Below are positions 1-62,091 of a stretch of DNA of 62,091 nt, piece after piece. The stretch covers positions 1 to 62,091 of the forward strand of contig JAFKMZ010000015.1 in assembly GCA_017305055.1 (NCBI GenBank). Reading direction: 5' to 3'. The notes beneath the pieces are model-generated. The model made no database searches. It was not told the DNA's origin and saw only the letters and a list, made by a program, of their open reading frames with translations. How positions within the stretch are numbered: the first letter of the stretch is position 1; every line of letters begins with the position of its first letter. Made by a program: the position numbers and the translations under genes. The DNA comes from Lysobacterales bacterium. GTDB taxonomy: Bacteria > Pseudomonadota > Gammaproteobacteria > Xanthomonadales > Rhodanobacteraceae.

Positions 1-810
1 GCGCCGTCGATCCAGGCCAAGATGGATGCGATGGGGATCGATCCGACCACCTATGATCCGGACAGCATCCAGGGCAGCTACCTGATCAATCCGGGCCGCA
101 CCTCGATCTTCCAGATCCCGAAGCTGGCCGGTGGCTACTATGAGGTGCCCATGGACTGGGTGAAGGACTTCCACTTCAACACCACGCTGAAGCGCAAGTA
201 CTACGGTGTCAACTTCTACCTGGAGCATCCGTTCGACGGCAAGTGGTTTGGCCGCGTGGACTACCTGTACTCGCGCAGCTACGGCAACAGCGAGGGCCAG
301 GTGCGTACCGACATCGGCCAGACTGACGTCTCCGCCACGGTGGACTGGGACTACGCCGCGGTGATGGACTACGCCAACGGCGACCTGGCCAACAGCCGCC
401 GGCACCAGATCAAGGCGTATGGTTCTTACAAGCTGACGCCCGAGTGGATGGTTTCCGGCAACGTGTTCATTGCTTCCGGTGCGCCGAGGACATGTCTGGC
501 GCGCTACGGCGGTCCAAACGGGACCAATCCAGGCCTCGGTTATGGCCCTTACTATCACTTCTGCAGGGATGGCCAGCCATACTCCCCGGGCAAGCAGCAC
601 GAGCCGTGGACCTACCAGGTCAATCTCGGTGCGGAGTATCGGCCTATGTGGGCCGAGCAGAAGCTGGCGTTCAACGTGAACGTGCTGAACGTGTTCGACA
701 ACCAAGTGATCACGCAACGTTATCCGCGTTCCGACAATGTCAATTGGCTGCGGCCGTATGGTTCGCAGACCGCGCGCTCGGTGCGGTTCGGCATCACCTA
801 CGACTTCTGA
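1..810 (+). CDS. TonB-dependent receptor, Oar-like, C-terminal part (5' truncated by window)
   Basis: The reading frame is open from the first base, so the true start lies upstream. The visible 269 residues are the last beta-strands of an outer-membrane barrel: alternating aromatic strands, the block LEHPFDGKWFGR, and a C-terminal ITYDF with the terminal Phe used for outer-membrane insertion. The same block and ending occur in the receptor at 11670-14792, so the two are paralogues of the Oar-like class (carboxypeptidase-regulatory-like domain, plug, barrel). Such receptors import or bind large substrates using TonB energy; the ligand cannot be read from this fragment. A strong terminator follows 25 bases after the stop. 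Confidence 0.93.
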   Translation, partial: APSIQAKMDAMGIDPTTYDPDSIQGSYLINPGRTSIFQIPKLAGGYYEVPMDWVKDFHFNTTLKRKYYGVNFYLEHPFDGKWFGRVDYLYSRSYGNSEGQVRTDIGQTDVSATVDWDYAAVMDYANGDLANSRRHQIKAYGSYKLTPEWMVSGNVFIASGAPRTCLARYGGPNGTNPGLGYGPYYHFCRDGQPYSPGKQHEPWTYQVNLGAEYRPMWAEQKLAFNVNVLNVFDNQVITQRYPRSDNVNWLRPYGSQTARSVRFGITYDF

Positions 811-834
811 TTCCTGGTCGTCGTGTACTGGACC

Positions 835-866
835 AAAGCCGCCGGGTTCGCCCGGCGGCTTTTTTT
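835..866 (+). terminator. Rho-independent terminator of the first receptor
   Basis: A perfect 10-bp GC-rich stem (AGCCGCCGGG with CCCGGCGGCT) closes on a TTCG tetraloop and runs into seven T residues. It lies just after the receptor stop at 810 and before the convergent DegV gene. Confidence 0.93.
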
Positions 867-894
867 GCTCCCGGAGGTGGCGGGGAAGCCGTGC

Positions 895-1839
895 TCAGAA
901 TTCCGCTGCGTGCGGCCGCGTGGCAAAGCCGACGCTGAGCGCGCCTTCGCCGACGTTGATCATGCCGGTGATGCTCATGGGCGCCTCGAGCAGCGTGACC
1001 CCGGTGGCGGCGCAGGCATCGCACAGCTCGCTGTAGCCGGGCAGCCGGCCCAGGGTGGACAGATCGCCGCCGTAGCTCACGCAGACTGCCGGTACCAGCA
1101 AACCCTCCCGCACCTGGCGCGCGGCGTAGGCAAGCAGGGTCTTGGCGCCGGATTCGAAGCCGCGTACCTTGCCCACCGCTCCGGTGTCGCCGCGATAGCA
1201 GCGCAGCAGGGGTTTGACGTCCAGCGCCGAGCCCAGGGTGGCGCCCAGCCAGCCCACGCTGCGGTCGTTTTTCTTCTTCGCCCTGGCCCGCAGGTAATAC
1301 AGGTCGCGCGGCAGCATGTAGCCGTAGCTGTTGTCGGCGACATAGGCCAGCCGCGCCCGGATCGCGGCCGGAGCGTGGTCTCCGGCAATCATGCGGGTGG
1401 CCTCGAACACCGCAGGCGCCGCCCCGGCAAAGAGGTTGCGCGTGTCGATGACGCGCATCATGAATGGCCCGGCCGCTCCGATGGCAGAGCGTGCCTCGCG
1501 GTAACCCATGAGGATGCGGTAGCTTGCGCGATGGACGTTGTCGTTGATGGTGCTGCGCGTGGCGGTGATGGTGAGGCAGAACACGCAGTCGTAGTGCAGC
1601 ACCAGCTTGTCGAGGAACAGGCGCTCCACGGCTTCGACCGGACACGACGCCGTCTCCGCCTCGTGGCTGCGGTCGCCAAGCTTGCGCTCGATGAAACGCC
1701 GGGTTTCCGCCGGGCTGCGGTCGTCCATGAAGGTCTCGCCGTCGACCTTGACCGTGGTCGGCAGGACCGTGACTCCGTGCTGCAGCAGGAAGTCGTGCGG
1801 CAGGTCGCAGGCCGCATCGATGGTCACAGCGAAACGCAT
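895..1839 (-). CDS. DegV family protein (fatty-acid-binding EDD fold)
   Basis: The product has 314 residues, close to the 280-310 usual for DegV/FakB proteins. The N-terminus MRFAVTIDAACDLPHDF matches the family opening, where an Asp-Ser or Asp-Ala pair is followed by CDLP. TVLPTTVKVDGETFMDD and the CLTITATRSTINDN stretch fit the next two conserved blocks around the bound acyl carboxylate. In Firmicutes the family hands exogenous fatty acids to the FakA kinase; no FakA-like gene is visible here, so the role is open. The ATG at 1839 was chosen because the family motif begins right there; the frame extends 44 residues upstream without family similarity. The gene converges on the truncated receptor, with the terminator between them. 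Confidence 0.85.
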   Translation of the reverse strand: MRFAVTIDAACDLPHDFLLQHGVTVLPTTVKVDGETFMDDRSPAETRRFIERKLGDRSHEAETASCPVEAVERLFLDKLVLHYDCVFCLTITATRSTINDNVHRASYRILMGYREARSAIGAAGPFMMRVIDTRNLFAGAAPAVFEATRMIAGDHAPAAIRARLAYVADNSYGYMLPRDLYYLRARAKKKNDRSVGWLGATLGSALDVKPLLRCYRGDTGAVGKVRGFESGAKTLLAYAARQVREGLLVPAVCVSYGGDLSTLGRLPGYSELCDACAATGVTLLEAPMSITGMINVGEGALSVGFATRPHAAEF

Positions 1840-2162
1840 CGTGGACTCCGGCAGGGCTTGACCTGAAAACATAGCACGCACGCCCCGTGACCGATGGTCC
1901 GGCCGGGCTGCGGCGCTCCGCGTGCCCAGGAGCCGCGCCAGCATGGCGCTTGATCGCGTTGTTGGCGCCACCTATCCTGCCCAGAATCAATCGCACTCAC
2001 TTGGGCGCCGTCATTCCCGCGAAGGCGGGGACCAGTGCCTTGCATGACCTGGCAACGGTCGGAGTCACTGGATTCCCGCCTTCGCGGGAATGACGGGAAT
2101 GGGTTTCGCGCTGGAGTAAGTGCCATCCTGCCCAGGTTTCAAAGCATCCGGGAAGTATCCTC
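1840..2162. other. Intergenic region between divergent genes
   Basis: This 323-bp gap separates the DegV gene from the oxygenase operon. It holds the dispersed inverted repeat listed at 2010-2094. Promoters for both directions should lie here, but no convincing -35/-10 pair was picked out. Confidence 0.6.
2010..2094. repeat. Dispersed REP-like inverted repeat, copy A1
   Basis: Two 20-base arms, GTCATTCCCGCGAAGGCGGG (2010-2029) and its exact reverse complement (2075-2094), flank a 45-base spacer. Each arm is itself a small hairpin (CCCGC-GAAG-GCGGG). A second element with the same core is at 24337-24403. The layout matches the paired REP-like elements scattered between genes in many gammaproteobacteria. 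Confidence 0.85.
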
Positions 2163-2726
2163 ATGCCATTGACCCGCGCCATGCAGGTGGAAGGCCGCCC
2201 GATCCGCGTGTATGACGGGCTGGTGCCCTTGCCGCTCATCAAGCAGCTCACCGATGCGTTCATGGGCGCGAACTTCGTCAAGGACGAGATCGCCCGCGCC
2301 GAGACCTCCCAGTTCCGGCATTGGGAAATGGGCATACCGCTGGAGACGGCCAGGCAGTTGGCGGTCTACCAGCCCACCCTCGAGGTCTTGCGCGATTTCG
2401 AGGGCGCGGCCGGGTATCGCATCGAGCGTTGCTACTGCAACCATGCCGCGTTTGGCGAGATGCTGTTCATCCACACCGACACCAGGCGCCCGGGACAGCA
2501 GGCACTGACCGCCCTGTGGTACATCGCGCCGGAATGGAATGCCGAATGGGGCGGCGAGACGCTGTTCTACGACTCGCAGTTGGATGCCGTGGCGGTGGTT
2601 ACGCCCAGGCCCGGGCGGCTTGCGGTGTTCGACGGCAACATTCCCCACGTCGGCCGTCCGCCCAACCGCATCTGCTACGCCCCGCGCTATACCCTGGCAT
2701 TCAAGCTGGAGCCGGCCGCCGGCTGA
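2163..2726 (+). CDS. Fe(II)/2-oxoglutarate-dependent oxygenase, prolyl-4-hydroxylase type
   Basis: The 187-residue protein is a single double-stranded beta-helix domain without TPRs. The iron-binding triad is visible: H104-T-D106 in FIHTDTRRPGQ, the distal H162 in GNIPHVGRPP, and R175 in APRYTLAFK, placed to bind the 2-oxoglutarate carboxylate. WGGETLFYD is the usual strand before the distal His. The family hydroxylates amino-acid side chains, often proline, using O2 and 2-oxoglutarate. It opens an apparent operon with the TPR-sulfotransferase 16 bases downstream. An alternative ATG exists at 2181. The substrate is unknown. Confidence 0.9.
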   Translation: MPLTRAMQVEGRPIRVYDGLVPLPLIKQLTDAFMGANFVKDEIARAETSQFRHWEMGIPLETARQLAVYQPTLEVLRDFEGAAGYRIERCYCNHAAFGEMLFIHTDTRRPGQQALTALWYIAPEWNAEWGGETLFYDSQLDAVAVVTPRPGRLAVFDGNIPHVGRPPNRICYAPRYTLAFKLEPAAG

Positions 2727-2742
2727 ACTCCGGGGCAACCGT

Positions 2743-4182
2743 ATGCAGGCCACCTCTTCCGCTTCCAGCGACGCCCGGCTCACCGAGGCCAGGGCGCTGT
2801 ATCAGGCCGACGAGCCGGCACGCGCCGAGGTGTTGCTGCGCGCGTTGCAGCAGCGTGACCCCGCCAGCGAAGAGGTCGGCATGTTGCTGGCCAACGTGCA
2901 GCGCAGCCAGGGGCGCTTCAGTGCCGCGGCGGAGACCTTGTTCACGCTGAGCCGGGCCAACGACTTCGCGGCCGGGATGAGCCTGCGCAGCGTGGACTTC
3001 ATCCGCCAATGCGACCGGCATGCGGTGGCCGAAAGCATCTGTGTCGCGGCGCTCGCGCGCGGCAACGTGCCGGCCGAGCTGCTGATGCAGGCGGGCAACG
3101 TTGCCCGCGAGCTGGGCCAGTTCGACACCGCGCGTACGCGTTATCTGGCGGCGCTGGATGCAGGCATTGACCTGGACCGCCACCACGTGCTGAACGCGCT
3201 GGCCAATACCCGGCGCTATGTCGATCCGGTGGATGTCGAGATCGGCTGGTTCGCCCGGCATTTCGCGGCAGGGCGCCTACCGCCACGGGCACTGGCCTCG
3301 GCTGGCTTCGCCCTCGCCAAGGCGCAGGGCGATCTCGGCGAGCACGCGGCGGCGGCCCAGACCCTGCAGCGAGCCAACAAGATCCTGCACGGCGTGTGGC
3401 GTTGGGATGCCGATGCCTGGCAGCGCTTCGTCGCCGCCCGGATGCAGGAGATCGTGGCGCCGGCGAATGGGGAGCCCGGGCGCGCGTTCGTACCAGTCTT
3501 CATCATCGGCATGCCGCGCACCGGCACGACGCTGACGGCGACCCTGCTGGCCCAGGCGACCGGGGCCCGGGACCGTGGCGAGCTGCGCACCCTGCGCTTC
3601 GTCGCCGAGCGCCTGGTTGTCGGCGGCCACCTGGGCAGCCAAGCCGCCATCGCCGAAGCGGCGCGGCTCTACCGCACGCTGGCGGTCCAGGACGATGCGC
3701 CGGCAAGCTGGTACATCGACCAGGACCCGATGAACTTCCGCTACCTGCATGTCGTCGCGGCCATGTTTCCGCAGGCCCGGGTGATCCACCTGCGGCGTGG
3801 GCGGGCGGATACCGCCTTGTCCCTGTGGGCTCAGGATTTCGCCCACGCCGACCTCGGCTTTGCCTACGATTTTGCCGACATGCGCGCGTGCATGACTGGG
3901 CACGATGCGTTGATGCAGCACTGGCAGCGGACCTTGCCGCTGTCCATCTTCGAGCTCGATTACGAGACCCTGGTCAGCGAGCCGGACGCCACGCTGGCCC
4001 GTCTGGGGGCGTTCATTGGCGCACCGCCCCGGGCGCGGGCGCAGGACGGGGAGGTGCCGGCACCGGTCCTCTCGGCCAGCGTCTGGCAGGCGCGTCAGCC
4101 GGTATATCGGACCTCGGTAGGGCGTTGGCGCGCGTATGCGCCATTCGTTCCGGAACTGGCGCGCTTCGCCGGCATCCCGTGA
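2743..4182 (+). CDS. TPR-repeat sulfotransferase
   Basis: The 479-residue protein has an N-terminal helical TPR-like half (about 10-225) and a C-terminal sulfotransferase domain. The PAPS 5'-phosphosulfate loop is IIGMPRTGTTL (254-264). The 3'-phosphate motif is around RVIHLRRGRADTALSLW. Such enzymes move sulfate from PAPS to tyrosine or carbohydrate hydroxyls. No signal peptide is visible, so it is predicted cytoplasmic. The ATG at 2743 lies 16 bases after the oxygenase stop; the frame extends upstream only as a shadow of that gene. It is one of four such enzymes in the first 19 kb, and its linkage to a hydroxylase suggests a common substrate. Confidence 0.88.
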   Translation: MQATSSASSDARLTEARALYQADEPARAEVLLRALQQRDPASEEVGMLLANVQRSQGRFSAAAETLFTLSRANDFAAGMSLRSVDFIRQCDRHAVAESICVAALARGNVPAELLMQAGNVARELGQFDTARTRYLAALDAGIDLDRHHVLNALANTRRYVDPVDVEIGWFARHFAAGRLPPRALASAGFALAKAQGDLGEHAAAAQTLQRANKILHGVWRWDADAWQRFVAARMQEIVAPANGEPGRAFVPVFIIGMPRTGTTLTATLLAQATGARDRGELRTLRFVAERLVVGGHLGSQAAIAEAARLYRTLAVQDDAPASWYIDQDPMNFRYLHVVAAMFPQARVIHLRRGRADTALSLWAQDFAHADLGFAYDFADMRACMTGHDALMQHWQRTLPLSIFELDYETLVSEPDATLARLGAFIGAPPRARAQDGEVPAPVLSASVWQARQPVYRTSVGRWRAYAPFVPELARFAGIP

Positions 4183-4278
4183 TGGACCACGTGGTGCTGC
4201 CGCAGCCGGTGGCTGCGGATCGTGCGCGTATTGGCGCATGGGCTTGTGCCGTTGCGGCGGTGCGGGCACGCTTGGCCG

Positions 4279-6111
4279 ATGGTTTCTTCCTCGCCCGCGC
4301 AATCCCTTGCCGTGCTGCAAACCGCCGCCGGCTTGCTGCAGGCGGGTCGGCATGCGCAGGCACGCCCCATGTTGCAGGCGCTGGTGCAATCGAACCCCGG
4401 CATGGCGCAGGCCCATCGGCTGCTCGCCGGGTCGTTTTTCCAGACCGACGAACACGCGCTGGCCCTGCAGGCCGTGCAGACCTGGCTTGGCCTGCAGCCG
4501 GAGAACGTCGAGGCCCATGTCCTGCGCGCGCGGGTGCTGGTGGCTGCCGGGCAGCTGGCCGAAGCCGAGCGCACCCTGCGCCGGGTCCTGGTCCTGGCGC
4601 CGCACGACCTGGTTGCGGCATCCATGCTGGCGCGCCTGCTGCTCGGCGCCAACCGCGTGAGGGAAGTGGGCGGCCTGCTGGAGCCGCTGTTCCGGGACGG
4701 TCGCGCCAGCCCTGAAATCCTGATGCTGTATGGCCACGCCTTGATGGCGCTGGGGGAATCCGCGCAGGCCGAGCGGGTGTTCCGACGTTGGCTCGAGCTC
4801 AAGCCCAATGACGGCGACGCGCGCCTGCGCCTGGCTGCCGTGCTCGCCGATACTGAGCGTTATGAAGAGGCGGCGCGCGAAGCACGCGCCGGCATCGCCA
4901 AGGTCGGCAAGACACCGGAGGCCGCGTTTGTGCTGGCGCGTACGCTCCTGGGCCAGAGCCGGTTCGACGAAGCCGAAGCGGAGCTGCGGCAACTGGTCCG
5001 GGCCTGGCCTGGCCATGTGCTGGCGCAGACCAACCTGGCCGAACTGGTGTGGATGCGCAGCGGTGACGCCGCCCTGGCCTGTGCGGAGCTGGATGTAGCC
5101 CTGCAGCGGCAACCGCAGTTGCAGGCCTTGCGCGTCAGCAAGGCGCGCCTGCTGCTCAGTGCGCGTCGTGCGCATGATGCCCTGGCTGTCGTCGATGCCG
5201 GCCTGGCGCTGGCGGACCGCGATCCCGAGCTGTTGCGCACTGCGAGCGCGATCGCCCTGGAGTTCGATGGGCAACGTGCGCTGGACTACGCACGGCGCCT
5301 GCTGGCTGTCGCGCCAAACGACTACGGCGCCCGCGTGGCGTTCGGCAACGCTTCGCTGGCGGTCGGGCACGCGCAGGCCGCGCTCGAGGCGGCCGATTCG
5401 CTGCACCGGGCCAATCCCACCGATGGCCAGGCCGTGGCGATGCGGGCCGATGCCCTGCGCATGCTGGGCGACCCGCGCTACCGCGAGCTGCTCGACTATC
5501 AAGGCCTGGTACGGCCGGCGCTCCTGGACGTGCCGGATGGCTGGCCCAGTCTCGCGGCTTATCTCGACGACCTGGTGGCGGACCTCACCCGCTCACATAC
5601 CTTGCGCGCGCATCCGGTAATCAACTCGCTGCGTGGAGGCACCCAGGTGCAACTGGTGCCGCAGGATTCGGCATACGCGGCAATCCGGGCCTTCCCACAG
5701 GCCATCGACGGCCCGATCCGGCGCTACATGGAGGCGATCGGGCATGGCACGGACCCCATGCGCTGCCGCAACACCGGCCGCTACCGGATCAGCGGCATGT
5801 GGTCGGTGCGCCTGCGCCCGCATGGTTTCCACGTCAACCACTACCACCAGGACGGCTGGATTTCCTCGGCTTGCTACCTGCATCTGCCGCCGGCAATGGC
5901 CGAGCGGCCGGGCGAGGGCTGGATCCAGTTCGGCGAGTCGGCGTTTCCCACCACGCCGCCACTCACGCCGGAATACGTCGTCAAGCCCGAACCCGGCCTG
6001 CTGGTGTTGTTCCCCTCCTACATGTGGCACGGCACCGTGCCGTTTTCCGGTGGCGCGGAAGACTATCGGATGACGATCGCCTTCGACGTCGTGCCGGTTG
6101 CTGCCGGATGA
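4279..6111 (+). CDS. TPR protein with C-terminal 2OG-Fe(II) oxygenase domain
   Basis: The product is about 610 residues. Residues 5-430 form repeated TPR helix pairs, for example AEAERTLRRVLVLAPHD and ESAQAERVFRRWLELKPND. The C-terminal 180 residues match the putative 2OG-Fe(II) oxygenase family often fused to TPRs (Pfam PF13759-like). H518 and H521-x-H523 precede GWISSACYL, and a distal H584 sits in YMWHGTVPF, followed by an Arg-containing strand (RMTIAFD). These residues would make the iron and co-substrate site. The ATG at 4279 was preferred; a GTG at 4222 would add 19 residues. The gene sits between two sulfotransferases and probably shares their transcript. Confidence 0.87.
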   Translation: MVSSSPAQSLAVLQTAAGLLQAGRHAQARPMLQALVQSNPGMAQAHRLLAGSFFQTDEHALALQAVQTWLGLQPENVEAHVLRARVLVAAGQLAEAERTLRRVLVLAPHDLVAASMLARLLLGANRVREVGGLLEPLFRDGRASPEILMLYGHALMALGESAQAERVFRRWLELKPNDGDARLRLAAVLADTERYEEAAREARAGIAKVGKTPEAAFVLARTLLGQSRFDEAEAELRQLVRAWPGHVLAQTNLAELVWMRSGDAALACAELDVALQRQPQLQALRVSKARLLLSARRAHDALAVVDAGLALADRDPELLRTASAIALEFDGQRALDYARRLLAVAPNDYGARVAFGNASLAVGHAQAALEAADSLHRANPTDGQAVAMRADALRMLGDPRYRELLDYQGLVRPALLDVPDGWPSLAAYLDDLVADLTRSHTLRAHPVINSLRGGTQVQLVPQDSAYAAIRAFPQAIDGPIRRYMEAIGHGTDPMRCRNTGRYRISGMWSVRLRPHGFHVNHYHQDGWISSACYLHLPPAMAERPGEGWIQFGESAFPTTPPLTPEYVVKPEPGLLVLFPSYMWHGTVPFSGGAEDYRMTIAFDVVPVAAG

Positions 6112-6156
6112 CCGTGAATCTCCGCTCCGACCCCTCGAGACCAGGACCCAAGTTGC

Positions 6157-7974
6157 ATGGCCGATAACAGCCTGATCGATCCCATTGTCGCTGCCCTGCA
6201 GGCTGGGAATCCGCAGCTGGCCGAACAGCACTGCCGCGCGGCGCTCGGACGGGCGCCGGACGAACCCGACGTGCTGGTGCTGCTGGCACTCGGCCTGCAG
6301 CAGCAGGACCGGTACCAGGACGCGCTGGCAGTATTTGCCCGGCTGGTCGAAGTCTGTCCGGAAGACAGCCTGCACTGGTCCAACTACGCCTCCGCGCTGG
6401 CCCGTGCCGGCAACCTGGAAGCCGCCGAGCAGGCTGCGGAAACCGCGGCGCGTTGCGCGCTCAACGATCCCGAGCGCCTGGACGAACTGGGCGTGATGCA
6501 GCTCGGGAACGGCAAGCCTGCCGCAGCGCAGGCAACCTTGATGCGCGCTTTCGACCTCGACCCCGATTCCGTGAGTATCCGCCTGCATGCCGCGCGGGCG
6601 TGCATTGCCTGCCACGACCATCGCGCCGAGATACTGCTGCAACCGTGGCGCAGCTGGCTGCCACTCGCGGACCAGCAAATGGCTGAGCTGGCCCAGCTGC
6701 TGGTCCAGGTCAGTGAACTCGACGACGGCATGGAACTGCTCGAGGATCGGGTGCGCCGTGCGCCTGACGATTGGTCGGCACAATTGCTCCTGGCGAAGGT
6801 GTACGAACGCGTCAACCGGCTGGATGAGGCGCGGGCCAGGCTGCAATGGATCCTCGCGGCCATACCCGCCGATGCCGATCCCGGCATCCGGCGCGAAGTG
6901 GAAAGCCAGCAGGCCCAGCTCGCCATGCGCCGGCGCGACTACGCGGCCGCGCGTGCGCTGCTGGAACACGTCGGCCCCGGCCACGCCGATCATGACACCC
7001 ATTATTTCTCCCTGGCCAAGGCCTGCGACCGGCTCGGCGATACGGACGCGGCGATGCAGGCACTGGAGACCGCGCATGCCATCCAGGTCCGGCTGCTGGG
7101 ATTGTCCAATCCGCACCTGCTGGAAGCGGACGCGCCCCTGCTGCCGCACGTTGACGACCGGGTGAGCGAGGCGGATTACCAGGCGTGGCCGCAGCTGAAG
7201 GCGCCCGACGCCAGCCAGTCGCCGGTGTTCGTGGTGGGCTTTCCCCGCTCCGGCACCACACTGCTCGAACAGATGCTCGACGCGCACCCGCGCCTGCAGT
7301 CCATGGACGAACGCCCGTTCATGAATCAGCTTGCCAATCGGCTGGGAGACATCGGCATCGAAATCCCGGGGGATTTGCGTGTACTGACCCAGCGCGATTG
7401 CGACGAGCTGCGCAAGGGCTATGTGATCCTGGCCTGCGGGAAGGTGCCGCGGCGCTGGGATGCGCGCCTGGTGGACAAGAATCCGCTGAACATGTCGTGG
7501 CTGCCCATGATCCACCGCATCTTCCCGCACGCGAAATTCGTGTTCGTGCTGCGCCATCCGTGCGACGTCCTGCTGAGCTGCTACCTGCAGGACTTCCAGG
7601 CGGCGCCGCTGGTGTCCGCCTGCCGCTCGCTCGAGCACCTTGCCCATGCCTATGTTGCGGCAATGGAAGGCTGGCTGTACCACGCCAACCTGTTCCAGCC
7701 CGACGTGTTCGTTTCGCGTTATGAGGACCTGGTGGCCGATACCCCGGCGCAGACCCGCCGGATAGCCGACTTCCTCGAACTCGGCGAGGCCGAGACCATG
7801 CTGCGGTTTGCCGAGCGTGCCCGGGAGAAGGGCTATATCCGGACCCCGAGCTATAGCCAGGTGGTCGAGCCGATCAGCGCCCGGGGGGTGGGTCACTGGC
7901 GGCAGTATGCGGCGTACTTCGAACCCGTATTGCCCATCCTCCAGCCCATGCTGACGCATTGGGGCTACGCCTGA
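6157..7974 (+). CDS. TPR-repeat sulfotransferase
   Basis: This 605-residue enzyme has TPR helices over roughly residues 1-330 and a sulfotransferase domain after that. The PAPS-binding loop GFPRSGTT is at 361-368, followed by LLEQMLDAHPRLQSMDERPF. The 3'-phosphate motif lies in FVLRHPCDVLLSCYL. It is clearly paralogous to the protein at 14930-16762, with the same length, loop and DERPF block. No export signal is visible. It ends the run 2163-7974 of oxygenase, sulfotransferase, oxygenase, sulfotransferase, all in one direction with gaps of 16 to 96 bases, and sits upstream of a TonB receptor. Confidence 0.9.
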   Translation: MADNSLIDPIVAALQAGNPQLAEQHCRAALGRAPDEPDVLVLLALGLQQQDRYQDALAVFARLVEVCPEDSLHWSNYASALARAGNLEAAEQAAETAARCALNDPERLDELGVMQLGNGKPAAAQATLMRAFDLDPDSVSIRLHAARACIACHDHRAEILLQPWRSWLPLADQQMAELAQLLVQVSELDDGMELLEDRVRRAPDDWSAQLLLAKVYERVNRLDEARARLQWILAAIPADADPGIRREVESQQAQLAMRRRDYAAARALLEHVGPGHADHDTHYFSLAKACDRLGDTDAAMQALETAHAIQVRLLGLSNPHLLEADAPLLPHVDDRVSEADYQAWPQLKAPDASQSPVFVVGFPRSGTTLLEQMLDAHPRLQSMDERPFMNQLANRLGDIGIEIPGDLRVLTQRDCDELRKGYVILACGKVPRRWDARLVDKNPLNMSWLPMIHRIFPHAKFVFVLRHPCDVLLSCYLQDFQAAPLVSACRSLEHLAHAYVAAMEGWLYHANLFQPDVFVSRYEDLVADTPAQTRRIADFLELGEAETMLRFAERAREKGYIRTPSYSQVVEPISARGVGHWRQYAAYFEPVLPILQPMLTHWGYA

Positions 7975-8408
7975 CCGGGGTCGATGACAGTTCCCCGAAC
8001 CCCTTGATTCGCATTGGCCCAGCCACCTCGCGCCGGTCTGGGCGGGTGTCCGGGTTGCCCTGTGGTTGTGCGGTCGAGCCCGGCGCCCTGCCCAAGCCTC
8101 GCCATCAAAGTGTGACTTGCGTCAATTGTGTAGTTTGCGTTAGCCTTCCGAAATCGTGAGGGAAAGGGGATGGTTTTGTAAACAAATCGGCAAGGGCCAA
8201 CCAGGGTTGCTCGGTACCATTGCCGGTCGTTTTTCCCCGTTCCTACTCGCTGCGGCATCGCGGAAGGTGCCTTTTAAATTGCTGGGCTGTGCGAACGAAT
8301 CGGCAGCAGCGCAGCGGTTCGCGACAGTTTGAAGCAAGACTTGAGGGCAGAGCTCCGTTGCAGAACTGGGCACTGAACGTTTCTGATTCCCCAAATCCGG
8401 AGACCGTA
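7975..8408 (+). other. Leader region of the TonB receptor gene, no gene seen
   Basis: This 434-bp gap contains no supported coding sequence. It is AT-richer than its surroundings around 8100-8190 and includes a short inverted repeat, TTTGT-AA-ACAAA, near 8172. It presumably carries the promoter and a long 5' leader of the receptor at 8409. No intrinsic terminator of the upstream operon was recognised. Confidence 0.5.
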
Positions 8409-11375
8409 ATGAAAACCAATCGAAATCAGCTCTCGCTGGCGGTGCGAACGGCCCTGTCCCTGGGTGCTGTGATGACCGCGGGCTTTGTCGGCACTGCGTT
8501 TGCCCAGGACCAGGCGGCGCCCCAGGCGAGCCAAGCCACCGAACTCAAGACCGTCGTGGTCACCGGTTCGCACATCCGCCGCGTCGACCTCGAAACCTCA
8601 AACCCGGTCATTGCGGTCTCTGCCGCGCAGATCCAGGCCACCGGCAAACTGACCCTGGGTGACGTGGTGCAGAACCTGCCCGCGGTCACCGGCGGCTTGC
8701 TGACGCCAACCGTCAACAACCAGAACAGCCCGAACGCAAACCCGCGCAGCCGCACGATGGTTGGCCTGCGTGGCGTAGGCTCCGACCGTACCTTGACCCT
8801 GGTCGACGGTCAGCGCGTGCTGAATGCGGACATGAACGCGATCCCGGCGGCTGCGGTCGAGCGGATCGAGGTCCTGACCGACGGCGCCTCGGCTGTGTAC
8901 GGCTCCGACGCGATCGGCGGCGTCATCAACGTCATCCTGAAGTCCGACTACCAGGGCGCCCAGGCCTCCGCCAACTACGGCATCTCCGATCATGGCGATG
9001 GCGAGACCCGTGGCGGCAGTTTCATGTTCGGCCAGAGCTCCGACAAGGGCAACCTGATCGCGGGCCTCAGCTACAACAAGGCAGACATCATCCTGCAGGG
9101 CAACCGCAAGTTCTCCGAGTACGCCCTGTCCTTGACCGCCGACAGCCCGAACGGCCCGCTGTATGCCGCCAAGGGTGGTTCGGGCACTGGCATTTATGGC
9201 AACATCCGGCTCCCCAAGAGCCTCGCGGCCCAGTTTGGCTGCACGACCGGCAGCAACAATCTTGCCGCAAACCACGATGCGGTCGCGTCCGGCAAGAGCC
9301 CACTGGGTCCGGGCGACTTCCACTGCTTCGGCAACAGTGACCGCTACAACTATGCGACGGTCCAGGCTTTGCGGGCACCCCAGGAGCGTGTCAACGGCTT
9401 CTTCAAGGGCACCTATCACCTGACCGACCACATCGACGCGTACATGACCACGTACATGAACAAGTCGACGGCGGCGATGCAGTTGGCGCCGAACCCCGGC
9501 GGGATCAACACCAATGCGCCACTTTCGGCGCAGAGCTACTACAACCCGTTCGGCATCGACTTCACCCGTGCCAACGGCAACACCGTGGGCCTGCGCATGG
9601 TTGCCGCCGGCAACCGCGTGTATGCCTCCAGCGAGCGCACCAATCAGCTGCAGACGGGGCTGAAGGGAACGCTGGTCCTGTTCGACAAGGACTGGACCTG
9701 GGACGCCGGCGTGAACTACGGCTACTACAGCTTCAGCACCAGCACTGGCGGTTCGCCCAGCGCTTCGTTGTATGCGCCCGGCCTGGGACCATCGTTCATG
9801 AACAGCGATGGTGTGGTCCAGTGCGGCACGCCGAGCGCACCGATCTCCCTCAACTCCTGCACGCCCTGGGATATCTTCAGTGGCCAGTCGGCTTCCGCTA
9901 CGGCCGCCTTGAAGAAGGCCACGGTGCAAACCCTGATGCAGCAGTGGAGCCTGCAGCGTGGCTACCACGCCGACGTCAGCGGCGGCTTGTTTGATCTGCC
10001 TGCCGGCACGATGCAGCTGGCGGCCGGTGTTTCCTACCGCAATGAATTCGTCAACAACACCATCCCGTTCCAGCAGCTGATCGACCCGACCACCGGCAAC
10101 TGCCCGGGTGCCGGTTGCGCCAGCCCGCTGCGCGGCAGCGACAACGTCAAGGAAGCGTACGCCGAGCTGTTCATCCCTCTGCTCACCGACATGCCGTTTG
10201 CCAAGTCGCTGAATGTGACCCTGGGTGACCGCTACTCCAAGTACAACATGGCGGGCAGCACCAACAACTGGAAGGTGGCCTTCGAGTGGAAGCCGATCAA
10301 CGACCTGCTGCTGCGCGGCACCGTGGCTTCGGTGTTCCGTGCCCCGAGCATCCAGGACATCTTCGGCATGCCGGCGAGCAGCACCTCCAGCCTGAGCAGC
10401 GATCCCTGCGATGGCGCAACGGTAGCCAACCCGGCCTGCGTGAATGTGCCGTTGGATGGTTCGTTCCGCAACCAGACGGTGGCTGAGCATGGCCAGGGTA
10501 GTGGCTTGTTCTCCGGTGCGAAGTACCTGAACTTCCCGCTCAAGCCGGAAGAGGGCAAGTCCTTCGACTTCGGCGCGGTGTATTCGCCGGAGTTCGTGCC
10601 GGGCCTGTCGCTCAGCATCGACTACTGGCGCATCTACCTGAACAACACCATCACCATCCCCGGCGAGCAGACGGTGCTGGATCTCTGCTACAACGGCCTG
10701 TCGCAGTACTGCCCGCTGATCCAGCGCTTCCCCGCTGGCGGCAATATCGGGCAGATCAAGCAGGTGTACCTGCCCACGACCAACCTCGGCCGGCTCGACG
10801 TCAAGGGCACCGACTTCTCGGCCACCTACCGGTTGCCGGAGTTCGGCTGGGGCCAGTTCATCTTCAACGTGAACGGGACCTACATGACCCAGTACCAGGT
10901 GCAGATCGCACCGGGAACGGCCGCAAACCGCGTGTTCCAAGGTGCCGGCATGATGGGCTCGCTGGGCTCGGGACTGCAGTCGGCTTGCGCGTCGAACACC
11001 GGCGGCCTGTGCTTCTTCCCGCGCTGGAGCCTGCAGCCGTCGCTCGACTGGCAGATGGGTTCCTGGACGGCCAACTGGCGGATGCGCATCAGCAGTCCGT
11101 TTGACATGGGCTCCAAGGCCCCGGGCCAGCAGGCGACGGCCTACCCCGGTCGTCCTGGCGTGGTATTCCACTATGGCAGCCATGCGTACAGCGACGTGAG
11201 CCTTGGCTACAACATCAAGCCGCTCAACACGCAGATCAGCATCGGTGTCAACAACCTGTTCGACAAACAGCCGCCCCTGCTGTATGCGAACAATTCGCTG
11301 AACGCGAACACCGACCCGGCGGACTTCGATGTCGTGGGCCGCTACTACTGGGGTCGCGTCACGGTCAGCTTCTAA
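8409..11375 (+). CDS. TonB-dependent receptor
   Basis: The 988-residue precursor starts with a signal peptide cleaved after FVGTAFA, followed by a TonB-box-like ELKTVVVTGSHIRR. The plug domain (about 45-170) carries VGLRGVGSDRTLTLVDGQRV and the DGASAVYGSDAIGGVINVIL block typical of the family. The rest is a 22-strand barrel ending in VTVSF with terminal Phe. The ATG at 8409 has GGAG seven bases upstream and begins the signal peptide; the frame is open further upstream but without protein-like sequence. The N-terminal pattern matches the receptor at 21229, and both fit the class common in Xanthomonadales and Caulobacterales for sugars, peptides or siderophores. The ligand is unknown. Confidence 0.95.
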   Translation: MKTNRNQLSLAVRTALSLGAVMTAGFVGTAFAQDQAAPQASQATELKTVVVTGSHIRRVDLETSNPVIAVSAAQIQATGKLTLGDVVQNLPAVTGGLLTPTVNNQNSPNANPRSRTMVGLRGVGSDRTLTLVDGQRVLNADMNAIPAAAVERIEVLTDGASAVYGSDAIGGVINVILKSDYQGAQASANYGISDHGDGETRGGSFMFGQSSDKGNLIAGLSYNKADIILQGNRKFSEYALSLTADSPNGPLYAAKGGSGTGIYGNIRLPKSLAAQFGCTTGSNNLAANHDAVASGKSPLGPGDFHCFGNSDRYNYATVQALRAPQERVNGFFKGTYHLTDHIDAYMTTYMNKSTAAMQLAPNPGGINTNAPLSAQSYYNPFGIDFTRANGNTVGLRMVAAGNRVYASSERTNQLQTGLKGTLVLFDKDWTWDAGVNYGYYSFSTSTGGSPSASLYAPGLGPSFMNSDGVVQCGTPSAPISLNSCTPWDIFSGQSASATAALKKATVQTLMQQWSLQRGYHADVSGGLFDLPAGTMQLAAGVSYRNEFVNNTIPFQQLIDPTTGNCPGAGCASPLRGSDNVKEAYAELFIPLLTDMPFAKSLNVTLGDRYSKYNMAGSTNNWKVAFEWKPINDLLLRGTVASVFRAPSIQDIFGMPASSTSSLSSDPCDGATVANPACVNVPLDGSFRNQTVAEHGQGSGLFSGAKYLNFPLKPEEGKSFDFGAVYSPEFVPGLSLSIDYWRIYLNNTITIPGEQTVLDLCYNGLSQYCPLIQRFPAGGNIGQIKQVYLPTTNLGRLDVKGTDFSATYRLPEFGWGQFIFNVNGTYMTQYQVQIAPGTAANRVFQGAGMMGSLGSGLQSACASNTGGLCFFPRWSLQPSLDWQMGSWTANWRMRISSPFDMGSKAPGQQATAYPGRPGVVFHYGSHAYSDVSLGYNIKPLNTQISIGVNNLFDKQPPLLYANNSLNANTDPADFDVVGRYYWGRVTVSF

Positions 11376-11401
11376 GTCCAGATTCGACTGCTGCAAACCT
11401 G

Positions 11402-11434
11402 AAGGCCGCGCGAGCAATCGCGCGGCCTTTTTTT
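11402..11434 (+). terminator. Rho-independent terminator after TonB receptor
   Basis: A 10-bp stem (AGGCCGCGCG with CGCGCGGCCT) encloses a six-base loop and is followed by a T-run. It begins 27 bases after the receptor stop. Confidence 0.93.
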
Positions 11435-11669
11435 GGCGTCATCAAGGGCAATGACCGCGCAGGACTCCCTGCGCAAACAGACTTTGCCGCCGGCTGGCGC
11501 GACGGATGCCGCATTCCGCTCAGCCCAGGCGTTGGCGCCTGGCGCAGAACGTCACATCAACTTCACGTCGGCTGCTTATAACAAAGCCGTTAAACCAGCA
11601 CGCTGATTCGCCTAGCCCCGCGCACCAGATCGGACCAGGCTCCTGAGGTCCACCGCGGAGGGCTGTGTC

Positions 11670-14600
11670 ATGACGCGTCATCAACAACACCAACAGGGAT
11701 TCCATCGCCGGGCTGGAGCGTTCGCGCGCTCCGCCCTGGGTCTGGCCATCGCCGGGACACTCGGCCTGTACGGGCTCGGTGGCATGGGCACGGTGCAGGC
11801 GCAGTCATCCACCGGCACCATCTATGGCACGGCGCCGGCGGGCGATACGGTCACGGTACGTGGGCCGAGCGGGGTGACCCGCACGGTGACGGTCAATGCG
11901 GCTGGAAACTTCAGCGCGTCGTCGTTGCCGCTGGGCGCCTACACGGTGACCCTGCAGAAGGATGGGGTCACCACCGATACGCGCAACGACATCACGTTCC
12001 CCGTGGGCGGCGGCACACGGGTCAACTTCAATGCGCCGGCGCAGGTGGAAACCATGGCCACCCTGACGGTGACGGCGAACAGTCTGCCGCCCATCGACAT
12101 CAGCCAGGTCGACTCGCGCGTGGTCGTCACCTCGGCGCAACTGGCCAAGTTGCCCTTGCAGCGCAACGCCGAGGCCATCGCACAACTGGCACCGGGCGTG
12201 ATTGCCGGCACCAGTGCGTTCACCGACCTGCGTGGTCCGGAGGGCCAGGTGCTGAATTCCTTCGCCGGCTCGAGCATTGCCGAGAACGCCTACTACATCA
12301 ACGGCTTCAACACGACCGATCCCCTGCACAACTTTGGCGGCCTGACCCTGCCCTACGGTGCCATCGAGCAGGAGCAGGTGCTGACCGGCGGTTACAGCGC
12401 CATGTATGGCCGCTCGGATGGCGGCGTGATGAACATGGTCGGCAAGCGCGGCACCAACGAGTGGCACTTCGGCGTTTCCGAACTGTGGCAACCGGACTTC
12501 GGCATGGCCAGTCCGCACAACCAGCGCTATCCCAGCGGACCGCAATTCCTGACCGGGCCCGACGGCGCGCAAGGCCAGCCTTACCGCTACCGCAACGACA
12601 ACAAGGCCTGGCAGCACACCGAGGACTTCTACCTCGGTGGACCGCTGATCCGGGATCGACTGTTCTTCTTTGGCGCCTACGAGGCCAATCGCCAGTTGAG
12701 TGGCCAGAACATCGGCAGCGTGGAGACCGCGCAGGCCACCCGGTATTCCTACGACAACCCGAAGTGGTACGGGAAGCTGGACTGGAACATCACGGACAAC
12801 AACATCCTGGAGCTGACCGGTGCATCCAACAAGTCCTCGTACGAGGGCAATGTCTACGTCTACGACTATCCGACCGACGGCAAGATGCGCGGCACCTACG
12901 GCGCGTTCAAGAGCCCGGATACGCACACCAAGAATGGCGCGGACATGTACAGCCTGAAATACACGGGCTATCTCACCGACAACCTGACGGTCGACGCGCT
13001 GTACGGCAAGATGAAACAGACGAACTACAGCGAGGCGAGCTCCAGCGATGATCCATACATCGCGCGTGCGCAGTTCCAGAATCCGGCCTATACCGGCGGC
13101 AAGGCGATCGTGGGGCCGCAGACCATCGACATGGTGAACAACCCGGGGGCGCAGGACAAGACGCGCAACCTCCGGCTCGACATCAACTACAAGATCGGCA
13201 CCCATTCCATCACCGCCGGCATCGACAACATGGATACGCAGGCCTTGAACATTGGCCAGCAGCGACCCGGCAGCGGAGCGTTCGCGTGGTTCTACGGCAA
13301 GGGCGATCCCAACCTGCCGATCAGTACCCTGACCGGCCAGGAAGTTGGCGCCCCTGGCGGCGAGGGCTATTACGCGTTCAAGGACATCTTCACCACCGGT
13401 GCCGCGAGCGTGCGCGTCAAGCAGCGTGCGCAATACATCGAGGACCGCTGGCAGGTCACGCCGAGAATCCTGCTGTCCATTGGCGTGCGCAGCGACCAGT
13501 TCACCAACTACAACCCGGACGGCCAGGCGTATATCCGCCTGACCAAGCCCAACTGGTCGCCGCGGCTTGGCGCGACCTGGGACGTCTACGGCGACTCCAG
13601 CCTCAAGGTGTATGCAAACGCCGGTCGCTACTACCTGGATGAGCCGGCCAATGTCGCCATTCGCGGCGCTTCCGGCAGCACCTTCACCGACCAGTACTTC
13701 ACCTACACCGGGATCGATCCCACCACCGGCCAGCCGACCGGGCTGACGCAGATCCCACAGGGCCACTACCCGGGCGTCTCGGCGAACAACGAATTTGGCG
13801 TGCCGCCTGATCCACGCCAGGTCACCAGCAAGAACGTCAAGGCCGAATATCAGGACGAGTACATCGCCGGGCTGGACAAGGCATTCGACATGTTCGGCAT
13901 GCACTGGACCACGGGTGCGAAGGCAACCTACCGGCGTTTGCGCAACATGCTCGATGACGTGTGCGAAACCGACGTGTTCGTGGCGGCTGGCGTAGCCCAG
14001 GGTTTCGATCCGGACGCGGCCGAGGGGCAAGGTTGCTACATCATGAACCCGGGCCGCAATTCCTCGTTCAACGTGCCTCTGGTCTACGGCTCGACCACCA
14101 GCGGCTACGGCACCATGACCGTGCCATGGTCGGCCTTTGGCATGCCGGACCTGCTGCGCAAGTACGTGGGTCTGGACTTGTACCTGGAACATCCATTCGA
14201 TGGCAAGTGGTTCGGCCGCATCGACTACACGCTGAGCCACAGTTTCGGCAATTCGGAAGGTTCGGTGCGTTCGGATATCGGCCAGACCGACGTGGCGCAG
14301 ACCGAGGACTGGGACAATTCCGGGGTGATGACCTACGCCAACGGTGACCAGGCGAACGATCGGCGGCACCAGATCAAGCTGCGCGGATATTGGCAGATCA
14401 CGCCGGAATGGCTGCTCGGCGGCACCGCGCAGATCCTCTCCGGCACGCCACGCACCTGCCTGGGCTACTTCGGCACCGAGCAGACCGATCCGTTTGGCTA
14501 TGCCGCGGCGTACCACTTCTGCGGACCGGAAGGCACTCCGGCACCGGGCGGCGCCACTGGCCGCACGCCGTGGCAGGAAATCGTCAGCCTGAATGGCGAA

Positions 14601-14792
14601 TACCGGCCGGCTTTCGCCGATCACAAACTGGCGTTCAGCGTGATGGTCTACAACATCTTCAACCAGCAAAAGGTGACCCAGTACTACAACACCTCGGAGT
14701 CCGGACCGGGCGTGCTGTCCAAGGACTTCTGGGTGCCGATCAGCCAGGCCACGCCGCGCTACATCCAGCTTGGCATCACCTACGATTTCTAG
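11670..14792 (+). CDS. TonB-dependent receptor, Oar-like, with carboxypeptidase-regulatory-like domain
   Basis: The 1040-residue precursor has a long basic N-terminus and a signal peptide ending GTVQAQ (about residue 46). An Ig-like carboxypeptidase-regulatory-like domain follows (about 48-130: TIYGTAPAGDTVTV, SLPLGAYTVTLQKDG), then a TonB-box-like TLTVTA, a plug and a barrel ending GITYDF. This architecture is that of Oar-type receptors, linked in other bacteria to peptide or protein substrates. Its C-terminal third parallels the truncated receptor at 1-810. A terminator on each side (11402-11434, 14814-14845) makes it a single-gene unit. The ATG at 11670 is the only start that keeps the full signal region. 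Confidence 0.93.
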   Translation: MTRHQQHQQGFHRRAGAFARSALGLAIAGTLGLYGLGGMGTVQAQSSTGTIYGTAPAGDTVTVRGPSGVTRTVTVNAAGNFSASSLPLGAYTVTLQKDGVTTDTRNDITFPVGGGTRVNFNAPAQVETMATLTVTANSLPPIDISQVDSRVVVTSAQLAKLPLQRNAEAIAQLAPGVIAGTSAFTDLRGPEGQVLNSFAGSSIAENAYYINGFNTTDPLHNFGGLTLPYGAIEQEQVLTGGYSAMYGRSDGGVMNMVGKRGTNEWHFGVSELWQPDFGMASPHNQRYPSGPQFLTGPDGAQGQPYRYRNDNKAWQHTEDFYLGGPLIRDRLFFFGAYEANRQLSGQNIGSVETAQATRYSYDNPKWYGKLDWNITDNNILELTGASNKSSYEGNVYVYDYPTDGKMRGTYGAFKSPDTHTKNGADMYSLKYTGYLTDNLTVDALYGKMKQTNYSEASSSDDPYIARAQFQNPAYTGGKAIVGPQTIDMVNNPGAQDKTRNLRLDINYKIGTHSITAGIDNMDTQALNIGQQRPGSGAFAWFYGKGDPNLPISTLTGQEVGAPGGEGYYAFKDIFTTGAASVRVKQRAQYIEDRWQVTPRILLSIGVRSDQFTNYNPDGQAYIRLTKPNWSPRLGATWDVYGDSSLKVYANAGRYYLDEPANVAIRGASGSTFTDQYFTYTGIDPTTGQPTGLTQIPQGHYPGVSANNEFGVPPDPRQVTSKNVKAEYQDEYIAGLDKAFDMFGMHWTTGAKATYRRLRNMLDDVCETDVFVAAGVAQGFDPDAAEGQGCYIMNPGRNSSFNVPLVYGSTTSGYGTMTVPWSAFGMPDLLRKYVGLDLYLEHPFDGKWFGRIDYTLSHSFGNSEGSVRSDIGQTDVAQTEDWDNSGVMTYANGDQANDRRHQIKLRGYWQITPEWLLGGTAQILSGTPRTCLGYFGTEQTDPFGYAAAYHFCGPEGTPAPGGATGRTPWQEIVSLNGEYRPAFADHKLAFSVMVYNIFNQQKVTQYYNTSESGPGVLSKDFWVPISQATPRYIQLGITYDF

Positions 14793-14813
14793 CTTGAACG
14801 GCAGCAGCTTGAC

Positions 14814-14845
14814 CAGGCCGCGCGGCGATCCCGCGCGGCCTTTTT
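14814..14845 (+). terminator. Rho-independent terminator after Oar-like receptor
   Basis: An 11-bp stem (AGGCCGCGCGG with CCGCGCGGCCT) is followed by five T residues, starting 22 bases after the receptor stop. Confidence 0.92.
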
Positions 14846-14929
14846 GTGCTGGGCTGGAAATTCACCGACAATGGCAAGCCGCCCGACGGCGGATCCGCCA
14901 TGGGCGACCGCCTTGCCACCGGAAGCGAG

Positions 14930-16762
14930 ATGTCTGCCACCGCCACCGAAATGATCGCCACGGCCCTGAACGCCGGCCAGTTGGCCGAAGCCGAACGGCT
15001 GTCGCGGGCTGGGCTCGACGGGCAGCCCGACGACGGGAACCTGCAGCTGCTGCTGGCGATCAGCCTGCATCTGCAGAAAAAGCTCGACGCCGCCATTCCC
15101 CTCTATGCGGAGCTCACCCGCCGGTATCCGCAGTCGGGCGTGCATTGGAGCAACTACGCCACGGCGCTGCGGGACTCCGGCGACCTGGGTGCTGCGGCCG
15201 AGGCGTACGCAGCGTCCTTGCAGTGCGAGCCGAAGAACGCCCAGACGCTGCTCAACCTGGGGTTGCTGCAGATGCAGCAACAGGCCTATCCCGAGGCGCG
15301 GGAGACCCTGCTCGATGCCCATCTGCTCGATCCCGAGTCCATCCCGATCCGCATCCGCGCGGCCAGCGCCTGCAGCGCGTGCCGGGATATGCAGATCGAC
15401 AAGCTGCTGCAGCCCTGGCGAACCTGGACCGGGCTCGATGACGAGTTGCAGCTCGAGCTTGCCCACCTGCTGATGGCGCAGGGCGACGCCAAGGGTGCCG
15501 AGGGACTGTTGCGCGAAATCCTGCAACGTTCCCCGGCCTACGTGCCGGCGCAGCTCCAATTGGCGGTCATCTACGAGCGCATGAACCGGCTCGACGCCGC
15601 CGACCGCATGCTGCGGCAGATCATCACCGAGCAGTTGGTGCTGGATGAGCCGGTGCGCAAGGAGATCGTGCACCAGCAGGCCAGGCTGGCGCAGCGACGT
15701 GGCGACTGGACGGGCTCGCGCGCGATGCTGGAACGCGCCGGTCCGAATGACGCCAGCGATTACGTGCACTATTTTGCGCTGGCCGAGAGCTGCGACAAGC
15801 TGGGCGATACCGCGGCCGCCATGCAGGCGCTGGCCACCGCGCACGCGCGCCAGATCGAGGAGATGCGAAGGGTGGCCCCGTCGCATTTCCTTCCCGGTGC
15901 GCCGATCTTGCCCGCGGCCGCCACGCACCTGGGTCGCGAGGAGTTCCTCGCCTGGCCGAAATTGCGTGCGCCGGAATCCAGCCAGTCCCCGGTGTTCATC
16001 GTGGGCTTCCCGCGCTCGGGCACGACCTTGCTGGAGCAGATGCTGGATGCCCATCCGGCCCTGCAGTCGATGGACGAGCGCCCGTTCCTCAACACCTTGT
16101 CCGATGGGCTCGCCAGCTACGAGGTGCGTGTGCCGCAGGACCTGCACAGGTTGAACCAGCGCGACTGCGACGAGCTGCGCAAGCATTACTGGTCCCTGGT
16201 GTGCGAGAAGATTCCGCGCCACTGGGAGGCGCGACTGGTCGACAAGAACCCGCTCAACATGCTCTGGCTGCCGTTGATCAACCGCATGTTTCCCGAGGCC
16301 AGGTTCATCCTGGCGCTGCGCCATCCCTGCGACGTGATCCTGAGCTGCTATATGCAGAATTTCCGCTCCACGGTGCTGGCCACGGCGTGTGCCGACCTGG
16401 AGCGGCTGGCCACGGCCTACGTGACGGCGATGGAGCATTGGCTGCATCACGTCGAAGTGTTCCAGCCCCAGGTGCTGGTCTCGCGCTACGAGGATCTGGT
16501 GGCCGACCTGCCCGCCCAGAGCGGGCGCATTGCGGCCTTCCTCGGCCTCGACGATGCCGCGCCGCTGCAGCAGTTCGCGGCGCACGCGCGCAGCAAGGCC
16601 TACATTGGCACGCCCAGTTACGACCAGGTGATCCAGCCGGTGAGCACCCGCGCGGTCAACCGCTGGGCACGCTACCGGGAGCACCTCGAACCCGTCCTGC
16701 CGATCCTCGCGCCGATGCTCCGCCGCTGGGGCTATTCGGCGGAGCCGATAAACGGCGGATAG
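14930..16762 (+). CDS. TPR-repeat sulfotransferase
   Basis: The 610-residue protein has TPR helices in its first 340 residues and a sulfotransferase domain after them. The PAPS loop GFPRSGTT is at 359-366, with LLEQMLDAHPALQSMDERPF following, and the 3'-phosphate motif is in LALRHPCDVILSCYM. It is a full-length paralogue of the 6157-7974 enzyme. The ATG at 14930 was chosen because GGAAG lies just upstream and its first residues align with that paralogue; an in-frame ATG at 14900 is possible. The last 31 bases overlap the convergent sulfotransferase gene on the other strand. Confidence 0.88.
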   Translation: MSATATEMIATALNAGQLAEAERLSRAGLDGQPDDGNLQLLLAISLHLQKKLDAAIPLYAELTRRYPQSGVHWSNYATALRDSGDLGAAAEAYAASLQCEPKNAQTLLNLGLLQMQQQAYPEARETLLDAHLLDPESIPIRIRAASACSACRDMQIDKLLQPWRTWTGLDDELQLELAHLLMAQGDAKGAEGLLREILQRSPAYVPAQLQLAVIYERMNRLDAADRMLRQIITEQLVLDEPVRKEIVHQQARLAQRRGDWTGSRAMLERAGPNDASDYVHYFALAESCDKLGDTAAAMQALATAHARQIEEMRRVAPSHFLPGAPILPAAATHLGREEFLAWPKLRAPESSQSPVFIVGFPRSGTTLLEQMLDAHPALQSMDERPFLNTLSDGLASYEVRVPQDLHRLNQRDCDELRKHYWSLVCEKIPRHWEARLVDKNPLNMLWLPLINRMFPEARFILALRHPCDVILSCYMQNFRSTVLATACADLERLATAYVTAMEHWLHHVEVFQPQVLVSRYEDLVADLPAQSGRIAAFLGLDDAAPLQQFAAHARSKAYIGTPSYDQVIQPVSTRAVNRWARYREHLEPVLPILAPMLRRWGYSAEPINGG

Positions 16763-18318
16763 CCAAGCGCCGTGCGCAGTGGATCGAGCAGGGCGCCATA
16801 GCGCGGCGCCCGCGCGGTGTCGCGCTGCAGCGGCTGGCGGACCTGGGTGGCGCTGGGTGTATGGACTTCGCGCCGGGTGGCGTGGAATTGCAGGCAGGCG
16901 GCCTCGAACGGCAAGCCGCAAAAGTCCAGCAGACGGCGGATCGAGCTCTCCGGATCGGCCAGCAGGTCCTCGTAGCTGTGCTCCAGGACATGGCCGGGAT
17001 GCAGCGCCGACCAGTGCCGGACGCTGCGGTCGAAGTCATGCCAGAAACCCGCCAGGTCCCCGAACGTGCGCGTGTATTCATTGCCTTCAAAGCGTTGCCG
17101 GTAGCACGACAGGCAGGTCTCCAACGGGTCGCGTCGGCAGGCGATGACGTGGGCGCCCGGCAGCATGGCGCGGATGGCGCCAACGTAGATCCAGTTGTTC
17201 GGCAGCTTGTCGGTGAACCTGGCCCGGCATCCCTGCCAGCGCCGACTGCGCTCCAGATAGCGCCGGCCAAGCCGCGCCCAGTCCTCCGCCTGCATGGCGG
17301 GCACCCAGCGCGGGAACGGCTGGCCGCGGCGCCGTGACTCCTCGGCCAGCACGGCCGGCAGGTCGACCAGTTCCCCGGCGCCTTCGACTGCGCTGTGCGA
17401 GGCCAGGATCTGCTCGACCAGCGTGGAGCCCGAGCGCGGCAGGCTGGTGATGAAGATCACTTCATGGCCCAGCGCTGGCTCGGTGGCGCGCGGCGGAGCG
17501 GGGGTGAAGGCCGCCCCGACGGCGGCGACGCCAGCGGAAAAGCCGGCGGCGTCCCAGGTCTGCCGCCGCCGCGCGACCCCGTTGGCACGCGCCAGCGCGG
17601 TAAGGGATTCGGCGTAGCGTCCCGCATCCTCCAGCGCCTTGGCCAGGGCGAAGCCGATCGCGATCAAGTCGTCGTCACCGGCTTCCGGCCGCTGCATGGC
17701 GGCCTGCATGCGCTGGATGTCGTCGTCGGTGAAGCGCATGGTCTTCAGGTCGGCCAGGCCCCACCAGGCCTGCCCCGCCCAGGGCTGCCGGGCGATGATC
17801 TGCCGGTACTGGGCCGCGGCCTCGTCCACGGCGCCGCGGTTGCGCAACTGGTCGCCGAGCAGGGCGCGCGCGGTGGACTGTCCGGGATCCAGCTCGACAG
17901 CCCGGTGCAGGGCAGCCTCGGCCTCGTCGTTGCGCACGCCGCGGACCAGCATCACGCCGAGGTTGAGCCACGCCAGGGCCAGGTCCGGTTGCAGCCGGCA
18001 GGCGCGCTGCAGCACCTCGACCGCCGCATCGTAGTTGCCGGCATTGCCGTAGATGGTGCCCAGGGTGTTGCAGTACAGCGCGTCGTCCGGGCGCAGCGCC
18101 ACGGCCTGGCGCATCGCGGTTACGGCTTCCCGGTGCTGGCCCTGCAGGCTGTGGATGCCGGCACGCATGCGCAGTACCTCGGGGTGGCCGGCATCGGCCG
18201 GGGGGATGGCCGCCAGGCTTTGGCTGGCGGTCTCGGGCCGGCCGGCATCCAGGGCCGCGGCCGCGCTCGATACATGCTGTCGGGTGGCGTCGCTCAATCC
18301 TTGCAGTCGTGAAGTCAT
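16732..18318 (-). CDS. TPR-repeat sulfotransferase
   Basis: The 528-residue protein has a clear TPR array (about 5-220; for example AAVEVLQRACRLQPDLALAW) and a C-terminal sulfotransferase domain. The PAPS loop is LPRSGST at 293-299, followed by LVEQILASHSAVEGAGEL. The 3'-phosphate motif is in VIACRRDPLETCLSCY. It belongs to a different sub-branch from the 6157 and 14930 enzymes (LPRSGST rather than GFPRSGTT). It is divergent from the TPR-hydroxylase gene at 18452, with a 133-bp shared promoter gap, and converges with a 31-bp tail overlap on the sulfotransferase upstream. Confidence 0.9.
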   Translation of the reverse strand: MTSRLQGLSDATRQHVSSAAAALDAGRPETASQSLAAIPPADAGHPEVLRMRAGIHSLQGQHREAVTAMRQAVALRPDDALYCNTLGTIYGNAGNYDAAVEVLQRACRLQPDLALAWLNLGVMLVRGVRNDEAEAALHRAVELDPGQSTARALLGDQLRNRGAVDEAAAQYRQIIARQPWAGQAWWGLADLKTMRFTDDDIQRMQAAMQRPEAGDDDLIAIGFALAKALEDAGRYAESLTALARANGVARRRQTWDAAGFSAGVAAVGAAFTPAPPRATEPALGHEVIFITSLPRSGSTLVEQILASHSAVEGAGELVDLPAVLAEESRRRGQPFPRWVPAMQAEDWARLGRRYLERSRRWQGCRARFTDKLPNNWIYVGAIRAMLPGAHVIACRRDPLETCLSCYRQRFEGNEYTRTFGDLAGFWHDFDRSVRHWSALHPGHVLEHSYEDLLADPESSIRRLLDFCGLPFEAACLQFHATRREVHTPSATQVRQPLQRDTARAPRYGALLDPLRTALGYPPFIGSAE

Positions 18319-18451
18319 CTACAGGCGTCCGCATCGGCGTGAAGGGCTGCCGCAGGCTTGCTGCGTGCGGCTGGTGCAGGGCATGGCGCGGCACGGCATC
18401 GCGTATTATGCCGGTCAGTCGCCAGCCACGCAGGTCCAGCACGGTATCGCC

Positions 18452-19774
18452 ATGGCCATTGAAGCAAATCAGCAACCAGTCGATTTCCGCGCCCGTGCGC
18501 GCTTCGCCGTGCAGCACGAGGACGAAGCCCTGGCCGAGTCGGCCTATGCGCGTGTCCTGGACAGCGAGCCCGGAGATGTCGAGGCCCTGCAATACCTCGC
18601 CCATCTGCAGCTGGTACGGGGCTTCGCCCATCGCGCGGTCGAGCTGCTGCAGACCGCAGCCCAGGCACATCCGGATGTGGCCGGCACCTGGCATCAGCTC
18701 GGGGCCTCGCAGATGCTGGATGGCGATCCGCGCGGGGCAGTGGAAAGCCTGCGCCAGGCGCTGCAGCTCGGTCCGCAGATGTTCGTGGCGCGCCTGCGCC
18801 TGGGTATCGTGCTGGAGCAGCTGGGCGAATCGCACCAGGCGCTGATCGAGTATTTCGGGGCGGTCAACGTGGCACAGGACCAGGGACGCTGGTTGAGCGA
18901 AGACACGACTGCGCCCGGCATCCGCGAGGCGGTCAAGCACGCCATACGCTATGTCGACGCCGGGCGCCGTGCCTTGTACGAGCAGACCATGGAGCCATTG
19001 CGCCAGCGCTACGGGCGTGCCGAGATGGCGCGCGTCGACCAGGCGCTGGCCATCTATCTGGGCGAGCAGCCGGCGAACATTCCGGATCCACGGCAAAAGC
19101 CCAAATTCCTGTACTTTCCGGGCGTGCCGAGCCGGACCTATTACGCCCGCGAGAGCTTTCCCTGGTATGCGCAACTGGAGGCCAGCACCGACATCGTCCG
19201 CGAGGAACTGCGCCAGGTGCTGCTGGAGGCGCGGGACGACCTGGAGCCGTTCCTGGGCGGCCCGGCCGGCGACCTGCCCGGCCTGCTCAAGGGCTCGGGT
19301 GCCACGCCAGCCTCGTGGGACGCATTTTTCTTCTACCGCCACGGCGAGCGTTTCGACGAGCACCTGCAGCGCTGTCCGCGCACCGCGGCCCTGCTGCATG
19401 ACTTGCCGCTCGTGCGCGTTCGCGCGCATGCGCCGGAAACCCTGTTCTCGGTGTTGCGGCCGGGCTCGCACATCCTGCCGCACCGCGGGGTCACCAATAC
19501 CCGCCTGGTCACCCATTTGCCGCTCATCGTGCCGCCGGATTGCGCCATCCGCGTGGGGGGAGAGATTCACGCCTGGCAGGAGGGCCGCGCGGTGACCTTC
19601 GACGACACCATGGAGCACGAGGCGTGGAACCGCAGCGGCGAGACGCGCGTCGTGCTGATTCTCGATTGCTGGAACCCGGACATGACCGAGGCCGAGCAGG
19701 GCGCGATCACCGAGCTGGTGGGCGCGATCGGCGACTTCAACGCCGCCAGCCGCGTTCCCTTGCCGGTAGGCTGA
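18452..19774 (+). CDS. TPR protein with aspartyl/asparaginyl beta-hydroxylase domain
   Basis: The 440-residue protein has N-terminal TPR helices (about 10-150) and a C-terminal domain of the aspartyl/asparaginyl beta-hydroxylase family (Pfam PF05118). The two iron-binding histidines are visible, H344 in LPHRGVTNTR and H389 in TMEHEAWN, with R399 ten residues after the second one. That matches the spacing of the two-His site and the 2-oxoglutarate-binding Arg of animal AspH. The family hydroxylates Asp or Asn side chains in proteins. The ATG at 18452 was chosen because MAIEANQQPV aligns with the paralogue at 26310-27659; upstream in-frame starts lack similarity. Confidence 0.9.
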   Translation: MAIEANQQPVDFRARARFAVQHEDEALAESAYARVLDSEPGDVEALQYLAHLQLVRGFAHRAVELLQTAAQAHPDVAGTWHQLGASQMLDGDPRGAVESLRQALQLGPQMFVARLRLGIVLEQLGESHQALIEYFGAVNVAQDQGRWLSEDTTAPGIREAVKHAIRYVDAGRRALYEQTMEPLRQRYGRAEMARVDQALAIYLGEQPANIPDPRQKPKFLYFPGVPSRTYYARESFPWYAQLEASTDIVREELRQVLLEARDDLEPFLGGPAGDLPGLLKGSGATPASWDAFFFYRHGERFDEHLQRCPRTAALLHDLPLVRVRAHAPETLFSVLRPGSHILPHRGVTNTRLVTHLPLIVPPDCAIRVGGEIHAWQEGRAVTFDDTMEHEAWNRSGETRVVLILDCWNPDMTEAEQGAITELVGAIGDFNAASRVPLPVG

Positions 19775-19789
19775 GATTCCGCCGCTCCT

Positions 19790-19821
19790 TGCCCGCCCGT
19801 CCGTGCCGACGGTGGCGGGCA
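19790..19821. terminator. Possible bidirectional hairpin between convergent genes
   Basis: TGCCCGCC (19790-19797) pairs with GGCGGGCA (19814-19821), with a short inner CCGT/ACGG stem. It sits between the hydroxylase stop and the short minus-strand frame. No T-run follows on either strand, so it may only protect transcript ends. Confidence 0.45.
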
Positions 19822-19829
19822 GCGTGGCG

Positions 19830-19946
19830 TCAGGGCCGTGCGCATTGCTGGCCGAAGCGGGTGCCGGCTGGGCCGTGGTGCAGGTGAGTCCCGACGGCGC
19901 GAGCGCAGGCGCCGCAATTGGCAAGGATAAGGGTGCAGCGTTGCAT
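19830..19946 (-). CDS. Possible short peptide, 38 residues, unrecognised
   Basis: I do not recognise this product. The ATG at 19946 is preceded by AAGGGAGATACTCA, so GGGAG sits at good ribosome-binding distance, which is uncommon for chance frames. The peptide starts MQRCTLILANCGACARAVG and contains four Cys (positions 4, 11, 14, 35), two His and a basic C-terminus. There is no signal peptide or known domain. It lies tail to tail with the TPR-hydroxylase gene and faces a long gene-poor stretch on its upstream side. It could be a small substrate or leader peptide of the neighbouring modification enzymes, or an unused frame. Confidence 0.35.
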   Translation of the reverse strand: MQRCTLILANCGACARAVGTHLHHGPAGTRFGQQCARP

Positions 19947-21228
19947 TGAGTATCTCCCTTGGCCGAGCTTTGAATAGCAGCCCAATGGCGATGACGGTCG
20001 CGCTGCGGGGTCTATGCAAACGCATAGGTATAGGGCGATTTTTGACCCCGAATGCCCGGCATTCGCGAACTGATAATCACTCGTAATAAAAGGGAATGAA
20101 TGGCTATTTGAATATGTGACTCCATTGTTTCTCGTCGCTCTGTGACGGATGACGGTCGCGGGCATGCCCCGATCCACATAACCATACGGTAGCGTATCCA
20201 TGACTTTTGGCACATGACGTTGATTTGGGTGGGGCATACGGTGTCCTTAAGGGGTCGTTATCTAAAGGTCATCGCCGAATTATTGAACGACATGGCGGGA
20301 TCCGGTATCCGTAGGGCTGCAGAGAGGTCTTCAGCGCCCGGATGAGTCCATTAATCAAAGGATGTACTGGCGCAAGCAGCACAGTTCGTCCGATAGCCTT
20401 GCGGGATTTGTGGCGGCAGTTGATCGCGAATAGAGGTGGACTGCGCCGATGTTATCTGGAGTGGGGTGAGGGCTTGAGCCTCTGGCTCGCCCGACAACGT
20501 CAGTTGTGAACCGCTGCATTTTTGGGCGGGCTTGTCGTGGTCGATTCGGTGACCCGACGTGGTGGGGGGTGCGGTGGATCGTGGGATCAATATTCTTTGT
20601 CGACGGTTGCCATGGCAGCTGCACAGGCCGGCGGCAACGCAGTCGCCCCATGGCATTCAACGGCTTGAGACGCTTGCCGCCCTACGGGGAGTCATCCGTT
20701 GAAGGTTGCCGGGCAGGCCCCGCAGGTTCGGTCGTTGCCGAAGAATTCCGCTCGGGCCGGCGGGCGCCGTTGCGTCCACCGGGCATGAGGTTGCAGGGCG
20801 AAAGGGATTATGCGTGGCCTACGCCCATCTGTGCGCGGCTGGACCAGCATATGCCAACACCCGGTAAAAGGATGGTTATTACATGGCGGCGACTGCCTCA
20901 TGGTATGGGGCGGATACGTCTTGAACGAAGTTGAAGATCCATCTTGAATGGGAGGGGAATCCATCATTGCACGGAAGGAGATGTTGGTAATCGGGGAAGG
21001 GTAATTTCAAGTGTTGGTCCGGGGACGTATGTGCCAAGTGTCCGGTAAACACCCAGGCTGTATTGCCACGGTGGAGGTGGGGTGCGCGTTATTTTTGTAT
21101 GACTAACTCTTGATAATGGTGTGGCGTAAAAGCTGGTTGGCAGGGCATGGGCGCGGGGGTTGCTCAGATGGCAGCGTTTGACGGGCACCTCTCTGGTCCA
21201 CGGGGATAATCAACTGGAGGGTATGTTT
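19947..21228. other. Gene-poor, AT-richer gap of about 1.3 kb
   Basis: No supported gene is visible. Open frames here are short, lack ribosome-binding sites and resemble no family I know. The stretch around 20020-20120 is clearly AT-richer than the flanking genes and holds short inverted repeats: TATGC-AAAC-GCATA near 20013 and CGAATGC-CCG-GCATTCG at 20049-20065. There is also a Fur-like half-site, TGATAATCA, near 20070. No transposase remnant or target duplication was recognised. It may be a long regulatory leader for the receptor at 21229, a decayed gene, or the home of an untranslated RNA. Confidence 0.5.
21089..21117 (+). promoter_or_regulatory. Candidate sigma-70 promoter for the TonB receptor
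   Basis: A good -10 hexamer, GATAAT (21112-21117), lies 17 bases after a weak TTATTT -35 (21089-21094), about 110 bases before the receptor start. Support comes mainly from the -10 element and its AT-rich setting. Confidence 0.3.
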
Positions 21229-24126
21229 ATGAAACTTGGGGTCAATAAGATTTCTACCGCCGTTCGCCTGGCGCTCTCGCTGGGCACGGTCATCGCAGTG
21301 GGTGCATCCAGTACGGCATTCGCACAGGACGCCACCGCACCAGCGGCCGAACAACAGGCACAGACACTGAAGGCGGTCGTGGTGACAGGCTCGCGCCTGC
21401 CCAGCGTGACCATCACCGCGTCGAGCCCGGTCACCACGATCGACGCGCAGGCGTTGACGGTGACGGGTACCACCAGCGTCGACCAGCTGGTCAACCAGCT
21501 GCCGCAGCTCAGCCCGTATTTCGACCAGTTCCAGAACAACGGTGCCACGGGTTACCCGACCGCCGACCTGCGTGGACTGGGCACCAAACGTACCCTGGTC
21601 CTCATTGACGGGCAGCGTGTCCAGGCCGGCAACAACTCCAGCGGTGCCGTTGACCTGAGCCAGATTCCCGGGGCGCTGGTGCAGCGGGTGGACATCCTCA
21701 CCGGCGGCGCCTCGGCCGTGTATGGCGCCGACGCCGTGTCCGGCGTGGTGAACTTCGTCCTGAACCACGACTTCGAGGGCGTCCAGTTCGACTACAAGCT
21801 CTCGGGATACAGCCACGACAACCGCAACAAGTACATGCAGGGCCTGGAATCTGCCAAGAACTACCCCGCGCCCAACGGCGGCAGCGGCTTCAACGGCAAG
21901 ACGCGCGAAGCCGATGCGCTCTTTGGCGGACATTTCGCCGATGGCGACGGCCACGCGATGGGCTGGATCTCCGCGCAGAAGTCCGACGCCGTGATGTCGG
22001 ACGCGCGTGACTACTCGGCCTGCTCCCTGACCAACTCGGGCCTGGGCTGCGGTGGCTCCGGTACCGCGGCAAATCCGAACTTCATTGCCATCGACCATGC
22101 CGGCGCCAATGGCGAAGTGCACATGGATCCGACTACGGGCCAATGGCTCAATGGTGCCGCCACCCCCTATAACTACGCCCCGTCCAACTACTATCAGCGT
22201 CCCGGCACGCGCGTCAACCTGGGTGCGTCGATCAAGTACCATGTCAACGATGCGTTCGAGCCGTACATGGATGCGATGTACATGCACCGCCGCAGCGAGT
22301 TCCAGTTGGCCCCGTCCGGTGCGTTCTTCGAGCAGGTCGACGTCGACTGCGCCACGGCTACCGGCGCGATCGGCAACTTCTGTTCCCAGGTCGCTCCCAT
22401 GCTCGGCCTGGACACCTCGCAACCCCTGGCGGTCCAGGTCGGCAAGCGCAACGTCGAGGGCGGCCCGCGCCGCAGTGCGATCACCAACGACGCTTACCGC
22501 TTCGTGCTTGGTGCCAGGGGCGACATCAGCACGCGCTGGTCGTATGACGTGTCCGGTGTCATGGGCGAGACCAGCTACCTGAGCGTTGGCACGGGCGACT
22601 TTCTCTCCGACCGCGTCGTCCCGGCGATCTTGGGCTGCCCGAGCGGCTCCTATGCGGGCTGCATCCCTTACAACGTATGGCAGCCGAACGCGATTACACC
22701 GGAGGCGGTAGCGGGCCTGGGCGGCGTCAGCCTGCGGCCGACCCGTACGCGCCTGATGGACATCAACGCGTTCGTGCGTGGCGATCTCGGCTGGGCCCTG
22801 CCCTGGGCCGGCGCCGACACGATCAGCATGGTGGCTGGTACGGAATGGCGCAAGTCGAACATGAGCTCCACCGCCGACAGCAATTCCCAGCATGGCAATT
22901 TTTCGGGTGCCGGTGGCCCGACGCTGCCGATTGCAGGGCAGATCCAAGCCAAGGAGTTCTACACCGAGTGGGGCATTCCGATCATTTCGGATATGGGCGT
23001 GCTGAAATCCTTCGCCGCGGATGTCGGCTACCGCTACTCGGACTACAAGCACATGGGTTCGACCGACACCTACAAGATCGGCCTCAACGCAAACTTGGGC
23101 GACATGTTCCGGCTGCGCGGTGGCTACAACCGTGCCGTACGTGCCCCGAACGTCAATGAGCTCTTCGCTACCAAGCAGATCGGCTTGTTCAGCGGCGCCG
23201 ATCCCTGTGCGGGACCGACTCCCACTGACACTGCCGCCCAATGCGCGAACACTGGCGTGACCGCCGCGCAGTACGGACACGTCCTCGACAATCCGGCCAG
23301 CCAGTACAATCAGTTCACCGGCGGCAACCCGGACCTGAAGCCGGAAAAGGCCGATACCTATACTCTCGGCTTCGCGGTCACGCCGTTCCAGGGCCTGGAG
23401 GCCACGCTGGACTACTACGAGGTCAAGATCAAGGACACGATCGGCACCGTCGGTGCCAACACGACGCTGGACCTCTGCGCCAAGACCGGCAATCCGTTCC
23501 TGTGCAACAACGTCAAGCGCAACCCGGTCACGGGTGACCTCTGGCTTGGGGAAGTCGGCCAGGTAATCAACCTGACGAGCAATTTCGGCAATCAGACGGC
23601 ACGTGGCATCGACCTGAATGCGAGCTACGTCTGGCGGATGTTTGGCGGGCGGGCGCAGGCATCCATGGCAGGAAGCCGGCTGCTGAGCCTGGAGAAGGAC
23701 CCGCTGCCGGGTGTCAACAGCAACGCCGTCTATGATTGCGCAGGCAAGATCAACACGTCCTGCAACAATCCGCCGAGCCCCAAGTGGCGCCACCTGGTGA
23801 ACTTGAACTACTCGAAGGACTGGTGGAGCGTCAACGTGCGCTGGCGCTACTTTGGCCAGGTGCGCTACGTCAACAACGACGGCTCGTTCGCGACCACGGA
23901 CAAGCTCCTGTTCAACCACGACCACAAGATCTCGGCCTACAACTGGCTGGATGTCTCCGGCACGTTCCATATCGGCACGCATGTCGACCTGACGGTGGGT
24001 GTGAACAACATCACCGACCGTGCGCCGCCGCTGGTGGGTGGCTCGCTGGTGGACAACGCGAACACCCCCGGAGGCTACGATGAGCTGGGTCGCTACTACT
24101 TCACCAATGTCAGTGTGAGTTTCTGA
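21229..24126 (+). CDS. TonB-dependent receptor
   Basis: The 965-residue precursor has a signal peptide ending SSTAFAQ, a TonB-box-like LKAVVVTGSRLPS, a plug with LRGLGTKRTLVLIDGQRV and GGASAVYGADAVSGVVNFVL, and a barrel ending NVSVSF. Its signal peptide and plug resemble those of the 8409-11375 receptor, so the two are paralogues. The ATG at 21229 was chosen over the ATG at 21223 because the GGAGGG ribosome-binding site (21216-21221) then has seven bases of spacing instead of one. It has a terminator of its own and lies between the gene-poor gap and the convergent TPR-oxygenase pair. The ligand is unknown. Confidence 0.95.
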   Translation: MKLGVNKISTAVRLALSLGTVIAVGASSTAFAQDATAPAAEQQAQTLKAVVVTGSRLPSVTITASSPVTTIDAQALTVTGTTSVDQLVNQLPQLSPYFDQFQNNGATGYPTADLRGLGTKRTLVLIDGQRVQAGNNSSGAVDLSQIPGALVQRVDILTGGASAVYGADAVSGVVNFVLNHDFEGVQFDYKLSGYSHDNRNKYMQGLESAKNYPAPNGGSGFNGKTREADALFGGHFADGDGHAMGWISAQKSDAVMSDARDYSACSLTNSGLGCGGSGTAANPNFIAIDHAGANGEVHMDPTTGQWLNGAATPYNYAPSNYYQRPGTRVNLGASIKYHVNDAFEPYMDAMYMHRRSEFQLAPSGAFFEQVDVDCATATGAIGNFCSQVAPMLGLDTSQPLAVQVGKRNVEGGPRRSAITNDAYRFVLGARGDISTRWSYDVSGVMGETSYLSVGTGDFLSDRVVPAILGCPSGSYAGCIPYNVWQPNAITPEAVAGLGGVSLRPTRTRLMDINAFVRGDLGWALPWAGADTISMVAGTEWRKSNMSSTADSNSQHGNFSGAGGPTLPIAGQIQAKEFYTEWGIPIISDMGVLKSFAADVGYRYSDYKHMGSTDTYKIGLNANLGDMFRLRGGYNRAVRAPNVNELFATKQIGLFSGADPCAGPTPTDTAAQCANTGVTAAQYGHVLDNPASQYNQFTGGNPDLKPEKADTYTLGFAVTPFQGLEATLDYYEVKIKDTIGTVGANTTLDLCAKTGNPFLCNNVKRNPVTGDLWLGEVGQVINLTSNFGNQTARGIDLNASYVWRMFGGRAQASMAGSRLLSLEKDPLPGVNSNAVYDCAGKINTSCNNPPSPKWRHLVNLNYSKDWWSVNVRWRYFGQVRYVNNDGSFATTDKLLFNHDHKISAYNWLDVSGTFHIGTHVDLTVGVNNITDRAPPLVGGSLVDNANTPGGYDELGRYYFTNVSVSF

Positions 24127-24148
24127 GCCACGGACCTGGCTGAACCTG

Positions 24149-24180
24149 GCGGCGGACCATGATGGTCCGCCGCTTTTTTT
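24149..24180 (+). terminator. Rho-independent terminator after TonB receptor
   Basis: GGCGGACCAT pairs with ATGGTCCGCC around a single base (the loop will open further in RNA) and is followed by a run of seven T residues. It starts 23 bases after the receptor stop. Confidence 0.92.
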
Positions 24181-24336
24181 GCGCCTGCACGGTGCGCCTC
24201 AACCCCCACTGTCACCCCCCGCGACGAGCTTCCCAACAGCGAAGCCGGTCAAGCGCACTGCTGTCTGGAACGCCTTCGGAACTGCCCTTGTTTCATCCAT
24301 GGCATCGCGTCGGGACGTTGGAACACCTCCCGTCGC

Positions 24337-24403
24337 CATTCCCGCGAAAGCGGGAATCCAGGCTCTTCGACGCTCCTTGGATTCCCGCTTTCGCGGGAAT
24401 GAC
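24337..24403. repeat. Dispersed REP-like inverted repeat, copy A2
   Basis: CATTCCCGCGAAAGCGGGAA and, after a short spacer, its inverse TTCCCGCTTTCGCGGGAATG form a paired hairpin element. The core differs by one base from copy A1 at 2010-2094. It fills the gap between the convergent receptor and TPR-oxygenase genes. Confidence 0.85.
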
Positions 24404-24428
24404 GAGCAAAGGCTTGTTCAGCCCATCA

Positions 24429-26288
24429 CTAAGCTACTGGAATCATGTCGCAGGCCACGGTGAGGCGGACCGCGTCGTCGCGAAACGGTACCGTGCCGTG
24501 CCACATGTAGGAAGGAAACAGGGCGAGGCTGCCTGGCCGTGGATGCAGCACGCGGCGCGCAGGCAGTTCCAGGCCGAGCTCGGTTGGCGGTTGTCCAAAC
24601 TGGATGGCCCCCGCGTCGGCACCGGAGCCTTGCATGATGGGCGGCAGGAAGACGTAGAACGCCGAGCTGATCCAGCCGAAGGGGTGGACGTGGTTGACGT
24701 GGAAGCCGGTGGACACGAGCTTCACCGACCACGCGCCGCGAACGCGAAGGTCGCGGGCGCCCCGCCCCAGGAAGGGATGGCGGTCGTCGGTGGGCAAGCT
24801 GCGCGTCCAGCGCCTGGCGGCGGAAAGGATGCCGTGCTCGACCGCCTGGATCGCCGGCTCTGGACGTCCGAACAGATTGCCCGGGGTCTGCGTGCCTTGC
24901 CGCAGGGTCTGCTGCACCGGCGCACGCGAGGCCCGATGGAGCTCCAGCAGCGTCGCCTCGAGCGCATGCAGGAACTGCCTGAGGTCGGCATACCCCTCCG
25001 GCACGTCGATGTCGACCAGCGTGATGAGCCGGTCGTAATCGCACAGCCAGAACTCGCGCGCATCCCCCAGGAGTCGCCACGCCGTGGCCAGATAGCCAAG
25101 CGCCTCCTGGTTGTACGGATCCCGCGCGATCACATCCTGTGCCCGCGCGGCGGCGGCCTGCCACTGCCCGGTCTTGAGCAGGTGTCTGGTGTAGGTGTTG
25201 ATAAAGTCCGGATCGTGCGCGCCGCGCTTCCGATAAAGCTCGTCGTAGATCGGTGCCGCGTCGGCAGAGCGCCCCAGTGCCTCGAGCGTGTCGGCTGCAA
25301 ATCGCTGGAGCACCGGATGGTCGCCACGCCGGCGCAACTCGGCCACCTGTTCGAGCGCCGCGTCGCCGCGCCCGGTCTGCCTGAGCAGCCGGGCATAGGT
25401 GAGGCGCAACTCTCCGTCGTCCGGATGGGCGGCGACCGCCTGTACGAGGCGGGCGAGCGGATCCTCCGTTTGACCCGCGGGCTCGCCGTATTCCCACAGG
25501 ATGCTGGCCAGCGTGCGTTGCCCGGGGGCGTAACGCGGATGGGTCGCCGTCAGTCGGCGTGCCATCGCGATCGCCGCATCGATCCGGCCGGAGTCGAGCA
25601 GGACCCCGGCCTGCGCGTCCAGCAGCTCCGGTGTTTCCGGACCGGACCGGCGGGCTTCGTCGTAGCAGGCCAGCGCCTCCTCGAGACGGGCCTGGCGGCG
25701 CAGGATGTGCCCCAGATGCAACAGCAGCCTGGCAGGCCGTTGCTGCCCGCAGGCGAGCGCCTTGCGCAAGGCCTGCTCCGCGTCGGCGACCCGATCCTGC
25801 GCATCCAGCGTGCTGGCCAGCCCGTGCCAGGCCGTGGCGGAGGTGGGCATGAGTGTGACTGCTTGCTGCAATGCTGCGTGTGCCTCATCGAGCCGGCCGC
25901 GGTCCAGCTCGGTCAGCCCGAGGTCCAGCCAGGCCTGGCCGAACGCAGGCACCCGTTCCAAGGCCCGATGCCACAGCTCCGCGGCCGCATCCAACCGGTC
26001 GAGGCGGCGCAGCGCCGTGGCGAAGTTCGCCAGCAGGTGGGCGTTGTCCGGCGCCAGCTCCTGCGCGCGCCGGAACGGCACGCAGGCGGCTTCGGGTTTG
26101 CCGCTCTTGGCCAGCGCGACGGCCCACAGGTGCCAGGCGTCGGCCGCGTCGGGAGCTTGCGCCGTGACGTCCTGCGCCAGTCGGATCGATTCGGCCAGGT
26201 CACCCGCACGCAGCGCGCGTTCGGCCGCCGCCAGCTGGTGCCTCTGGAGGTCGGAGAGTGGCTGGGGTGATGGGCGTTCGGCGGGCAT
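24429..26288 (-). CDS. TPR protein with C-terminal 2OG-Fe(II) oxygenase domain
   Basis: The 619-residue protein begins with about 430 residues of TPR helices, for example AAELWHRALERVPAFGQAWL and EEALACYDEARRSGPETPEL. The C-terminal domain is the same putative 2OG-Fe(II) oxygenase type as in 4279-6111. The site reads FHVNHVHPFGWISSAFYV, with distal LFPSYMWHGTVPF and then VRLTVACD. The two enzymes share H-x2-H-x-H-x2-GWISS, but the Asp of the first enzyme's HQDG is replaced here, which suggests the His residues are the iron ligands. Twenty-one bases separate it from the hydroxylase gene upstream on the same strand, so the two probably form an operon. Confidence 0.88.
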   Translation of the reverse strand: MPAERPSPQPLSDLQRHQLAAAERALRAGDLAESIRLAQDVTAQAPDAADAWHLWAVALAKSGKPEAACVPFRRAQELAPDNAHLLANFATALRRLDRLDAAAELWHRALERVPAFGQAWLDLGLTELDRGRLDEAHAALQQAVTLMPTSATAWHGLASTLDAQDRVADAEQALRKALACGQQRPARLLLHLGHILRRQARLEEALACYDEARRSGPETPELLDAQAGVLLDSGRIDAAIAMARRLTATHPRYAPGQRTLASILWEYGEPAGQTEDPLARLVQAVAAHPDDGELRLTYARLLRQTGRGDAALEQVAELRRRGDHPVLQRFAADTLEALGRSADAAPIYDELYRKRGAHDPDFINTYTRHLLKTGQWQAAAARAQDVIARDPYNQEALGYLATAWRLLGDAREFWLCDYDRLITLVDIDVPEGYADLRQFLHALEATLLELHRASRAPVQQTLRQGTQTPGNLFGRPEPAIQAVEHGILSAARRWTRSLPTDDRHPFLGRGARDLRVRGAWSVKLVSTGFHVNHVHPFGWISSAFYVFLPPIMQGSGADAGAIQFGQPPTELGLELPARRVLHPRPGSLALFPSYMWHGTVPFRDDAVRLTVACDMIPVA

Positions 26289-26309
26289 GCGCGCTACAGG
26301 CAGCGCCGA

Positions 26310-27659
26310 TCAGTCCGGCGCGCGGACGCGATCGCGAAAGGCCTCGGTGAAATCGCCGATGGCCTCCACCAGGTCGGTGATGGCCAAGCGCTCGACTTCA
26401 GTCATGTCCGGGTTCCAGCAATCGAAGATCAACACCACCCGGGTCCGGTCACTCTTGTTCCAGGCCTCGTGCTCCATGGTGTCGTCGAACGTCACGCAAC
26501 GGCCTTCCTGCCAGGCGTGGATCTCGCCGCCAACGCGCAGCGCGCAGTCGGGCGGCACGATGAGCGGCAGATGCGTCGTCACCCGGGTATTGGTGACGCC
26601 GCGATGCGGCAGGATGTGCGTTCCTGGGCGCAGCACCGAAAACAGCGTCTCGGGCGAATGGTTCGGCACGCGGTCCAGCGGCAGCGTATCGAGTGCCGCC
26701 GCCGTGTGCGGACAGCGGTCGCAATGCTCGTCATAGCGCTTGCCATGGCGATGGAAGAAATACGCGTCCCAGGTCGCCCGGCCCGGTCCGAACGCCGCGA
26801 GCATGTCCGGCCTGTCCTTGATCTTGTCGCCCAGGAAAGGCTCCAGGTCCTGCGTCTCCTGCAGCACGGCGCGCAATTCATCGCGTATCACGCTGGTCTT
26901 CGCCTCGAGCTCCTCGTACCACGGGAGCTGCTCACGCGCGTAATAGGTGCGGGCGGGTACACCGGGGAAATGCAGGAACTTCGATCGCTGCCGCGGATCC
27001 TGCCATTGGACCGGCTGCTCGCCGAGGTAGCCCGCGAGCGCCTGCTCGACCCGCACCAGCTCGGAACGGCCGTAGCGCTGGCGCAACGGTTCGAGAACCC
27101 CGTCGAACAACGCATGGCGGCCGGTGGCGATGTAGCGTATGGCGTTCTGTACCGCGTCACGTCCGCCAGGTGGCGTGGTCTCGTCACTCAGCCATTGACC
27201 TTGTCTCTGCGCAAGGTTTACGGCCGAGAAATATTCGATCAGCGCCTCGTGCGAATCGCCCAGCCGCTCCAGTGCAATCCCCAATCGCAGGCGGGCGACG
27301 AACATGCCTGGAGCAAGCTGCAGCGCCCGCCGCAGGCTGTCCGCCGCCGCCCGCATGTCGCCGTCCAGCATCTGCGACGTACCGAGCTGATGCCATGCGG
27401 ACGCATCACCCGGATGCGCCTGCGTGGCCGTTTGCATCAGTTCGACGGCACGTCGGCCAGCGCCGCGCAGCCATTGACGGTTCGCCAGATATTTCAGCGC
27501 CTCGAGATCGTCGGGCTGGTTCTCCAGTACCTGCGTATACGCCGCTTCAGCCGCTGCCTCGTCGTTGCGCCCAACGGCGGCGCGCGCATGCTCGCGGAGT
27601 CCGACCAATTGCTGGTTTGCTTCATTCCCCATCGGCACACTCGCTGGTGATGCGTCCAT
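26310..27659 (-). CDS. TPR protein with aspartyl/asparaginyl beta-hydroxylase domain
   Basis: This 449-residue protein is a close paralogue of 18452-19774. It has TPR helices in the first 150 residues and then the beta-hydroxylase domain with ILPHRGVTNTR, GGEIHAWQEGRCVTFDDTME, HEAWN and the Arg ten residues after the second His. It is predicted to hydroxylate Asp or Asn in a protein or peptide and has no export signal. The ATG at 27659 has GGGAA five to six bases upstream; the internal ATG at 27632 has a weaker site. It shares a transcript with the TPR-oxygenase at 24429-26288 and lies 26 bases after the glutaredoxin fusion gene, so all three could be co-transcribed. Confidence 0.88.
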   Translation of the reverse strand: MDASPASVPMGNEANQQLVGLREHARAAVGRNDEAAAEAAYTQVLENQPDDLEALKYLANRQWLRGAGRRAVELMQTATQAHPGDASAWHQLGTSQMLDGDMRAAADSLRRALQLAPGMFVARLRLGIALERLGDSHEALIEYFSAVNLAQRQGQWLSDETTPPGGRDAVQNAIRYIATGRHALFDGVLEPLRQRYGRSELVRVEQALAGYLGEQPVQWQDPRQRSKFLHFPGVPARTYYAREQLPWYEELEAKTSVIRDELRAVLQETQDLEPFLGDKIKDRPDMLAAFGPGRATWDAYFFHRHGKRYDEHCDRCPHTAAALDTLPLDRVPNHSPETLFSVLRPGTHILPHRGVTNTRVTTHLPLIVPPDCALRVGGEIHAWQEGRCVTFDDTMEHEAWNKSDRTRVVLIFDCWNPDMTEVERLAITDLVEAIGDFTEAFRDRVRAPD

Positions 27660-27685
27660 GTGATTCCCGGGCACCCGCAGGAAGG

Positions 27686-28609
27686 TCAGTAGCGCGGCAC
27701 GCCCGGGTCGATCCCGACCGACCACGCATCCATGCCGCCCTCGACGTTGTACACCTGGCTGAAGCCGTGGGCTGCAAAACGTTGCGCGACACCCTTGCTC
27801 GACGCGCCACTGTGGCAGATGAAGGCCAGCGCGGTGTCCTTGGGCAGGCTGGCCAGATTCTCGTAACCCTCCTCATCGAGAATGCGTGCAGATGCCAGCG
27901 GGGCAGCCAGGGCACGGCCTGCTGCGGGTCGCACGTCGATGAGGGTGATGTCGCTGGCGGCCAGTCGGGTCTGCAGCTCCTGCACGCTCATGGACTTGAT
28001 CGTCTGCGCGCCGGGGAAGGTCAGGCTGAGGCCCTCGCCCTGCACTGTGGTGACCCAGTCGATCACGATGCCGCGGGCGCGCTGCGCGCTGGCCGGGTCG
28101 AAGTGCACCTCCAGGCCGTTGGCATGGGCGACGATGTCGTGCTCGCCGGCCGGTGCGAGCTGGAAGCCCGCACTGTGGTCCGGGCCGACTTCCAGGTGCA
28201 GGGCGGCGCCCTCTGCGTTCGCGGTCGCGTCGCGGATGGCCTCGGCGGCGGCGTCGGTGATGGTGATTTCCGGCGGGGTGCGATCCGGCGCGGGCAGGCC
28301 AAACAGCGTATGCAGCTCGCCGCTGGCGTACATCTGCTGGATGATGTCGGCGCCGCCGACCAGTTCCCCCTGCACGTAGAGCTGTGGGATCGTCGGCCAG
28401 TCGCCGTACTCCTTGATGCCCTGGCGGATCTCGGCGTCCTCGAGCACGTTGACGGTGTGGTAGTCCGGCAGGAGTTCGTTGAGGGTGTTGGTGGCGGCCA
28501 TGGAAAAGCCACACATCGGCTGCTGGCGGTCGCCCTTCATGAACAGCACGACGGGGTGTTCCTGCAGCAGGGTCTCGATACGCTCGCGCGTGGTGCTGTC
28601 CAGGGGCAT
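27686..28609 (-). CDS. Monothiol glutaredoxin / IscA-like / rhodanese fusion protein
   Basis: The 307-residue protein joins three domains. Residues 1-105 are a monothiol glutaredoxin with the CGFS site at 33-36 (QPMCGFSMAATNTLNELL), the type that carries Fe-S clusters with glutathione. Residues 111-200 have an HesB/IscA-like fold (PPEITITDAAAEAI, VHFDPASAQRARGIVIDW) but lack the usual three cysteines. Residues 207-307 are a rhodanese-like domain with the active loop CHSGASS and C265 as nucleophile. The combination points to Fe-S cluster or sulfur trafficking in the cytoplasm. The start at 28609 has GGAG upstream. Iron supply could matter to the many iron oxygenases beside it. Confidence 0.9.
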   Translation of the reverse strand: MPLDSTTRERIETLLQEHPVVLFMKGDRQQPMCGFSMAATNTLNELLPDYHTVNVLEDAEIRQGIKEYGDWPTIPQLYVQGELVGGADIIQQMYASGELHTLFGLPAPDRTPPEITITDAAAEAIRDATANAEGAALHLEVGPDHSAGFQLAPAGEHDIVAHANGLEVHFDPASAQRARGIVIDWVTTVQGEGLSLTFPGAQTIKSMSVQELQTRLAASDITLIDVRPAAGRALAAPLASARILDEEGYENLASLPKDTALAFICHSGASSKGVAQRFAAHGFSQVYNVEGGMDAWSVGIDPGVPRY

Positions 28610-28686
28610 ATCCGGCTCCGGCAAATAAGCGCAATGATACTGCGTGCGCCTGGGGGCGCAGCGGCGGCCGTCGGAGGGCGCGCCGC

Positions 28687-29304
28687 TCAGCCGAGTGCGG
28701 TCCGGGCGGCCTCCGCGATCGGCTCGATCCACGCCGCGTACTGTGCACCCGTCGGATGCAGGCCATCGGCGCCGATCCAGCCCGGCGGGGCCTGCCGCGA
28801 CAGCGGCGTGATGTCGATCCATCGCATGCCGGCGTGCGTAGCTTCATCCCGCGCCACCGCGTTGTAGGCATCCAGTTCGCGCGCGACCTGGGTGGGGTCG
28901 CGCTGCTGCTGGCGGGCGTGCGGCGTGTGGCCCCAGTCGGGAATCGAGGGCACCAGCACCCGTCCGGCACGGCCACCGGCCAGCTCGCGCGCATGTGCGA
29001 GCAGGGCACGCAGCGAGGTCCGATACAGTTCCGGTGGTTGGCCGCGGTACTGGTTGTTGACGCCGATCTGCAGCGAGACCAGGTCGTAGGGTGGTTGCAG
29101 GGCGGCCTGTTCGATGCCGGCGGCCAGCTCCTGCGTGGTCCAGCCGGTACGCGCCACGATACGGACCTCGGCGAGATCCAGCGAGCCGCTGCGCAGGCGG
29201 CTGGCCAATTGCTCCGGCCAGCGCTCGGCGGGCGCCACGCCTTCGCCACAGGTGTAGGAATCGCCCAGGGCGAGGTAGCGGAGGGATGTGTGGGTTGCGG
29301 TCAA
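28687..29304 (-). CDS. SGNH/GDSL-family hydrolase
   Basis: The roughly 205-residue protein has the GDSL block [16 protein letters not shown] near its N-terminus, the block III motif [10 protein letters not shown] (N as oxyanion residue), and the block [14 protein letters not shown] carrying the catalytic Asp and His. It is predicted to hydrolyse ester bonds, as lipase, esterase or acyl-thioesterase. No ATG lies in frame close to the motif; a TTG at 29304 gives a sensible N-terminus, and other TTG starts exist upstream, so the start is uncertain. No signal peptide is seen from the chosen start. It is divergent from the S15-type hydrolase gene at 29510. Confidence 0.85.
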
Positions 29305-29509
29305 GGTGCACCAGGTGGTGGTCGGGGTGGCGCGCCCAGTTTGCCTGAGCAAGGGTGCGGGAGGATGGATGGCACGAGTCGCGGCTGGTGGCGAATCTTC
29401 GAAGATGACGTCCGGGGTGGTGTTCAAGCGCGTGGCGAGGGCTTACGATCGGGGTTCGGCGTGCGCGTTTTGCGTACCGCGCCAACCGATTCAGCCTGAG
29501 GGGATCCCT

Positions 29510-31519
29510 ATGCGTTCGACTCGACTTGCGGCAACGGTGGCCAGTGCTGTGGTGCCGTTTGGACTTTCCCTGCTGATGGCCGGCCCGGTCATGGCGCAGC
29601 AGCGGCTGACCCCGGAGGAGGCGCTGATTGCCCAGCGCAACAGCATCGAGCAGCAGCTGGAGCAGGTGGCGGTCATCGACCGCAAGGTCATGGTCAAGAT
29701 GCGCGACGGCAAGCTCATGGCGGCCGACGTCTACCGGCCGAAGAATGCCGCCGGCAAGGTGCCGATCATCTTCGTGCGCACCCCGTACAACTTCAATTAC
29801 TGGGACGTGAAGCTGGGCGCCCCGCGCGACATGAGCCGCGAGCTCGAGGCGGTGAAGCGCGGCTATGCCTACGTGGAGATCAACGAGCGTGGGCACTTCT
29901 TCTCCCAGGGCGAATACGACATCCTCGGTCCGCCGCTGACCGACGGCTCGGATGAGATCAAGTGGATGTCCTCGCAGCCCTGGTCCAACGGCAAGGTGGG
30001 CACGACCGGCTGCTCCTCCACGGCCGAGTGGCAGCTGGCCGTGGTGGCCCAGGACGACCCGGGCTACACCACGTTCAACGTGCAGGGCTTTGGCGCCGGC
30101 ATCGGCAAGGTCGGCCCTTATTGGGAGCAGGGCAACTGGTACCGCGGCGGCGCCGTGCAGATGCTGTTCATCTCCTGGCTTTATGGCCAGCAGAACCAGG
30201 TGCGGCCGATGTTCCCGGCCAATGCGTCGCAGGCCGACCTGATCCGTTCCTCGAAGATGTTCGACCTGGCGGCGCAGATGCCACCGGTGGACTGGGACAA
30301 GGCGTTCTGGCATTTGCCGGAAAGCGACATCATCAAGGCCGTGGGTGGTCCCCCGGGAATTTTCGACACCGTGATGCCGGTTGCCACCGGCGGCAACATG
30401 ATTGCGCGCACACCGGCGAGCCCGGCCTGGACCAAGGGCGGGTTGTGGAACGAGAGCATGAAGGTGAACAAGCCGGGTCTGTGGTTCGTCAGCTGGTACG
30501 ACGTCGGCGTCTCGCCGAACCTGGCCGCCTACAACGAGGTGCGGCGGACGGCGCCGAAGGCCATCGCCGATCAGCAATACCTGGTCATCTCGCCGGTGCT
30601 GCACTGCGCCTACACCCGCGCCACCGAGCACACCATGATCGGTGACCTGGACGTGGGCGATGCGCGCATGGATTTCAACGGCCTGATGTACGGCTGGTTC
30701 GACCACTTCCTCAAGGGCGAGGACAACGGCATCCTGCAGAAGCAGCCCAAGGTGCTGTACTACGTCATGGGCGAGAACAAGTGGAAGCAGTCCCCGACCT
30801 GGCCGCCGGCCGGTGCCACCACGCAGAGCTTCTACTTCACCAGCAAGGGCCACGCGAACACCTTGTACGGCGATGGTGCGCTGGTGACCAGTGCGCCGGC
30901 AGCCAAGGATCAGCCTGATACCTTCATCTATGATCCGGGCAATCCCGTGCCGACCTTTGGCGGCGGCGGTTGCTGCCAGGGCAACGCGGTGAAGTTCGGC
31001 TCCTTCGACCAGAGCGGGCACGAGACCCGCAACGACATCCTGGTCTACGACAGCGAGCCGTTCAAACAGGGCGTCGAGGTCAGCGGGCCGATCACGGTGA
31101 CGCTGTATGTGTCCTCCAGCGCCAAGGACACCGATTTCACCTTCAAGGTGATGGACGTCCATCCGGATGGGAAGGCCTACAACATCACCGAGAACATCCA
31201 GCGCATGCGCTACCGCGATGGCTACGACAAGCCATTGGCGTGGATGTCGCCGGGGCAGGTGTACAAGGTGACGTTCCAGCCGATCGATACCAGCAATTAC
31301 TTCGCCGCCGGGCACAAGCTGCGGGTGGCGATTTCCAGCAGCAACTTCCCGCGCTTCGACCGCAACCTCAACACCGGCGGCAACAACTACGACGAGACCA
31401 AATGGGTGGTGGCGCACAACGCCGTGCACCATGACAGCCAGTATCCATCGAGCATCACCATCACCGTGGTGCCCGGTGGCGGCCAGCCCGCCCAGGTGAC
31501 CCTGCCCAGGCACGACTGA
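29510..31519 (+). CDS. Exported CocE/NonD-type (peptidase S15 family) hydrolase
   Basis: The 669-residue precursor has a signal peptide ending GPVMAQQ. The alpha/beta-hydrolase domain follows ([30 protein letters not shown]), with the nucleophile elbow GCSSTAEW and S169 as the likely catalytic Ser. The C-terminal third is the jelly-roll domain of the family ([36 protein letters not shown]). Members include X-Pro dipeptidyl-peptidases, cocaine esterase and glutaryl-amidases, so acyl or dipeptide cleavage in the periplasm is expected. The start at 29510 follows a GAGGGG site. An insertion with GGGGCC at about 484-489 before CQGNAVKFG is noticeable but of unknown meaning. Confidence 0.88.
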
Positions 31520-31579
31520 CCGAGCGTGGTGGCAACGGGCTTGCATCCTGCTGGATGTCCAGCGCCGCGGCGGACTTGA

Positions 31580-31616
31580 CCCTCTCCCCCGACGATGAAG
31601 CTGTCAGGGGAGAGGG
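31580..31616. repeat. Dispersed inverted repeat, copy B1
   Basis: CCCTCTCCCC (31580-31589) and its exact reverse complement GGGGAGAGGG (31607-31616) flank a 17-base loop containing GACG and GCTGTC. A second copy with the same loop core is at 57479-57519. Here it sits between convergent genes and could end transcripts from both sides. Confidence 0.8.
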
Positions 31617-31643
31617 AGCCATGTCGTCACCGTGGCCCCCTTT

Positions 31644-33134
31644 TCACACCGTCTCGAACAGGGCCATGAAGCCATAGTCCATGTGGCTTTGCATGTGGCA
31701 GTGGAACAGGCTCAGGCCAGGCTGGTCGGCGGTGAAATCGACCTCGGTGGTCTGGAACGCCGGCACCAGCACCACGTCCTTGATCACCCCATTCGTTGGG
31801 TGGCCCATGACGCTGGTGATCTCGAAGCTGTGCCGGTGCAGGTGCAGCGGGTGGATGTCGTCGCTGGCGTTGCGCAGACGCAGCCGATAGCGGCCGCCAA
31901 GCCTGAGTTGGCGCATTACCGGCATGGTCTTGTCGTCGAAGGGCACGCCGTTGATGGACCACAGGTCGAAGCCTTCGCCCGCGCTTTGCCGCGCGGTGAT
32001 CAGCAGGTCGATGATCCCGTCAGGCTTGGCCGGCTGGTGGGCTGGACCGGCAAAGCGCCGATAGTCCCACTTGAACCCTGCCGGTGGTGCCTGCCATTGC
32101 GGCTCGCCACTGGCGCCTGCGTATTCGACCACGATGCCCATGCCGGCCTGGCGGACGTCGTCGGTGGTGTCACCGAGTACCCAGACGCCCGGATGATTCA
32201 TCTCCACGATGGCGGAGATGCGTTCGGCGGTGCCCAGCCACAGCACCGGCACCTCGGCCGGCGTCGGCACCGGATTGCCATCCAGCGCGATCACCTTGAA
32301 CGCATGCCCGGGCAGGGCAAGGCTGTAGTTTTCGGTGGCGCTGGCGTTGACCACGTGCAGCAGCACGCGCTCGCCGCGCTTGACCTTGATCGGCTCGCCC
32401 TCGCCAAGCATCTTGCCGTTGATGGCGAACGCCTCGTAGTTGAGCTCGTAGCCCGGTGGCACCGAGCCGGCATCGGGATCGGCCTTGGCGGCGATGCCGA
32501 CCAGGTCGATGTCCATGCCATCCGGCGCCATGAACGGCCCATCCATGTCGACGCGGTTGAGCCAGGGCTGGAACTCCTTGAGGGTCAGGAATACCTCGCG
32601 GTCGTAGGCACCCGGGTCATGTTTTGGTTCGATGTACACGGGGCCGGCCAGGCCCGTGTACAACCCGCGGGCGAGGTCGGTGCCGGCGCGAACGTGAGTG
32701 TGGTAATAGCGCAGGCCCGAGGGGGTGGGCGTGAACACCAACCGGCGATGGCCGTGGGCAGGTATCGGCGGCGTGCCTTCCTCGAAGGCGCCGTCCACGT
32801 TGTCCGGCAAATGTTGGCCGTGCCAGTGCACCTGCTCGGCGACGTCGGTGTCGTTGAAGACGTCGACGATGGCGCGCTGGCCTTCCTTGAAGCGCAGCAG
32901 CGGTCCGGGAAAATCGCCGTTGTACAACGTGGTCGAGACGAAGCGCCTGGGGCCGAGTTCCAGCACGCCACTGGCGATGCGCAAGCTGTAGTCGGCCTTG
33001 GCGGCGCGTTCGGCGGCAGTGGGCGGAGCTTCTTTGAGCGTCCCCATGCCGTCGGTGGCCTTGGATGCTGCCCATGGAACACTGGCAGTGAGCATACCCA
33101 GCCCGGTGGCTTTCAGGAAATCACGGCGATCCAC
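31644..33134 (-). CDS. Multicopper oxidase, Tat-exported, three-domain laccase type
   Basis: The 496-residue protein starts with a Tat motif, DRRDFLK, and a hydrophobic stretch. All four copper motifs are present: H103-W-H105 (HWHGQHLP), H145-T-H147 (YYHTHV), HPLHLHRHSFEI, and H478-C-H480-x3-H484 with Phe489 at the axial position, typical of high-potential type 1 copper. It should oxidise phenols or metal ions while reducing O2 to water, in the periplasm. No Met-rich copper-binding insertion of the CueO kind is seen. The start is GTG at 33134; no better ATG is in frame. A Fur-like palindrome lies 18 bases upstream. Confidence 0.92.
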   Translation of the reverse strand: MDRRDFLKATGLGMLTASVPWAASKATDGMGTLKEAPPTAAERAAKADYSLRIASGVLELGPRRFVSTTLYNGDFPGPLLRFKEGQRAIVDVFNDTDVAEQVHWHGQHLPDNVDGAFEEGTPPIPAHGHRRLVFTPTPSGLRYYHTHVRAGTDLARGLYTGLAGPVYIEPKHDPGAYDREVFLTLKEFQPWLNRVDMDGPFMAPDGMDIDLVGIAAKADPDAGSVPPGYELNYEAFAINGKMLGEGEPIKVKRGERVLLHVVNASATENYSLALPGHAFKVIALDGNPVPTPAEVPVLWLGTAERISAIVEMNHPGVWVLGDTTDDVRQAGMGIVVEYAGASGEPQWQAPPAGFKWDYRRFAGPAHQPAKPDGIIDLLITARQSAGEGFDLWSINGVPFDDKTMPVMRQLRLGGRYRLRLRNASDDIHPLHLHRHSFEITSVMGHPTNGVIKDVVLVPAFQTTEVDFTADQPGLSLFHCHMQSHMDYGFMALFETV

Positions 33135-33151
33135 GATGGCTTCGGCTCATC

Positions 33152-33166
33152 TGAGAACAATTCTCA
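33152..33166 (-). promoter_or_regulatory. Fur-box-like palindrome upstream of multicopper oxidase
   Basis: TGAGAA-CAA-TTCTCA is a perfect six-base palindrome with a three-base centre. Read on the oxidase strand (TGAGAATTGTTCTCA) it matches 11 of the 14 paired positions of the 7-1-7 Fur consensus TGATAAT-n-ATTATCA. It lies 18 bases before the oxidase start codon, where a repressor would block initiation. Confidence 0.5.
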
Positions 33167-33232
33167 ATGATATTCCGATCGGCGTCGCGGCACACGGCGC
33201 ATCGGCCGTAGCCGCGTCGAGGGCTGGCCGGA

Positions 33233-36202
33233 TCATTGGCCGAGCATGGCGTCCACCCGCTGCCTGAGCTCGGCTACGGCGGCAACCTGCTGGGTGGTCG
33301 GCGTGGCCATGGTGGAGGGATTGTCGCCATCGCCGCCATAGGAACCGCCGTACAGCGAGTTGTATTGCGCAATCAGCTCGCCGTTCAACTTGCGCAGTCC
33401 CAGGTTCTCCTTGCCCTTGGCCTGCCGCAGCGCGGTGTAGGTGCGCGCGATGTCGGTGCTGAGCTGCATGCCAAGCTGGAACTGCTGCTCGAGTCCGGCC
33501 ATGGGCTTGTCGACGCGCGGGTCGGCGCGGACGGTCAGCGACCGGGTCAAGGTCTGTCCGCCGGCGGTGAGCTTCACCGTGTACTGCCCCGGCAACACCG
33601 GCACGCCGGTGAGTCCCATGGGCGTGTCGCCGTAGATCACGCCCATCGGCGCATGCGGCTCCAGGCTGGGTGGCGAGGGATAGAGCAGGTTCCACACGAA
33701 GCGGTGCATGCCTGGCTGCGCCGACAGGATCTGCGGCGCGCGCAGCCAGTAGGTGGGGAAGTTGAGCGTGTTGGGATCGACCGTGGGCGCCTGGTCCGTG
33801 GAGCTGAAGTGGCGCACGAGCTTGCCCGCGGCGTCCAGGATGTCCAGCGTCACCGGGCCGGTGCTGCCGGGCTTGAGCAGGTAGTCGATGATGGCGCCGC
33901 TGGGTGGGTTCTGTCCGGCCGGGAATTCCGGCTCCAGCTGGGTATCGGAATAGGCATTGCGTGGCAGCTGGTAGGCGGCGGCGGGCTGATACAGATATGC
34001 CGTCGAAGCCGCCTGGGCGGCGGCGAGCTGGCGCAGCGGGCCGATGTCGTCGAGGATCCACAGGGCGCGGCCGTGGGTGCCGAGCACGATGTCGTTGCCG
34101 TGGATCACGAGGTCGCGCATGGAGGTCGTCGGCAGGTTCTGCTGCAACGATTGCCAGTGCGCGCCGTCGTCGGCGGAGAACCACACCGCGCGCTCGGTGC
34201 CGGCAAACAACAGGCCTTTCTGTACCGGATCCTCGCGCACCACGTTGACCGCGGCGTTGTCCGGCAGGCCGTTGGCGATGAGTTGCCAGGTCTTGCCGCC
34301 GTCATGCGTGCGGTAGATATAGGGTTTCAGGTCGTCGAGGCGGAAGCGGCTGACCGAGGCGTACGCGGTCTGCTCGTCGTAGTGCGAGGCGACCAGCTGG
34401 GTCACCTTGCTCCATGCGCCCATGCCCTTGGGGGTGACGTCCTGCCAATGCTTGCCGCCGTCCCGGGTAAGCCAGATGAGCCCGTCGTCGGTGCCGGCCC
34501 AGATCGTGTCCGCGTCCTTGAACGATGGCCCGATGCTGTAGATCACGCCGCGATGGTCGAGCGGGTTTTCGTGCGTGGCAAACGGCTTCAGGTTGGCCGG
34601 TATGCCGGGATTGGGCCGGGACAGGTCGGGGCTGATCGTCTGCCAGCTGTGGCCGCCGTCCGTGGTCTTGAACAGGACGTTCGCGCCCAGGTAGAGCACG
34701 TGTGGATCGGCCGGCGAGAACAATAGTGGCGCGGTACGGTTGAAGCGGTACTTGCCGGTGAAGAGTTCCACCTGCGGGCCGACGTTCTGGCTCTGCCCGG
34801 TGCGCCAGTCGTAGCGCACCACACGGCTGGAATAGGTGATGTCCGGGTTCAGGGGGTCTGGCGCGATGTAGCCGTATTCCTCGCTGCCCACCGGGTGCCA
34901 GTCGCGGAAGGTGATCTGCCCGTCGTTGCTGCGGCTGGTGATGGCCACCGAGCCGCTGTCCTGCTGAGAGCTGTAGACGCGGTACGGGAACTGGTTGTCG
35001 GTGGCGACATGGTAGGACTGGGCGAGCGGCTGGTTGTACCAGGTGCTCCAGGTCTTGCCGCCGTTGACGGTGATGGTCGCGCCCTGGTCGACCCCGATCG
35101 CCATGACGTCGGGGTTGCTGGGATTGATCCAGGTGTGGTGGTAGTCGTTGCCGCCGGGGGCGCCGCGCAGCACGGCATAGCTCTTGCCGGCGTCGGTCGA
35201 GTGGTACCAGGCGGTGGAGCTCACGTAGATCTCGTCGGGATTGTTCGGAGCGACGGTGATCCAGCCGCCGGCGTTGCGCGGATCATGGTTGACGGGGTGA
35301 AAGCTCAGCCCCGCATCGTCGGAAAGATAGAGGCCACGCTGCGCGGAGGAAGCGCCGACGCTGGCGTACACGCGGTTGGGTGCGCTGGGCGCAATGCCAA
35401 GCCAGATCCTCCCCAGCCCCTGGGCGACGGTCGGCAGGCCCTTGCCGACCTGCTTCCAGGTCGCGCCACCATCGGTCGACTTGAAGACGCCGCTGCCGTC
35501 CACGCCCTGGTGGATCTGCCAGCGCCACGGCGAGACCCTGCTGGCCCAAAGCACCGCATACACCGTGTCCGGATCGGCCGGATCCAGTACGACCTGTGCC
35601 GCGCCAACGTCCGGGCCCTTGTACAGCACCTTGTCGAAGGTCTTGCCGCCATCGGTGGAGCGGAAGATGCCGCGTTCGGCATTCGGGCCGTAGGGGTGGC
35701 CGAGCACGGCCACGAACAGCCGGTTGGCGTCATGCGGGTCGATGGCGATGGCCGGGATTTGCTGGCCGTCGCGCAAGCCCAGGTGCTGCCAGGTCCTGCC
35801 TGCGTCACCCGAACGGTACAGACCGTCGCCGGTGGAAAGATCCGGGCGCTGGGTGGCCTCGCCCGAGCCGGCATAGATGACGTTGGGATCGGAGGGCGCG
35901 ATCGCTATCGAGCCGATGGAATTGTTCTCGTCGCCGGTGAACGACGGCGCCCAGGTCGCGCCAGCGTCGGTGGTCTTCCACACCCCGCCGTTGTCCGCAC
36001 TCATATAGAACACGTTGGGTTGGCTGGGGATGCCGACCACGGCACCGATGCGCCCGCCGCGGAACGGCCCGATCAGCCGCCAGTTGAGCGCGCTGTACAG
36101 CCCGGGGCTCACCTGGGCCAGGGCTGGCAACGCGGGAACTGCAAGAGCGAGGGCAAGGAACAGGGCGCTACCTGCCCGCCTGGCGCGGCCGTGTACGGTC
36201 AT
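33233..36202 (-). CDS. Exported VPS10/sortilin-like beta-propeller protein
   Basis: The 989-residue precursor has a signal peptide ending ALPALAQ. It holds many Asp-box (BNR) repeats such as STDGGKTFDK, TTDAGATWAPSF and TRDGGKHWQDV over about residues 30-690, which predict a large sortilin-like beta-propeller. A C-terminal beta-sandwich and helical tail follow (about 730-989). Such proteins are often annotated glycosyl hydrolases, but no hydrolase residues are evident, so binding of sugars or proteins is as likely. A tandem paralogue lies directly upstream on the same strand, 108 bases away. The start at 36202 has AGGAGA at good distance; the frame runs 36 residues further upstream without a signal peptide. 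Confidence 0.85.
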   Translation of the reverse strand: MTVHGRARRAGSALFLALALAVPALPALAQVSPGLYSALNWRLIGPFRGGRIGAVVGIPSQPNVFYMSADNGGVWKTTDAGATWAPSFTGDENNSIGSIAIAPSDPNVIYAGSGEATQRPDLSTGDGLYRSGDAGRTWQHLGLRDGQQIPAIAIDPHDANRLFVAVLGHPYGPNAERGIFRSTDGGKTFDKVLYKGPDVGAAQVVLDPADPDTVYAVLWASRVSPWRWQIHQGVDGSGVFKSTDGGATWKQVGKGLPTVAQGLGRIWLGIAPSAPNRVYASVGASSAQRGLYLSDDAGLSFHPVNHDPRNAGGWITVAPNNPDEIYVSSTAWYHSTDAGKSYAVLRGAPGGNDYHHTWINPSNPDVMAIGVDQGATITVNGGKTWSTWYNQPLAQSYHVATDNQFPYRVYSSQQDSGSVAITSRSNDGQITFRDWHPVGSEEYGYIAPDPLNPDITYSSRVVRYDWRTGQSQNVGPQVELFTGKYRFNRTAPLLFSPADPHVLYLGANVLFKTTDGGHSWQTISPDLSRPNPGIPANLKPFATHENPLDHRGVIYSIGPSFKDADTIWAGTDDGLIWLTRDGGKHWQDVTPKGMGAWSKVTQLVASHYDEQTAYASVSRFRLDDLKPYIYRTHDGGKTWQLIANGLPDNAAVNVVREDPVQKGLLFAGTERAVWFSADDGAHWQSLQQNLPTTSMRDLVIHGNDIVLGTHGRALWILDDIGPLRQLAAAQAASTAYLYQPAAAYQLPRNAYSDTQLEPEFPAGQNPPSGAIIDYLLKPGSTGPVTLDILDAAGKLVRHFSSTDQAPTVDPNTLNFPTYWLRAPQILSAQPGMHRFVWNLLYPSPPSLEPHAPMGVIYGDTPMGLTGVPVLPGQYTVKLTAGGQTLTRSLTVRADPRVDKPMAGLEQQFQLGMQLSTDIARTYTALRQAKGKENLGLRKLNGELIAQYNSLYGGSYGGDGDNPSTMATPTTQQVAAVAELRQRVDAMLGQ

Positions 36203-36310
36203 CTGCTGGTCTCCTGCAACGGCAAGACGCGCGCGCTGGCGCACGTGCGTCAGGGGCGGTCCGTGCTGCTCCCGTGGGTCGGCAGCCCGGACCGATGCGT
36301 GCACAGCCAC

Positions 36311-39286
36311 TTACTGGCCAAGTATGGCATCGACTTGCCGTTGCAGGTCGCCCACCGCGGATACCTGCTGGGTGGTCGGCGTCGCCATGGTGGACGGGTT
36401 GTCGCCGTCACCACCGTAGGAGCCGCCGTACAGGGAGTTGTACTGGGCGATGAGCTCGCCGTTCAACTTCAGCAGGTCGGCCTGCCTGGGATCCTTGGCC
36501 TTGGCGTCCTGCAGCGCCTTGTGGGTGCGCTGGATGTCGGCACTGAGCTGCATGCCGAGCTCGAGCTGCTGCTTCAGCCCGGCCATGGGCTTGTCGACCC
36601 GCGGGTCCATGCGCACAGTGAGCGGTTGCGTCGAGGACTGGCCGTCCACGGTGAGCCTGACCGTGTATTCGCCGGGGAGTACCGGCGGCCCGGCCAGGCC
36701 CAGCGGCGAGTCGTGGAAGATCACGCCCATGGGCGCATGCGGCTTCAAGGTCGGCGGCGAGGGGTAGTGCAGGTCCCACACGAAACGATGCATGCCGCCC
36801 TGTGCGGACAGAAGCTGCGGCGGGCGCAGCCAGTAGGTCGGGAAATTGAGCTCGTCGGGATTGACGGTTGCGGGCTGGTCCGTCGAGCTGAAGTGGCGCA
36901 CCACCTTGCCCGTGGCATCCAGGATGTCGAGCGTCACCGGACCGGTGGCCGGCGACTTCAGCACATAGTCGATGATGGCGCCGCTGGGCGGGTTCTGGCC
37001 GGCCGGAAATTCCGGTTCCAGCTGCGTATCGGAATAGGTGTTGCGCGGGATCTGGTAGGCCGCCGCGGGCTTGTAGAGAAACGCATGGTCGGCGCGGCCG
37101 GCAGCGGCCAGCTGGCGCAGCGGCGTGATGTCGTCGAGGATCCAGTCCGAGCGTCCGTGCGTGCCCAGCACCACGTCATCGCCATGGATCACCAAGTCGC
37201 GCATCGAGGTTTGCGGCAGATTGAACTGCAGCGATTGCCAATGATCGCCGTCGTCGGCCGAGAACCAGACGGCGCGCTCGGTGCCGGCAATCAACAGGCC
37301 CTTCTGCTCCGGATCCTCGCGCACCACGTTGACCGAGGCGTTGTCCGGCAGGCCATTGACGATGAGCTGCCAGGTCTTGCCACCATCGTGGGTGCGGTAG
37401 ATGTAGGGCTTCAGGTCGTCCAGGCGAAAGCGGCTGACCGAGGCGTAGGCCGTCTGGTCATCGAAGTGCGAGGCGACGATCTTCGTCACCATGCTCCATG
37501 GCGTCATGCCCTTCGGCGTGACGTTGCTCCAGTGCCTGCCGCCGTCGCGGGTAACCCAGATCAAGCCGTCGTTGGTGCCGGTCCAGATCGTGTCGGCGTC
37601 CTTGAAGGAAGGCCCGATGCTGTAGATGACCCCGATGCGCTGCTTGAGCGACGTCACCTTGTCGCCGAAGGGACCGAGATTGGGCGGGACGCCCGGCTTG
37701 TCCCGTGACAGATCGGGGCTGATGACGTCCCAGCTGTGACCGCCGTTCGTGGTCTTGAACAGCACGTTGCCGCCGAGATACAGCACGCGCTGGTCGACCG
37801 GGGAAAACTGTATGGGGTTGTAGGGGCTGAAACGATATTGGCCCATGAAGCGCTGCAGCTGGGGGCCGACGAATTGCGTTTCCCCGGTGACCCAGTCATA
37901 GCGGTTGCCACGGCTGGAATAGACGATGTCCGGGTGCAGCGGGTCCGGCGCGATATGGCCATCCTCCTCGGCGCCGACCGGATGCCAGTCGCGGAAGGTG
38001 ATCTGGCCGTCATTGCCCCGGCTCAGGATGCCGAACGAACCCGAATCCTGCTGCGTGCTGTAGACGCGGTACGGGAACTGGTTGTCGGTGCTGACGGAAT
38101 AGGCCTGGGCAGTCGGCTGGTTGTACCACGAGCTCCAGGTCCTGCCACCGTTCACGCTGACCTGGCCGCCCTGGTCGACGCCCACCGCCATGATCTCGGG
38201 ATTGGCCGGATTGATCCAGACGTGGTGGTAGTCGTTGCCGCCGGGGGCACCCCTGATGGCGACAAACGTCCTGCCGGCGTCGGAGGAGCGGTACATGGCC
38301 GTCGAGGTGACGATGACCTCATCGGGATTGTTCGGTGCGACCGTGACGAAGCCGCCGGCGTTGCGCGGATCGTGGCTCACCAGATGAAAGTTCTGGCCGG
38401 CGTCGTCGGAGACGTACATGCCGGGGCGGACGCTGGCGTAGATGCGCTTGGCGTTGCCTGGCGCGATGGCGAGCCAGATGCGCCCCAGGCCCTCGGCCAC
38501 GGTTGGCAAGCCGTTGCCCACCTGCTGCCAGGTACTGCCTCCATCCGTCGATTTGTACAGCCCGCTGCCCGGCACCTTGGGCCGCTGGCGAAAGTCGATG
38601 CCGATGACCGAGGGCATGCTGCGGGCGGCCCAGAGCACGGCATACACGGTGTCCGGGTTTGCCGGATCCAGTGCAACCTGCGCGGCACCCACATTGTCGC
38701 CCTTGTACAGCACCTTCTGGAACGTCTTGCCGCCATCGGTCGAACGAAAGACGCCCCGCTCGGGATTGGGTCCATACGGGTGGCCAAGCACGGCGACGAA
38801 CAGCCGGTTGGCGTCGTGCGGGTCCACCACGATCGAGGCGATCTGCTGGCCGTCGCGCAGCCCAAGGTGCTGCCAGGTCTTGCCCGCATCCGCGGATTTG
38901 TAGATGCCGTCTCCGGTGGACAGGTCGGGCCGCTGCATGGCCTCTCCCGAGCCGGCATAAATGACGTCCGGATCGGACGGGGCGATCGCGAGCGAGCCCA
39001 GCGAGTTGTCTTCGTCGCCCTTGAACAGGCAATTCCAGGTCAGGCCCGCGTCGGTGGTTTTCCACACGCCGCCATTCTCGACGTCCATGTAGAACACGTT
39101 TGGCTGGCTGGGCACGCCGATGACGGAACCCACGCGGCCGGCGCGGAACGGGCCGATCAGTCGCCATGCCATGGCGTTGTAGAGATCTGAACTGCTCTGC
39201 GCCCATACTGGCAGGGCCACCGCCAGCATGGTGAACGACAGGAACAGGGCGCTGCAGGCCCGGTTTGTGGGCAGGCGCTTGCTCAT
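36311..39286 (-). CDS. Exported VPS10/sortilin-like beta-propeller protein (tandem paralogue)
   Basis: The 991-residue precursor has a signal peptide ending LPVWAQ. Its propeller of Asp-box repeats (TTDAGLTWNCLFKGDEDN, STDGGKTFQKVLYKGDNVG, THDGGKTWQLIVNGLPDNA) is highly similar to the neighbouring protein over its full length. The C-terminal tails are almost identical, including LNGELIAQYNSLYGGSYGGD. The pair clearly arose by tandem duplication, and divergence is concentrated in a few loops (for example an added region near residue 240). The start at 39286 follows a GGAG site eight bases away. The role is unknown; the context of exported peptidases suggests a part in handling peptides or glycopeptides. 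Confidence 0.85.
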   Translation of the reverse strand: MSKRLPTNRACSALFLSFTMLAVALPVWAQSSSDLYNAMAWRLIGPFRAGRVGSVIGVPSQPNVFYMDVENGGVWKTTDAGLTWNCLFKGDEDNSLGSLAIAPSDPDVIYAGSGEAMQRPDLSTGDGIYKSADAGKTWQHLGLRDGQQIASIVVDPHDANRLFVAVLGHPYGPNPERGVFRSTDGGKTFQKVLYKGDNVGAAQVALDPANPDTVYAVLWAARSMPSVIGIDFRQRPKVPGSGLYKSTDGGSTWQQVGNGLPTVAEGLGRIWLAIAPGNAKRIYASVRPGMYVSDDAGQNFHLVSHDPRNAGGFVTVAPNNPDEVIVTSTAMYRSSDAGRTFVAIRGAPGGNDYHHVWINPANPEIMAVGVDQGGQVSVNGGRTWSSWYNQPTAQAYSVSTDNQFPYRVYSTQQDSGSFGILSRGNDGQITFRDWHPVGAEEDGHIAPDPLHPDIVYSSRGNRYDWVTGETQFVGPQLQRFMGQYRFSPYNPIQFSPVDQRVLYLGGNVLFKTTNGGHSWDVISPDLSRDKPGVPPNLGPFGDKVTSLKQRIGVIYSIGPSFKDADTIWTGTNDGLIWVTRDGGRHWSNVTPKGMTPWSMVTKIVASHFDDQTAYASVSRFRLDDLKPYIYRTHDGGKTWQLIVNGLPDNASVNVVREDPEQKGLLIAGTERAVWFSADDGDHWQSLQFNLPQTSMRDLVIHGDDVVLGTHGRSDWILDDITPLRQLAAAGRADHAFLYKPAAAYQIPRNTYSDTQLEPEFPAGQNPPSGAIIDYVLKSPATGPVTLDILDATGKVVRHFSSTDQPATVNPDELNFPTYWLRPPQLLSAQGGMHRFVWDLHYPSPPTLKPHAPMGVIFHDSPLGLAGPPVLPGEYTVRLTVDGQSSTQPLTVRMDPRVDKPMAGLKQQLELGMQLSADIQRTHKALQDAKAKDPRQADLLKLNGELIAQYNSLYGGSYGGDGDNPSTMATPTTQQVSAVGDLQRQVDAILGQ

Positions 39287-39439
39287 ATAGGCGGCTCCGT
39301 TGGTCCTGCTCCCGTTGTAGTCCGATCGGGCGCTTTGTTCGATAGGAAATAAGTAACATCCATGCTGCGCGGCGTCGTCGGTATCACCCGTGGTTGCGGT
39401 TGACACCCTGCCTGCGTTCGAGTTGAATCCAGAAGTCAA

Positions 39440-39475
39440 CCTGCGCAACCCCATGCTGCCGTGGGATTGCGCAGG
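39440..39475. promoter_or_regulatory. Inverted repeat in the divergent promoter gap
   Basis: CCTGCGCAA-C-CCCA and TGGG-A-TTGCGCAGG form 14-base arms with one mismatch around an eight-base loop. It lies 50 bases before the M20 gene start and 154 bases before the divergent propeller gene, a natural place for an operator or a leader hairpin. There is no T-run after it. Confidence 0.4.
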
Positions 39476-39525
39476 CCGAGGGGTTCAATCGTCGATCCGG
39501 TGTCTTATCCGTCCAGGGGATGTCC

Positions 39526-40965
39526 ATGCGCATATCACTTCGAGCTACTGCTGTCGTTTTCGGCTTGCTGGCACCGTGTCTACTCTCTGCCCAGGAAACG
39601 CCCACCGAACGGGTCGCCGCCGCCGACGTGGTGAACAAGCTCGACGCGCTGCAGACTTCCCTCGACCTGCCGGCGCTGGCGGCCAGGCTCACCGGGCCGA
39701 ACGCCCAGCGCGACCAGGTGGTGGCGCGTGCCAAGCAGCTGATGGATACCGAACTGCTGGCGATGGGCGATGACATCACGAAGCACCCGGAGATCGGCTT
39801 CAAGGAGACACGCTCGGTGAAGCTGCTCACCGACTGGCTCAAGAAGCACGATTTCGAGGTGCAGATGGGAACGCCGGGGCTGCCCACCGCCTTCGTCGCC
39901 CGCTACAAGAAGGGCAAGGCCGGGCCGAACCTGGGCATCATCGTCGAGTACGACGCCCTGCGCGGCACCAAGGGCGCATTCCATGGCGACCAGCACAGTA
40001 CCCAGGGGCCGATCGGCCTGGCAGCGGCGGTGGCGGTTTCCGAGTTCCTGACCAAGTCCGGTACGCCAGGCACGGTGACCGTGTACGGCACGCCGGGTGA
40101 GGAGATGATGCCGCCCAATGCCAAGACCGAGATGCTCAAGAGCAAGGTCTTCGATGGTGCGGACATCCTGGTGCGCAGCCACTCGACCAGCCGCACCAGC
40201 CGTCCGGCGGCCGGCTTCGGTACCTGCTGCATGAACATCAACGGCGTCAAGTACACCTTCAGCGGCGCGCCGGCGCATCAGCTGGCGTCGTGGAATGGGC
40301 GCAACGCCCTGACCGCCGTGCGGCAGCTGTTCGGCAACATCGACGACATGCGCAGCAGCATGCGTCCGGAAACCCGCATCCAGGGCGTGATCACCGAAGG
40401 CGGCGCGGCCCCGAACGTGGTACCCGACAGGACGGTGGCCGACTTCTACGTGCGCTACCCGGATGAGGTGTACCTGGCCCAGATCCAGGACATCGTCGAC
40501 AACGCGGCCAAGGCGGCAGCACTCGCCACCGGAACCAAGGTGAAGATCGACCACTATGGCGAGGACCGCGACGGCATCAGTGTCGGTTCGCTCTCCGAGG
40601 TCGCCTTTGCCTACATGAAGAAATACGGTGCGACCGACGTCGAGTCCGAGCCTGGCAAGCCGCAAGGCTACGAAGAGACCGGCAGCGTCTCCAGTGCCAT
40701 CCCCGGCGTCGGCTTCTCGGCCAAGACGTCCAACGCACCAAACCATACCTACGAGATGGAGGCTGACGCGCTGGGCCAGGTGGGGCATGACGGCTTCGTC
40801 GTCGATGCCCAGGCCATGACCGCGGTGCTGTACGACTTTGCCACCCGTGCCGACTATCGCGAGACGGTCAAGCATGAGTTCCAGACCATCCAGGGCCTGA
40901 AGACCGAATACATCGACGCCCTGCACAAGGCCTACGTGTTGCCGAAGGTACCCGAGCCGCAATAA
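39526..40965 (+). CDS. Exported M20-family amidohydrolase (AbgB-like)
   Basis: The 479-residue precursor has a signal peptide ending CLLSAQ. M20D-type blocks follow: EIGFKETRSVKLL, NLGIIVEYDAL, VTVYGTPGEEM and FSGAPAHQLASWNGRNAL (dimerisation lid domain), with VSSAIPGVGF near the end. The order and lengths match p-aminobenzoyl-glutamate hydrolase subunit B. The metal-binding HxCGH signature of that group is replaced by HGDQHSTQGP, so Asp may take the place of Cys. It should cleave amide bonds of an acylated amino acid or dipeptide in the periplasm. The ATG at 39526 was preferred to 39520 because AGGGG then has proper spacing. The M24 peptidase gene follows 31 bases later, probably in one operon. 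Confidence 0.88.
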   Translation: MRISLRATAVVFGLLAPCLLSAQETPTERVAAADVVNKLDALQTSLDLPALAARLTGPNAQRDQVVARAKQLMDTELLAMGDDITKHPEIGFKETRSVKLLTDWLKKHDFEVQMGTPGLPTAFVARYKKGKAGPNLGIIVEYDALRGTKGAFHGDQHSTQGPIGLAAAVAVSEFLTKSGTPGTVTVYGTPGEEMMPPNAKTEMLKSKVFDGADILVRSHSTSRTSRPAAGFGTCCMNINGVKYTFSGAPAHQLASWNGRNALTAVRQLFGNIDDMRSSMRPETRIQGVITEGGAAPNVVPDRTVADFYVRYPDEVYLAQIQDIVDNAAKAAALATGTKVKIDHYGEDRDGISVGSLSEVAFAYMKKYGATDVESEPGKPQGYEETGSVSSAIPGVGFSAKTSNAPNHTYEMEADALGQVGHDGFVVDAQAMTAVLYDFATRADYRETVKHEFQTIQGLKTEYIDALHKAYVLPKVPEPQ

Positions 40966-40996
40966 CCCGTCCCCAACCATCCCCACGAGGAAGTCC

Positions 40997-42334
40997 ATGG
41001 ATACGAACGACCAGGTCCACTCCAGCCGCCGCAAGTTCCTGAAGACCTCCGCGCTTGGCGTGGCGGCTGCCGTACCGGCGGTCATGCTGGTTGGCTGCAG
41101 CTCCGGGCAGGCCCCGGTGGCCAGCACCGGCAGCGCCAGCGCTACCGGCAGCACCGACAGCACCGGGCTGCCGGCCTCCATCCTCGAGCTGAAGTCGGTG
41201 GCCGACAAGGCCGTGCCGATCACCGATGGCGAGCGCCAGGAACGACTGGCCAAGGCGCAGCGGTTGATGGCCGAGAACAAGATCGACGCCATGTACATGG
41301 ATGGCGGTCGGGCGATGGAATATTTCACCGGCATGCACTGGTTCACCAGCGAGCGCCTGATGGGCTTCGTGCTGCCCAAGTCCGGTGACCCGATCTACAT
41401 CACGCCCGCGTTCGAGGAAAGCCGCGCGCGCGAGCAGATCAAGTTTGGCCACGACGTCCGTGTCTGGCAGGAACATGAGGATCCGTACCAGCGCGTGGCG
41501 GAGGTCATGGCCGAACTGCATGCCTCGACCGGCTCGCTCGGCATCGAGGAGCAGGTGCCGTACTTCCGCTCCGCGCGCATTGCCGAGGCACTGCCGCAGG
41601 CGCGCCTGGTCTCGGCCATCCCGGTGACCGGCGGTTGCCGCGCGGTGAAGAGCCCGGCCGAGCTGGCCCTGATGCAGATTGCCAACGAAGCGACCCTGGC
41701 GGCCTATCGCGCCATCTATCTCGGCCTGAAGCCCGGCATGACCCAGCAGGATGTGGCGGCGTGGCTGGCCGCGGCCTATGAACGTCAGGGCGTCACTGGC
41801 GGCGCGGGCATCAACGTCGGCGAGTACACCGCCCTGCCGCATGGCTCGATCGCGCCGCAGAAGATCGTCGAGGGCACGCCGTTGCTGATGGATGGCGGTT
41901 GTCGGCTCCACGGTTACCAGAGCGACATCACCCGCACCTTCACCCTCGGCAAGCCCAGCGACAAGATGAAGAAGGTGTTCGACATCGTGCTGCAGGCGCA
42001 GACCGCCGCGCTCAAGGCGGCGCGCCCGGGGGCGTCCATGGAGTCGGTGGATGCCGCCGCGCGCCAGGTGGTCAGCGACAACGGTTATGGCCCCGACTAC
42101 AAGTACTTCAGCCACCGCCTCGGCCATGGCATCGGCATGGACATGCACGAGTGGTATTACCTGGTGCGCGGCAACAAGCGCCCGCTGGAAACCGGCATGA
42201 CCTTCAGCGACGAACCGGGCATCTATATTCCCGGCGAATTCGGTGTGCGTCTGGAGGATGACATGGTCATCACTGCCGACGGCGCCCGCCTGTTCACACC
42301 GCAGAGCCCGTCGCTCGAACATCCGTTCGCGTAA
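40997..42334 (+). CDS. Tat-exported lipoprotein M24-family aminopeptidase (Xaa-Pro type)
   Basis: The 445-residue protein begins with a Tat motif (SRRKFLK) and a lipobox LVGC, so it is predicted to be exported folded and lipid-anchored. The pita-bread fold carries the five dimetal ligands in order: D299 (LLMDGGC), D310 (SDITRTF), H377 (LGHGIGMDMHEW), E406 (SDEPGIY) and E420 (RLEDDMV). It should remove N-terminal residues next to proline, or cleave X-Pro dipeptides. Family members are usually cytoplasmic, so the export signal is noteworthy. GAGGAAG precedes the start. It is paired with the M20 amidohydrolase upstream. Confidence 0.92.
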   Translation: MDTNDQVHSSRRKFLKTSALGVAAAVPAVMLVGCSSGQAPVASTGSASATGSTDSTGLPASILELKSVADKAVPITDGERQERLAKAQRLMAENKIDAMYMDGGRAMEYFTGMHWFTSERLMGFVLPKSGDPIYITPAFEESRAREQIKFGHDVRVWQEHEDPYQRVAEVMAELHASTGSLGIEEQVPYFRSARIAEALPQARLVSAIPVTGGCRAVKSPAELALMQIANEATLAAYRAIYLGLKPGMTQQDVAAWLAAAYERQGVTGGAGINVGEYTALPHGSIAPQKIVEGTPLLMDGGCRLHGYQSDITRTFTLGKPSDKMKKVFDIVLQAQTAALKAARPGASMESVDAAARQVVSDNGYGPDYKYFSHRLGHGIGMDMHEWYYLVRGNKRPLETGMTFSDEPGIYIPGEFGVRLEDDMVITADGARLFTPQSPSLEHPFA

Positions 42335-42402
42335 CCGATGTGCGTGGCGCGCATGGGACGACGAGTCTCTTTGCGCCACTACATTCGGGTGGCATGACCG
42401 CC

Positions 42403-42429
42403 AAGGTATGTACACGGTGTACATACCTT
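42403..42429. promoter_or_regulatory. Perfect 27-bp palindrome, candidate operator
   Basis: Arms of 13 bases, AAGGTATGTACAC and its exact complement, surround one central base. It lies 69 bases after the M24 stop and 112 bases before the kinase start. No T-run follows on either strand, so a terminator is unlikely. Its symmetric TGTAC cores and size fit the operator of a dimeric repressor; the cognate protein is not identifiable here. Confidence 0.6.
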
Positions 42430-42541
42430 CGTGCCGGCAAAGCGGCTTCAGTGCGCCCGCCGTGGCCGCTTCGCCCCTCGCAGGTCCCGCTTGCCACATG
42501 GACCACGTCCGTCACTACCGGCGTGGCTACACTCGATCGCA

Positions 42542-43660
42542 ATGAACGCACTGTCTCGCCCACCACCGGCAGGTGTCCATACCGACTGGAGCGAGACCTT
42601 CCCTCCGAAGACCTTAGCCGCGCTGTGGGCGTTGTGGACAGCATTCTGGCTGCTCATGATCGGCGTCGCCATCGAGGATCAGCTCCGTAATCCGCTTACC
42701 CGGTGGTGGGAGCCGATCCTGACGGAAGGGAGCTCGGCGCTGGTCTCGACCGGATGGATGTGGCTCGCCGTCCGGGTTCGTGGGCGCCGTGCGCCGTATC
42801 TGGACAAACCCTTGATCTGGTTCGCCAGCTATCTGCGATGGTTGCCGCTGGTCTGCATTACGTGGATTACGGCGGTTTACGCGATACGGTATGGCGCCTA
42901 CGCCGCCATGGGTCGTACCTACGAACCCCAGGGCTCGTGGGGATTCGTTGTCGTGTATGAGAGCCTCAAAGTGACGTACAACTCGGGGCTGTGGCTCGGG
43001 GTGCTGTTTGGTATCGATTCGTATGGGCAGTGGCAACTCCAGTGGCGCCGTTTGTTGCAAACGCAGAAAGCGCTGGCCGAGGCCCAGCTTGCACGGCTTC
43101 AAGGGCAGCTACAGCCGCATTTCCTGTTCAACGCACTCAATACCGTTTCGGCCCTGATGCATACGGACGTGGCGCGGGCCGACCGCCTGGTTGCGGCGCT
43201 CGGGGATCTGCTGCGTATCAGTCTTCGGTCCAATGAGCATGAGATGACACCGCTCGCTGAAGAACTGCGCACGCTCGAGCTGTATGCGGGCATCATGATC
43301 GAGCGGTTCCGGGATCGTGTGACGGTGGACTGGCAGATCGATCAGGCCCTGCTTGACATCCCCGTTCCGGCATTGCTGCTGCAGCCCTTGCTTGAGAATG
43401 TGTTCAAGCACGGCGTCGAGCCCACGGTGGCGCACGTGCGCATCATTATCGGTGTCCGGCGCGAAAGCGGTTCACTGGAAATCGTCATCAGCAACTCGGG
43501 CCCCCTGCTGGCGCCGGAGCACCGTGACGGCGTGGGATTTCGCAACTGCCGGGAACGACTCGGCATTATCTATGGCGATACGGCCTCCCTGCGGGTCTGC
43601 AACGAGGACGACGGCGTGGCCGCGCGCGTCTTGATCCCGCTTATGGACGCCGTGCAATGA
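42542..43660 (+). CDS. LytS/AlgZ-type sensor histidine kinase
   Basis: The 372-residue protein has about four transmembrane helices in its first 160 residues (TAFWLLMIGVAI, STGWMWLAVRV, LPLVCITWITAVYA, LWLGVLFGI). The kinase domain follows, with the phospho-accepting H193 in LQPHFLFNALNTVSAL, the signature of the LytS/His_kinase family. The ATPase part ends with DGVGFRNCRERLGIIYG. No separate sensor domain is visible, so the membrane part probably senses. The start is at 42542, where MNALSRPPPAG begins; no clear ribosome-binding site precedes it, so a leaderless or weak start is possible. The stop overlaps the next gene (ATGA). Confidence 0.9.
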   Translation: MNALSRPPPAGVHTDWSETFPPKTLAALWALWTAFWLLMIGVAIEDQLRNPLTRWWEPILTEGSSALVSTGWMWLAVRVRGRRAPYLDKPLIWFASYLRWLPLVCITWITAVYAIRYGAYAAMGRTYEPQGSWGFVVVYESLKVTYNSGLWLGVLFGIDSYGQWQLQWRRLLQTQKALAEAQLARLQGQLQPHFLFNALNTVSALMHTDVARADRLVAALGDLLRISLRSNEHEMTPLAEELRTLELYAGIMIERFRDRVTVDWQIDQALLDIPVPALLLQPLLENVFKHGVEPTVAHVRIIIGVRRESGSLEIVISNSGPLLAPEHRDGVGFRNCRERLGIIYGDTASLRVCNEDDGVAARVLIPLMDAVQ

Positions 43661-44397
43661 TCCGCGCCGTGATCGCCGATGACGAGGCGCCAGCCCGCGA
43701 GAAGCTCGAACGCTGGGTGGCCGAACAACCGGATATGACCGTGGTTGGCTCGGCCGAGGACGGATTGTCCGCGGCGCAGTGCATTGAACAACTCCGTCCG
43801 GACGTGACCTTCCTTGATATCCAGATGCCGACCTTGTCGGGACTCCAGGTCGCGGCGCAGCTTGAGCCGTCGAGTGCCCCGCTGATCGTATTTGTCACCG
43901 CCTTTGACGAGCATGCGGTGCAGGCGTTCGATCTCAATGCGATCGACTATCTGCTCAAGCCTTTCGACCAGGATCGTTTTGCGCGCACCGTGCAGCGCGT
44001 CAGGGAACGACTGGACGCCCATGAGTCCGGCGCGACAGCGGTAGCGGTTGGTCGGGCACGGGCGCCTGCTTGCGAACGCTTGCTGGTACCGGATGGCGAA
44101 CGACTGCAACTGATCGATGCGGTATCCATCGAATGGCTCGAAGCCGATGACAACTACGTCCATGTGCACACGGCTGCGCGCAGCTACCTGCTGCGCAGGA
44201 CGTTGCAGGATCTGCTGTCCCAGCTGGGTGAACAGCACTTCGTGCGGATCCACAAGTCGGCAGCGGTGAACCTCGGCGCTATCGGATCGCTCACCCCACT
44301 CTTCAAGGGCGACTACGAAATCCACCTGCACAATGGCCGCGTTCTCCGGCTCAGTCGACGGTATCGCGAAGCGCTGTTCACCCGCATGGGGCAGTAA
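43657..44397 (+). CDS. LytTR-family response regulator
   Basis: The 246-residue protein has an N-terminal receiver (1-120) with the acidic pair D8-D9, phospho-acceptor D54 (FLDIQMP) and K105 in LLKPFD. A C-terminal LytTR DNA-binding domain follows (about 145-246: IEWLEADDNYVHVHT, FVRIHKSAAVNL). It overlaps the kinase gene by four bases, a classic translationally coupled pair. The FtsX-type permease genes just downstream are the likely target, as in many Xanthomonadales loci where LytTR systems adjoin MacB-like permeases. Confidence 0.94.
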   Translation: MIRAVIADDEAPAREKLERWVAEQPDMTVVGSAEDGLSAAQCIEQLRPDVTFLDIQMPTLSGLQVAAQLEPSSAPLIVFVTAFDEHAVQAFDLNAIDYLLKPFDQDRFARTVQRVRERLDAHESGATAVAVGRARAPACERLLVPDGERLQLIDAVSIEWLEADDNYVHVHTAARSYLLRRTLQDLLSQLGEQHFVRIHKSAAVNLGAIGSLTPLFKGDYEIHLHNGRVLRLSRRYREALFTRMGQ

Positions 44398-44507
44398 TTC
44401 CCCTTCGCCACGCCGACGTCCCCATTTACCCCAAATCCGCTGCCAGCAGGCTACCGGCTGATCAAGCTCCTGCTTGCAGAAGCGGAAGTGAATGGAGGAC
44501 GAGAGGA

Positions 44508-45815
44508 ATGCTCGGCTATTACTTCGACCTCGCCTTGCGCAGTCTCAGACGCAACAAAGTTCTTACCGCGCTGATGGTGTTGGCGATTGCGCTGGGCATC
44601 GGCGCCAGCATGACGACGCTGACCGTACTGCATGTGCTGTCGGGCGATCCGTTGCCGGGGCGCAGCAGCACGTTGTATTACGCGCAGATCGATCCGCGCG
44701 ACATGAGCGGCTATCTGCCTGGCAAGTCGCAGCCGATGCATCAGATGAGCTGGATCGACGGCATGAACCTGCTGCGTGCGAAACGCGCAGGTCGCCAGGC
44801 ACTAATGACCGGCGGCCTGGTGGCGGTGCAGCCGCACAACACGATGCTTGATCCATTCTACGAAGCGGCGCGCTACACCACCGCCGATTTCTTCACGATG
44901 CTCGGCGTGCCGTTCGAATACGGACACGCGTGGAACACGTCGGACGACGAAGCGCATGCACGCGTGGCGGTGATTAGCACCGCGCTCAACGACAAGCTGT
45001 TCGGCGGCACGGACAGCACAGGCCAGACGCTGCGCCTGTCCGGCGCCGCGTTCCGCATCGTCGGCGTGCTCGGCAACTGGCATCCCAATCCACATTTCTA
45101 CGACCTCAACCGCAAAAGCTACGGCGAGAACGAAGGGGTCTACGTACCGCTGTCCAGCTCGCAGGACGTGGGCATGCATCACGACGGCAGCGTCACCTGC
45201 TGGGGCAAGGGTGGTACCGGCATCAATCCGGATCACGCTTCGCGCTGCGCGTGGCTGCAGTTCTGGGTGCAACTGGATACGCCAGCCGAGGCCGCCGCAT
45301 ACAAGACGTTCCTCATCCACTACTCGGAGCAGCAAAAGGTGCTCGGCCGCTTCCAGCGACCGCCCAATGTCCAGCTGCGCGATGTCATGCAATGGCTGGA
45401 CTACAACCAGGTGGTGCCGGATGACGTGCGCCTGCAGACGTGGCTGGCATTCGGCTTTTTGCTGGTGTGTCTGGTCAATACGGTGGGCTTGATGCTGGCC
45501 AAGTTCATGCGCCGTGCCGGCGAGCTGGGTGTGCGCCGCGCGCTGGGCGCATCGAAACGCTCGCTGTTCGCCCAGCTATTGGTGGAGTCGGGTGTGGTCG
45601 GTCTTACAGGAGGCGTTGGCGGCCTGCTGCTGGCCCTGCTCGGACTGTGGCTGGTGCGCCAACAGCCAGCGGAGTATGCGCCGTTGGCGCATCTGGACCC
45701 GGCGATGCTGCTGGCCACCTTCCTGCTGGCGCTGGGCGCAAGCCTGCTGGCCGGTCTGCTGCCGGCCTGGCGCGCCTGCCAAATTGCTCCCGCCCTGCAA
45801 TTGAAGATGGTGTGA
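44508..45815 (+). CDS. FtsX/MacB-type ABC transporter permease
   Basis: The 435-residue protein has one N-terminal transmembrane helix (LTALMVLAIALGIGASM), a large periplasmic MacB-core-like domain (about 45-290), and three C-terminal helices with the FtsX motif ELGVRRALGASKRSLFAQLLVES. This is the layout of type VII (mechanotransmission) ABC permeases, which do not themselves move substrate through the membrane. GAGAGGA precedes the start. The next permease starts one base after its stop. No ATPase or membrane-fusion gene is in the window, so the nucleotide-binding partner must be encoded elsewhere. Confidence 0.92.
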   Translation: MLGYYFDLALRSLRRNKVLTALMVLAIALGIGASMTTLTVLHVLSGDPLPGRSSTLYYAQIDPRDMSGYLPGKSQPMHQMSWIDGMNLLRAKRAGRQALMTGGLVAVQPHNTMLDPFYEAARYTTADFFTMLGVPFEYGHAWNTSDDEAHARVAVISTALNDKLFGGTDSTGQTLRLSGAAFRIVGVLGNWHPNPHFYDLNRKSYGENEGVYVPLSSSQDVGMHHDGSVTCWGKGGTGINPDHASRCAWLQFWVQLDTPAEAAAYKTFLIHYSEQQKVLGRFQRPPNVQLRDVMQWLDYNQVVPDDVRLQTWLAFGFLLVCLVNTVGLMLAKFMRRAGELGVRRALGASKRSLFAQLLVESGVVGLTGGVGGLLLALLGLWLVRQQPAEYAPLAHLDPAMLLATFLLALGASLLAGLLPAWRACQIAPALQLKMV

Positions 45816-45816
45816 C

Positions 45817-47049
45817 ATGGACATCCTGCCGATTCTTTCCACCCTGCGTCTCCACAAGGTCACCTCGTTGCTGCTGATCCTGGAGATCGCGCTGACGTGT
45901 GCCATCGTCTGCAACGCGATGTTCCTGATCGGCCAGCAGCTGCGACATATGAACCTGCCCAGCGGCATCGCCGAGCACGAGCTGGTGCAGATCCAGCTGG
46001 GATACATCGGCAATACGCCCGATGCCAAGGCGCAGACGCAGAGCGACGTGGCGGCGCTGCAACAGATTCCTGGTGTCAAGCAGGTGGGGCTGGACCGCTA
46101 CTTGCCGTTCTCTCTCGATGGCTCGTCCAACACCGGCATCAAGCTGGATCCTCAGCAGCACCAGAACACGCTCGATGCAGGTCAGTATTTAGGCCAGAAC
46201 CTGTTGCCCACCCTGGGCGTGCGGTTGGTGGCCGGACGCAACTTCGAGCCCGGCGAGTACGTCGATTTTGACACGGCGGTAGCCGCCTTGAACGGTGGCG
46301 ACATGAAGGGTCTGCCGCAGGTCATGATCATCACGCGCGCCATCGCCGAGCGCCTGTGGCCCGGGCAGCAGGCGTTGGGCAAGACGCTCTACACGGACAG
46401 CGGCATTCCCTTCCGCGTGATCGGTGTGATCGCCGTTCTGGCGCGCCAGAACAACCTGCAGCAGGGCGCTCAATACAGCACGTATTGGCCGATCCGCATG
46501 ACCTCGGCCGATGGTGCGAGCTACTTCATCCGCTGCGCGCCGCAGGATAGAGAGCCAGTACTGAAAGCGGCAGTGGCGAAGCTCAAGCAGCTCAATCCCA
46601 ATCGTGTCGTATTGAAGGCGCGTACCTACGATCAGGCGCGTCGTGCGTACTTCGCCAACGACCGTGCCATGGCCGGCATCCTCGCCGGTGTGATCGCGGC
46701 GCTACTGGTCGTCACCGCGCTGGGTATTGCCGGACTGGCCAGCTTCTGGGTTGGGCAGCGCCGCCGCACCATCGGCGTGCGCCGTGCACTCGGTGCCACC
46801 CGCCGCAACATCCTGCACTACTTCCAGACCGAGAACTTCCTGCTGGCCACGATCGGCATCGCGCTGGGCATGGTGCTGGCCTACGGCATCAACCTGCTCC
46901 TGATGCTGCATTACGAATTGCCGCGGCTGCCGGCGATGTATTTTCCGGTCGGCGCGATCGCGCTGTGGTTGGTCGGCCAGCTCGCCGTGCTGGGTCCGGC
47001 GCTGCGCGCCGCCGCCGTGCCGCCGGTCGTGGCGACGAGAAGCGTTTGA
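45817..47049 (+). CDS. FtsX/MacB-type ABC transporter permease
   Basis: The 410-residue protein has the same plan as its upstream partner: an N-terminal helix (VTSLLLILEIALTCAIVCNAM), a periplasmic domain (about 45-280) and three C-terminal helices with RRRTIGVRRALGATRRNILHYF. The two permeases are separated by one base and likely form a heterodimer. They are smaller than MacB because they lack a fused ATPase. The regulatory pair upstream suggests induction by membrane stress or a peptide signal; the substrate is unknown. Confidence 0.92.
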   Translation: MDILPILSTLRLHKVTSLLLILEIALTCAIVCNAMFLIGQQLRHMNLPSGIAEHELVQIQLGYIGNTPDAKAQTQSDVAALQQIPGVKQVGLDRYLPFSLDGSSNTGIKLDPQQHQNTLDAGQYLGQNLLPTLGVRLVAGRNFEPGEYVDFDTAVAALNGGDMKGLPQVMIITRAIAERLWPGQQALGKTLYTDSGIPFRVIGVIAVLARQNNLQQGAQYSTYWPIRMTSADGASYFIRCAPQDREPVLKAAVAKLKQLNPNRVVLKARTYDQARRAYFANDRAMAGILAGVIAALLVVTALGIAGLASFWVGQRRRTIGVRRALGATRRNILHYFQTENFLLATIGIALGMVLAYGINLLLMLHYELPRLPAMYFPVGAIALWLVGQLAVLGPALRAAAVPPVVATRSV

Positions 47050-47272
47050 CATGCCGTGGGCATGAGCTTCCGGCGCCCGCACGGCGTGAGCATGCGGATG
47101 GACTGGATCCCCCGACCTGGCGCCGCGGGTTCGTTCACGTCGCTTTCTGTAACATGGAAAGCCGTTTGTTCCTGTCGATGTCCACGGGCGGCACAGGTGC
47201 GAACGTATCCATCCTGAATCCGACGAACAGCCGATACGGCGACGCAAGACACGTGGAGGATCGGTACCTCTC

Positions 47273-48094
47273 ATGAACAAGACGAACAAGACCAAAGCGG
47301 CGGGAAGCTGGATTGCGGCGGCGGTCATCCTGGTGGTGGTGATCGTGGCTGGGGTGTTTCTCGTACGCCGGGCGCTGCACCCCGGGTCGGCACCCGGCCA
47401 GGTGGCGACTTCGGCGGAGACGGCGAATCCGGCCAGCCCATCGTCGTCACCGCATCCGGCCGCATTGGCGCAGGCCGGCATTGCCGCCGCGTCGACGGCC
47501 ATGTTGCCGGCGCTGAACGACAGTGACGACGAGGTGGCCGCCGCGTTGACTGCACTCGCCGGTGGCGAGCTGCGTAGCTTGCTGGTTCCGCGCCAGATCA
47601 TCGCCCGCATCGTGGCCACCATCGACGCCTTGCCGCGGCATGCCGGCCTCGGCCCGACCGTCCTGCCCGCACAACCGCCGAAGGGCGCGTTCCTCACCTC
47701 GGACACGGACGGCGGCAAGATCATGGCAGCGGAAAACCCCGCCCGCTATGCGCCCTACATGACCCTGGTGGAAAACACCGATGCGCAGGCCCTGGTCGAC
47801 TGGTACGTGCGCGACTATGCGCTGTTCCAGGAAGCCTATCGGCAGCTGGGCTATCCCAAGGCATCCTTCAACGACCGGCTGCTCGTGGTGCTGGATGATC
47901 TGCTCGCCGCACCCGAGCTTGCGCAGCCGGCTGTGCTGCAACCCAGCAAGGCGTATTACGTGTATGCCGATCCGGCGCTGGAGTCGCTTTCGACCGGACA
48001 AAAGCTGCTGCTGCGGCTCGGACCGGCCAACGAGGCCAAGGTGAAGGCCAAGCTGCGCCTGATCCGTGCTGCCCTGGTGGCGAGAAACAAATAG
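47273..48094 (+). CDS. DUF3014-domain membrane protein
   Basis: The 273-residue protein has a single N-terminal transmembrane helix (WIAAAVILVVVIVAGVFLV), a Ser/Pro/Ala-rich linker (about 38-75) and a conserved domain. The domain carries ARYAPYMTLVENTDAQALVDW, YRQLGYPKASFNDRL and LSTGQKLLLRLGPANEAKVK, typical of the DUF3014 family of Xanthomonadales and other proteobacteria. Its function is unknown; the topology predicts a periplasmic domain anchored in the inner membrane. GGAGGA lies about 14 bases before the ATG, farther than usual. A 223-base gap separates it from the permeases, so it may have its own promoter. Confidence 0.85.
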   Translation: MNKTNKTKAAGSWIAAAVILVVVIVAGVFLVRRALHPGSAPGQVATSAETANPASPSSSPHPAALAQAGIAAASTAMLPALNDSDDEVAAALTALAGGELRSLLVPRQIIARIVATIDALPRHAGLGPTVLPAQPPKGAFLTSDTDGGKIMAAENPARYAPYMTLVENTDAQALVDWYVRDYALFQEAYRQLGYPKASFNDRLLVVLDDLLAAPELAQPAVLQPSKAYYVYADPALESLSTGQKLLLRLGPANEAKVKAKLRLIRAALVARNK

Positions 48095-48131
48095 GTTGGA
48101 CGTAGGGGCGTGGTCTTGATCACGTTGCCGC

Positions 48132-48722
48132 TCAATCAGCCACGTTCCCTTTGTCCAGGGCGTGCTCGATGCGCTGGTCGGGTACCAGCCAGAGCAGCGC
48201 GGCGACCGTATAGACGAGTTGCGCGGCCCAGGCATGCCACAGCGTCAGCGCGATCCCCGAGAGGTACAGCACAGGCGAGATCCTGGTCTTCCAGTCGCTC
48301 CCTACGGCACGCCGCAGGGCCGATGTCTCGCCGTCCGCGGCAATCAGTTGCCGCTGCAGGATCCAGTAGGCCACCGCGGCCATCAGCAGGATCACGCCGT
48401 ACACGGCCGTGGGCGGCGCGGCAAAGTGGTTCTCGCCCATCCATGCCGTGGTGAACGGAAACAATGACAGCCAGAACAGCAAGTGCAGGTTGGCCCACAG
48501 CACCTTGCCGGAGACGTGGTGGCTGATCGAGAGCATGTGGTGGTGGTTGTTCCAGTAGATGCCCACGTAGAGGAAGCTCAGCACGTAGCTGAGCAGCACC
48601 GGCAGCAGTGGCGGCAAGGCAGCGAACGAGGCGCTCTCCGGCGCCTTCAGCTCCAGCACCATGATGGTGATGATGATCGCGATCACCCCGTCGCTGAACG
48701 CTTCCAGCCGACCCTTGCCCAT
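48132..48722 (-). CDS. TMEM175-family (DUF1211) integral membrane protein
   Basis: The 196-residue protein carries the family signature FSDGVIAIIITIMVLELK near its N-terminus and about six transmembrane helices (LLSYVLSFLYVGIYW, LLFWLSLFPFTTAWMG, VILLMAAVAYWI, LYLSGIALTLWHAW, LVYTVAALLWLV). Bacterial members are tetrameric potassium channels. The start at 48722 opens directly on MGKGRLEAFSD, as in other members. The gene converges on the DUF3014 gene with 37 bases between stops, and is divergent from phoB across a 214-base gap that holds a Pho box. Confidence 0.9.
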   Translation of the reverse strand: MGKGRLEAFSDGVIAIIITIMVLELKAPESASFAALPPLLPVLLSYVLSFLYVGIYWNNHHHMLSISHHVSGKVLWANLHLLFWLSLFPFTTAWMGENHFAAPPTAVYGVILLMAAVAYWILQRQLIAADGETSALRRAVGSDWKTRISPVLYLSGIALTLWHAWAAQLVYTVAALLWLVPDQRIEHALDKGNVAD

Positions 48723-48870
48723 GCATCCTCCCCCTGAGTGCCTGCTGCCATCCGCCGTCGTCGTTCACCGGCGAAGGCGCTGTCCAGTGCCGCCACCGGC
48801 GCCATGAAACCCCGCAACCATCCAGTCCGGGCGGCCGCGTGACGCCGCGGATGGTAACCCAGGCAGGGCC

Positions 48871-48888
48871 CTGTCATCGCCCTGTCAC
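48871..48888 (+). promoter_or_regulatory. Pho box upstream of phoB
   Basis: CTGTCATCGCCCTGTCAC consists of two CTGTCA repeats at 11-base spacing, an almost perfect PhoB-binding box. It lies 48 bases before the phoB start, consistent with autoregulation. Confidence 0.85.
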
Positions 48889-48936
48889 ATGCGGATGTTG
48901 CAATAATCGCGTCACCTCGCTGCCGTAGTACTGACC

Positions 48937-49626
48937 ATGCAGAAGCGCATCCTCATCGTCGAAGACGAGGCCTCCATCCGCGAGATGGTGGCCTTCGCCT
49001 TGCGCAAGGCGGACATGGCCGTAGCCCAGGCGGCCGATGCCCGCGAGGCACTGCTCGCGATCGCCGATGCGCCGCCCGACCTGATCCTGCTGGACTGGAT
49101 GCTGCCGGGCATGAGCGGCCTGGAGCTGGCCAGGCGCCTGCGCCAGGAGGCGGCGAGCGCCGAGGTACCGATCATCATGCTCACCGCGCGCGGCGAGGAG
49201 ATCGACCGGGTCAACGGTCTGGAGGCCGGCGTGGACGACTACGTCGTCAAGCCGTTCTCGACCCGCGAGCTTGTCGCGCGCATCCGTGCCGTGCTGCGGC
49301 GCAGCCAGGGCGACGACGGCACCGGCTCCATCGAGATCGGCGGCCTGCGCATCGACGCGCCTGCGCAACGCGTCTACGCCGGGGACGAGCTGGTCTCGAT
49401 CGGCCCGACCGAGTACCGGTTGCTGCATTTCTTCATGACCCACACCGAGCGTGTGTATTCCCGCGCGCAGCTCCTGGATCACGTGTGGGGCGGCAACGTC
49501 TACGTCGAAGAGCGCACTGTCGACGTGCACGTACGCCGGCTGCGCAAGACGCTGGAGCCGTATGGTCTCGAGCGCCTGCTGCAGACGGTTCGCGGAACCG
49601 GCTACCGGCTTTCGGTCAAGGCATGA
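48937..49626 (+). CDS. phoB: Phosphate regulon response regulator PhoB
   Basis: The 229-residue OmpR-family regulator has a receiver (1-120; acidic D10/E11, phospho-acceptor D53 in LLDWMLPGMSG, K106 in VVKPFSTREL) and a winged-helix DNA-binding domain (about 135-229: LISIGPTEYRLLHFF-like core, VYVEERTVDVHVRRLRKTL). Its match to PhoB in length and its setting with a PhoR-like kinase, ppk and pst genes make the assignment firm. It is preceded by its own Pho box and overlaps the kinase gene by four bases, so both are made from one message. Confidence 0.95.
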   Translation: MQKRILIVEDEASIREMVAFALRKADMAVAQAADAREALLAIADAPPDLILLDWMLPGMSGLELARRLRQEAASAEVPIIMLTARGEEIDRVNGLEAGVDDYVVKPFSTRELVARIRAVLRRSQGDDGTGSIEIGGLRIDAPAQRVYAGDELVSIGPTEYRLLHFFMTHTERVYSRAQLLDHVWGGNVYVEERTVDVHVRRLRKTLEPYGLERLLQTVRGTGYRLSVKA

Positions 49627-50678
49627 ATATGGAATGGCGCGCGCGGCGCCTGCTGGAGGAGCTACACGACGTGCGCGACGCCGCGGCCAGCCTGCCGGAT
49701 GCGCTGGTGCTGCTGGATGCGCATGGTGGCATCCGCTGGTGCAACCGGTCCGCGGAGCGGCTGCTGGCGCTGGCCTGGCCGCGTGACCGTGATGCGGTCC
49801 TGGCCAGCCGCTATGCCGGCCACAAGCTTGGCGACTGGCTCGACCGGGGGGGCGCGGAACCGCTCGACGACGTCCACGCGCCCGCCGATGCCACCATGCA
49901 TCTGCAAGTCACCATGATGCCTTACGGACACGACCAGCGCCTGTTGCTGGCCCGGGACATCAGCCGGTTGGCACGCCTGGAACAGGTGCGCCGCGACTTC
50001 GTGGCCAACGTCTCGCACGAGTTGCGCACACCGCTTACCGTGATCCACGGCTACCTGGAATTGCTCGATCCCGAGGATGTGCCGGCACTGGCGCCGGTGC
50101 TCGGCGAAATGCGCGCGCAGTCGCAACGCATGCGGCAGATCGTCGAGGACCTGCTGGCCCTGTCGCGGCTGGAGATGGAGCGGCACCTGCCCGAGGAGCG
50201 CGTGCAGATGCAACCGCTGCTGGTCACGCTGCGGCGCGAGGCCGAGGCTCTCAGCCAGGGTCGCCACCGGATCACGCTGGAGGACGAGGCGCATCGGGAT
50301 CTCCTGGGATCCGCGAAGGACCTGCACAGCGCCTTCGGCAACCTGGTCAGCAACGCGGTCCGGTATACGCCGGATGGCGGTGCGATTGCCATCCGTTGGC
50401 GGCGTACCCGCGGCGGCGCCGAGTATTCCGTCACCGACACGGGCTACGGCATCCCGGCCGAGCATCTCTCGCGCCTGACCGAACGTTTTTACCGGGTATC
50501 GTCGAGCCGTTCGCGCGGCAGCGGTGGCACAGGCCTGGGCCTGTCGATCGTCAAGCACGTGCTGAACCTGCACCATGCGGAGCTGCGCATCGAGAGCGAG
50601 GCGGGCATCGGCTCGACCTTTGCCTGCGTCTTCGACCATTCGCGCGTGCTGGAACCCGAGTCGGACGACCCGCGTTAA
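49623..50678 (+). CDS. phoR: PhoR-like sensor histidine kinase lacking transmembrane segments
   Basis: The 351-residue kinase has a PAS-like domain (about 20-110: LPDALVLLDAHGGIRWCN), a DHp domain with H132 in VSHELRTPLTVIHGYLELL, and a HATPase with NLVSNAVRYTPDGG (N box), DTGYGIPAEHL (G1) and GSGGTGLGLSIV (G2). PhoR proteins usually start with one or two membrane helices and are about 430 residues; here the N-terminus MNMEWRARRLLEELHD is soluble. The ATG overlaps the phoB stop (ATGA), so no missing 5' part can precede it. The assignment rests on kinase domain type and context. Confidence 0.88.
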   Translation: MNMEWRARRLLEELHDVRDAAASLPDALVLLDAHGGIRWCNRSAERLLALAWPRDRDAVLASRYAGHKLGDWLDRGGAEPLDDVHAPADATMHLQVTMMPYGHDQRLLLARDISRLARLEQVRRDFVANVSHELRTPLTVIHGYLELLDPEDVPALAPVLGEMRAQSQRMRQIVEDLLALSRLEMERHLPEERVQMQPLLVTLRREAEALSQGRHRITLEDEAHRDLLGSAKDLHSAFGNLVSNAVRYTPDGGAIAIRWRRTRGGAEYSVTDTGYGIPAEHLSRLTERFYRVSSSRSRGSGGTGLGLSIVKHVLNLHHAELRIESEAGIGSTFACVFDHSRVLEPESDDPR

Positions 50679-50738
50679 GGGGGCGTGGCCAATCCCGTTG
50701 CAACTGGATTGGTCGCCTCCTCCTTGCCTCTCCCTATA

Positions 50739-50756
50739 CCGTCATGCACGGGTCAT
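50739..50756 (+). promoter_or_regulatory. Candidate Pho box upstream of the GT4 gene
   Basis: CCGTCATGCACGGGTCAT has two GTCAT cores exactly 11 bases apart, the Pho-box spacing. It lies 69 bases before the glycosyltransferase start, in the gap after phoR. The repeats deviate from CTGTCA at their first bases. Confidence 0.5.
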
Positions 50757-50824
50757 CCGGCGGTCGCCTTCGTGCAACAGGCAGGCCCGAATATCAGGGC
50801 CAGGTCAGAACGGAGACGAGTGTC

Positions 50825-51970
50825 GTGCGCATTACTTTCATCACGGAAACCTGGCCGCCCCAGGTGAACGGCGTGGCCTTGACGGTACAGGCCCTCGCCG
50901 ATGGATTGGCCGAGCGCCATCATTGCGTCGAAGTGGTACGCCCGGGGGTCACCCGCCTCGACGGCAGGATCGGCCTGGTATCCGCGCGCGGCGTGGCCAT
51001 ACCGCGCTACCCGAGCATGCAGTTTGGCCTGCCCGCCGGGAACAGCCTGCGCAGGCGCTGGACCGCGCGGCGTCCCGACATGGCATACATTGCCACGGAA
51101 GGGCCATTGGGCCTGTCGGCGTTGCGGACGGCCAAGGCGCTCGGCATTCCGGTGGTGACCGGATTCCACACGCGCTTCCACGATTACGCCGCGCACTACG
51201 GCATCGGCCTGCTGGCGCCGTTGGTGCGCAACCACCTGTTGCGCTTCCATCGCCGAGCGCAGATGACGCTCGTTCCCACCCGCGCCCTGCAGGCGGAGTT
51301 GACGGATGCGGGTATCCCGCACGTGCGCAAGCTACGCCGCGGTGTGGATACCAGGCTGTTCACGCCGGAGCGCCGCGACCTGGAACTGCGCCGCAGCTGG
51401 GGCGTCGACGATACTGCTCCGGTCATGCTCTGCGTGGGCCGGATTGCCGCCGAAAAAGGACTGGTGCTCGCCCTGCAGGCGTTTCGTGCCCTGCAGGCGC
51501 GTTTCCCGGCCGCGCGCATCGTGCTGGTTGGCGATGGCCCGCGCCGCGAGGCCCTGAGCGCCGCGTATCCGGAGGCGCTGTTTGTCGGTACGAAACGCGG
51601 CACGGAACTCGCCGCGTACTACGCGAGTGCCGACCTGTTCGTGTTCCCGAGCCTGTCGGAAACCTTCGGCAACGTCGTACTGGAGGCGATGGCGTCGGGC
51701 CTTGCGGTGGTTGCATTCGACCATGCCACGGCGCAGGAACACATCGCCAACGGCATCGCCGGCATCGTGGTGCCGAAAGCCGATCCACGCGGCTTCGTCA
51801 CCTCGGCGTACCAGCTTGGCCTGGACGAGGAAACACGGCGGATGCTCGGCAACAATGCGCGGATCGTCGCCGGCCGTTGCACGCCGGAGGCCATGGTTTC
51901 CGAGTTTGAGGCGCTGCTGCATTCGCTGGTACGGGAAGATCCCGATGATTGCCTCCGCGCTGTCGCCTAA
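50825..51970 (+). CDS. GT4-family glycosyltransferase
   Basis: The 381-residue GT-B enzyme starts MRITFITETWPPQVNGVALT, a typical GT4 opening with the nucleotide-sugar transferase glycine loop. The C-terminal half has VMLCVGRIAAEKGLVLALQA, LVGDGPRREAL and the E-x7-E donor-site motif in SETFGNVVLEAMASG. Relatives add mannose, glucose or glucuronate to diacylglycerol or phosphatidylinositol. In a Pho setting this suggests glycolipid synthesis replacing phospholipids, an inference. The start is GTG at 50825, with GGAG about nine bases upstream. Its last 26 bases overlap the PAP2 gene. Confidence 0.88.
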   Translation: MRITFITETWPPQVNGVALTVQALADGLAERHHCVEVVRPGVTRLDGRIGLVSARGVAIPRYPSMQFGLPAGNSLRRRWTARRPDMAYIATEGPLGLSALRTAKALGIPVVTGFHTRFHDYAAHYGIGLLAPLVRNHLLRFHRRAQMTLVPTRALQAELTDAGIPHVRKLRRGVDTRLFTPERRDLELRRSWGVDDTAPVMLCVGRIAAEKGLVLALQAFRALQARFPAARIVLVGDGPRREALSAAYPEALFVGTKRGTELAAYYASADLFVFPSLSETFGNVVLEAMASGLAVVAFDHATAQEHIANGIAGIVVPKADPRGFVTSAYQLGLDEETRRMLGNNARIVAGRCTPEAMVSEFEALLHSLVREDPDDCLRAVA

Positions 51971-52484
51971 GCGGACGCTATGCGCACTGGACCGGCGCCT
52001 GTGCCGGATGGCCAGCCGCTGGGCCGCAAGGCGCGGCGTACAGCGGTTTTTCGGAACCGTCAGCCGCCTCGGTGACGGCTGGCTCTGGTACGGGCTGATG
52101 GCGACCCTGGCGCTGTGCGCCGGACGCGCTGGCGTGCGTGCAGCCCTGCACATGGCCGCTACCGGCCTGGTGGCGTGGCTGCTGTACCGGGCACTGAAGC
52201 GCCGCACCCGCCGACCGCGGCCGTTCCGGGTGCATCGCGATGTGATCGCGCGCGCCCTGCCGCTGGACGAATACAGTTTTCCGTCCGGGCACACTCTGCA
52301 CGCCTTCAGCTTCAGCATCGTCGCCGTCGCCTGGTTTCCGGTGCTTGCCTTGCCCCTGGCCATGTTCACCGTGCTGGTGGCGATGTCGCGCGTGATCCTG
52401 GGCCTGCACTATCCAACCGATGTGGTGGCCGGCGCCGTGATCGGCGTCGTACTCGGTGCGGGATCGTTGTGGATCGGAAAATAG
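51945..52484 (+). CDS. PAP2-family membrane phosphatase
   Basis: The 179-residue protein has four to five membrane helices and the three PAP2 motifs: KRRTRRPRPF (K-x6-RP), SFPSGHTLHAF (PSGH) and SRVILGLHYPTD (SR-x5-H-x3-D). It should remove phosphate from a lipid such as phosphatidate or undecaprenyl diphosphate at the periplasmic face. The ATG at 51945 has GGGAAG upstream and overlaps the glycosyltransferase gene by 26 bases, so the pair is translationally coupled. Together they could turn phosphatidate into diacylglycerol and then into a glycolipid. Confidence 0.9.
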   Translation: MIASALSPKRTLCALDRRLCRMASRWAARRGVQRFFGTVSRLGDGWLWYGLMATLALCAGRAGVRAALHMAATGLVAWLLYRALKRRTRRPRPFRVHRDVIARALPLDEYSFPSGHTLHAFSFSIVAVAWFPVLALPLAMFTVLVAMSRVILGLHYPTDVVAGAVIGVVLGAGSLWIGK

Positions 52485-52522
52485 GAAACAAGGGAATATC
52501 CAAACCGGGCCATGACGAACCG

Positions 52523-54622
52523 ATGAACGACATTTCCGATACGGTGCCGTCTCGATCGGGCGTGGACTTGCGGCAGCCGCAGCTTTATCTCAACCGCGAA
52601 CTGTCTGCGTTGGAATTCAATTTCCGCGTGCTGGCGCAGGCGCGCACGGCCTCGGTTCCGCTGCTGGAACGCCTGCGCTTCCTGTGCATCTCGGTGCGCA
52701 ACCTCGACGAGTTCTTCGAGGTCCGCGTGGCCAGCCTGCGGCACTGGATCGCCCATGGTGAGGGTAGTCCGGGCCCGGACGGCCAGCCTTTGCCCGAGGT
52801 GCTCGCGCAGCTGCGCGAGAACGTCACCCGCCTGGTGCGCATGCAGTACGAAACGTGGAACAACGAGTTGCAGCCGGACCTGGCCCGTGAGGGCATCATC
52901 TTCAGCGACAGCGGGCAGTGGTCCTCCATGCTGACGCGGTGGGCGCGGGAGTACTTCGAGCAGGAAATCCTGCCGGTACTGTCGCCACTCGGGCTCGATT
53001 CGGCCCATCCCTTTCCGCGCATCCTCAACAAGAGCCTCAACGTCGCGGTGGTGCTGCAGGGCGACGACGCATTCGCGCGCGAAGGCAGCGTCGCCGTGGT
53101 GCGCGCGCCCCGTTCGCTGCCCCGCGTGATCCGTGTGCCGCCGGAAGTTGCCGACTCGCCCTGCCAGTTCGTGTTCCTGTCCACCCTGTTCGAGGTATTT
53201 GCCGGCGCGATGTTCCCGGGCATGGAGATTCATGGAGTCCACCAGTTCCGCGTCACGCGCGATTCGGAACTGGAGCTCGAGGAAGGCGACACCGGGAACC
53301 TGGCGCGTGTGCTGAGCCTGGAATTGCGCGAACGCGGCTACGCGGAAGCCGTGCGGCTCGAGCTCGGCGAGGACTGCACGCCCGCGCTGCGCCGCATGCT
53401 GCTCGTCAATTTCGGCCTGTCGGATACGGATGTGTATCTGTGCGACGGACCGGTCAACCTGCATCGGGTGTCGGCGGTGTACGACATGGTTGGCCGTCCG
53501 GACCTGAAGTACCCGGAGTTCGTGCCGGCTGTGCCGCCGCGGCTTGTGCCCAACGCCGACATGTTCGGGATCATCGCCCAGGGCGACGTGGTGCTGCACC
53601 ATCCGTACGAATCGTTCGCACCGGTGCTCGAGCTGCTGCGCCAGGCCAGCGTGGACGCCGCTGTGCTGGCGATCCGGCAAACGCTTTACCGGGTCGGTGA
53701 GGACTCGCCCTTGATTGGCTACCTGGCCGACGCCGCCCGGGCAGGCAAGGAAGTGACCGTGGTCATCGAGCTGCGCGCGCGCTTCGACGAGGAAGCCAAT
53801 ATCCGCATGGCCGACCGCCTGCAGGAAGCCGGTGTGCAGGTCGTGTACGGCGTCGTTGGCTACAAGACCCACGCCAAGATGCTGCTGATCGTGCGCCGCG
53901 AGCAGGGCGTGCTGTGCCGTTACACGCACCTTTCCACGGGAAACTATCACCAGGCCACCAGCCGCCTGTACACCGACATCGGGCTGATGACCCGGAATCC
54001 CGGCATCGGCGAGGACGTAGCCAGGGTCTTCCAGCAGCTGTGCAGCTTCGGGCCGGTGCTCGGGCTGCAGCACCTGCTGGGCTCGCCCTTCAGCCTGCAC
54101 CAGGGCCTGCTGGCGCTGGTCGAGCGCGAGATCGGGCACGCGCGGGCGGGCAGGTCGGCACGGGTGGTCGCGCGCATGAACGCGCTGACCGAGCCTTCCA
54201 TGATCGAGGCGTTGTATCGCGCCTCCTGCGCGGGTGTCGACATCGACCTGGTCGTGCGCGGCTGCTGCATGTTGCGGCCCGGCTTGCCCGGCATCTCCGA
54301 GCGCATCCGTGTCCGCTCCGTACTTGGACAGCTCCTCGAACACAGCCGCGTGTACTGGTTCGCCAACGGTGGCGAGGCGGAACTCTATTGTGCGTCGGCC
54401 GACTGGATGGAGCGCAACCTTCTGCGCCGGGTCGAGGCCTGCTTTCCTGTCAGCGATCCCGCTCTGGCCACGCGCGTATTCCAGGAAGCGCTGCAGAACT
54501 ACCTGGACGACAACGTGCAGGCATGGCTGCTGGATGCCGATGGCCGGTATTGCCGCGCGACAACCGGGGATGCGTTGCCGCACTCGGCGCAGCAGTGGCT
54601 GTTGGACCGGTTCGGGGGCTGA
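52523..54622 (+). CDS. ppk: Polyphosphate kinase 1
   Basis: The 699-residue protein matches Ppk1 in length and order. It has an N-terminal helical domain (LYLNRELSALEFNFRVLAQA), a head domain, and two phospholipase-D-like C-terminal domains. The autophosphorylated His is H450 in YKTHAKMLLIVRRE, followed by RYTHLSTGNYH. The enzyme polymerises the gamma-phosphate of ATP into polyphosphate, linking it to the phosphate-store side of the Pho response. The start at 52523 follows the PAP2 stop by 38 bases; an overlapping longer frame has no family similarity. A hairpin terminator follows about 210 bases downstream. Confidence 0.95.
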   Translation: MNDISDTVPSRSGVDLRQPQLYLNRELSALEFNFRVLAQARTASVPLLERLRFLCISVRNLDEFFEVRVASLRHWIAHGEGSPGPDGQPLPEVLAQLRENVTRLVRMQYETWNNELQPDLAREGIIFSDSGQWSSMLTRWAREYFEQEILPVLSPLGLDSAHPFPRILNKSLNVAVVLQGDDAFAREGSVAVVRAPRSLPRVIRVPPEVADSPCQFVFLSTLFEVFAGAMFPGMEIHGVHQFRVTRDSELELEEGDTGNLARVLSLELRERGYAEAVRLELGEDCTPALRRMLLVNFGLSDTDVYLCDGPVNLHRVSAVYDMVGRPDLKYPEFVPAVPPRLVPNADMFGIIAQGDVVLHHPYESFAPVLELLRQASVDAAVLAIRQTLYRVGEDSPLIGYLADAARAGKEVTVVIELRARFDEEANIRMADRLQEAGVQVVYGVVGYKTHAKMLLIVRREQGVLCRYTHLSTGNYHQATSRLYTDIGLMTRNPGIGEDVARVFQQLCSFGPVLGLQHLLGSPFSLHQGLLALVEREIGHARAGRSARVVARMNALTEPSMIEALYRASCAGVDIDLVVRGCCMLRPGLPGISERIRVRSVLGQLLEHSRVYWFANGGEAELYCASADWMERNLLRRVEACFPVSDPALATRVFQEALQNYLDDNVQAWLLDADGRYCRATTGDALPHSAQQWLLDRFGG

Positions 54623-54830
54623 ATCGCCTGCGGCGCCTGCGGCGCCTGCCGCCAGCAGGCCCGGACTGCGCCACGGTGGTCCCGTCGCCTGGCGCGTCGA
54701 TTGCGCGGACATCCGAATGGGCGGCGGCATGCGCCGCGCTGACGACGGTCCTGCCATCGCGGCGGAGTGCCGTTTCGCGGGATTGGTGCCACGGAACATC
54801 GAACGTCATGGCCGGCTGGCCGCAAAGCAA

Positions 54831-54858
54831 ACGGCGGGCTGTACGAGCCCGCCGCTTT
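54831..54858. terminator. Bidirectional Rho-independent terminator between ppk and the porin gene
   Basis: CGGCGGGCT (54832-54840) pairs with AGCCCGCCG (54846-54854) around a five-base loop, with CTTTT after it on the plus strand and TTTGCTTT on the minus strand. It lies between the convergent ppk and porin genes. Confidence 0.8.
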
Positions 54859-54916
54859 TCCATCCATGGGTGGAGACTCCCTGCGACCACCTTTGCGCGC
54901 GGCGCGTACCGCGCGC

Positions 54917-56137
54917 CTAGAACGACACCTGGCCGAACAGGCCTACCTCGTTGGTCTTCACGTTGGCCAGTGGCAGCGGCGTAGTGCCGATGATGTCGTT
55001 CTTCTCGTGCTTGTACACCAGGGCGAGCTGGAAGCCCTTGGTGACGTCGTACTGGACGCCGGCGTGGTAGTAGGTACCCTTTGCCGAGGAGTTGAGATCC
55101 TTGCTCGGGGATGTGCGGTCGTAGCGTGCGAACAGGCTGAACTTGCTCGGCAGGTTCACGCTGCCCCAGAGCGAATAGCCGTCCGCCTTGTCGGCCAGCG
55201 GGGTCAGCACGTTGCCCCAGTTCCTGGCGCTGAAATACTCGCCGCCGACGCGGAACAGCGGGCCGGCGTAGGCCAGCATGACGTCGAGGCGCTGGGCGGT
55301 GTGCAGGGCGTCGACATTTTCCAGTTCCTGGCCGCGATGGCCGGTGTAGCCGCCGACCGCCACGATCACGTTGTCGAACGGCACGAAGCCGACCCGGCCC
55401 TCGAAGTCCACGCCCTTGCTGCGGCCGGGATTCTTGTAGCCGTTGCCGTTCACCGCCGACACCGAGTAGTTGAAGTGCTTGCCCTGCCCGATGTCGCCGC
55501 CGAGGTTGACGCCCCAGTCGGCGGAATTGGCGTACTTGAGTCGATCGGTGATGGTGGGCTCGATGTAGCGGAAGCCGTAGTAGTTCTCGACGAACGGAAT
55601 CCACGGCATGTCGTAGGAGCCGATCCGCAACACCGCGGCCTGGTCGAACTTGCCCTGCACGTAGGCCTTCTTGACGAACAGGTTGGTTTCGCCGTCGTTG
55701 CTGACGTAGTTGAAATCGGTGGTCAGGTTGGCCGACCAGATGGAGTCGAACTGGTGCGTGGCACTGAGGTAGAAGCGCTTCACGTCGATGCCGGTGCCCG
55801 AGGCGTCGGTCTTGCCGCTCTGGCTGTGCTTCTGGTCGATCGTGCTGAAGTCGAAAAACATCTTGCCGCCGATCGTCGTGTCGTTCACCAGCTTCTCCAG
55901 CGCCGCCAGGCGCTTGTCGGAGGAGGTGGACGGGGCAGCCGCCGCGTCGGCCTGGGCCTGGGCTTGCTGCTGCTGCAGCTGGTCGACCCTGGATTGCAGT
56001 GCCTGCAGTTGCGCCTGCAGTTGGCTCAGCTCGGCGCCGCCGCCGGCGGACGATGGCGACTGTGCTGCGGCTGCGAGGGGGAGGAAGCAGCTGCCCAGGC
56101 CGGCGGCAATGGCTACGGCGAGTAGTCTCGAATGCAT
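54917..56137 (-). CDS. OprP/OprO-type phosphate-selective porin
   Basis: The 406-residue precursor has a signal peptide (LLAVAIAAGLGSCFLPLAAAAQ), a Gln-rich coiled coil at about 30-62 (LSQLQAQLQALQSRVDQLQQ) that typically trimerises, and a beta-barrel with FYLSATHQF, VRIGS-like strands, and a C-terminal GQVSF. This is the OprP/OprO layout of phosphate or pyrophosphate channels in the outer membrane. The start at 56137 has GGAGA nearby; upstream in-frame codons do not code a signal peptide. It is divergent from pstS over 290 bases, and a Pho box on its strand supports phosphate control. Confidence 0.9.
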   Translation of the reverse strand: MHSRLLAVAIAAGLGSCFLPLAAAAQSPSSAGGGAELSQLQAQLQALQSRVDQLQQQQAQAQADAAAAPSTSSDKRLAALEKLVNDTTIGGKMFFDFSTIDQKHSQSGKTDASGTGIDVKRFYLSATHQFDSIWSANLTTDFNYVSNDGETNLFVKKAYVQGKFDQAAVLRIGSYDMPWIPFVENYYGFRYIEPTITDRLKYANSADWGVNLGGDIGQGKHFNYSVSAVNGNGYKNPGRSKGVDFEGRVGFVPFDNVIVAVGGYTGHRGQELENVDALHTAQRLDVMLAYAGPLFRVGGEYFSARNWGNVLTPLADKADGYSLWGSVNLPSKFSLFARYDRTSPSKDLNSSAKGTYYHAGVQYDVTKGFQLALVYKHEKNDIIGTTPLPLANVKTNEVGLFGQVSF

Positions 56138-56253
56138 GTAAGTCTCCGCATGATGGTAGTGGTCGGCCCGGCCGCTGCCGTTGCATCGGAAGGGCCCAGC
56201 AATGGAACGCGATGCAGGATGGTGGCCGCTGTTTACCGTTCGATGCTGCCTGG

Positions 56254-56271
56254 ATGACAACTTTGTGACAC
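56254..56271 (-). promoter_or_regulatory. Pho box upstream of the porin gene
   Basis: On the minus strand GTGTCACAAAGTTGTCAT has TGTCA repeats 11 bases apart with an A-rich middle, a good PhoB box. It lies 117 bases before the porin start codon. Confidence 0.75.
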
Positions 56272-56335
56272 GCCAAGTGGGATTGCGCCTGCGCCCGACC
56301 ACGGCATGGACGGGGATGGACTGTGGGGCCGGCGA

Positions 56336-56379
56336 CTGTCATCTGGCTGCAACATTCGGCTCATCTGCCTGCAACACGC
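56336..56379 (+). promoter_or_regulatory. Tandem 11-bp direct repeats, Pho boxes upstream of pstS
   Basis: Four consecutive 11-base units start at 56336, 56347, 56358 and 56369: CTGTCATCTGG, CTGCAACATTC, GGCTCATCTGC and CTGCAACACGC. The first matches the Pho half-site; the second and fourth are near copies of each other. The array ends 48 bases before the pstS start, fitting tandem PhoB binding. Confidence 0.6.
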
Positions 56380-56427
56380 GGGCGTTTGAATGGCGCCATC
56401 CATTCGACGACCCTACAGGAGTTACCC

Positions 56428-57453
56428 GTGTTGAACGCATTCAAGACATTCGCCGCGAGCGCCACGATCATCGCGGCCTCCACACTCGCCCTGGCTGCAC
56501 ACGCCACTGATGTCACCGGTGCCGGCTCGAGCTTCGTTTATCCGGTGGTTTCCAAGTGGTCGGCGACCTACGCCGAGAAGACCGGGAACCGCATCAATTA
56601 CCAGTCCATCGGCTCCGGTGGCGGCATTGCCCAGATCAAGGCTGGCACCGTCGACTTTGGCGCCACGGACATGCCACTCGACGAGGCGACCCTGCAGCAG
56701 TTCGGCCTGGGCCAATTCCCGGACGTGATCGGCGGCATCGTGCCCGCGCTCAACGTCGAGGGTATCGCTCCAGGCAAGCTGGTGCTCGACGGGCCCACCC
56801 TGGCCGGTATCTACCTTGGCAAGATCGCCACCTGGAACGATGCGGCCATTGCCGCGCTGAACCCGGGCACGAAGCTGCCGGCGGCGAAGATCACGGTGGT
56901 GCATCGTTCGGATGGCTCGGGCACCACGTTCAACTTCAGCAACTACCTGTCCAAGGTGAGCCCGGAATGGAAGGCCAAGGCCGGTGAGGGTTCGGCCATC
57001 CAATGGCCGGTAGGCATTGGCGGCAAGGGCAACCAGGGCGTCGCGGCCTACGTCAAGCAGGTCAAGAACTCGATCGGTTACGTCGAGTATGCCTATGCGC
57101 TGCAGAACAGCATCGGCTATGCGCGGATGAAGAATGCCGCCGGCAAGGTCGTGGCGCCGACCATGGCCACGTTCCAGGCCGCGGCCGATACGGCCGACTG
57201 GAAGAACGCCAGGAACTTCAACCTGCTGATGACCAATGCGCCGGGTGCGGACGCCTGGCCGATCACCGCCACCTCCTGGGTGGTCATGTACAAGCAGCCA
57301 CGCAATGCAGCCAACGCGAAGGTCGCGCTGGATTTCTTCAAGTGGTCCTACGAGCACGGCCAGGAGCAGGCGCGCTCGCTGGATTACGTGCCGCTGCCGG
57401 ATTCGCTGGTCAAGCAGATCGAGTCGTACTGGGCGGCAGAGTTCAAGCGCTGA
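56428..57453 (+). CDS. pstS: Phosphate ABC transporter substrate-binding protein PstS
   Basis: The 341-residue precursor has a signal peptide ending LALAAHA, then the PstS fold with GAGSSFVYPVVSKW, SIGSGGGIAQIKAGTVDFGAT (phosphate loop) and VVHRSDGSGTTFNFSNYL (second binding loop). It captures phosphate in the periplasm for PstCAB. The start is GTG at 56428 with AGGAG six bases upstream; TTG at 56431 is a less likely choice. It heads the operon pstS-pstC-pstA-pstB-phoU; a 112-base gap with a hairpin repeat before pstC could lower downstream expression. Confidence 0.95.
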   Translation: MLNAFKTFAASATIIAASTLALAAHATDVTGAGSSFVYPVVSKWSATYAEKTGNRINYQSIGSGGGIAQIKAGTVDFGATDMPLDEATLQQFGLGQFPDVIGGIVPALNVEGIAPGKLVLDGPTLAGIYLGKIATWNDAAIAALNPGTKLPAAKITVVHRSDGSGTTFNFSNYLSKVSPEWKAKAGEGSAIQWPVGIGGKGNQGVAAYVKQVKNSIGYVEYAYALQNSIGYARMKNAAGKVVAPTMATFQAAADTADWKNARNFNLLMTNAPGADAWPITATSWVVMYKQPRNAANAKVALDFFKWSYEHGQEQARSLDYVPLPDSLVKQIESYWAAEFKR

Positions 57454-57478
57454 GCCATGCGCAGGAACCACCTCCCCA

Positions 57479-57519
57479 CTCCCTCTCTCACGACGGTGAG
57501 GCTGTCGGGGGAGAGGGAG
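57479..57519. repeat. Dispersed inverted repeat, copy B2, between pstS and pstC
   Basis: CTCCCTCTC (57479-57487) and GAGAGGGAG (57511-57519) are exact complementary arms around a loop with GACG, TGAGG and GCTGTC, shared with copy B1 at 31580-31616. Inside the pst operon it forms an intercistronic hairpin that could protect the pstS message from 3' decay or attenuate pstC. Confidence 0.8.
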
Positions 57520-57565
57520 GGCAGCGCCGGAGCGGAAGGCAAACGCGGTATTCAGCGGAGACTCC

Positions 57566-58537
57566 ATGTCATCGATTCCAGCCACCATCGACACACTGGA
57601 CACTGGGCGCCGCAGCCGGCTCGACGCCAGGCACGACCGGATCTTCCGCGGTGTCCTGAGGTTCTGCGCGCTGCTGGTGTTGGCGGCCCTGCTCGGTGCC
57701 GCGCTGTCCACCTTGTGGGGCGGCCGCGAGATCCTGTTCGGCCAGGGGCTGCATTTCCTGACCAGCACCGCATGGAACCCGGTCGAGGACGACTACGGCG
57801 CGCTGGCGCCGGTGTTTGGCACCCTGGTCACCTCGCTGGTCGCCATCGTGCTGGCGGTGCCGGTGAGCTTCGGCGTGGCGATGTTCCTCACCGAAATCGC
57901 ACCGAACTGGCTGCGCGCCCCAGCCAGCACCGCGGTGGAACTGCTGGCGGCCATCCCGTCGATCATCTACGGCATGTGGGGCCTGTTCGTGTTTGTGCCG
58001 TTCATGGCGCGCATCGAGCCTGCCCTCACCGACACGCTGGGCCGGATCCCGCTGCTCGGCAAGCTGTTCCAGGGGCCGCCGCTCGGTCTCGGCCTGCTCA
58101 CCGCCGGCATCGTGCTGGCGGTGATGATCCTGCCGTTCATCACCTCGGTGATGCGTGAGGTCTTCCTGACGGTGCCCACGCGCCTCAAGGAATCCGCCTA
58201 TGCCCTGGGCTCGACCCGCTGGGAAGTGCTCTGGGACATCGTGCTGCCGTATACGCGCTCGGCGGTCATTGGCGGCATCATCCTCGGCCTGGGGCGCGCG
58301 CTGGGCGAGACCATGGCGGTCACCTTCGTGCTGGGCAATTCCTACAACATCACCTCGTCGCTGCTGATGCCGGGAACCTCGATCTCCTCGAGCATCGCCA
58401 ACGAGTTCAATGAGGCCGTCGGCTTGCACCGCTCGGCGCTGGTCGCGCTGGGCTTCCTGCTGTTCGTGGTGACCTTCATCGTGCTGCTGATCGCGCGCCT
58501 GATGCTGCGCCAGCTGGCCAGAAGGGAGGGCAGGTGA
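57566..58537 (+). CDS. pstC: Phosphate ABC transporter permease PstC
   Basis: The 323-residue inner-membrane protein has six transmembrane helices, the first at about 30-50 (LRFCALLVLAALLGAALS), and the ABC permease EAA loop around KESAYALGSTRWEVLWDIVL. It forms the phosphate channel with PstA. GCGGAG precedes the start. The stop shares a base with the pstA start, so translation is coupled. Confidence 0.95.
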   Translation: MSSIPATIDTLDTGRRSRLDARHDRIFRGVLRFCALLVLAALLGAALSTLWGGREILFGQGLHFLTSTAWNPVEDDYGALAPVFGTLVTSLVAIVLAVPVSFGVAMFLTEIAPNWLRAPASTAVELLAAIPSIIYGMWGLFVFVPFMARIEPALTDTLGRIPLLGKLFQGPPLGLGLLTAGIVLAVMILPFITSVMREVFLTVPTRLKESAYALGSTRWEVLWDIVLPYTRSAVIGGIILGLGRALGETMAVTFVLGNSYNITSSLLMPGTSISSSIANEFNEAVGLHRSALVALGFLLFVVTFIVLLIARLMLRQLARREGR

Positions 58538-59409
58538 TGCCCGCCACCAGCCTGTACGCCCGCCGCCGCATCACCAACGCCCTCGCCATGGGCCTCGGCA
58601 CCGCAGCCACCGTACTGGGGCTGTTCTTCCTCGTGTGGATACTCTGGCTGACATTGCTCCGCGGCATCGGCGCCCTGCGGGGCAGCCTGTTCACCAGGAT
58701 CACCGCCTATGGTCCGGATGGCGGCCTGGCCAACGCCATCGCCGGCAGCCTGATGATGGATCTCATCGCCCTGGCGATCTGTACTCCCATCTGCGTGATG
58801 GCCGGCATGTGGCTGGCCGAATACGCCCGCCTCACCAGGCTGGGCACGGTGATCCGCTTCCTCAACGACATCCTGCTGTCGGCGCCCTCGATCGTGCTCG
58901 GCCTGTTCGTGTACATGATCATCGTGCTGCCGATGTCGGACCTGACCGACGGCGCCGTGTCCTTCTCAGGCCTGGCCGGCGGCGTGGCGCTCGCACTCAT
59001 CGGCCTGCCGGTGATCGTGCGCACCACCGACGAGATGCTGCAGCTGGTGCCGGCGACGTTGCGCGAGGCGGCGCTGTCGCTGGGTGTGCCGCAGTGGAAG
59101 CTCACCGTGCAGCTGCTGCTGCGCGCGGCCAGTTCGGGCATCGTCACGGGCGTGCTGCTGGCCCTGGCCAGGCTGGCGGGCGAGACGGCGCCGCTGCTGT
59201 TCACCGCCTTCGGCAACAATTTCATGACCGCGCACCCACTGGACAAGATGGCCAGCGTGCCCGTGGCCATCTACCAGTACACCAATGACCCGGACCCGGC
59301 GCTGCACGCCATCGCCTGGGCCGGCGCGCTGCTGATCACCCTGTTCGTGCTGGCGCTCAGCCTGCTGACGCGCCTGTTCCTTTCGCGCAAGAAGGCAAAC
59401 CATGGATAA
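58537..59409 (+). CDS. pstA: Phosphate ABC transporter permease PstA
   Basis: The 290-residue protein has six transmembrane helices and the EAA motif [20 protein letters not shown]. The ATG at 58537 overlaps the pstC stop (TGATG) with GGGAGGG six bases upstream; a GTG at 58534 directly before it is possible. The stop overlaps the pstB start by eight bases. Confidence 0.94.
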
Positions 59410-60220
59410 CCGCACTGCCGTCATCGCTGCCGGCGCCGTCACCACCATGGCAGCGGAGGCCGCGCACCGCACCAAGATCCGCGTGCGCGACCTGCATTTC
59501 CACTACCACGGCTTTCATGCCCTGAAGGGCATCGGCATGGACATCCCCGAGCGGCAGGTCACCGCCATCATCGGCCCGTCGGGCTGCGGCAAGTCCACCC
59601 TGTTGAGGGTCTTCAACCGCATCTACGCGATCTATCCCGGGCTCGAGGCGCGCGGCGAGATCCTGGTGGATGGGGTGAATGTCCTCGATCCTGCCTACTC
59701 GGTGAACCTGTTGCGCAGCAAGGTCGGCATGGTGTTCCAGAAGCCGGTGCCGTTCCCGATGACGATCTTCGAGAACGTCGCCTACGGCATCCGCCACCAC
59801 GAGAAGCTGTCCAGGGCGGACCTGGCCGGTCGTGTGGAACAGGCGCTGCGCAGCGCCGCGCTGTGGGACGAGGTGAAGGACAAGCTCAAGCAGAGCGCGC
59901 TGGGCCTGTCCGGCGGCCAGCAGCAGCGCCTATGCATCGCCCGCGCCATCGCCCTGAAGCCCGAGGTGCTGCTGCTGGACGAGCCCACCTCGGCGCTGGA
60001 TCCGATCGCCACCGGGCGGGTGGAGCAGCTCATCGACGAGCTGAAACGCGACTACACCATCGTCATCGTCACCCACAACATGCAGCAGGCCGCGCGCGTC
60101 TCCGACTGCACCGCCTTCATGTACCTGGGCGAGCTGGTCGAGTTTGGCGCCACGGCGACGCTGTTCACCAAACCCACGAAGCGGCAGACCGAAGACTACA
60201 TTTCCGGGAGGTTCGGATGA
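59402..60220 (+). CDS. pstB: Phosphate ABC transporter ATP-binding protein PstB
   Basis: The 272-residue ATPase has Walker [10 protein letters not shown] at 58-66, the Q-loop [14 protein letters not shown], signature [14 protein letters not shown], Walker [14 protein letters not shown] and the H-loop [17 protein letters not shown] after the Q-loop is a PstB hallmark. It drives phosphate import through PstCA. It overlaps phoU by four bases. Confidence 0.96.
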
Positions 60221-60918
60221 ACACGGGTACGCATGAGCACATCGTCAGGAGTTTCGACGAGGAAATGTCGCGCCTTACCGGCGAGATCGCCGCGATGGGC
60301 GATCTGGCGGTCGAGCAGCTGGAGGCCGCCATGGAGGCGCTGGGCGGGCGCGACAGCACTGCGGCGCGGCGGGTGGTCGACCACGACGATGCGCTGGACA
60401 CGCAGGAGCGCCAGATCAGCGACGACGTGCTGCGCCTGCTGGCCTTGCGCCAGCCCATGGCGCGCGACCTGCGCGAGATCCTCGCCGCGCTGCGTATCGC
60501 CTCGGACATCGAGCGCATCGGCGATTACGCCGCCAACGTGGCCAAGCGCTCGCTGACGCTGAACCTGTCCGATCCGGTGCCCCTGGTGGGCGGCCTGGCG
60601 CCGATGGCGGGCATGGCCGGACGCATGGTGCGCGAGGCCATGCAGGCCTATGTCGCCCACGACGCCGTGATGGCGCACGCGGTGCGCGAGCGCGACGCGG
60701 ATCTGGACGCGCTCTACACCACGCTGTTCCGCGAGCTGCTGACCTACATGATGGAAGACCCGCGCAGCATCAGCGCCTGCACGCACCTGCTGTTCATCGC
60801 CAAGAATATCGAGCGCGTCGGCGACCACGCCACGAACATTGCCGAGAACGTCTGGTTCGTGGTGCATGGCGAGCTGCCCGGCGAATCCCGGCCCAAGCAG
60901 GACCACACCGTGGAATGA
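60217..60918 (+). CDS. phoU: Phosphate signalling protein PhoU
   Basis: The 233-residue all-helical protein has the two PhoU repeats with metal-binding clusters: [20 protein letters not shown] and [20 protein letters not shown]. PhoU links PstSCAB transport state to PhoR kinase activity. The start ATG overlaps the pstB stop (ATGA). Because the PhoR-like protein here lacks membrane helices, PhoU may be the main route by which it senses the transporter. Confidence 0.95.
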
Positions 60919-60926
60919 GGACAAGG

Positions 60927-60937
60927 CTGTCATCGCC
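60927..60937 (+). promoter_or_regulatory. Pho half-site upstream of the last PAP2 gene
   Basis: CTGTCATCGCC is identical to the first 11-base unit of the phoB Pho box. The following unit, GGCTAATCGAT, is degenerate. It lies 90 bases before the PAP2 start at 61027. Confidence 0.35.
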
Positions 60938-61026
60938 GGCTAATCGATTCCAAAGACTTGGCGGCCAGACTGCCGACTTCCCGGTAGCCACGGACGGATA
61001 TCGCCGGATTCATGGCAGGGCGTCCC

Positions 61027-61656
61027 ATGCACCGGATGTACAAGTTGCTGGCGGCCCTTTTCCTGTCGGCCACGCCGTTGGTGGCCCAGGCGGCAGGCGG
61101 CCCGTTCGGCATTGACCATCGGCTGCCCTACGACAACAGCGGCATCTGGGCGCGCAGCAATCAGAAGGCATTGATGGGTGCCACCATCGTGACGGTGCTT
61201 GGTGGCTCACTGCTCCTCGGCGACCAGGATAAGCTCGGCGACACGTTCTGGCGTTCACTGGATGCCACCGTGGGCTCGGCTGTACTGGCACAGGCCGGCA
61301 AGCTGGTGTTCCAGCGCGAAAGGCCGCGGCAGGACGCCAGCCCCAACGATTTTTTCAAGGGCACGAAGTATGCGAGCTTCCCGAGCGGCGAGGTGTCCAC
61401 GATTGCCGGTGCGATCACCCCGTTCGTCGTCACCTATGGCCGCGACCATCCTGCGGTGTACGCGCTGGAGTTGTTGCCGCTGTATGACGCCATCGCCCGG
61501 GTCAAGGTGCAAGGGCATTGGCAGAGCGACGTGCTGGTCGGCTGGGCGCTGGGGACGGCGGTCGGTATCTGGGCGTCGCGCGAACATTCACCGCTGATCC
61601 TGGGCTGGCTGCCCGGCGGCTTCGAAGTCGGCTTCGTGCATCACTTCAAGCCGTGA
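61027..61656 (+). CDS. Exported PAP2-superfamily phosphatase-like protein
   Basis: The roughly 209-residue protein has a signal peptide (LLAALFLSATPLVAQA) and PAP2 motifs: KLVFQRERPRQ (K-x6-RP), SFPSGEVST in place of PSGH, and ARVKVQGHWQSD (R-x5-H-x3-D). The second motif has Glu where the acid His normally sits, so activity may be altered. It probably acts on a lipid or small phosphate ester in the periplasm or outer membrane. The ATG at 61027 follows AGGG; ATGs at 61012 and 61036 are alternatives. It follows phoU by 108 bases, with a Pho half-site between. Confidence 0.82.
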   Translation: MHRMYKLLAALFLSATPLVAQAAGGPFGIDHRLPYDNSGIWARSNQKALMGATIVTVLGGSLLLGDQDKLGDTFWRSLDATVGSAVLAQAGKLVFQRERPRQDASPNDFFKGTKYASFPSGEVSTIAGAITPFVVTYGRDHPAVYALELLPLYDAIARVKVQGHWQSDVLVGWALGTAVGIWASREHSPLILGWLPGGFEVGFVHHFKP

Positions 61657-61701
61657 GCAACCTGGACCGGGTGCTGCGGCCCGGGCTGCCGGAGGCGTGA
61701 T

Positions 61702-62091
61702 TCAGCCAGGCGTGCCCTGGTCGGCCACGCCCGCCCCGGTGGTGAGGTGCCGCGCGCTGGCGACATAGGTGTAGATGACCGGCACCACGTACAGCGAGAA
61801 CAGCGCGCCGATGGTGAGGCCGCTGGCGATCACCAGGCCGATGTCGAAGCGGCTGATCGAGCCTGGGCCCACGGCCGCCAGCAGCGGCACCACGCCGAAC
61901 ACCATGGCGCCGGTCGTCATCAGGATCGGCCGCAGGCGGATGCTGGAGGCCTTCTGCACCGCCGCACGCCGGTCCAGGCCCTCTTCCTCCTGGATCACGT
62001 TGGCGAACTGCACGATCAGGATGCTTTGCTTGGTGATCAGCCCGATCAGGGTGACCAACCCGACCTCGGTGTAGATGTTGAGTGGTGCCAC
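61702..62091 (-). CDS. RND efflux transporter permease, C-terminal end (5' truncated by window)
   Basis: The frame is open at the right edge; only the last 129 residues are visible. They show the closing transmembrane helices of an RND pump: EVGLVTLIGLITKQSILIVQ, RLRPILMTTGAMVFGVVPLL and IASGLTIGALFSLYVVPVIY, matching the MexB/AcrB/MdtB class C-terminus. Such pumps export drugs, dyes or metals with a membrane-fusion protein and outer-membrane channel, not seen here. It converges on the PAP2 gene with 45 bases between stops. Confidence 0.93.
   Translation of the reverse strand: MAPLNIYTEVGLVTLIGLITKQSILIVQFANVIQEEEGLDRRAAVQKASSIRLRPILMTTGAMVFGVVPLLAAVGPGSISRFDIGLVIASGLTIGALFSLYVVPVIYTYVASARHLTTGAGVADQGTPG

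Follow-up and report, generated by a model that had tools for sequence, protein, structure and literature searches.

TPR-containing oxygenases and sulfotransferases linked to TonB-dependent receptors: a recurrent proteobacterial gene group that may modify exported polypeptides

Introduction

Animal AspH hydroxylates Asp and Asn residues in EGF-like domains. The protein-tyrosine sulfotransferases TPST1/2 are membrane-anchored in the secretory compartment, and a bacterial protein-tyrosine sulfotransferase, RaxST, is encoded in the raxX-raxSTAB cluster. Most known cases of protein Tyr sulfation and Asp/Asn beta-hydroxylation come from animals and plants; in bacteria, RaxX of Xanthomonas is a known sulfated case. 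Sulfated RaxX is described in PMC6637879. For AspH the iron histidines have been assigned as His679 and His725, and a peptide substrate was bound by the AspH TPRs in crystals (PMC6817910). The same oxygenase family, PF05118, includes the lipid hydroxylases LpxO and OlsC, and a TPR superhelix ahead of a C-terminal transferase domain is also found in O-GlcNAc transferase (OGT).

Among multi-gene systems, methanobactin loci were the nearest precedent found in our literature search. According to PMC3621798, methanobactin (mbn) operons usually adjoin a TonB-dependent transporter, two Methylocystis operons contain a sulfotransferase, and MbnS is assigned to PF00685. No description of the gene composition presented here was found in the search, in agreement with a preliminary description of this DNA, whose author knew of no such system.

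Results

Composition of the cluster

The window, i.e. the whole stretch of 62,091 nucleotides that was analysed, is an entire contig. Using our own gene calls and HMM searches, with thresholds varying slightly between scripts, we found four PF13469 sulfotransferases (ST), five oxygenases and four TonB-dependent receptors (TBDR) at positions 1-27,725. Two of the oxygenases belong to PF13759 and two to the AspH-type PF05118, and the fifth is a small PF13640/FlmC-like protein. TPRs were matched by Pfam in 8 of the 9 enzymes, the small oxygenase (2163-2726, plus strand) being the one without a reported TPR. These assignments bore out the inventory of the preliminary description (four receptors, five oxygenases of three subfamilies, four sulfotransferases and TPRs in eight of nine enzymes). 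Its cluster end at 27659 had to be corrected, as the start of the last enzyme, on the minus strand, lies at 27632-27725. A DegV-family gene outside these families (895-1971, minus strand) also lies within the cluster.

The whole genome gave 6 matches to PF13469, 2 to PF13759 and 3 to PF05118, of which the cluster holds 4, 2 and 2. Under uniform placement the chance of such a share, calculated post hoc, is about 6e-8, 6e-5 and 2e-4, respectively.

TPR-AspH oxygenases

TPR-AspH 1 (18365-19774, plus strand) and TPR-AspH 2 (26310-27632, minus strand, in an open frame extending to 27725) share 68% identity. In TPR-AspH the TPR domain is N-terminal to the oxygenase in one chain, as seen both by Pfam and in the structure model. 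This is the arrangement of animal AspH, with N-terminal TPRs and a C-terminal two-histidine oxygenase, which was the best PDB match by sequence and by fold. Against solved AspH the AspH domain scored 5e-27, and the two iron histidines fell in register. The iron site, HxG...H, has no acidic ligand; among 48 sequences H373 and H418 were invariant and G375 was kept in at least 90%. For the model of TPR-AspH 1 (pLDDT 90.9) the ten best folds in Foldseek were all AspH TPR plus oxygenase (472 columns, E 1e-20). The geometry between TPRs and oxygenase in the model differs from that of animal AspH, with a TM score of 0.38-0.44 over the whole length compared with 0.83 of the target for the oxygenase alone. 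Unlike animal AspH, the TPR-AspH proteins are bacterial and adjoin receptors and sulfotransferases. The nearest NCBIfam models for both proteins were OlsC and LpxO, each far below cut-off. LpxO and OlsC share the PF05118 domain; the 20 short AspH/LpxO-type forms fetched have about 315 residues and all occupy a single conserved site where TBDR and ST were absent (20/20).

TPR-sulfotransferases and APS kinase

All four sulfotransferases were assigned to PF13469. ST3 (14846-16762, plus strand) aligned end to end over its catalytic domain with protein-tyrosine sulfotransferases, at about 2e-19 to 3e-19. In the comparison with solved chains of these enzymes the P-loop is retained, as are Glu, Lys, Arg and Ser at the positions that we take to be catalytic. 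ST2 (6157-7974, plus strand) is 51% identical to ST3 and has the PAPS-binding loop and the same positions in the alignment to ST3. In the residue alignment, ST1 (2743-4182, plus strand) has a Gln where the DKxP motif carries its conserved Lys, and ST4 (16732-18297, minus strand) has PRSGST. Most active-site residues of the cluster's enzymes are visible, with ST1 lacking the Lys. A further match of ST3, to heparan sulfate sulfotransferase, was weaker (9e-6).

The domain is shared with TPST1/2, but here TPR arrays precede it and no membrane anchor was seen. By a crude measure, the 15-residue hydrophobic mean, an N-terminal hydrophobic segment was absent in ST1-ST4 (at most 1.13, compared with 1.6-1.8 in the receptors). 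The TPRs also match those of OGT; the chemistry differs and the sequence match is confined to the TPRs. An APS kinase is encoded in the genome.

PF13759 and PF13640 oxygenases

TPR-PF13759 oxygenase 1 lies at 4222-6111 (plus strand; start at 4312 in our own gene calls) and TPR-PF13759 oxygenase 2 at 24429-26288 (minus strand), both identified by Pfam. The small Fe(II)/2OG oxygenase matched PF13640 (E 3e-10) and carries a HxD...H...R motif, read by eye; against the NCBIfam model FlmC it scored 109 bits, where the cut-off is 240.

Our PF13759 survey covered 40 stretches, with L024 and L026 excluded for having no such gene in the calls. Where a TPR-length PF13759 gene was present (32 stretches), TBDR was found in 19 and ST in 7. 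One PF13759 group was found in GH65 sugar loci.

TonB-dependent receptors

Plug and barrel are present in three receptors, all on the plus strand: 8409-11375 and 21223-24126, with a TonB barrel, and the Oar-like 11670-14792, with CarboxypepD_reg, Plug and a last domain of OMP_b-brl_4. The fourth, a C-terminal part truncated at the contig edge (<1-810, plus strand), gave no convincing Pfam match and was assigned as Oar-like by its similarity to 11670-14792 (49% identity over 266 columns), aligning only with the barrel end.

The clade of receptor 8409-11375 includes non-module paralogues of the same genome, and the Oar-like receptor 11670-14792 had a single close relative among the fetched receptors (L185). 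In the clade of receptor 21223-24126, 34 of 36 rows were module-linked in a biased sample, which is no evidence of exclusivity because the rows were mostly fetched via module enzymes and the non-module rows came nearly all from one genome.

Receptors of clade 2 (36) and clade 1 (23) were compared with 10 non-module paralogues from our own genome; for most of the clade receptors, though not for every one, an ST or AspH gene lies no more than 3 kb away. A residue passed when conserved in at least 85% of both clades and in at most 60% of the paralogues. No Asp, Asn or Tyr passed across the receptors of both module clades; one Thr and one Trp did. When 5 rows of one locus type were set against their 4 nearest paralogues, 13 residues were fixed in the former and absent from the latter; three of these are Asn, one is Asp and one is Tyr. 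For another locus type (9 rows against 3) there were 4 such residues, including one Asn and one Asp. Judged from the alignments, these group-specific residues may be modification sites, in groups too small to tell. A search with a Fur-box consensus, allowing at most 3 mismatches, gave 0 matches in the window, a weak result since a single consensus was used.

Linkage in other genomes

Forty TPR-AspH stretches from relatives were chosen among the matches listed, in which a count by eye gave some 60 long-frame rows; a few such rows on short contigs were skipped. TBDR was present in 34 of these 40 and TPR-ST in 38. The controls were 20 short AspH/LpxO-type loci, a single syntenic locus (TBDR 0/20, ST 0/20), and 20 arbitrary stretches (TBDR 2/20, ST 0/20). 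Fisher values for the contrasts were 5e-11, 2e-8 and 6e-14, and these overstate the effect, since the rows are not independent: the 40 stretches come from 33 genomes, 31 of one genus, and represent few orthologous loci.

For other proteobacteria the best 80 of 554 loci listed were used, from which 4 without an anchored AspH call were excluded, leaving 76. Within this sample, loci with at least 9 kb on each side had TBDR in 24/35 and ST in 19/35, and TBDR and ST occurred jointly in 28 of the 76 anchored loci. Numbers fell with distance from TPR-AspH: the first 2.5 kb held 17 receptors and 26 STs, the interval at 7.5-10 kb 2 receptors and 4 STs. No partner gene was present in 9 of the 35 full-flank loci, 6 of these 9 being Brevundimonas records. 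TPR-AspH loci of alpha- and gammaproteobacteria often have TBDR and TPR-ST, and PF13759 less often; three Oxalobacteraceae loci (betaproteobacteria; L068, L071 and L131) have AspH and TBDR without ST. Among the ST-anchored stretches listed, 9/20 were without TBDR, and one relative had up to 22 PF13469 matches among those listed. Module make-up and orientation differ from locus to locus.

The clustering is no local accident. The central expectation of the preliminary description, that the families are distributed together, held: TPR-AspH, TPR-ST and TBDR recur together, both within the genus and its relatives and at many loci of alpha- and gammaproteobacteria. We concluded that the AspH, ST and TBDR genes very probably form a functionally linked set.

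Candidate substrates and peptide pathways

A family of small secreted proteins of about 150 residues, with a signal-like start and the motifs C...RLACYD, LDNGQxW and LGS, occurred in 35 of 80 TPR-AspH loci (the best 80 of 554) at E 1e-5 or better. Pfam scans of three members gave a weak VasI match for one and nothing for the other two; for a model (pLDDT 80.8), no fold match reached E 0.001. The family was rejected as a universal substrate: none was found in the window at E 1 and 0 among the called genes of the relatives' 40 TPR-AspH loci, and distant matches, full or partial, occurred in 79 of 80 genomes.

Two peptide pathways were rejected for our own genome, with 0 matches to PF05114 (MbnB) for methanobactin and 0 to PF13471 (B2 protease) for lasso peptides. 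Counted genome-wide, wherever placed relative to the modules, PF13471 matched in 19/51 genomes. One of 88 neighbour proteins was MbnB/TglH/ChrH-like. Peptidases near modules were M1 together with M17, M28 and M20, and within the window S15 and M24. PMC10040529, on halotolerance, gives nearly consecutive protein cluster numbers for lasso peptide B2, ABC ATPase, sulfotransferase, aspartyl beta-hydroxylase, sulfotransferase, PqqD and Asn synthase. From this numbering we infer that they are gene neighbours.

Discussion

The reading that we favour, at a probability of roughly 0.4, is a module tied to TonB-dependent receptors that works in the cytosol and, guided by its TPRs, adds hydroxyl and sulfate groups to an exported polypeptide. 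The enzymes, which have no visible export signal, would work in the cytosol, the site of PAPS synthesis. Their N-terminal TPR superhelices would bind a substrate that is unfolded or a peptide, in the manner of the animal AspH TPRs. The AspH-type domain would then hydroxylate the beta-carbon of Asp/Asn, the PF13759 and PF13640 domains may hydroxylate further residues, and the ST domain would add sulfate, most likely on Tyr because it is of the protein-tyrosine-sulfotransferase type. The product would be exported and act at or through the adjoining receptor. The decoration would fall either on the receptor chain itself, ahead of its export, or on a small secreted protein that partners the receptor. 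A polypeptide is the probable substrate; the receptor chain in that role is rather doubtful. More speculative, and distinctly unlikely in its full form, is a cytosolic system of alpha-, gamma- and in part betaproteobacteria analogous to the animal secretory AspH and tyrosine sulfotransferases, in which Asp/Asn would be beta-hydroxylated and Tyr sulfated on a polypeptide bound for export; the adjoining TBDR is the likeliest such polypeptide, and its binding would be altered. Counted against the favoured reading were the AspH and TBDR loci without ST, PF13759 in sugar loci, the lipid hydroxylases of PF05118, ST1 without its Lys, and the lack of a common receptor site.

The idea of one modification system, as put forward in the preliminary description, is consistent with the conserved linkage and with ST and AspH domains of peptide-acting types; its parts, however, separate between loci. 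A single substrate both hydroxylated and sulfated is a more tentative part of it, given the Oxalobacteraceae loci, the ST stretches without TBDR and the rarity of ST beside PF13759. As to the receptor as modified partner, no Asp, Asn or Tyr marks module receptors across the set. As a recurrent proteobacterial group, the genes suggest a little-known route for the decoration of proteins or peptides that bacteria export. If so, receptors for iron, peptides or sugars would come under a further level of control, through a module that joins the two chemistries to import across the outer membrane, and AspH and TPST would have soluble counterparts in bacteria that could be studied.

The main rival, which we consider unlikely, holds that the enzymes tailor a ribosomal peptide, a metallophore or signal, that is secreted, re-imported by the receptor and degraded by the nearby peptidases, with methanobactin as the model. 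The TonB-dependent transporters and sulfotransferases of the mbn operons reported in PMC3621798 are in line with it, as are the PMC10040529 clusters numbered close to lasso B2, the peptidases near modules and the one MbnB/TglH/ChrH-like neighbour. MbnS, in PF00685, differs in family from the STs here. However, our own genome has neither an MbnB-type nor a lasso B2 protein, and no precursor was recognised among the called genes, for which the floor was 60 residues. Were this explanation true, the module would mark sulfated, hydroxylated ribosomal peptides to seek.

A glycan, lipid or small molecule as substrate, with hydroxylation of lipids or siderophores, sulfation of surface sugars and the receptors as importers, is improbable. 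LpxO and OlsC within PF05118, the GH65 sugar loci and the heparan sulfate sulfotransferase match of ST3 speak for it, yet the TPR and AspH order fits animal AspH along its full length, ST3 matches protein-tyrosine sulfotransferases (2e-19) more closely than those acting on sugars, and no NRPS family was seen in the neighbours scanned, a minority of the flanking genes (25 of 134 families listed). We give similarly little credence to the absence of any single pathway, whereby receptor loci would be hot spots gathering TPR enzymes that are paralogues but act on different substrates. Such gathering would account for the variable composition and orientation, the STs without receptors, the many PF13469 copies in one relative, the two distinct receptor clades and the meeting of PF13759 with ST in just 7 of 32 stretches. 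It is at odds with the joint presence of TPR-AspH and TPR-ST in 38/40 loci listed from the genus and its kin, and with the recurrence of the same gene pairs in alpha- and gammaproteobacteria.

Composition and gene order of the cluster

The window is the entire contig C80 (62,091 bases) of a genome of 3.5 Mb in 108 contigs, and its first 27.7 kb hold a cluster of 4 receptors and 9 enzymes. Reading from the contig edge, which cuts the end of an Oar-like receptor (<1-810, +), the genes are a DegV gene (895-1971, -), a small 2OG oxygenase with HTD...H...R present (2163-2726, +), the TPR-sulfotransferase (TPR-ST) ST1 (2743-4182, +), a TPR-PF13759 protein (4222-6111, +; PF13759 domain 5797-6087) and the TPR-ST ST2 (6157-7974, +). 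These are followed by a TonB-dependent receptor (TBDR; 8409-11375, +), an Oar-like receptor (11670-14792, +), the TPR-STs ST3 (14846-16762, +) and ST4 (16732-18297, -), and TPR-AspH 1, a TPR array with a PF05118 oxygenase (18365-19774, +). A second TBDR (21223-24126, +), another TPR-PF13759 protein (24429-26288, -; domain 24447-24734) and TPR-AspH 2 (26310-27632, -) complete the cluster. Between TPR-AspH 1 and the receptor lies 1.4 kb with no called gene (19775-21222).

With TPR-AspH as query the best match among named records was Rhodanobacter sp. B05. Since L163, a stretch from a same-genus genome, was 100% identical to the B05 TPR-AspH locus across 19,901 bases, we place the window in the genus (tool's grouping) of B05.

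Recurrence of the gene association

The preliminary description had reported this cluster in the window, and we could confirm it and extend it to other genomes. A TPR-AspH search of genome contigs confirmed at least 554 relatives; the best 80 of 554 were used and include Rhodanobacter, Steroidobacter, Sphingomonas, Brevundimonas, Duganella and Nevskia. Among 76 loci anchored from these best 80 of 554, many of which end at contig ends, 42 had a TBDR, 40 an ST, 28 both, 28 a PF13759 gene and 55 any partner. The 35 loci with at least 9 kb on either side gave 24 with a TBDR, 19 with an ST, 14 with a PF13759 gene and 9 with no partner. Counted in 2.5 kb bins from AspH, both receptors (17, 10, 6, 2) and STs (26, 3, 6, 4) were crowded next to it. 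Three betaproteobacterial loci (Oxalobacteraceae) had receptors and no ST (0/3).

Around TPR-AspH genes of related genomes, 40 stretches, each roughly 20 kb long, were examined (among the matches listed); 34 had a TBDR and 38 a TPR-ST, as compared with a TBDR in 2 and an ST in none of 20 arbitrary stretches at round coordinates of seven genomes. The co-occurrence proposed earlier as a test thus holds in relatives. Of the six stretches without a TBDR, L177, L180 and L188 end in STs and L189 at a contig edge; L166 and L176 had none within reach of the stretch. Neither TBDR nor TPR-ST was detected in 20 stretches around short AspH/LpxO-type genes of related genomes, which represent a single syntenic site. 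ST-anchored stretches (among the matches listed; the first ST per genome more than 10 kb from the contig start, two of 20 cut short) had a TBDR in 11/20 and an AspH in 0/20. As these rows share ancestry, Fisher values for linkage give a direction and not an exact probability. Elsewhere in the own genome, a TBDR gene and an M20 peptidase gene come directly after the ST of contig C83, and the ST of C79 sits at the contig end. PF13469 matches per genome ranged from 1 to 22 within one genus (among the matches listed).

Around PF13759 matches in an 80-genome sample, comprising TPR-length and short forms, 40 stretches were fetched. The gene was called in 38, with TPR length in 32, of which 19 had a TBDR and 7 an ST; of the six stretches in which just a short form was called, one had a TBDR. 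The fuller gene set recurs in L018, L020, L022, L023, L029 and L050, which come from the own genus and from three further families in its order. L018 also encodes a 1007-residue protein with two TPR-ST units in tandem (TPR-ST-TPR-ST; 5034-8057, -). The loci of a second TPR-PF13759 group (L037, L040, L042-L046, L048) have two gene clusters in common, one of receptors and one of GH65 type; the Pfam scan covered L042 members.

The gene association is real and recurring, and undescribed as far as searched. The earlier statement that no such system is known agrees with our search of titles and abstract starts, outside which lay most subscription journals and bioRxiv, and in which no published description of this composition was found. 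Methanobactin operons (PMC3621798) are among the nearest published precedents, and a table in PMC10040529 numbers sulfotransferase and aspartyl beta-hydroxylase clusters adjacent to lasso-peptide ones.

Predicted fold and active sites

The model of TPR-AspH 1 had a mean pLDDT of 90.9 (48 aligned sequences). All of its ten best Foldseek matches were AspH entries that combine oxygenase and TPRs, aligned along their whole length at E about 1e-20 and TM 0.38-0.44; for the oxygenase domain by itself the TM was 0.83 of the target (rmsd 2.7). The model thus has the domain order of animal AspH, with a different hinge between the domains. For AspH, PMC6817910 reports that both domains move widely when substrate binds and that the TPRs play a key role in this.

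The two iron histidines of AspH's HxG...H pattern are kept in TPR-AspH. In 46 long PF13759 proteins the usual HxD/E iron ligands were not seen; in their place an HxH pair with a distal His, and also an Arg, are conserved in more than 90%. The two window domains (5797-6087 and 24447-24734) likewise have HxH and the distal His. The loops of the window STs read PR[ST]G[TS]T. The catalytic Glu, Lys, Arg and Ser positions of protein-tyrosine sulfotransferases are conserved in ST3, by alignment with solved structures of these enzymes, and in ST2, by alignment with ST3; ST1 has Gln at the position of the conserved Lys. By a loose pattern test of the fetched set, the strict loop pattern fits 48 of 90 STs longer than 450 residues, and 44 of these 48 keep Glu and Lys. 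The genome encodes an APS kinase, so PAPS can be made.

Putative function and candidate substrate

AspH and OGT are polypeptide-acting TPR enzymes in which the TPR groove holds an extended chain. The TPR groove of the module enzymes would hold the substrate chain likewise, and a protein or peptide would be modified before export. The module most likely represents such a putative pre-export protein or peptide modification, because the same TPR layout occurs in all eight enzymes, the catalytic domains are TPST-like and AspH-like, and exported receptors are frequent neighbours. The single modification system proposed earlier is partly supported: the gene association stands and the common substrate stays a candidate. 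The modified chain may be the receptor, a receptor partner or a ribosomal peptide.

In a FastTree of 91 receptors, the receptor at 8409-11375 groups with receptors of the genus from inside and outside modules, and that at 21223-24126 falls in a different clade extending to Steroidobacter, Sphingomonas, Hyphomonadaceae and Duganella; hence the receptor type varies and the types of enzyme do not. Across module receptors, no Asp, Asn or Tyr was kept yet missing in ten paralogues, and group-specific differences in these residues were present in two small comparisons. Judged from these alignments, this weighs against one strictly conserved modified site; variable receptor sites, or action in trans on paralogues too, may be compatible with it.

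Other genes at the module loci

Two recurring TPR-AspH locus types were found in the genus; they are distinguished by the order and length of their genes, and a single member of each type was scanned. One (L196) adjoins M17 and often M1 aminopeptidases; the other (L199) adjoins a glutaredoxin-rhodanese gene, as does the window. Some other loci have additional oxygenases (PF13640, JmjC_2) or an added M28 peptidase. A joint scan of 88 neighbour proteins gave TPRs and PF13640 as the most frequent matches (4 members each; among the first 25 of 134 families), and one protein was MbnB/TglH/ChrH-like. In Brevundimonas, AspH-type genes encoding about 390 residues (L084, L093, L113, L121-L123) share a gene context with no receptors and no sulfotransferases.

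A secreted-looking protein of about 150 residues (C...RLACYD, LDNGQxW, LGS) occurs at TPR-AspH or TPR-PF13759 loci, namely 35 of L055-L134 plus L020, L023 and L050. The order in L020 (receptor, TPR-PF13759, this protein, TPR-AspH) is that of the window, but the window is without the protein. Beyond the window cluster, 29549-42334 encodes an S15 X-Pro dipeptidyl-peptidase, a multicopper oxidase and M20-type and M24 peptidases; peptidases adjoin other modules too. Two Sortilin/Vps10-BNR proteins (33233-39286, -) are 74% identical to each other, and four relatives, up to 79% identical, flank the module of L022, a locus of the same genus, on both sides.
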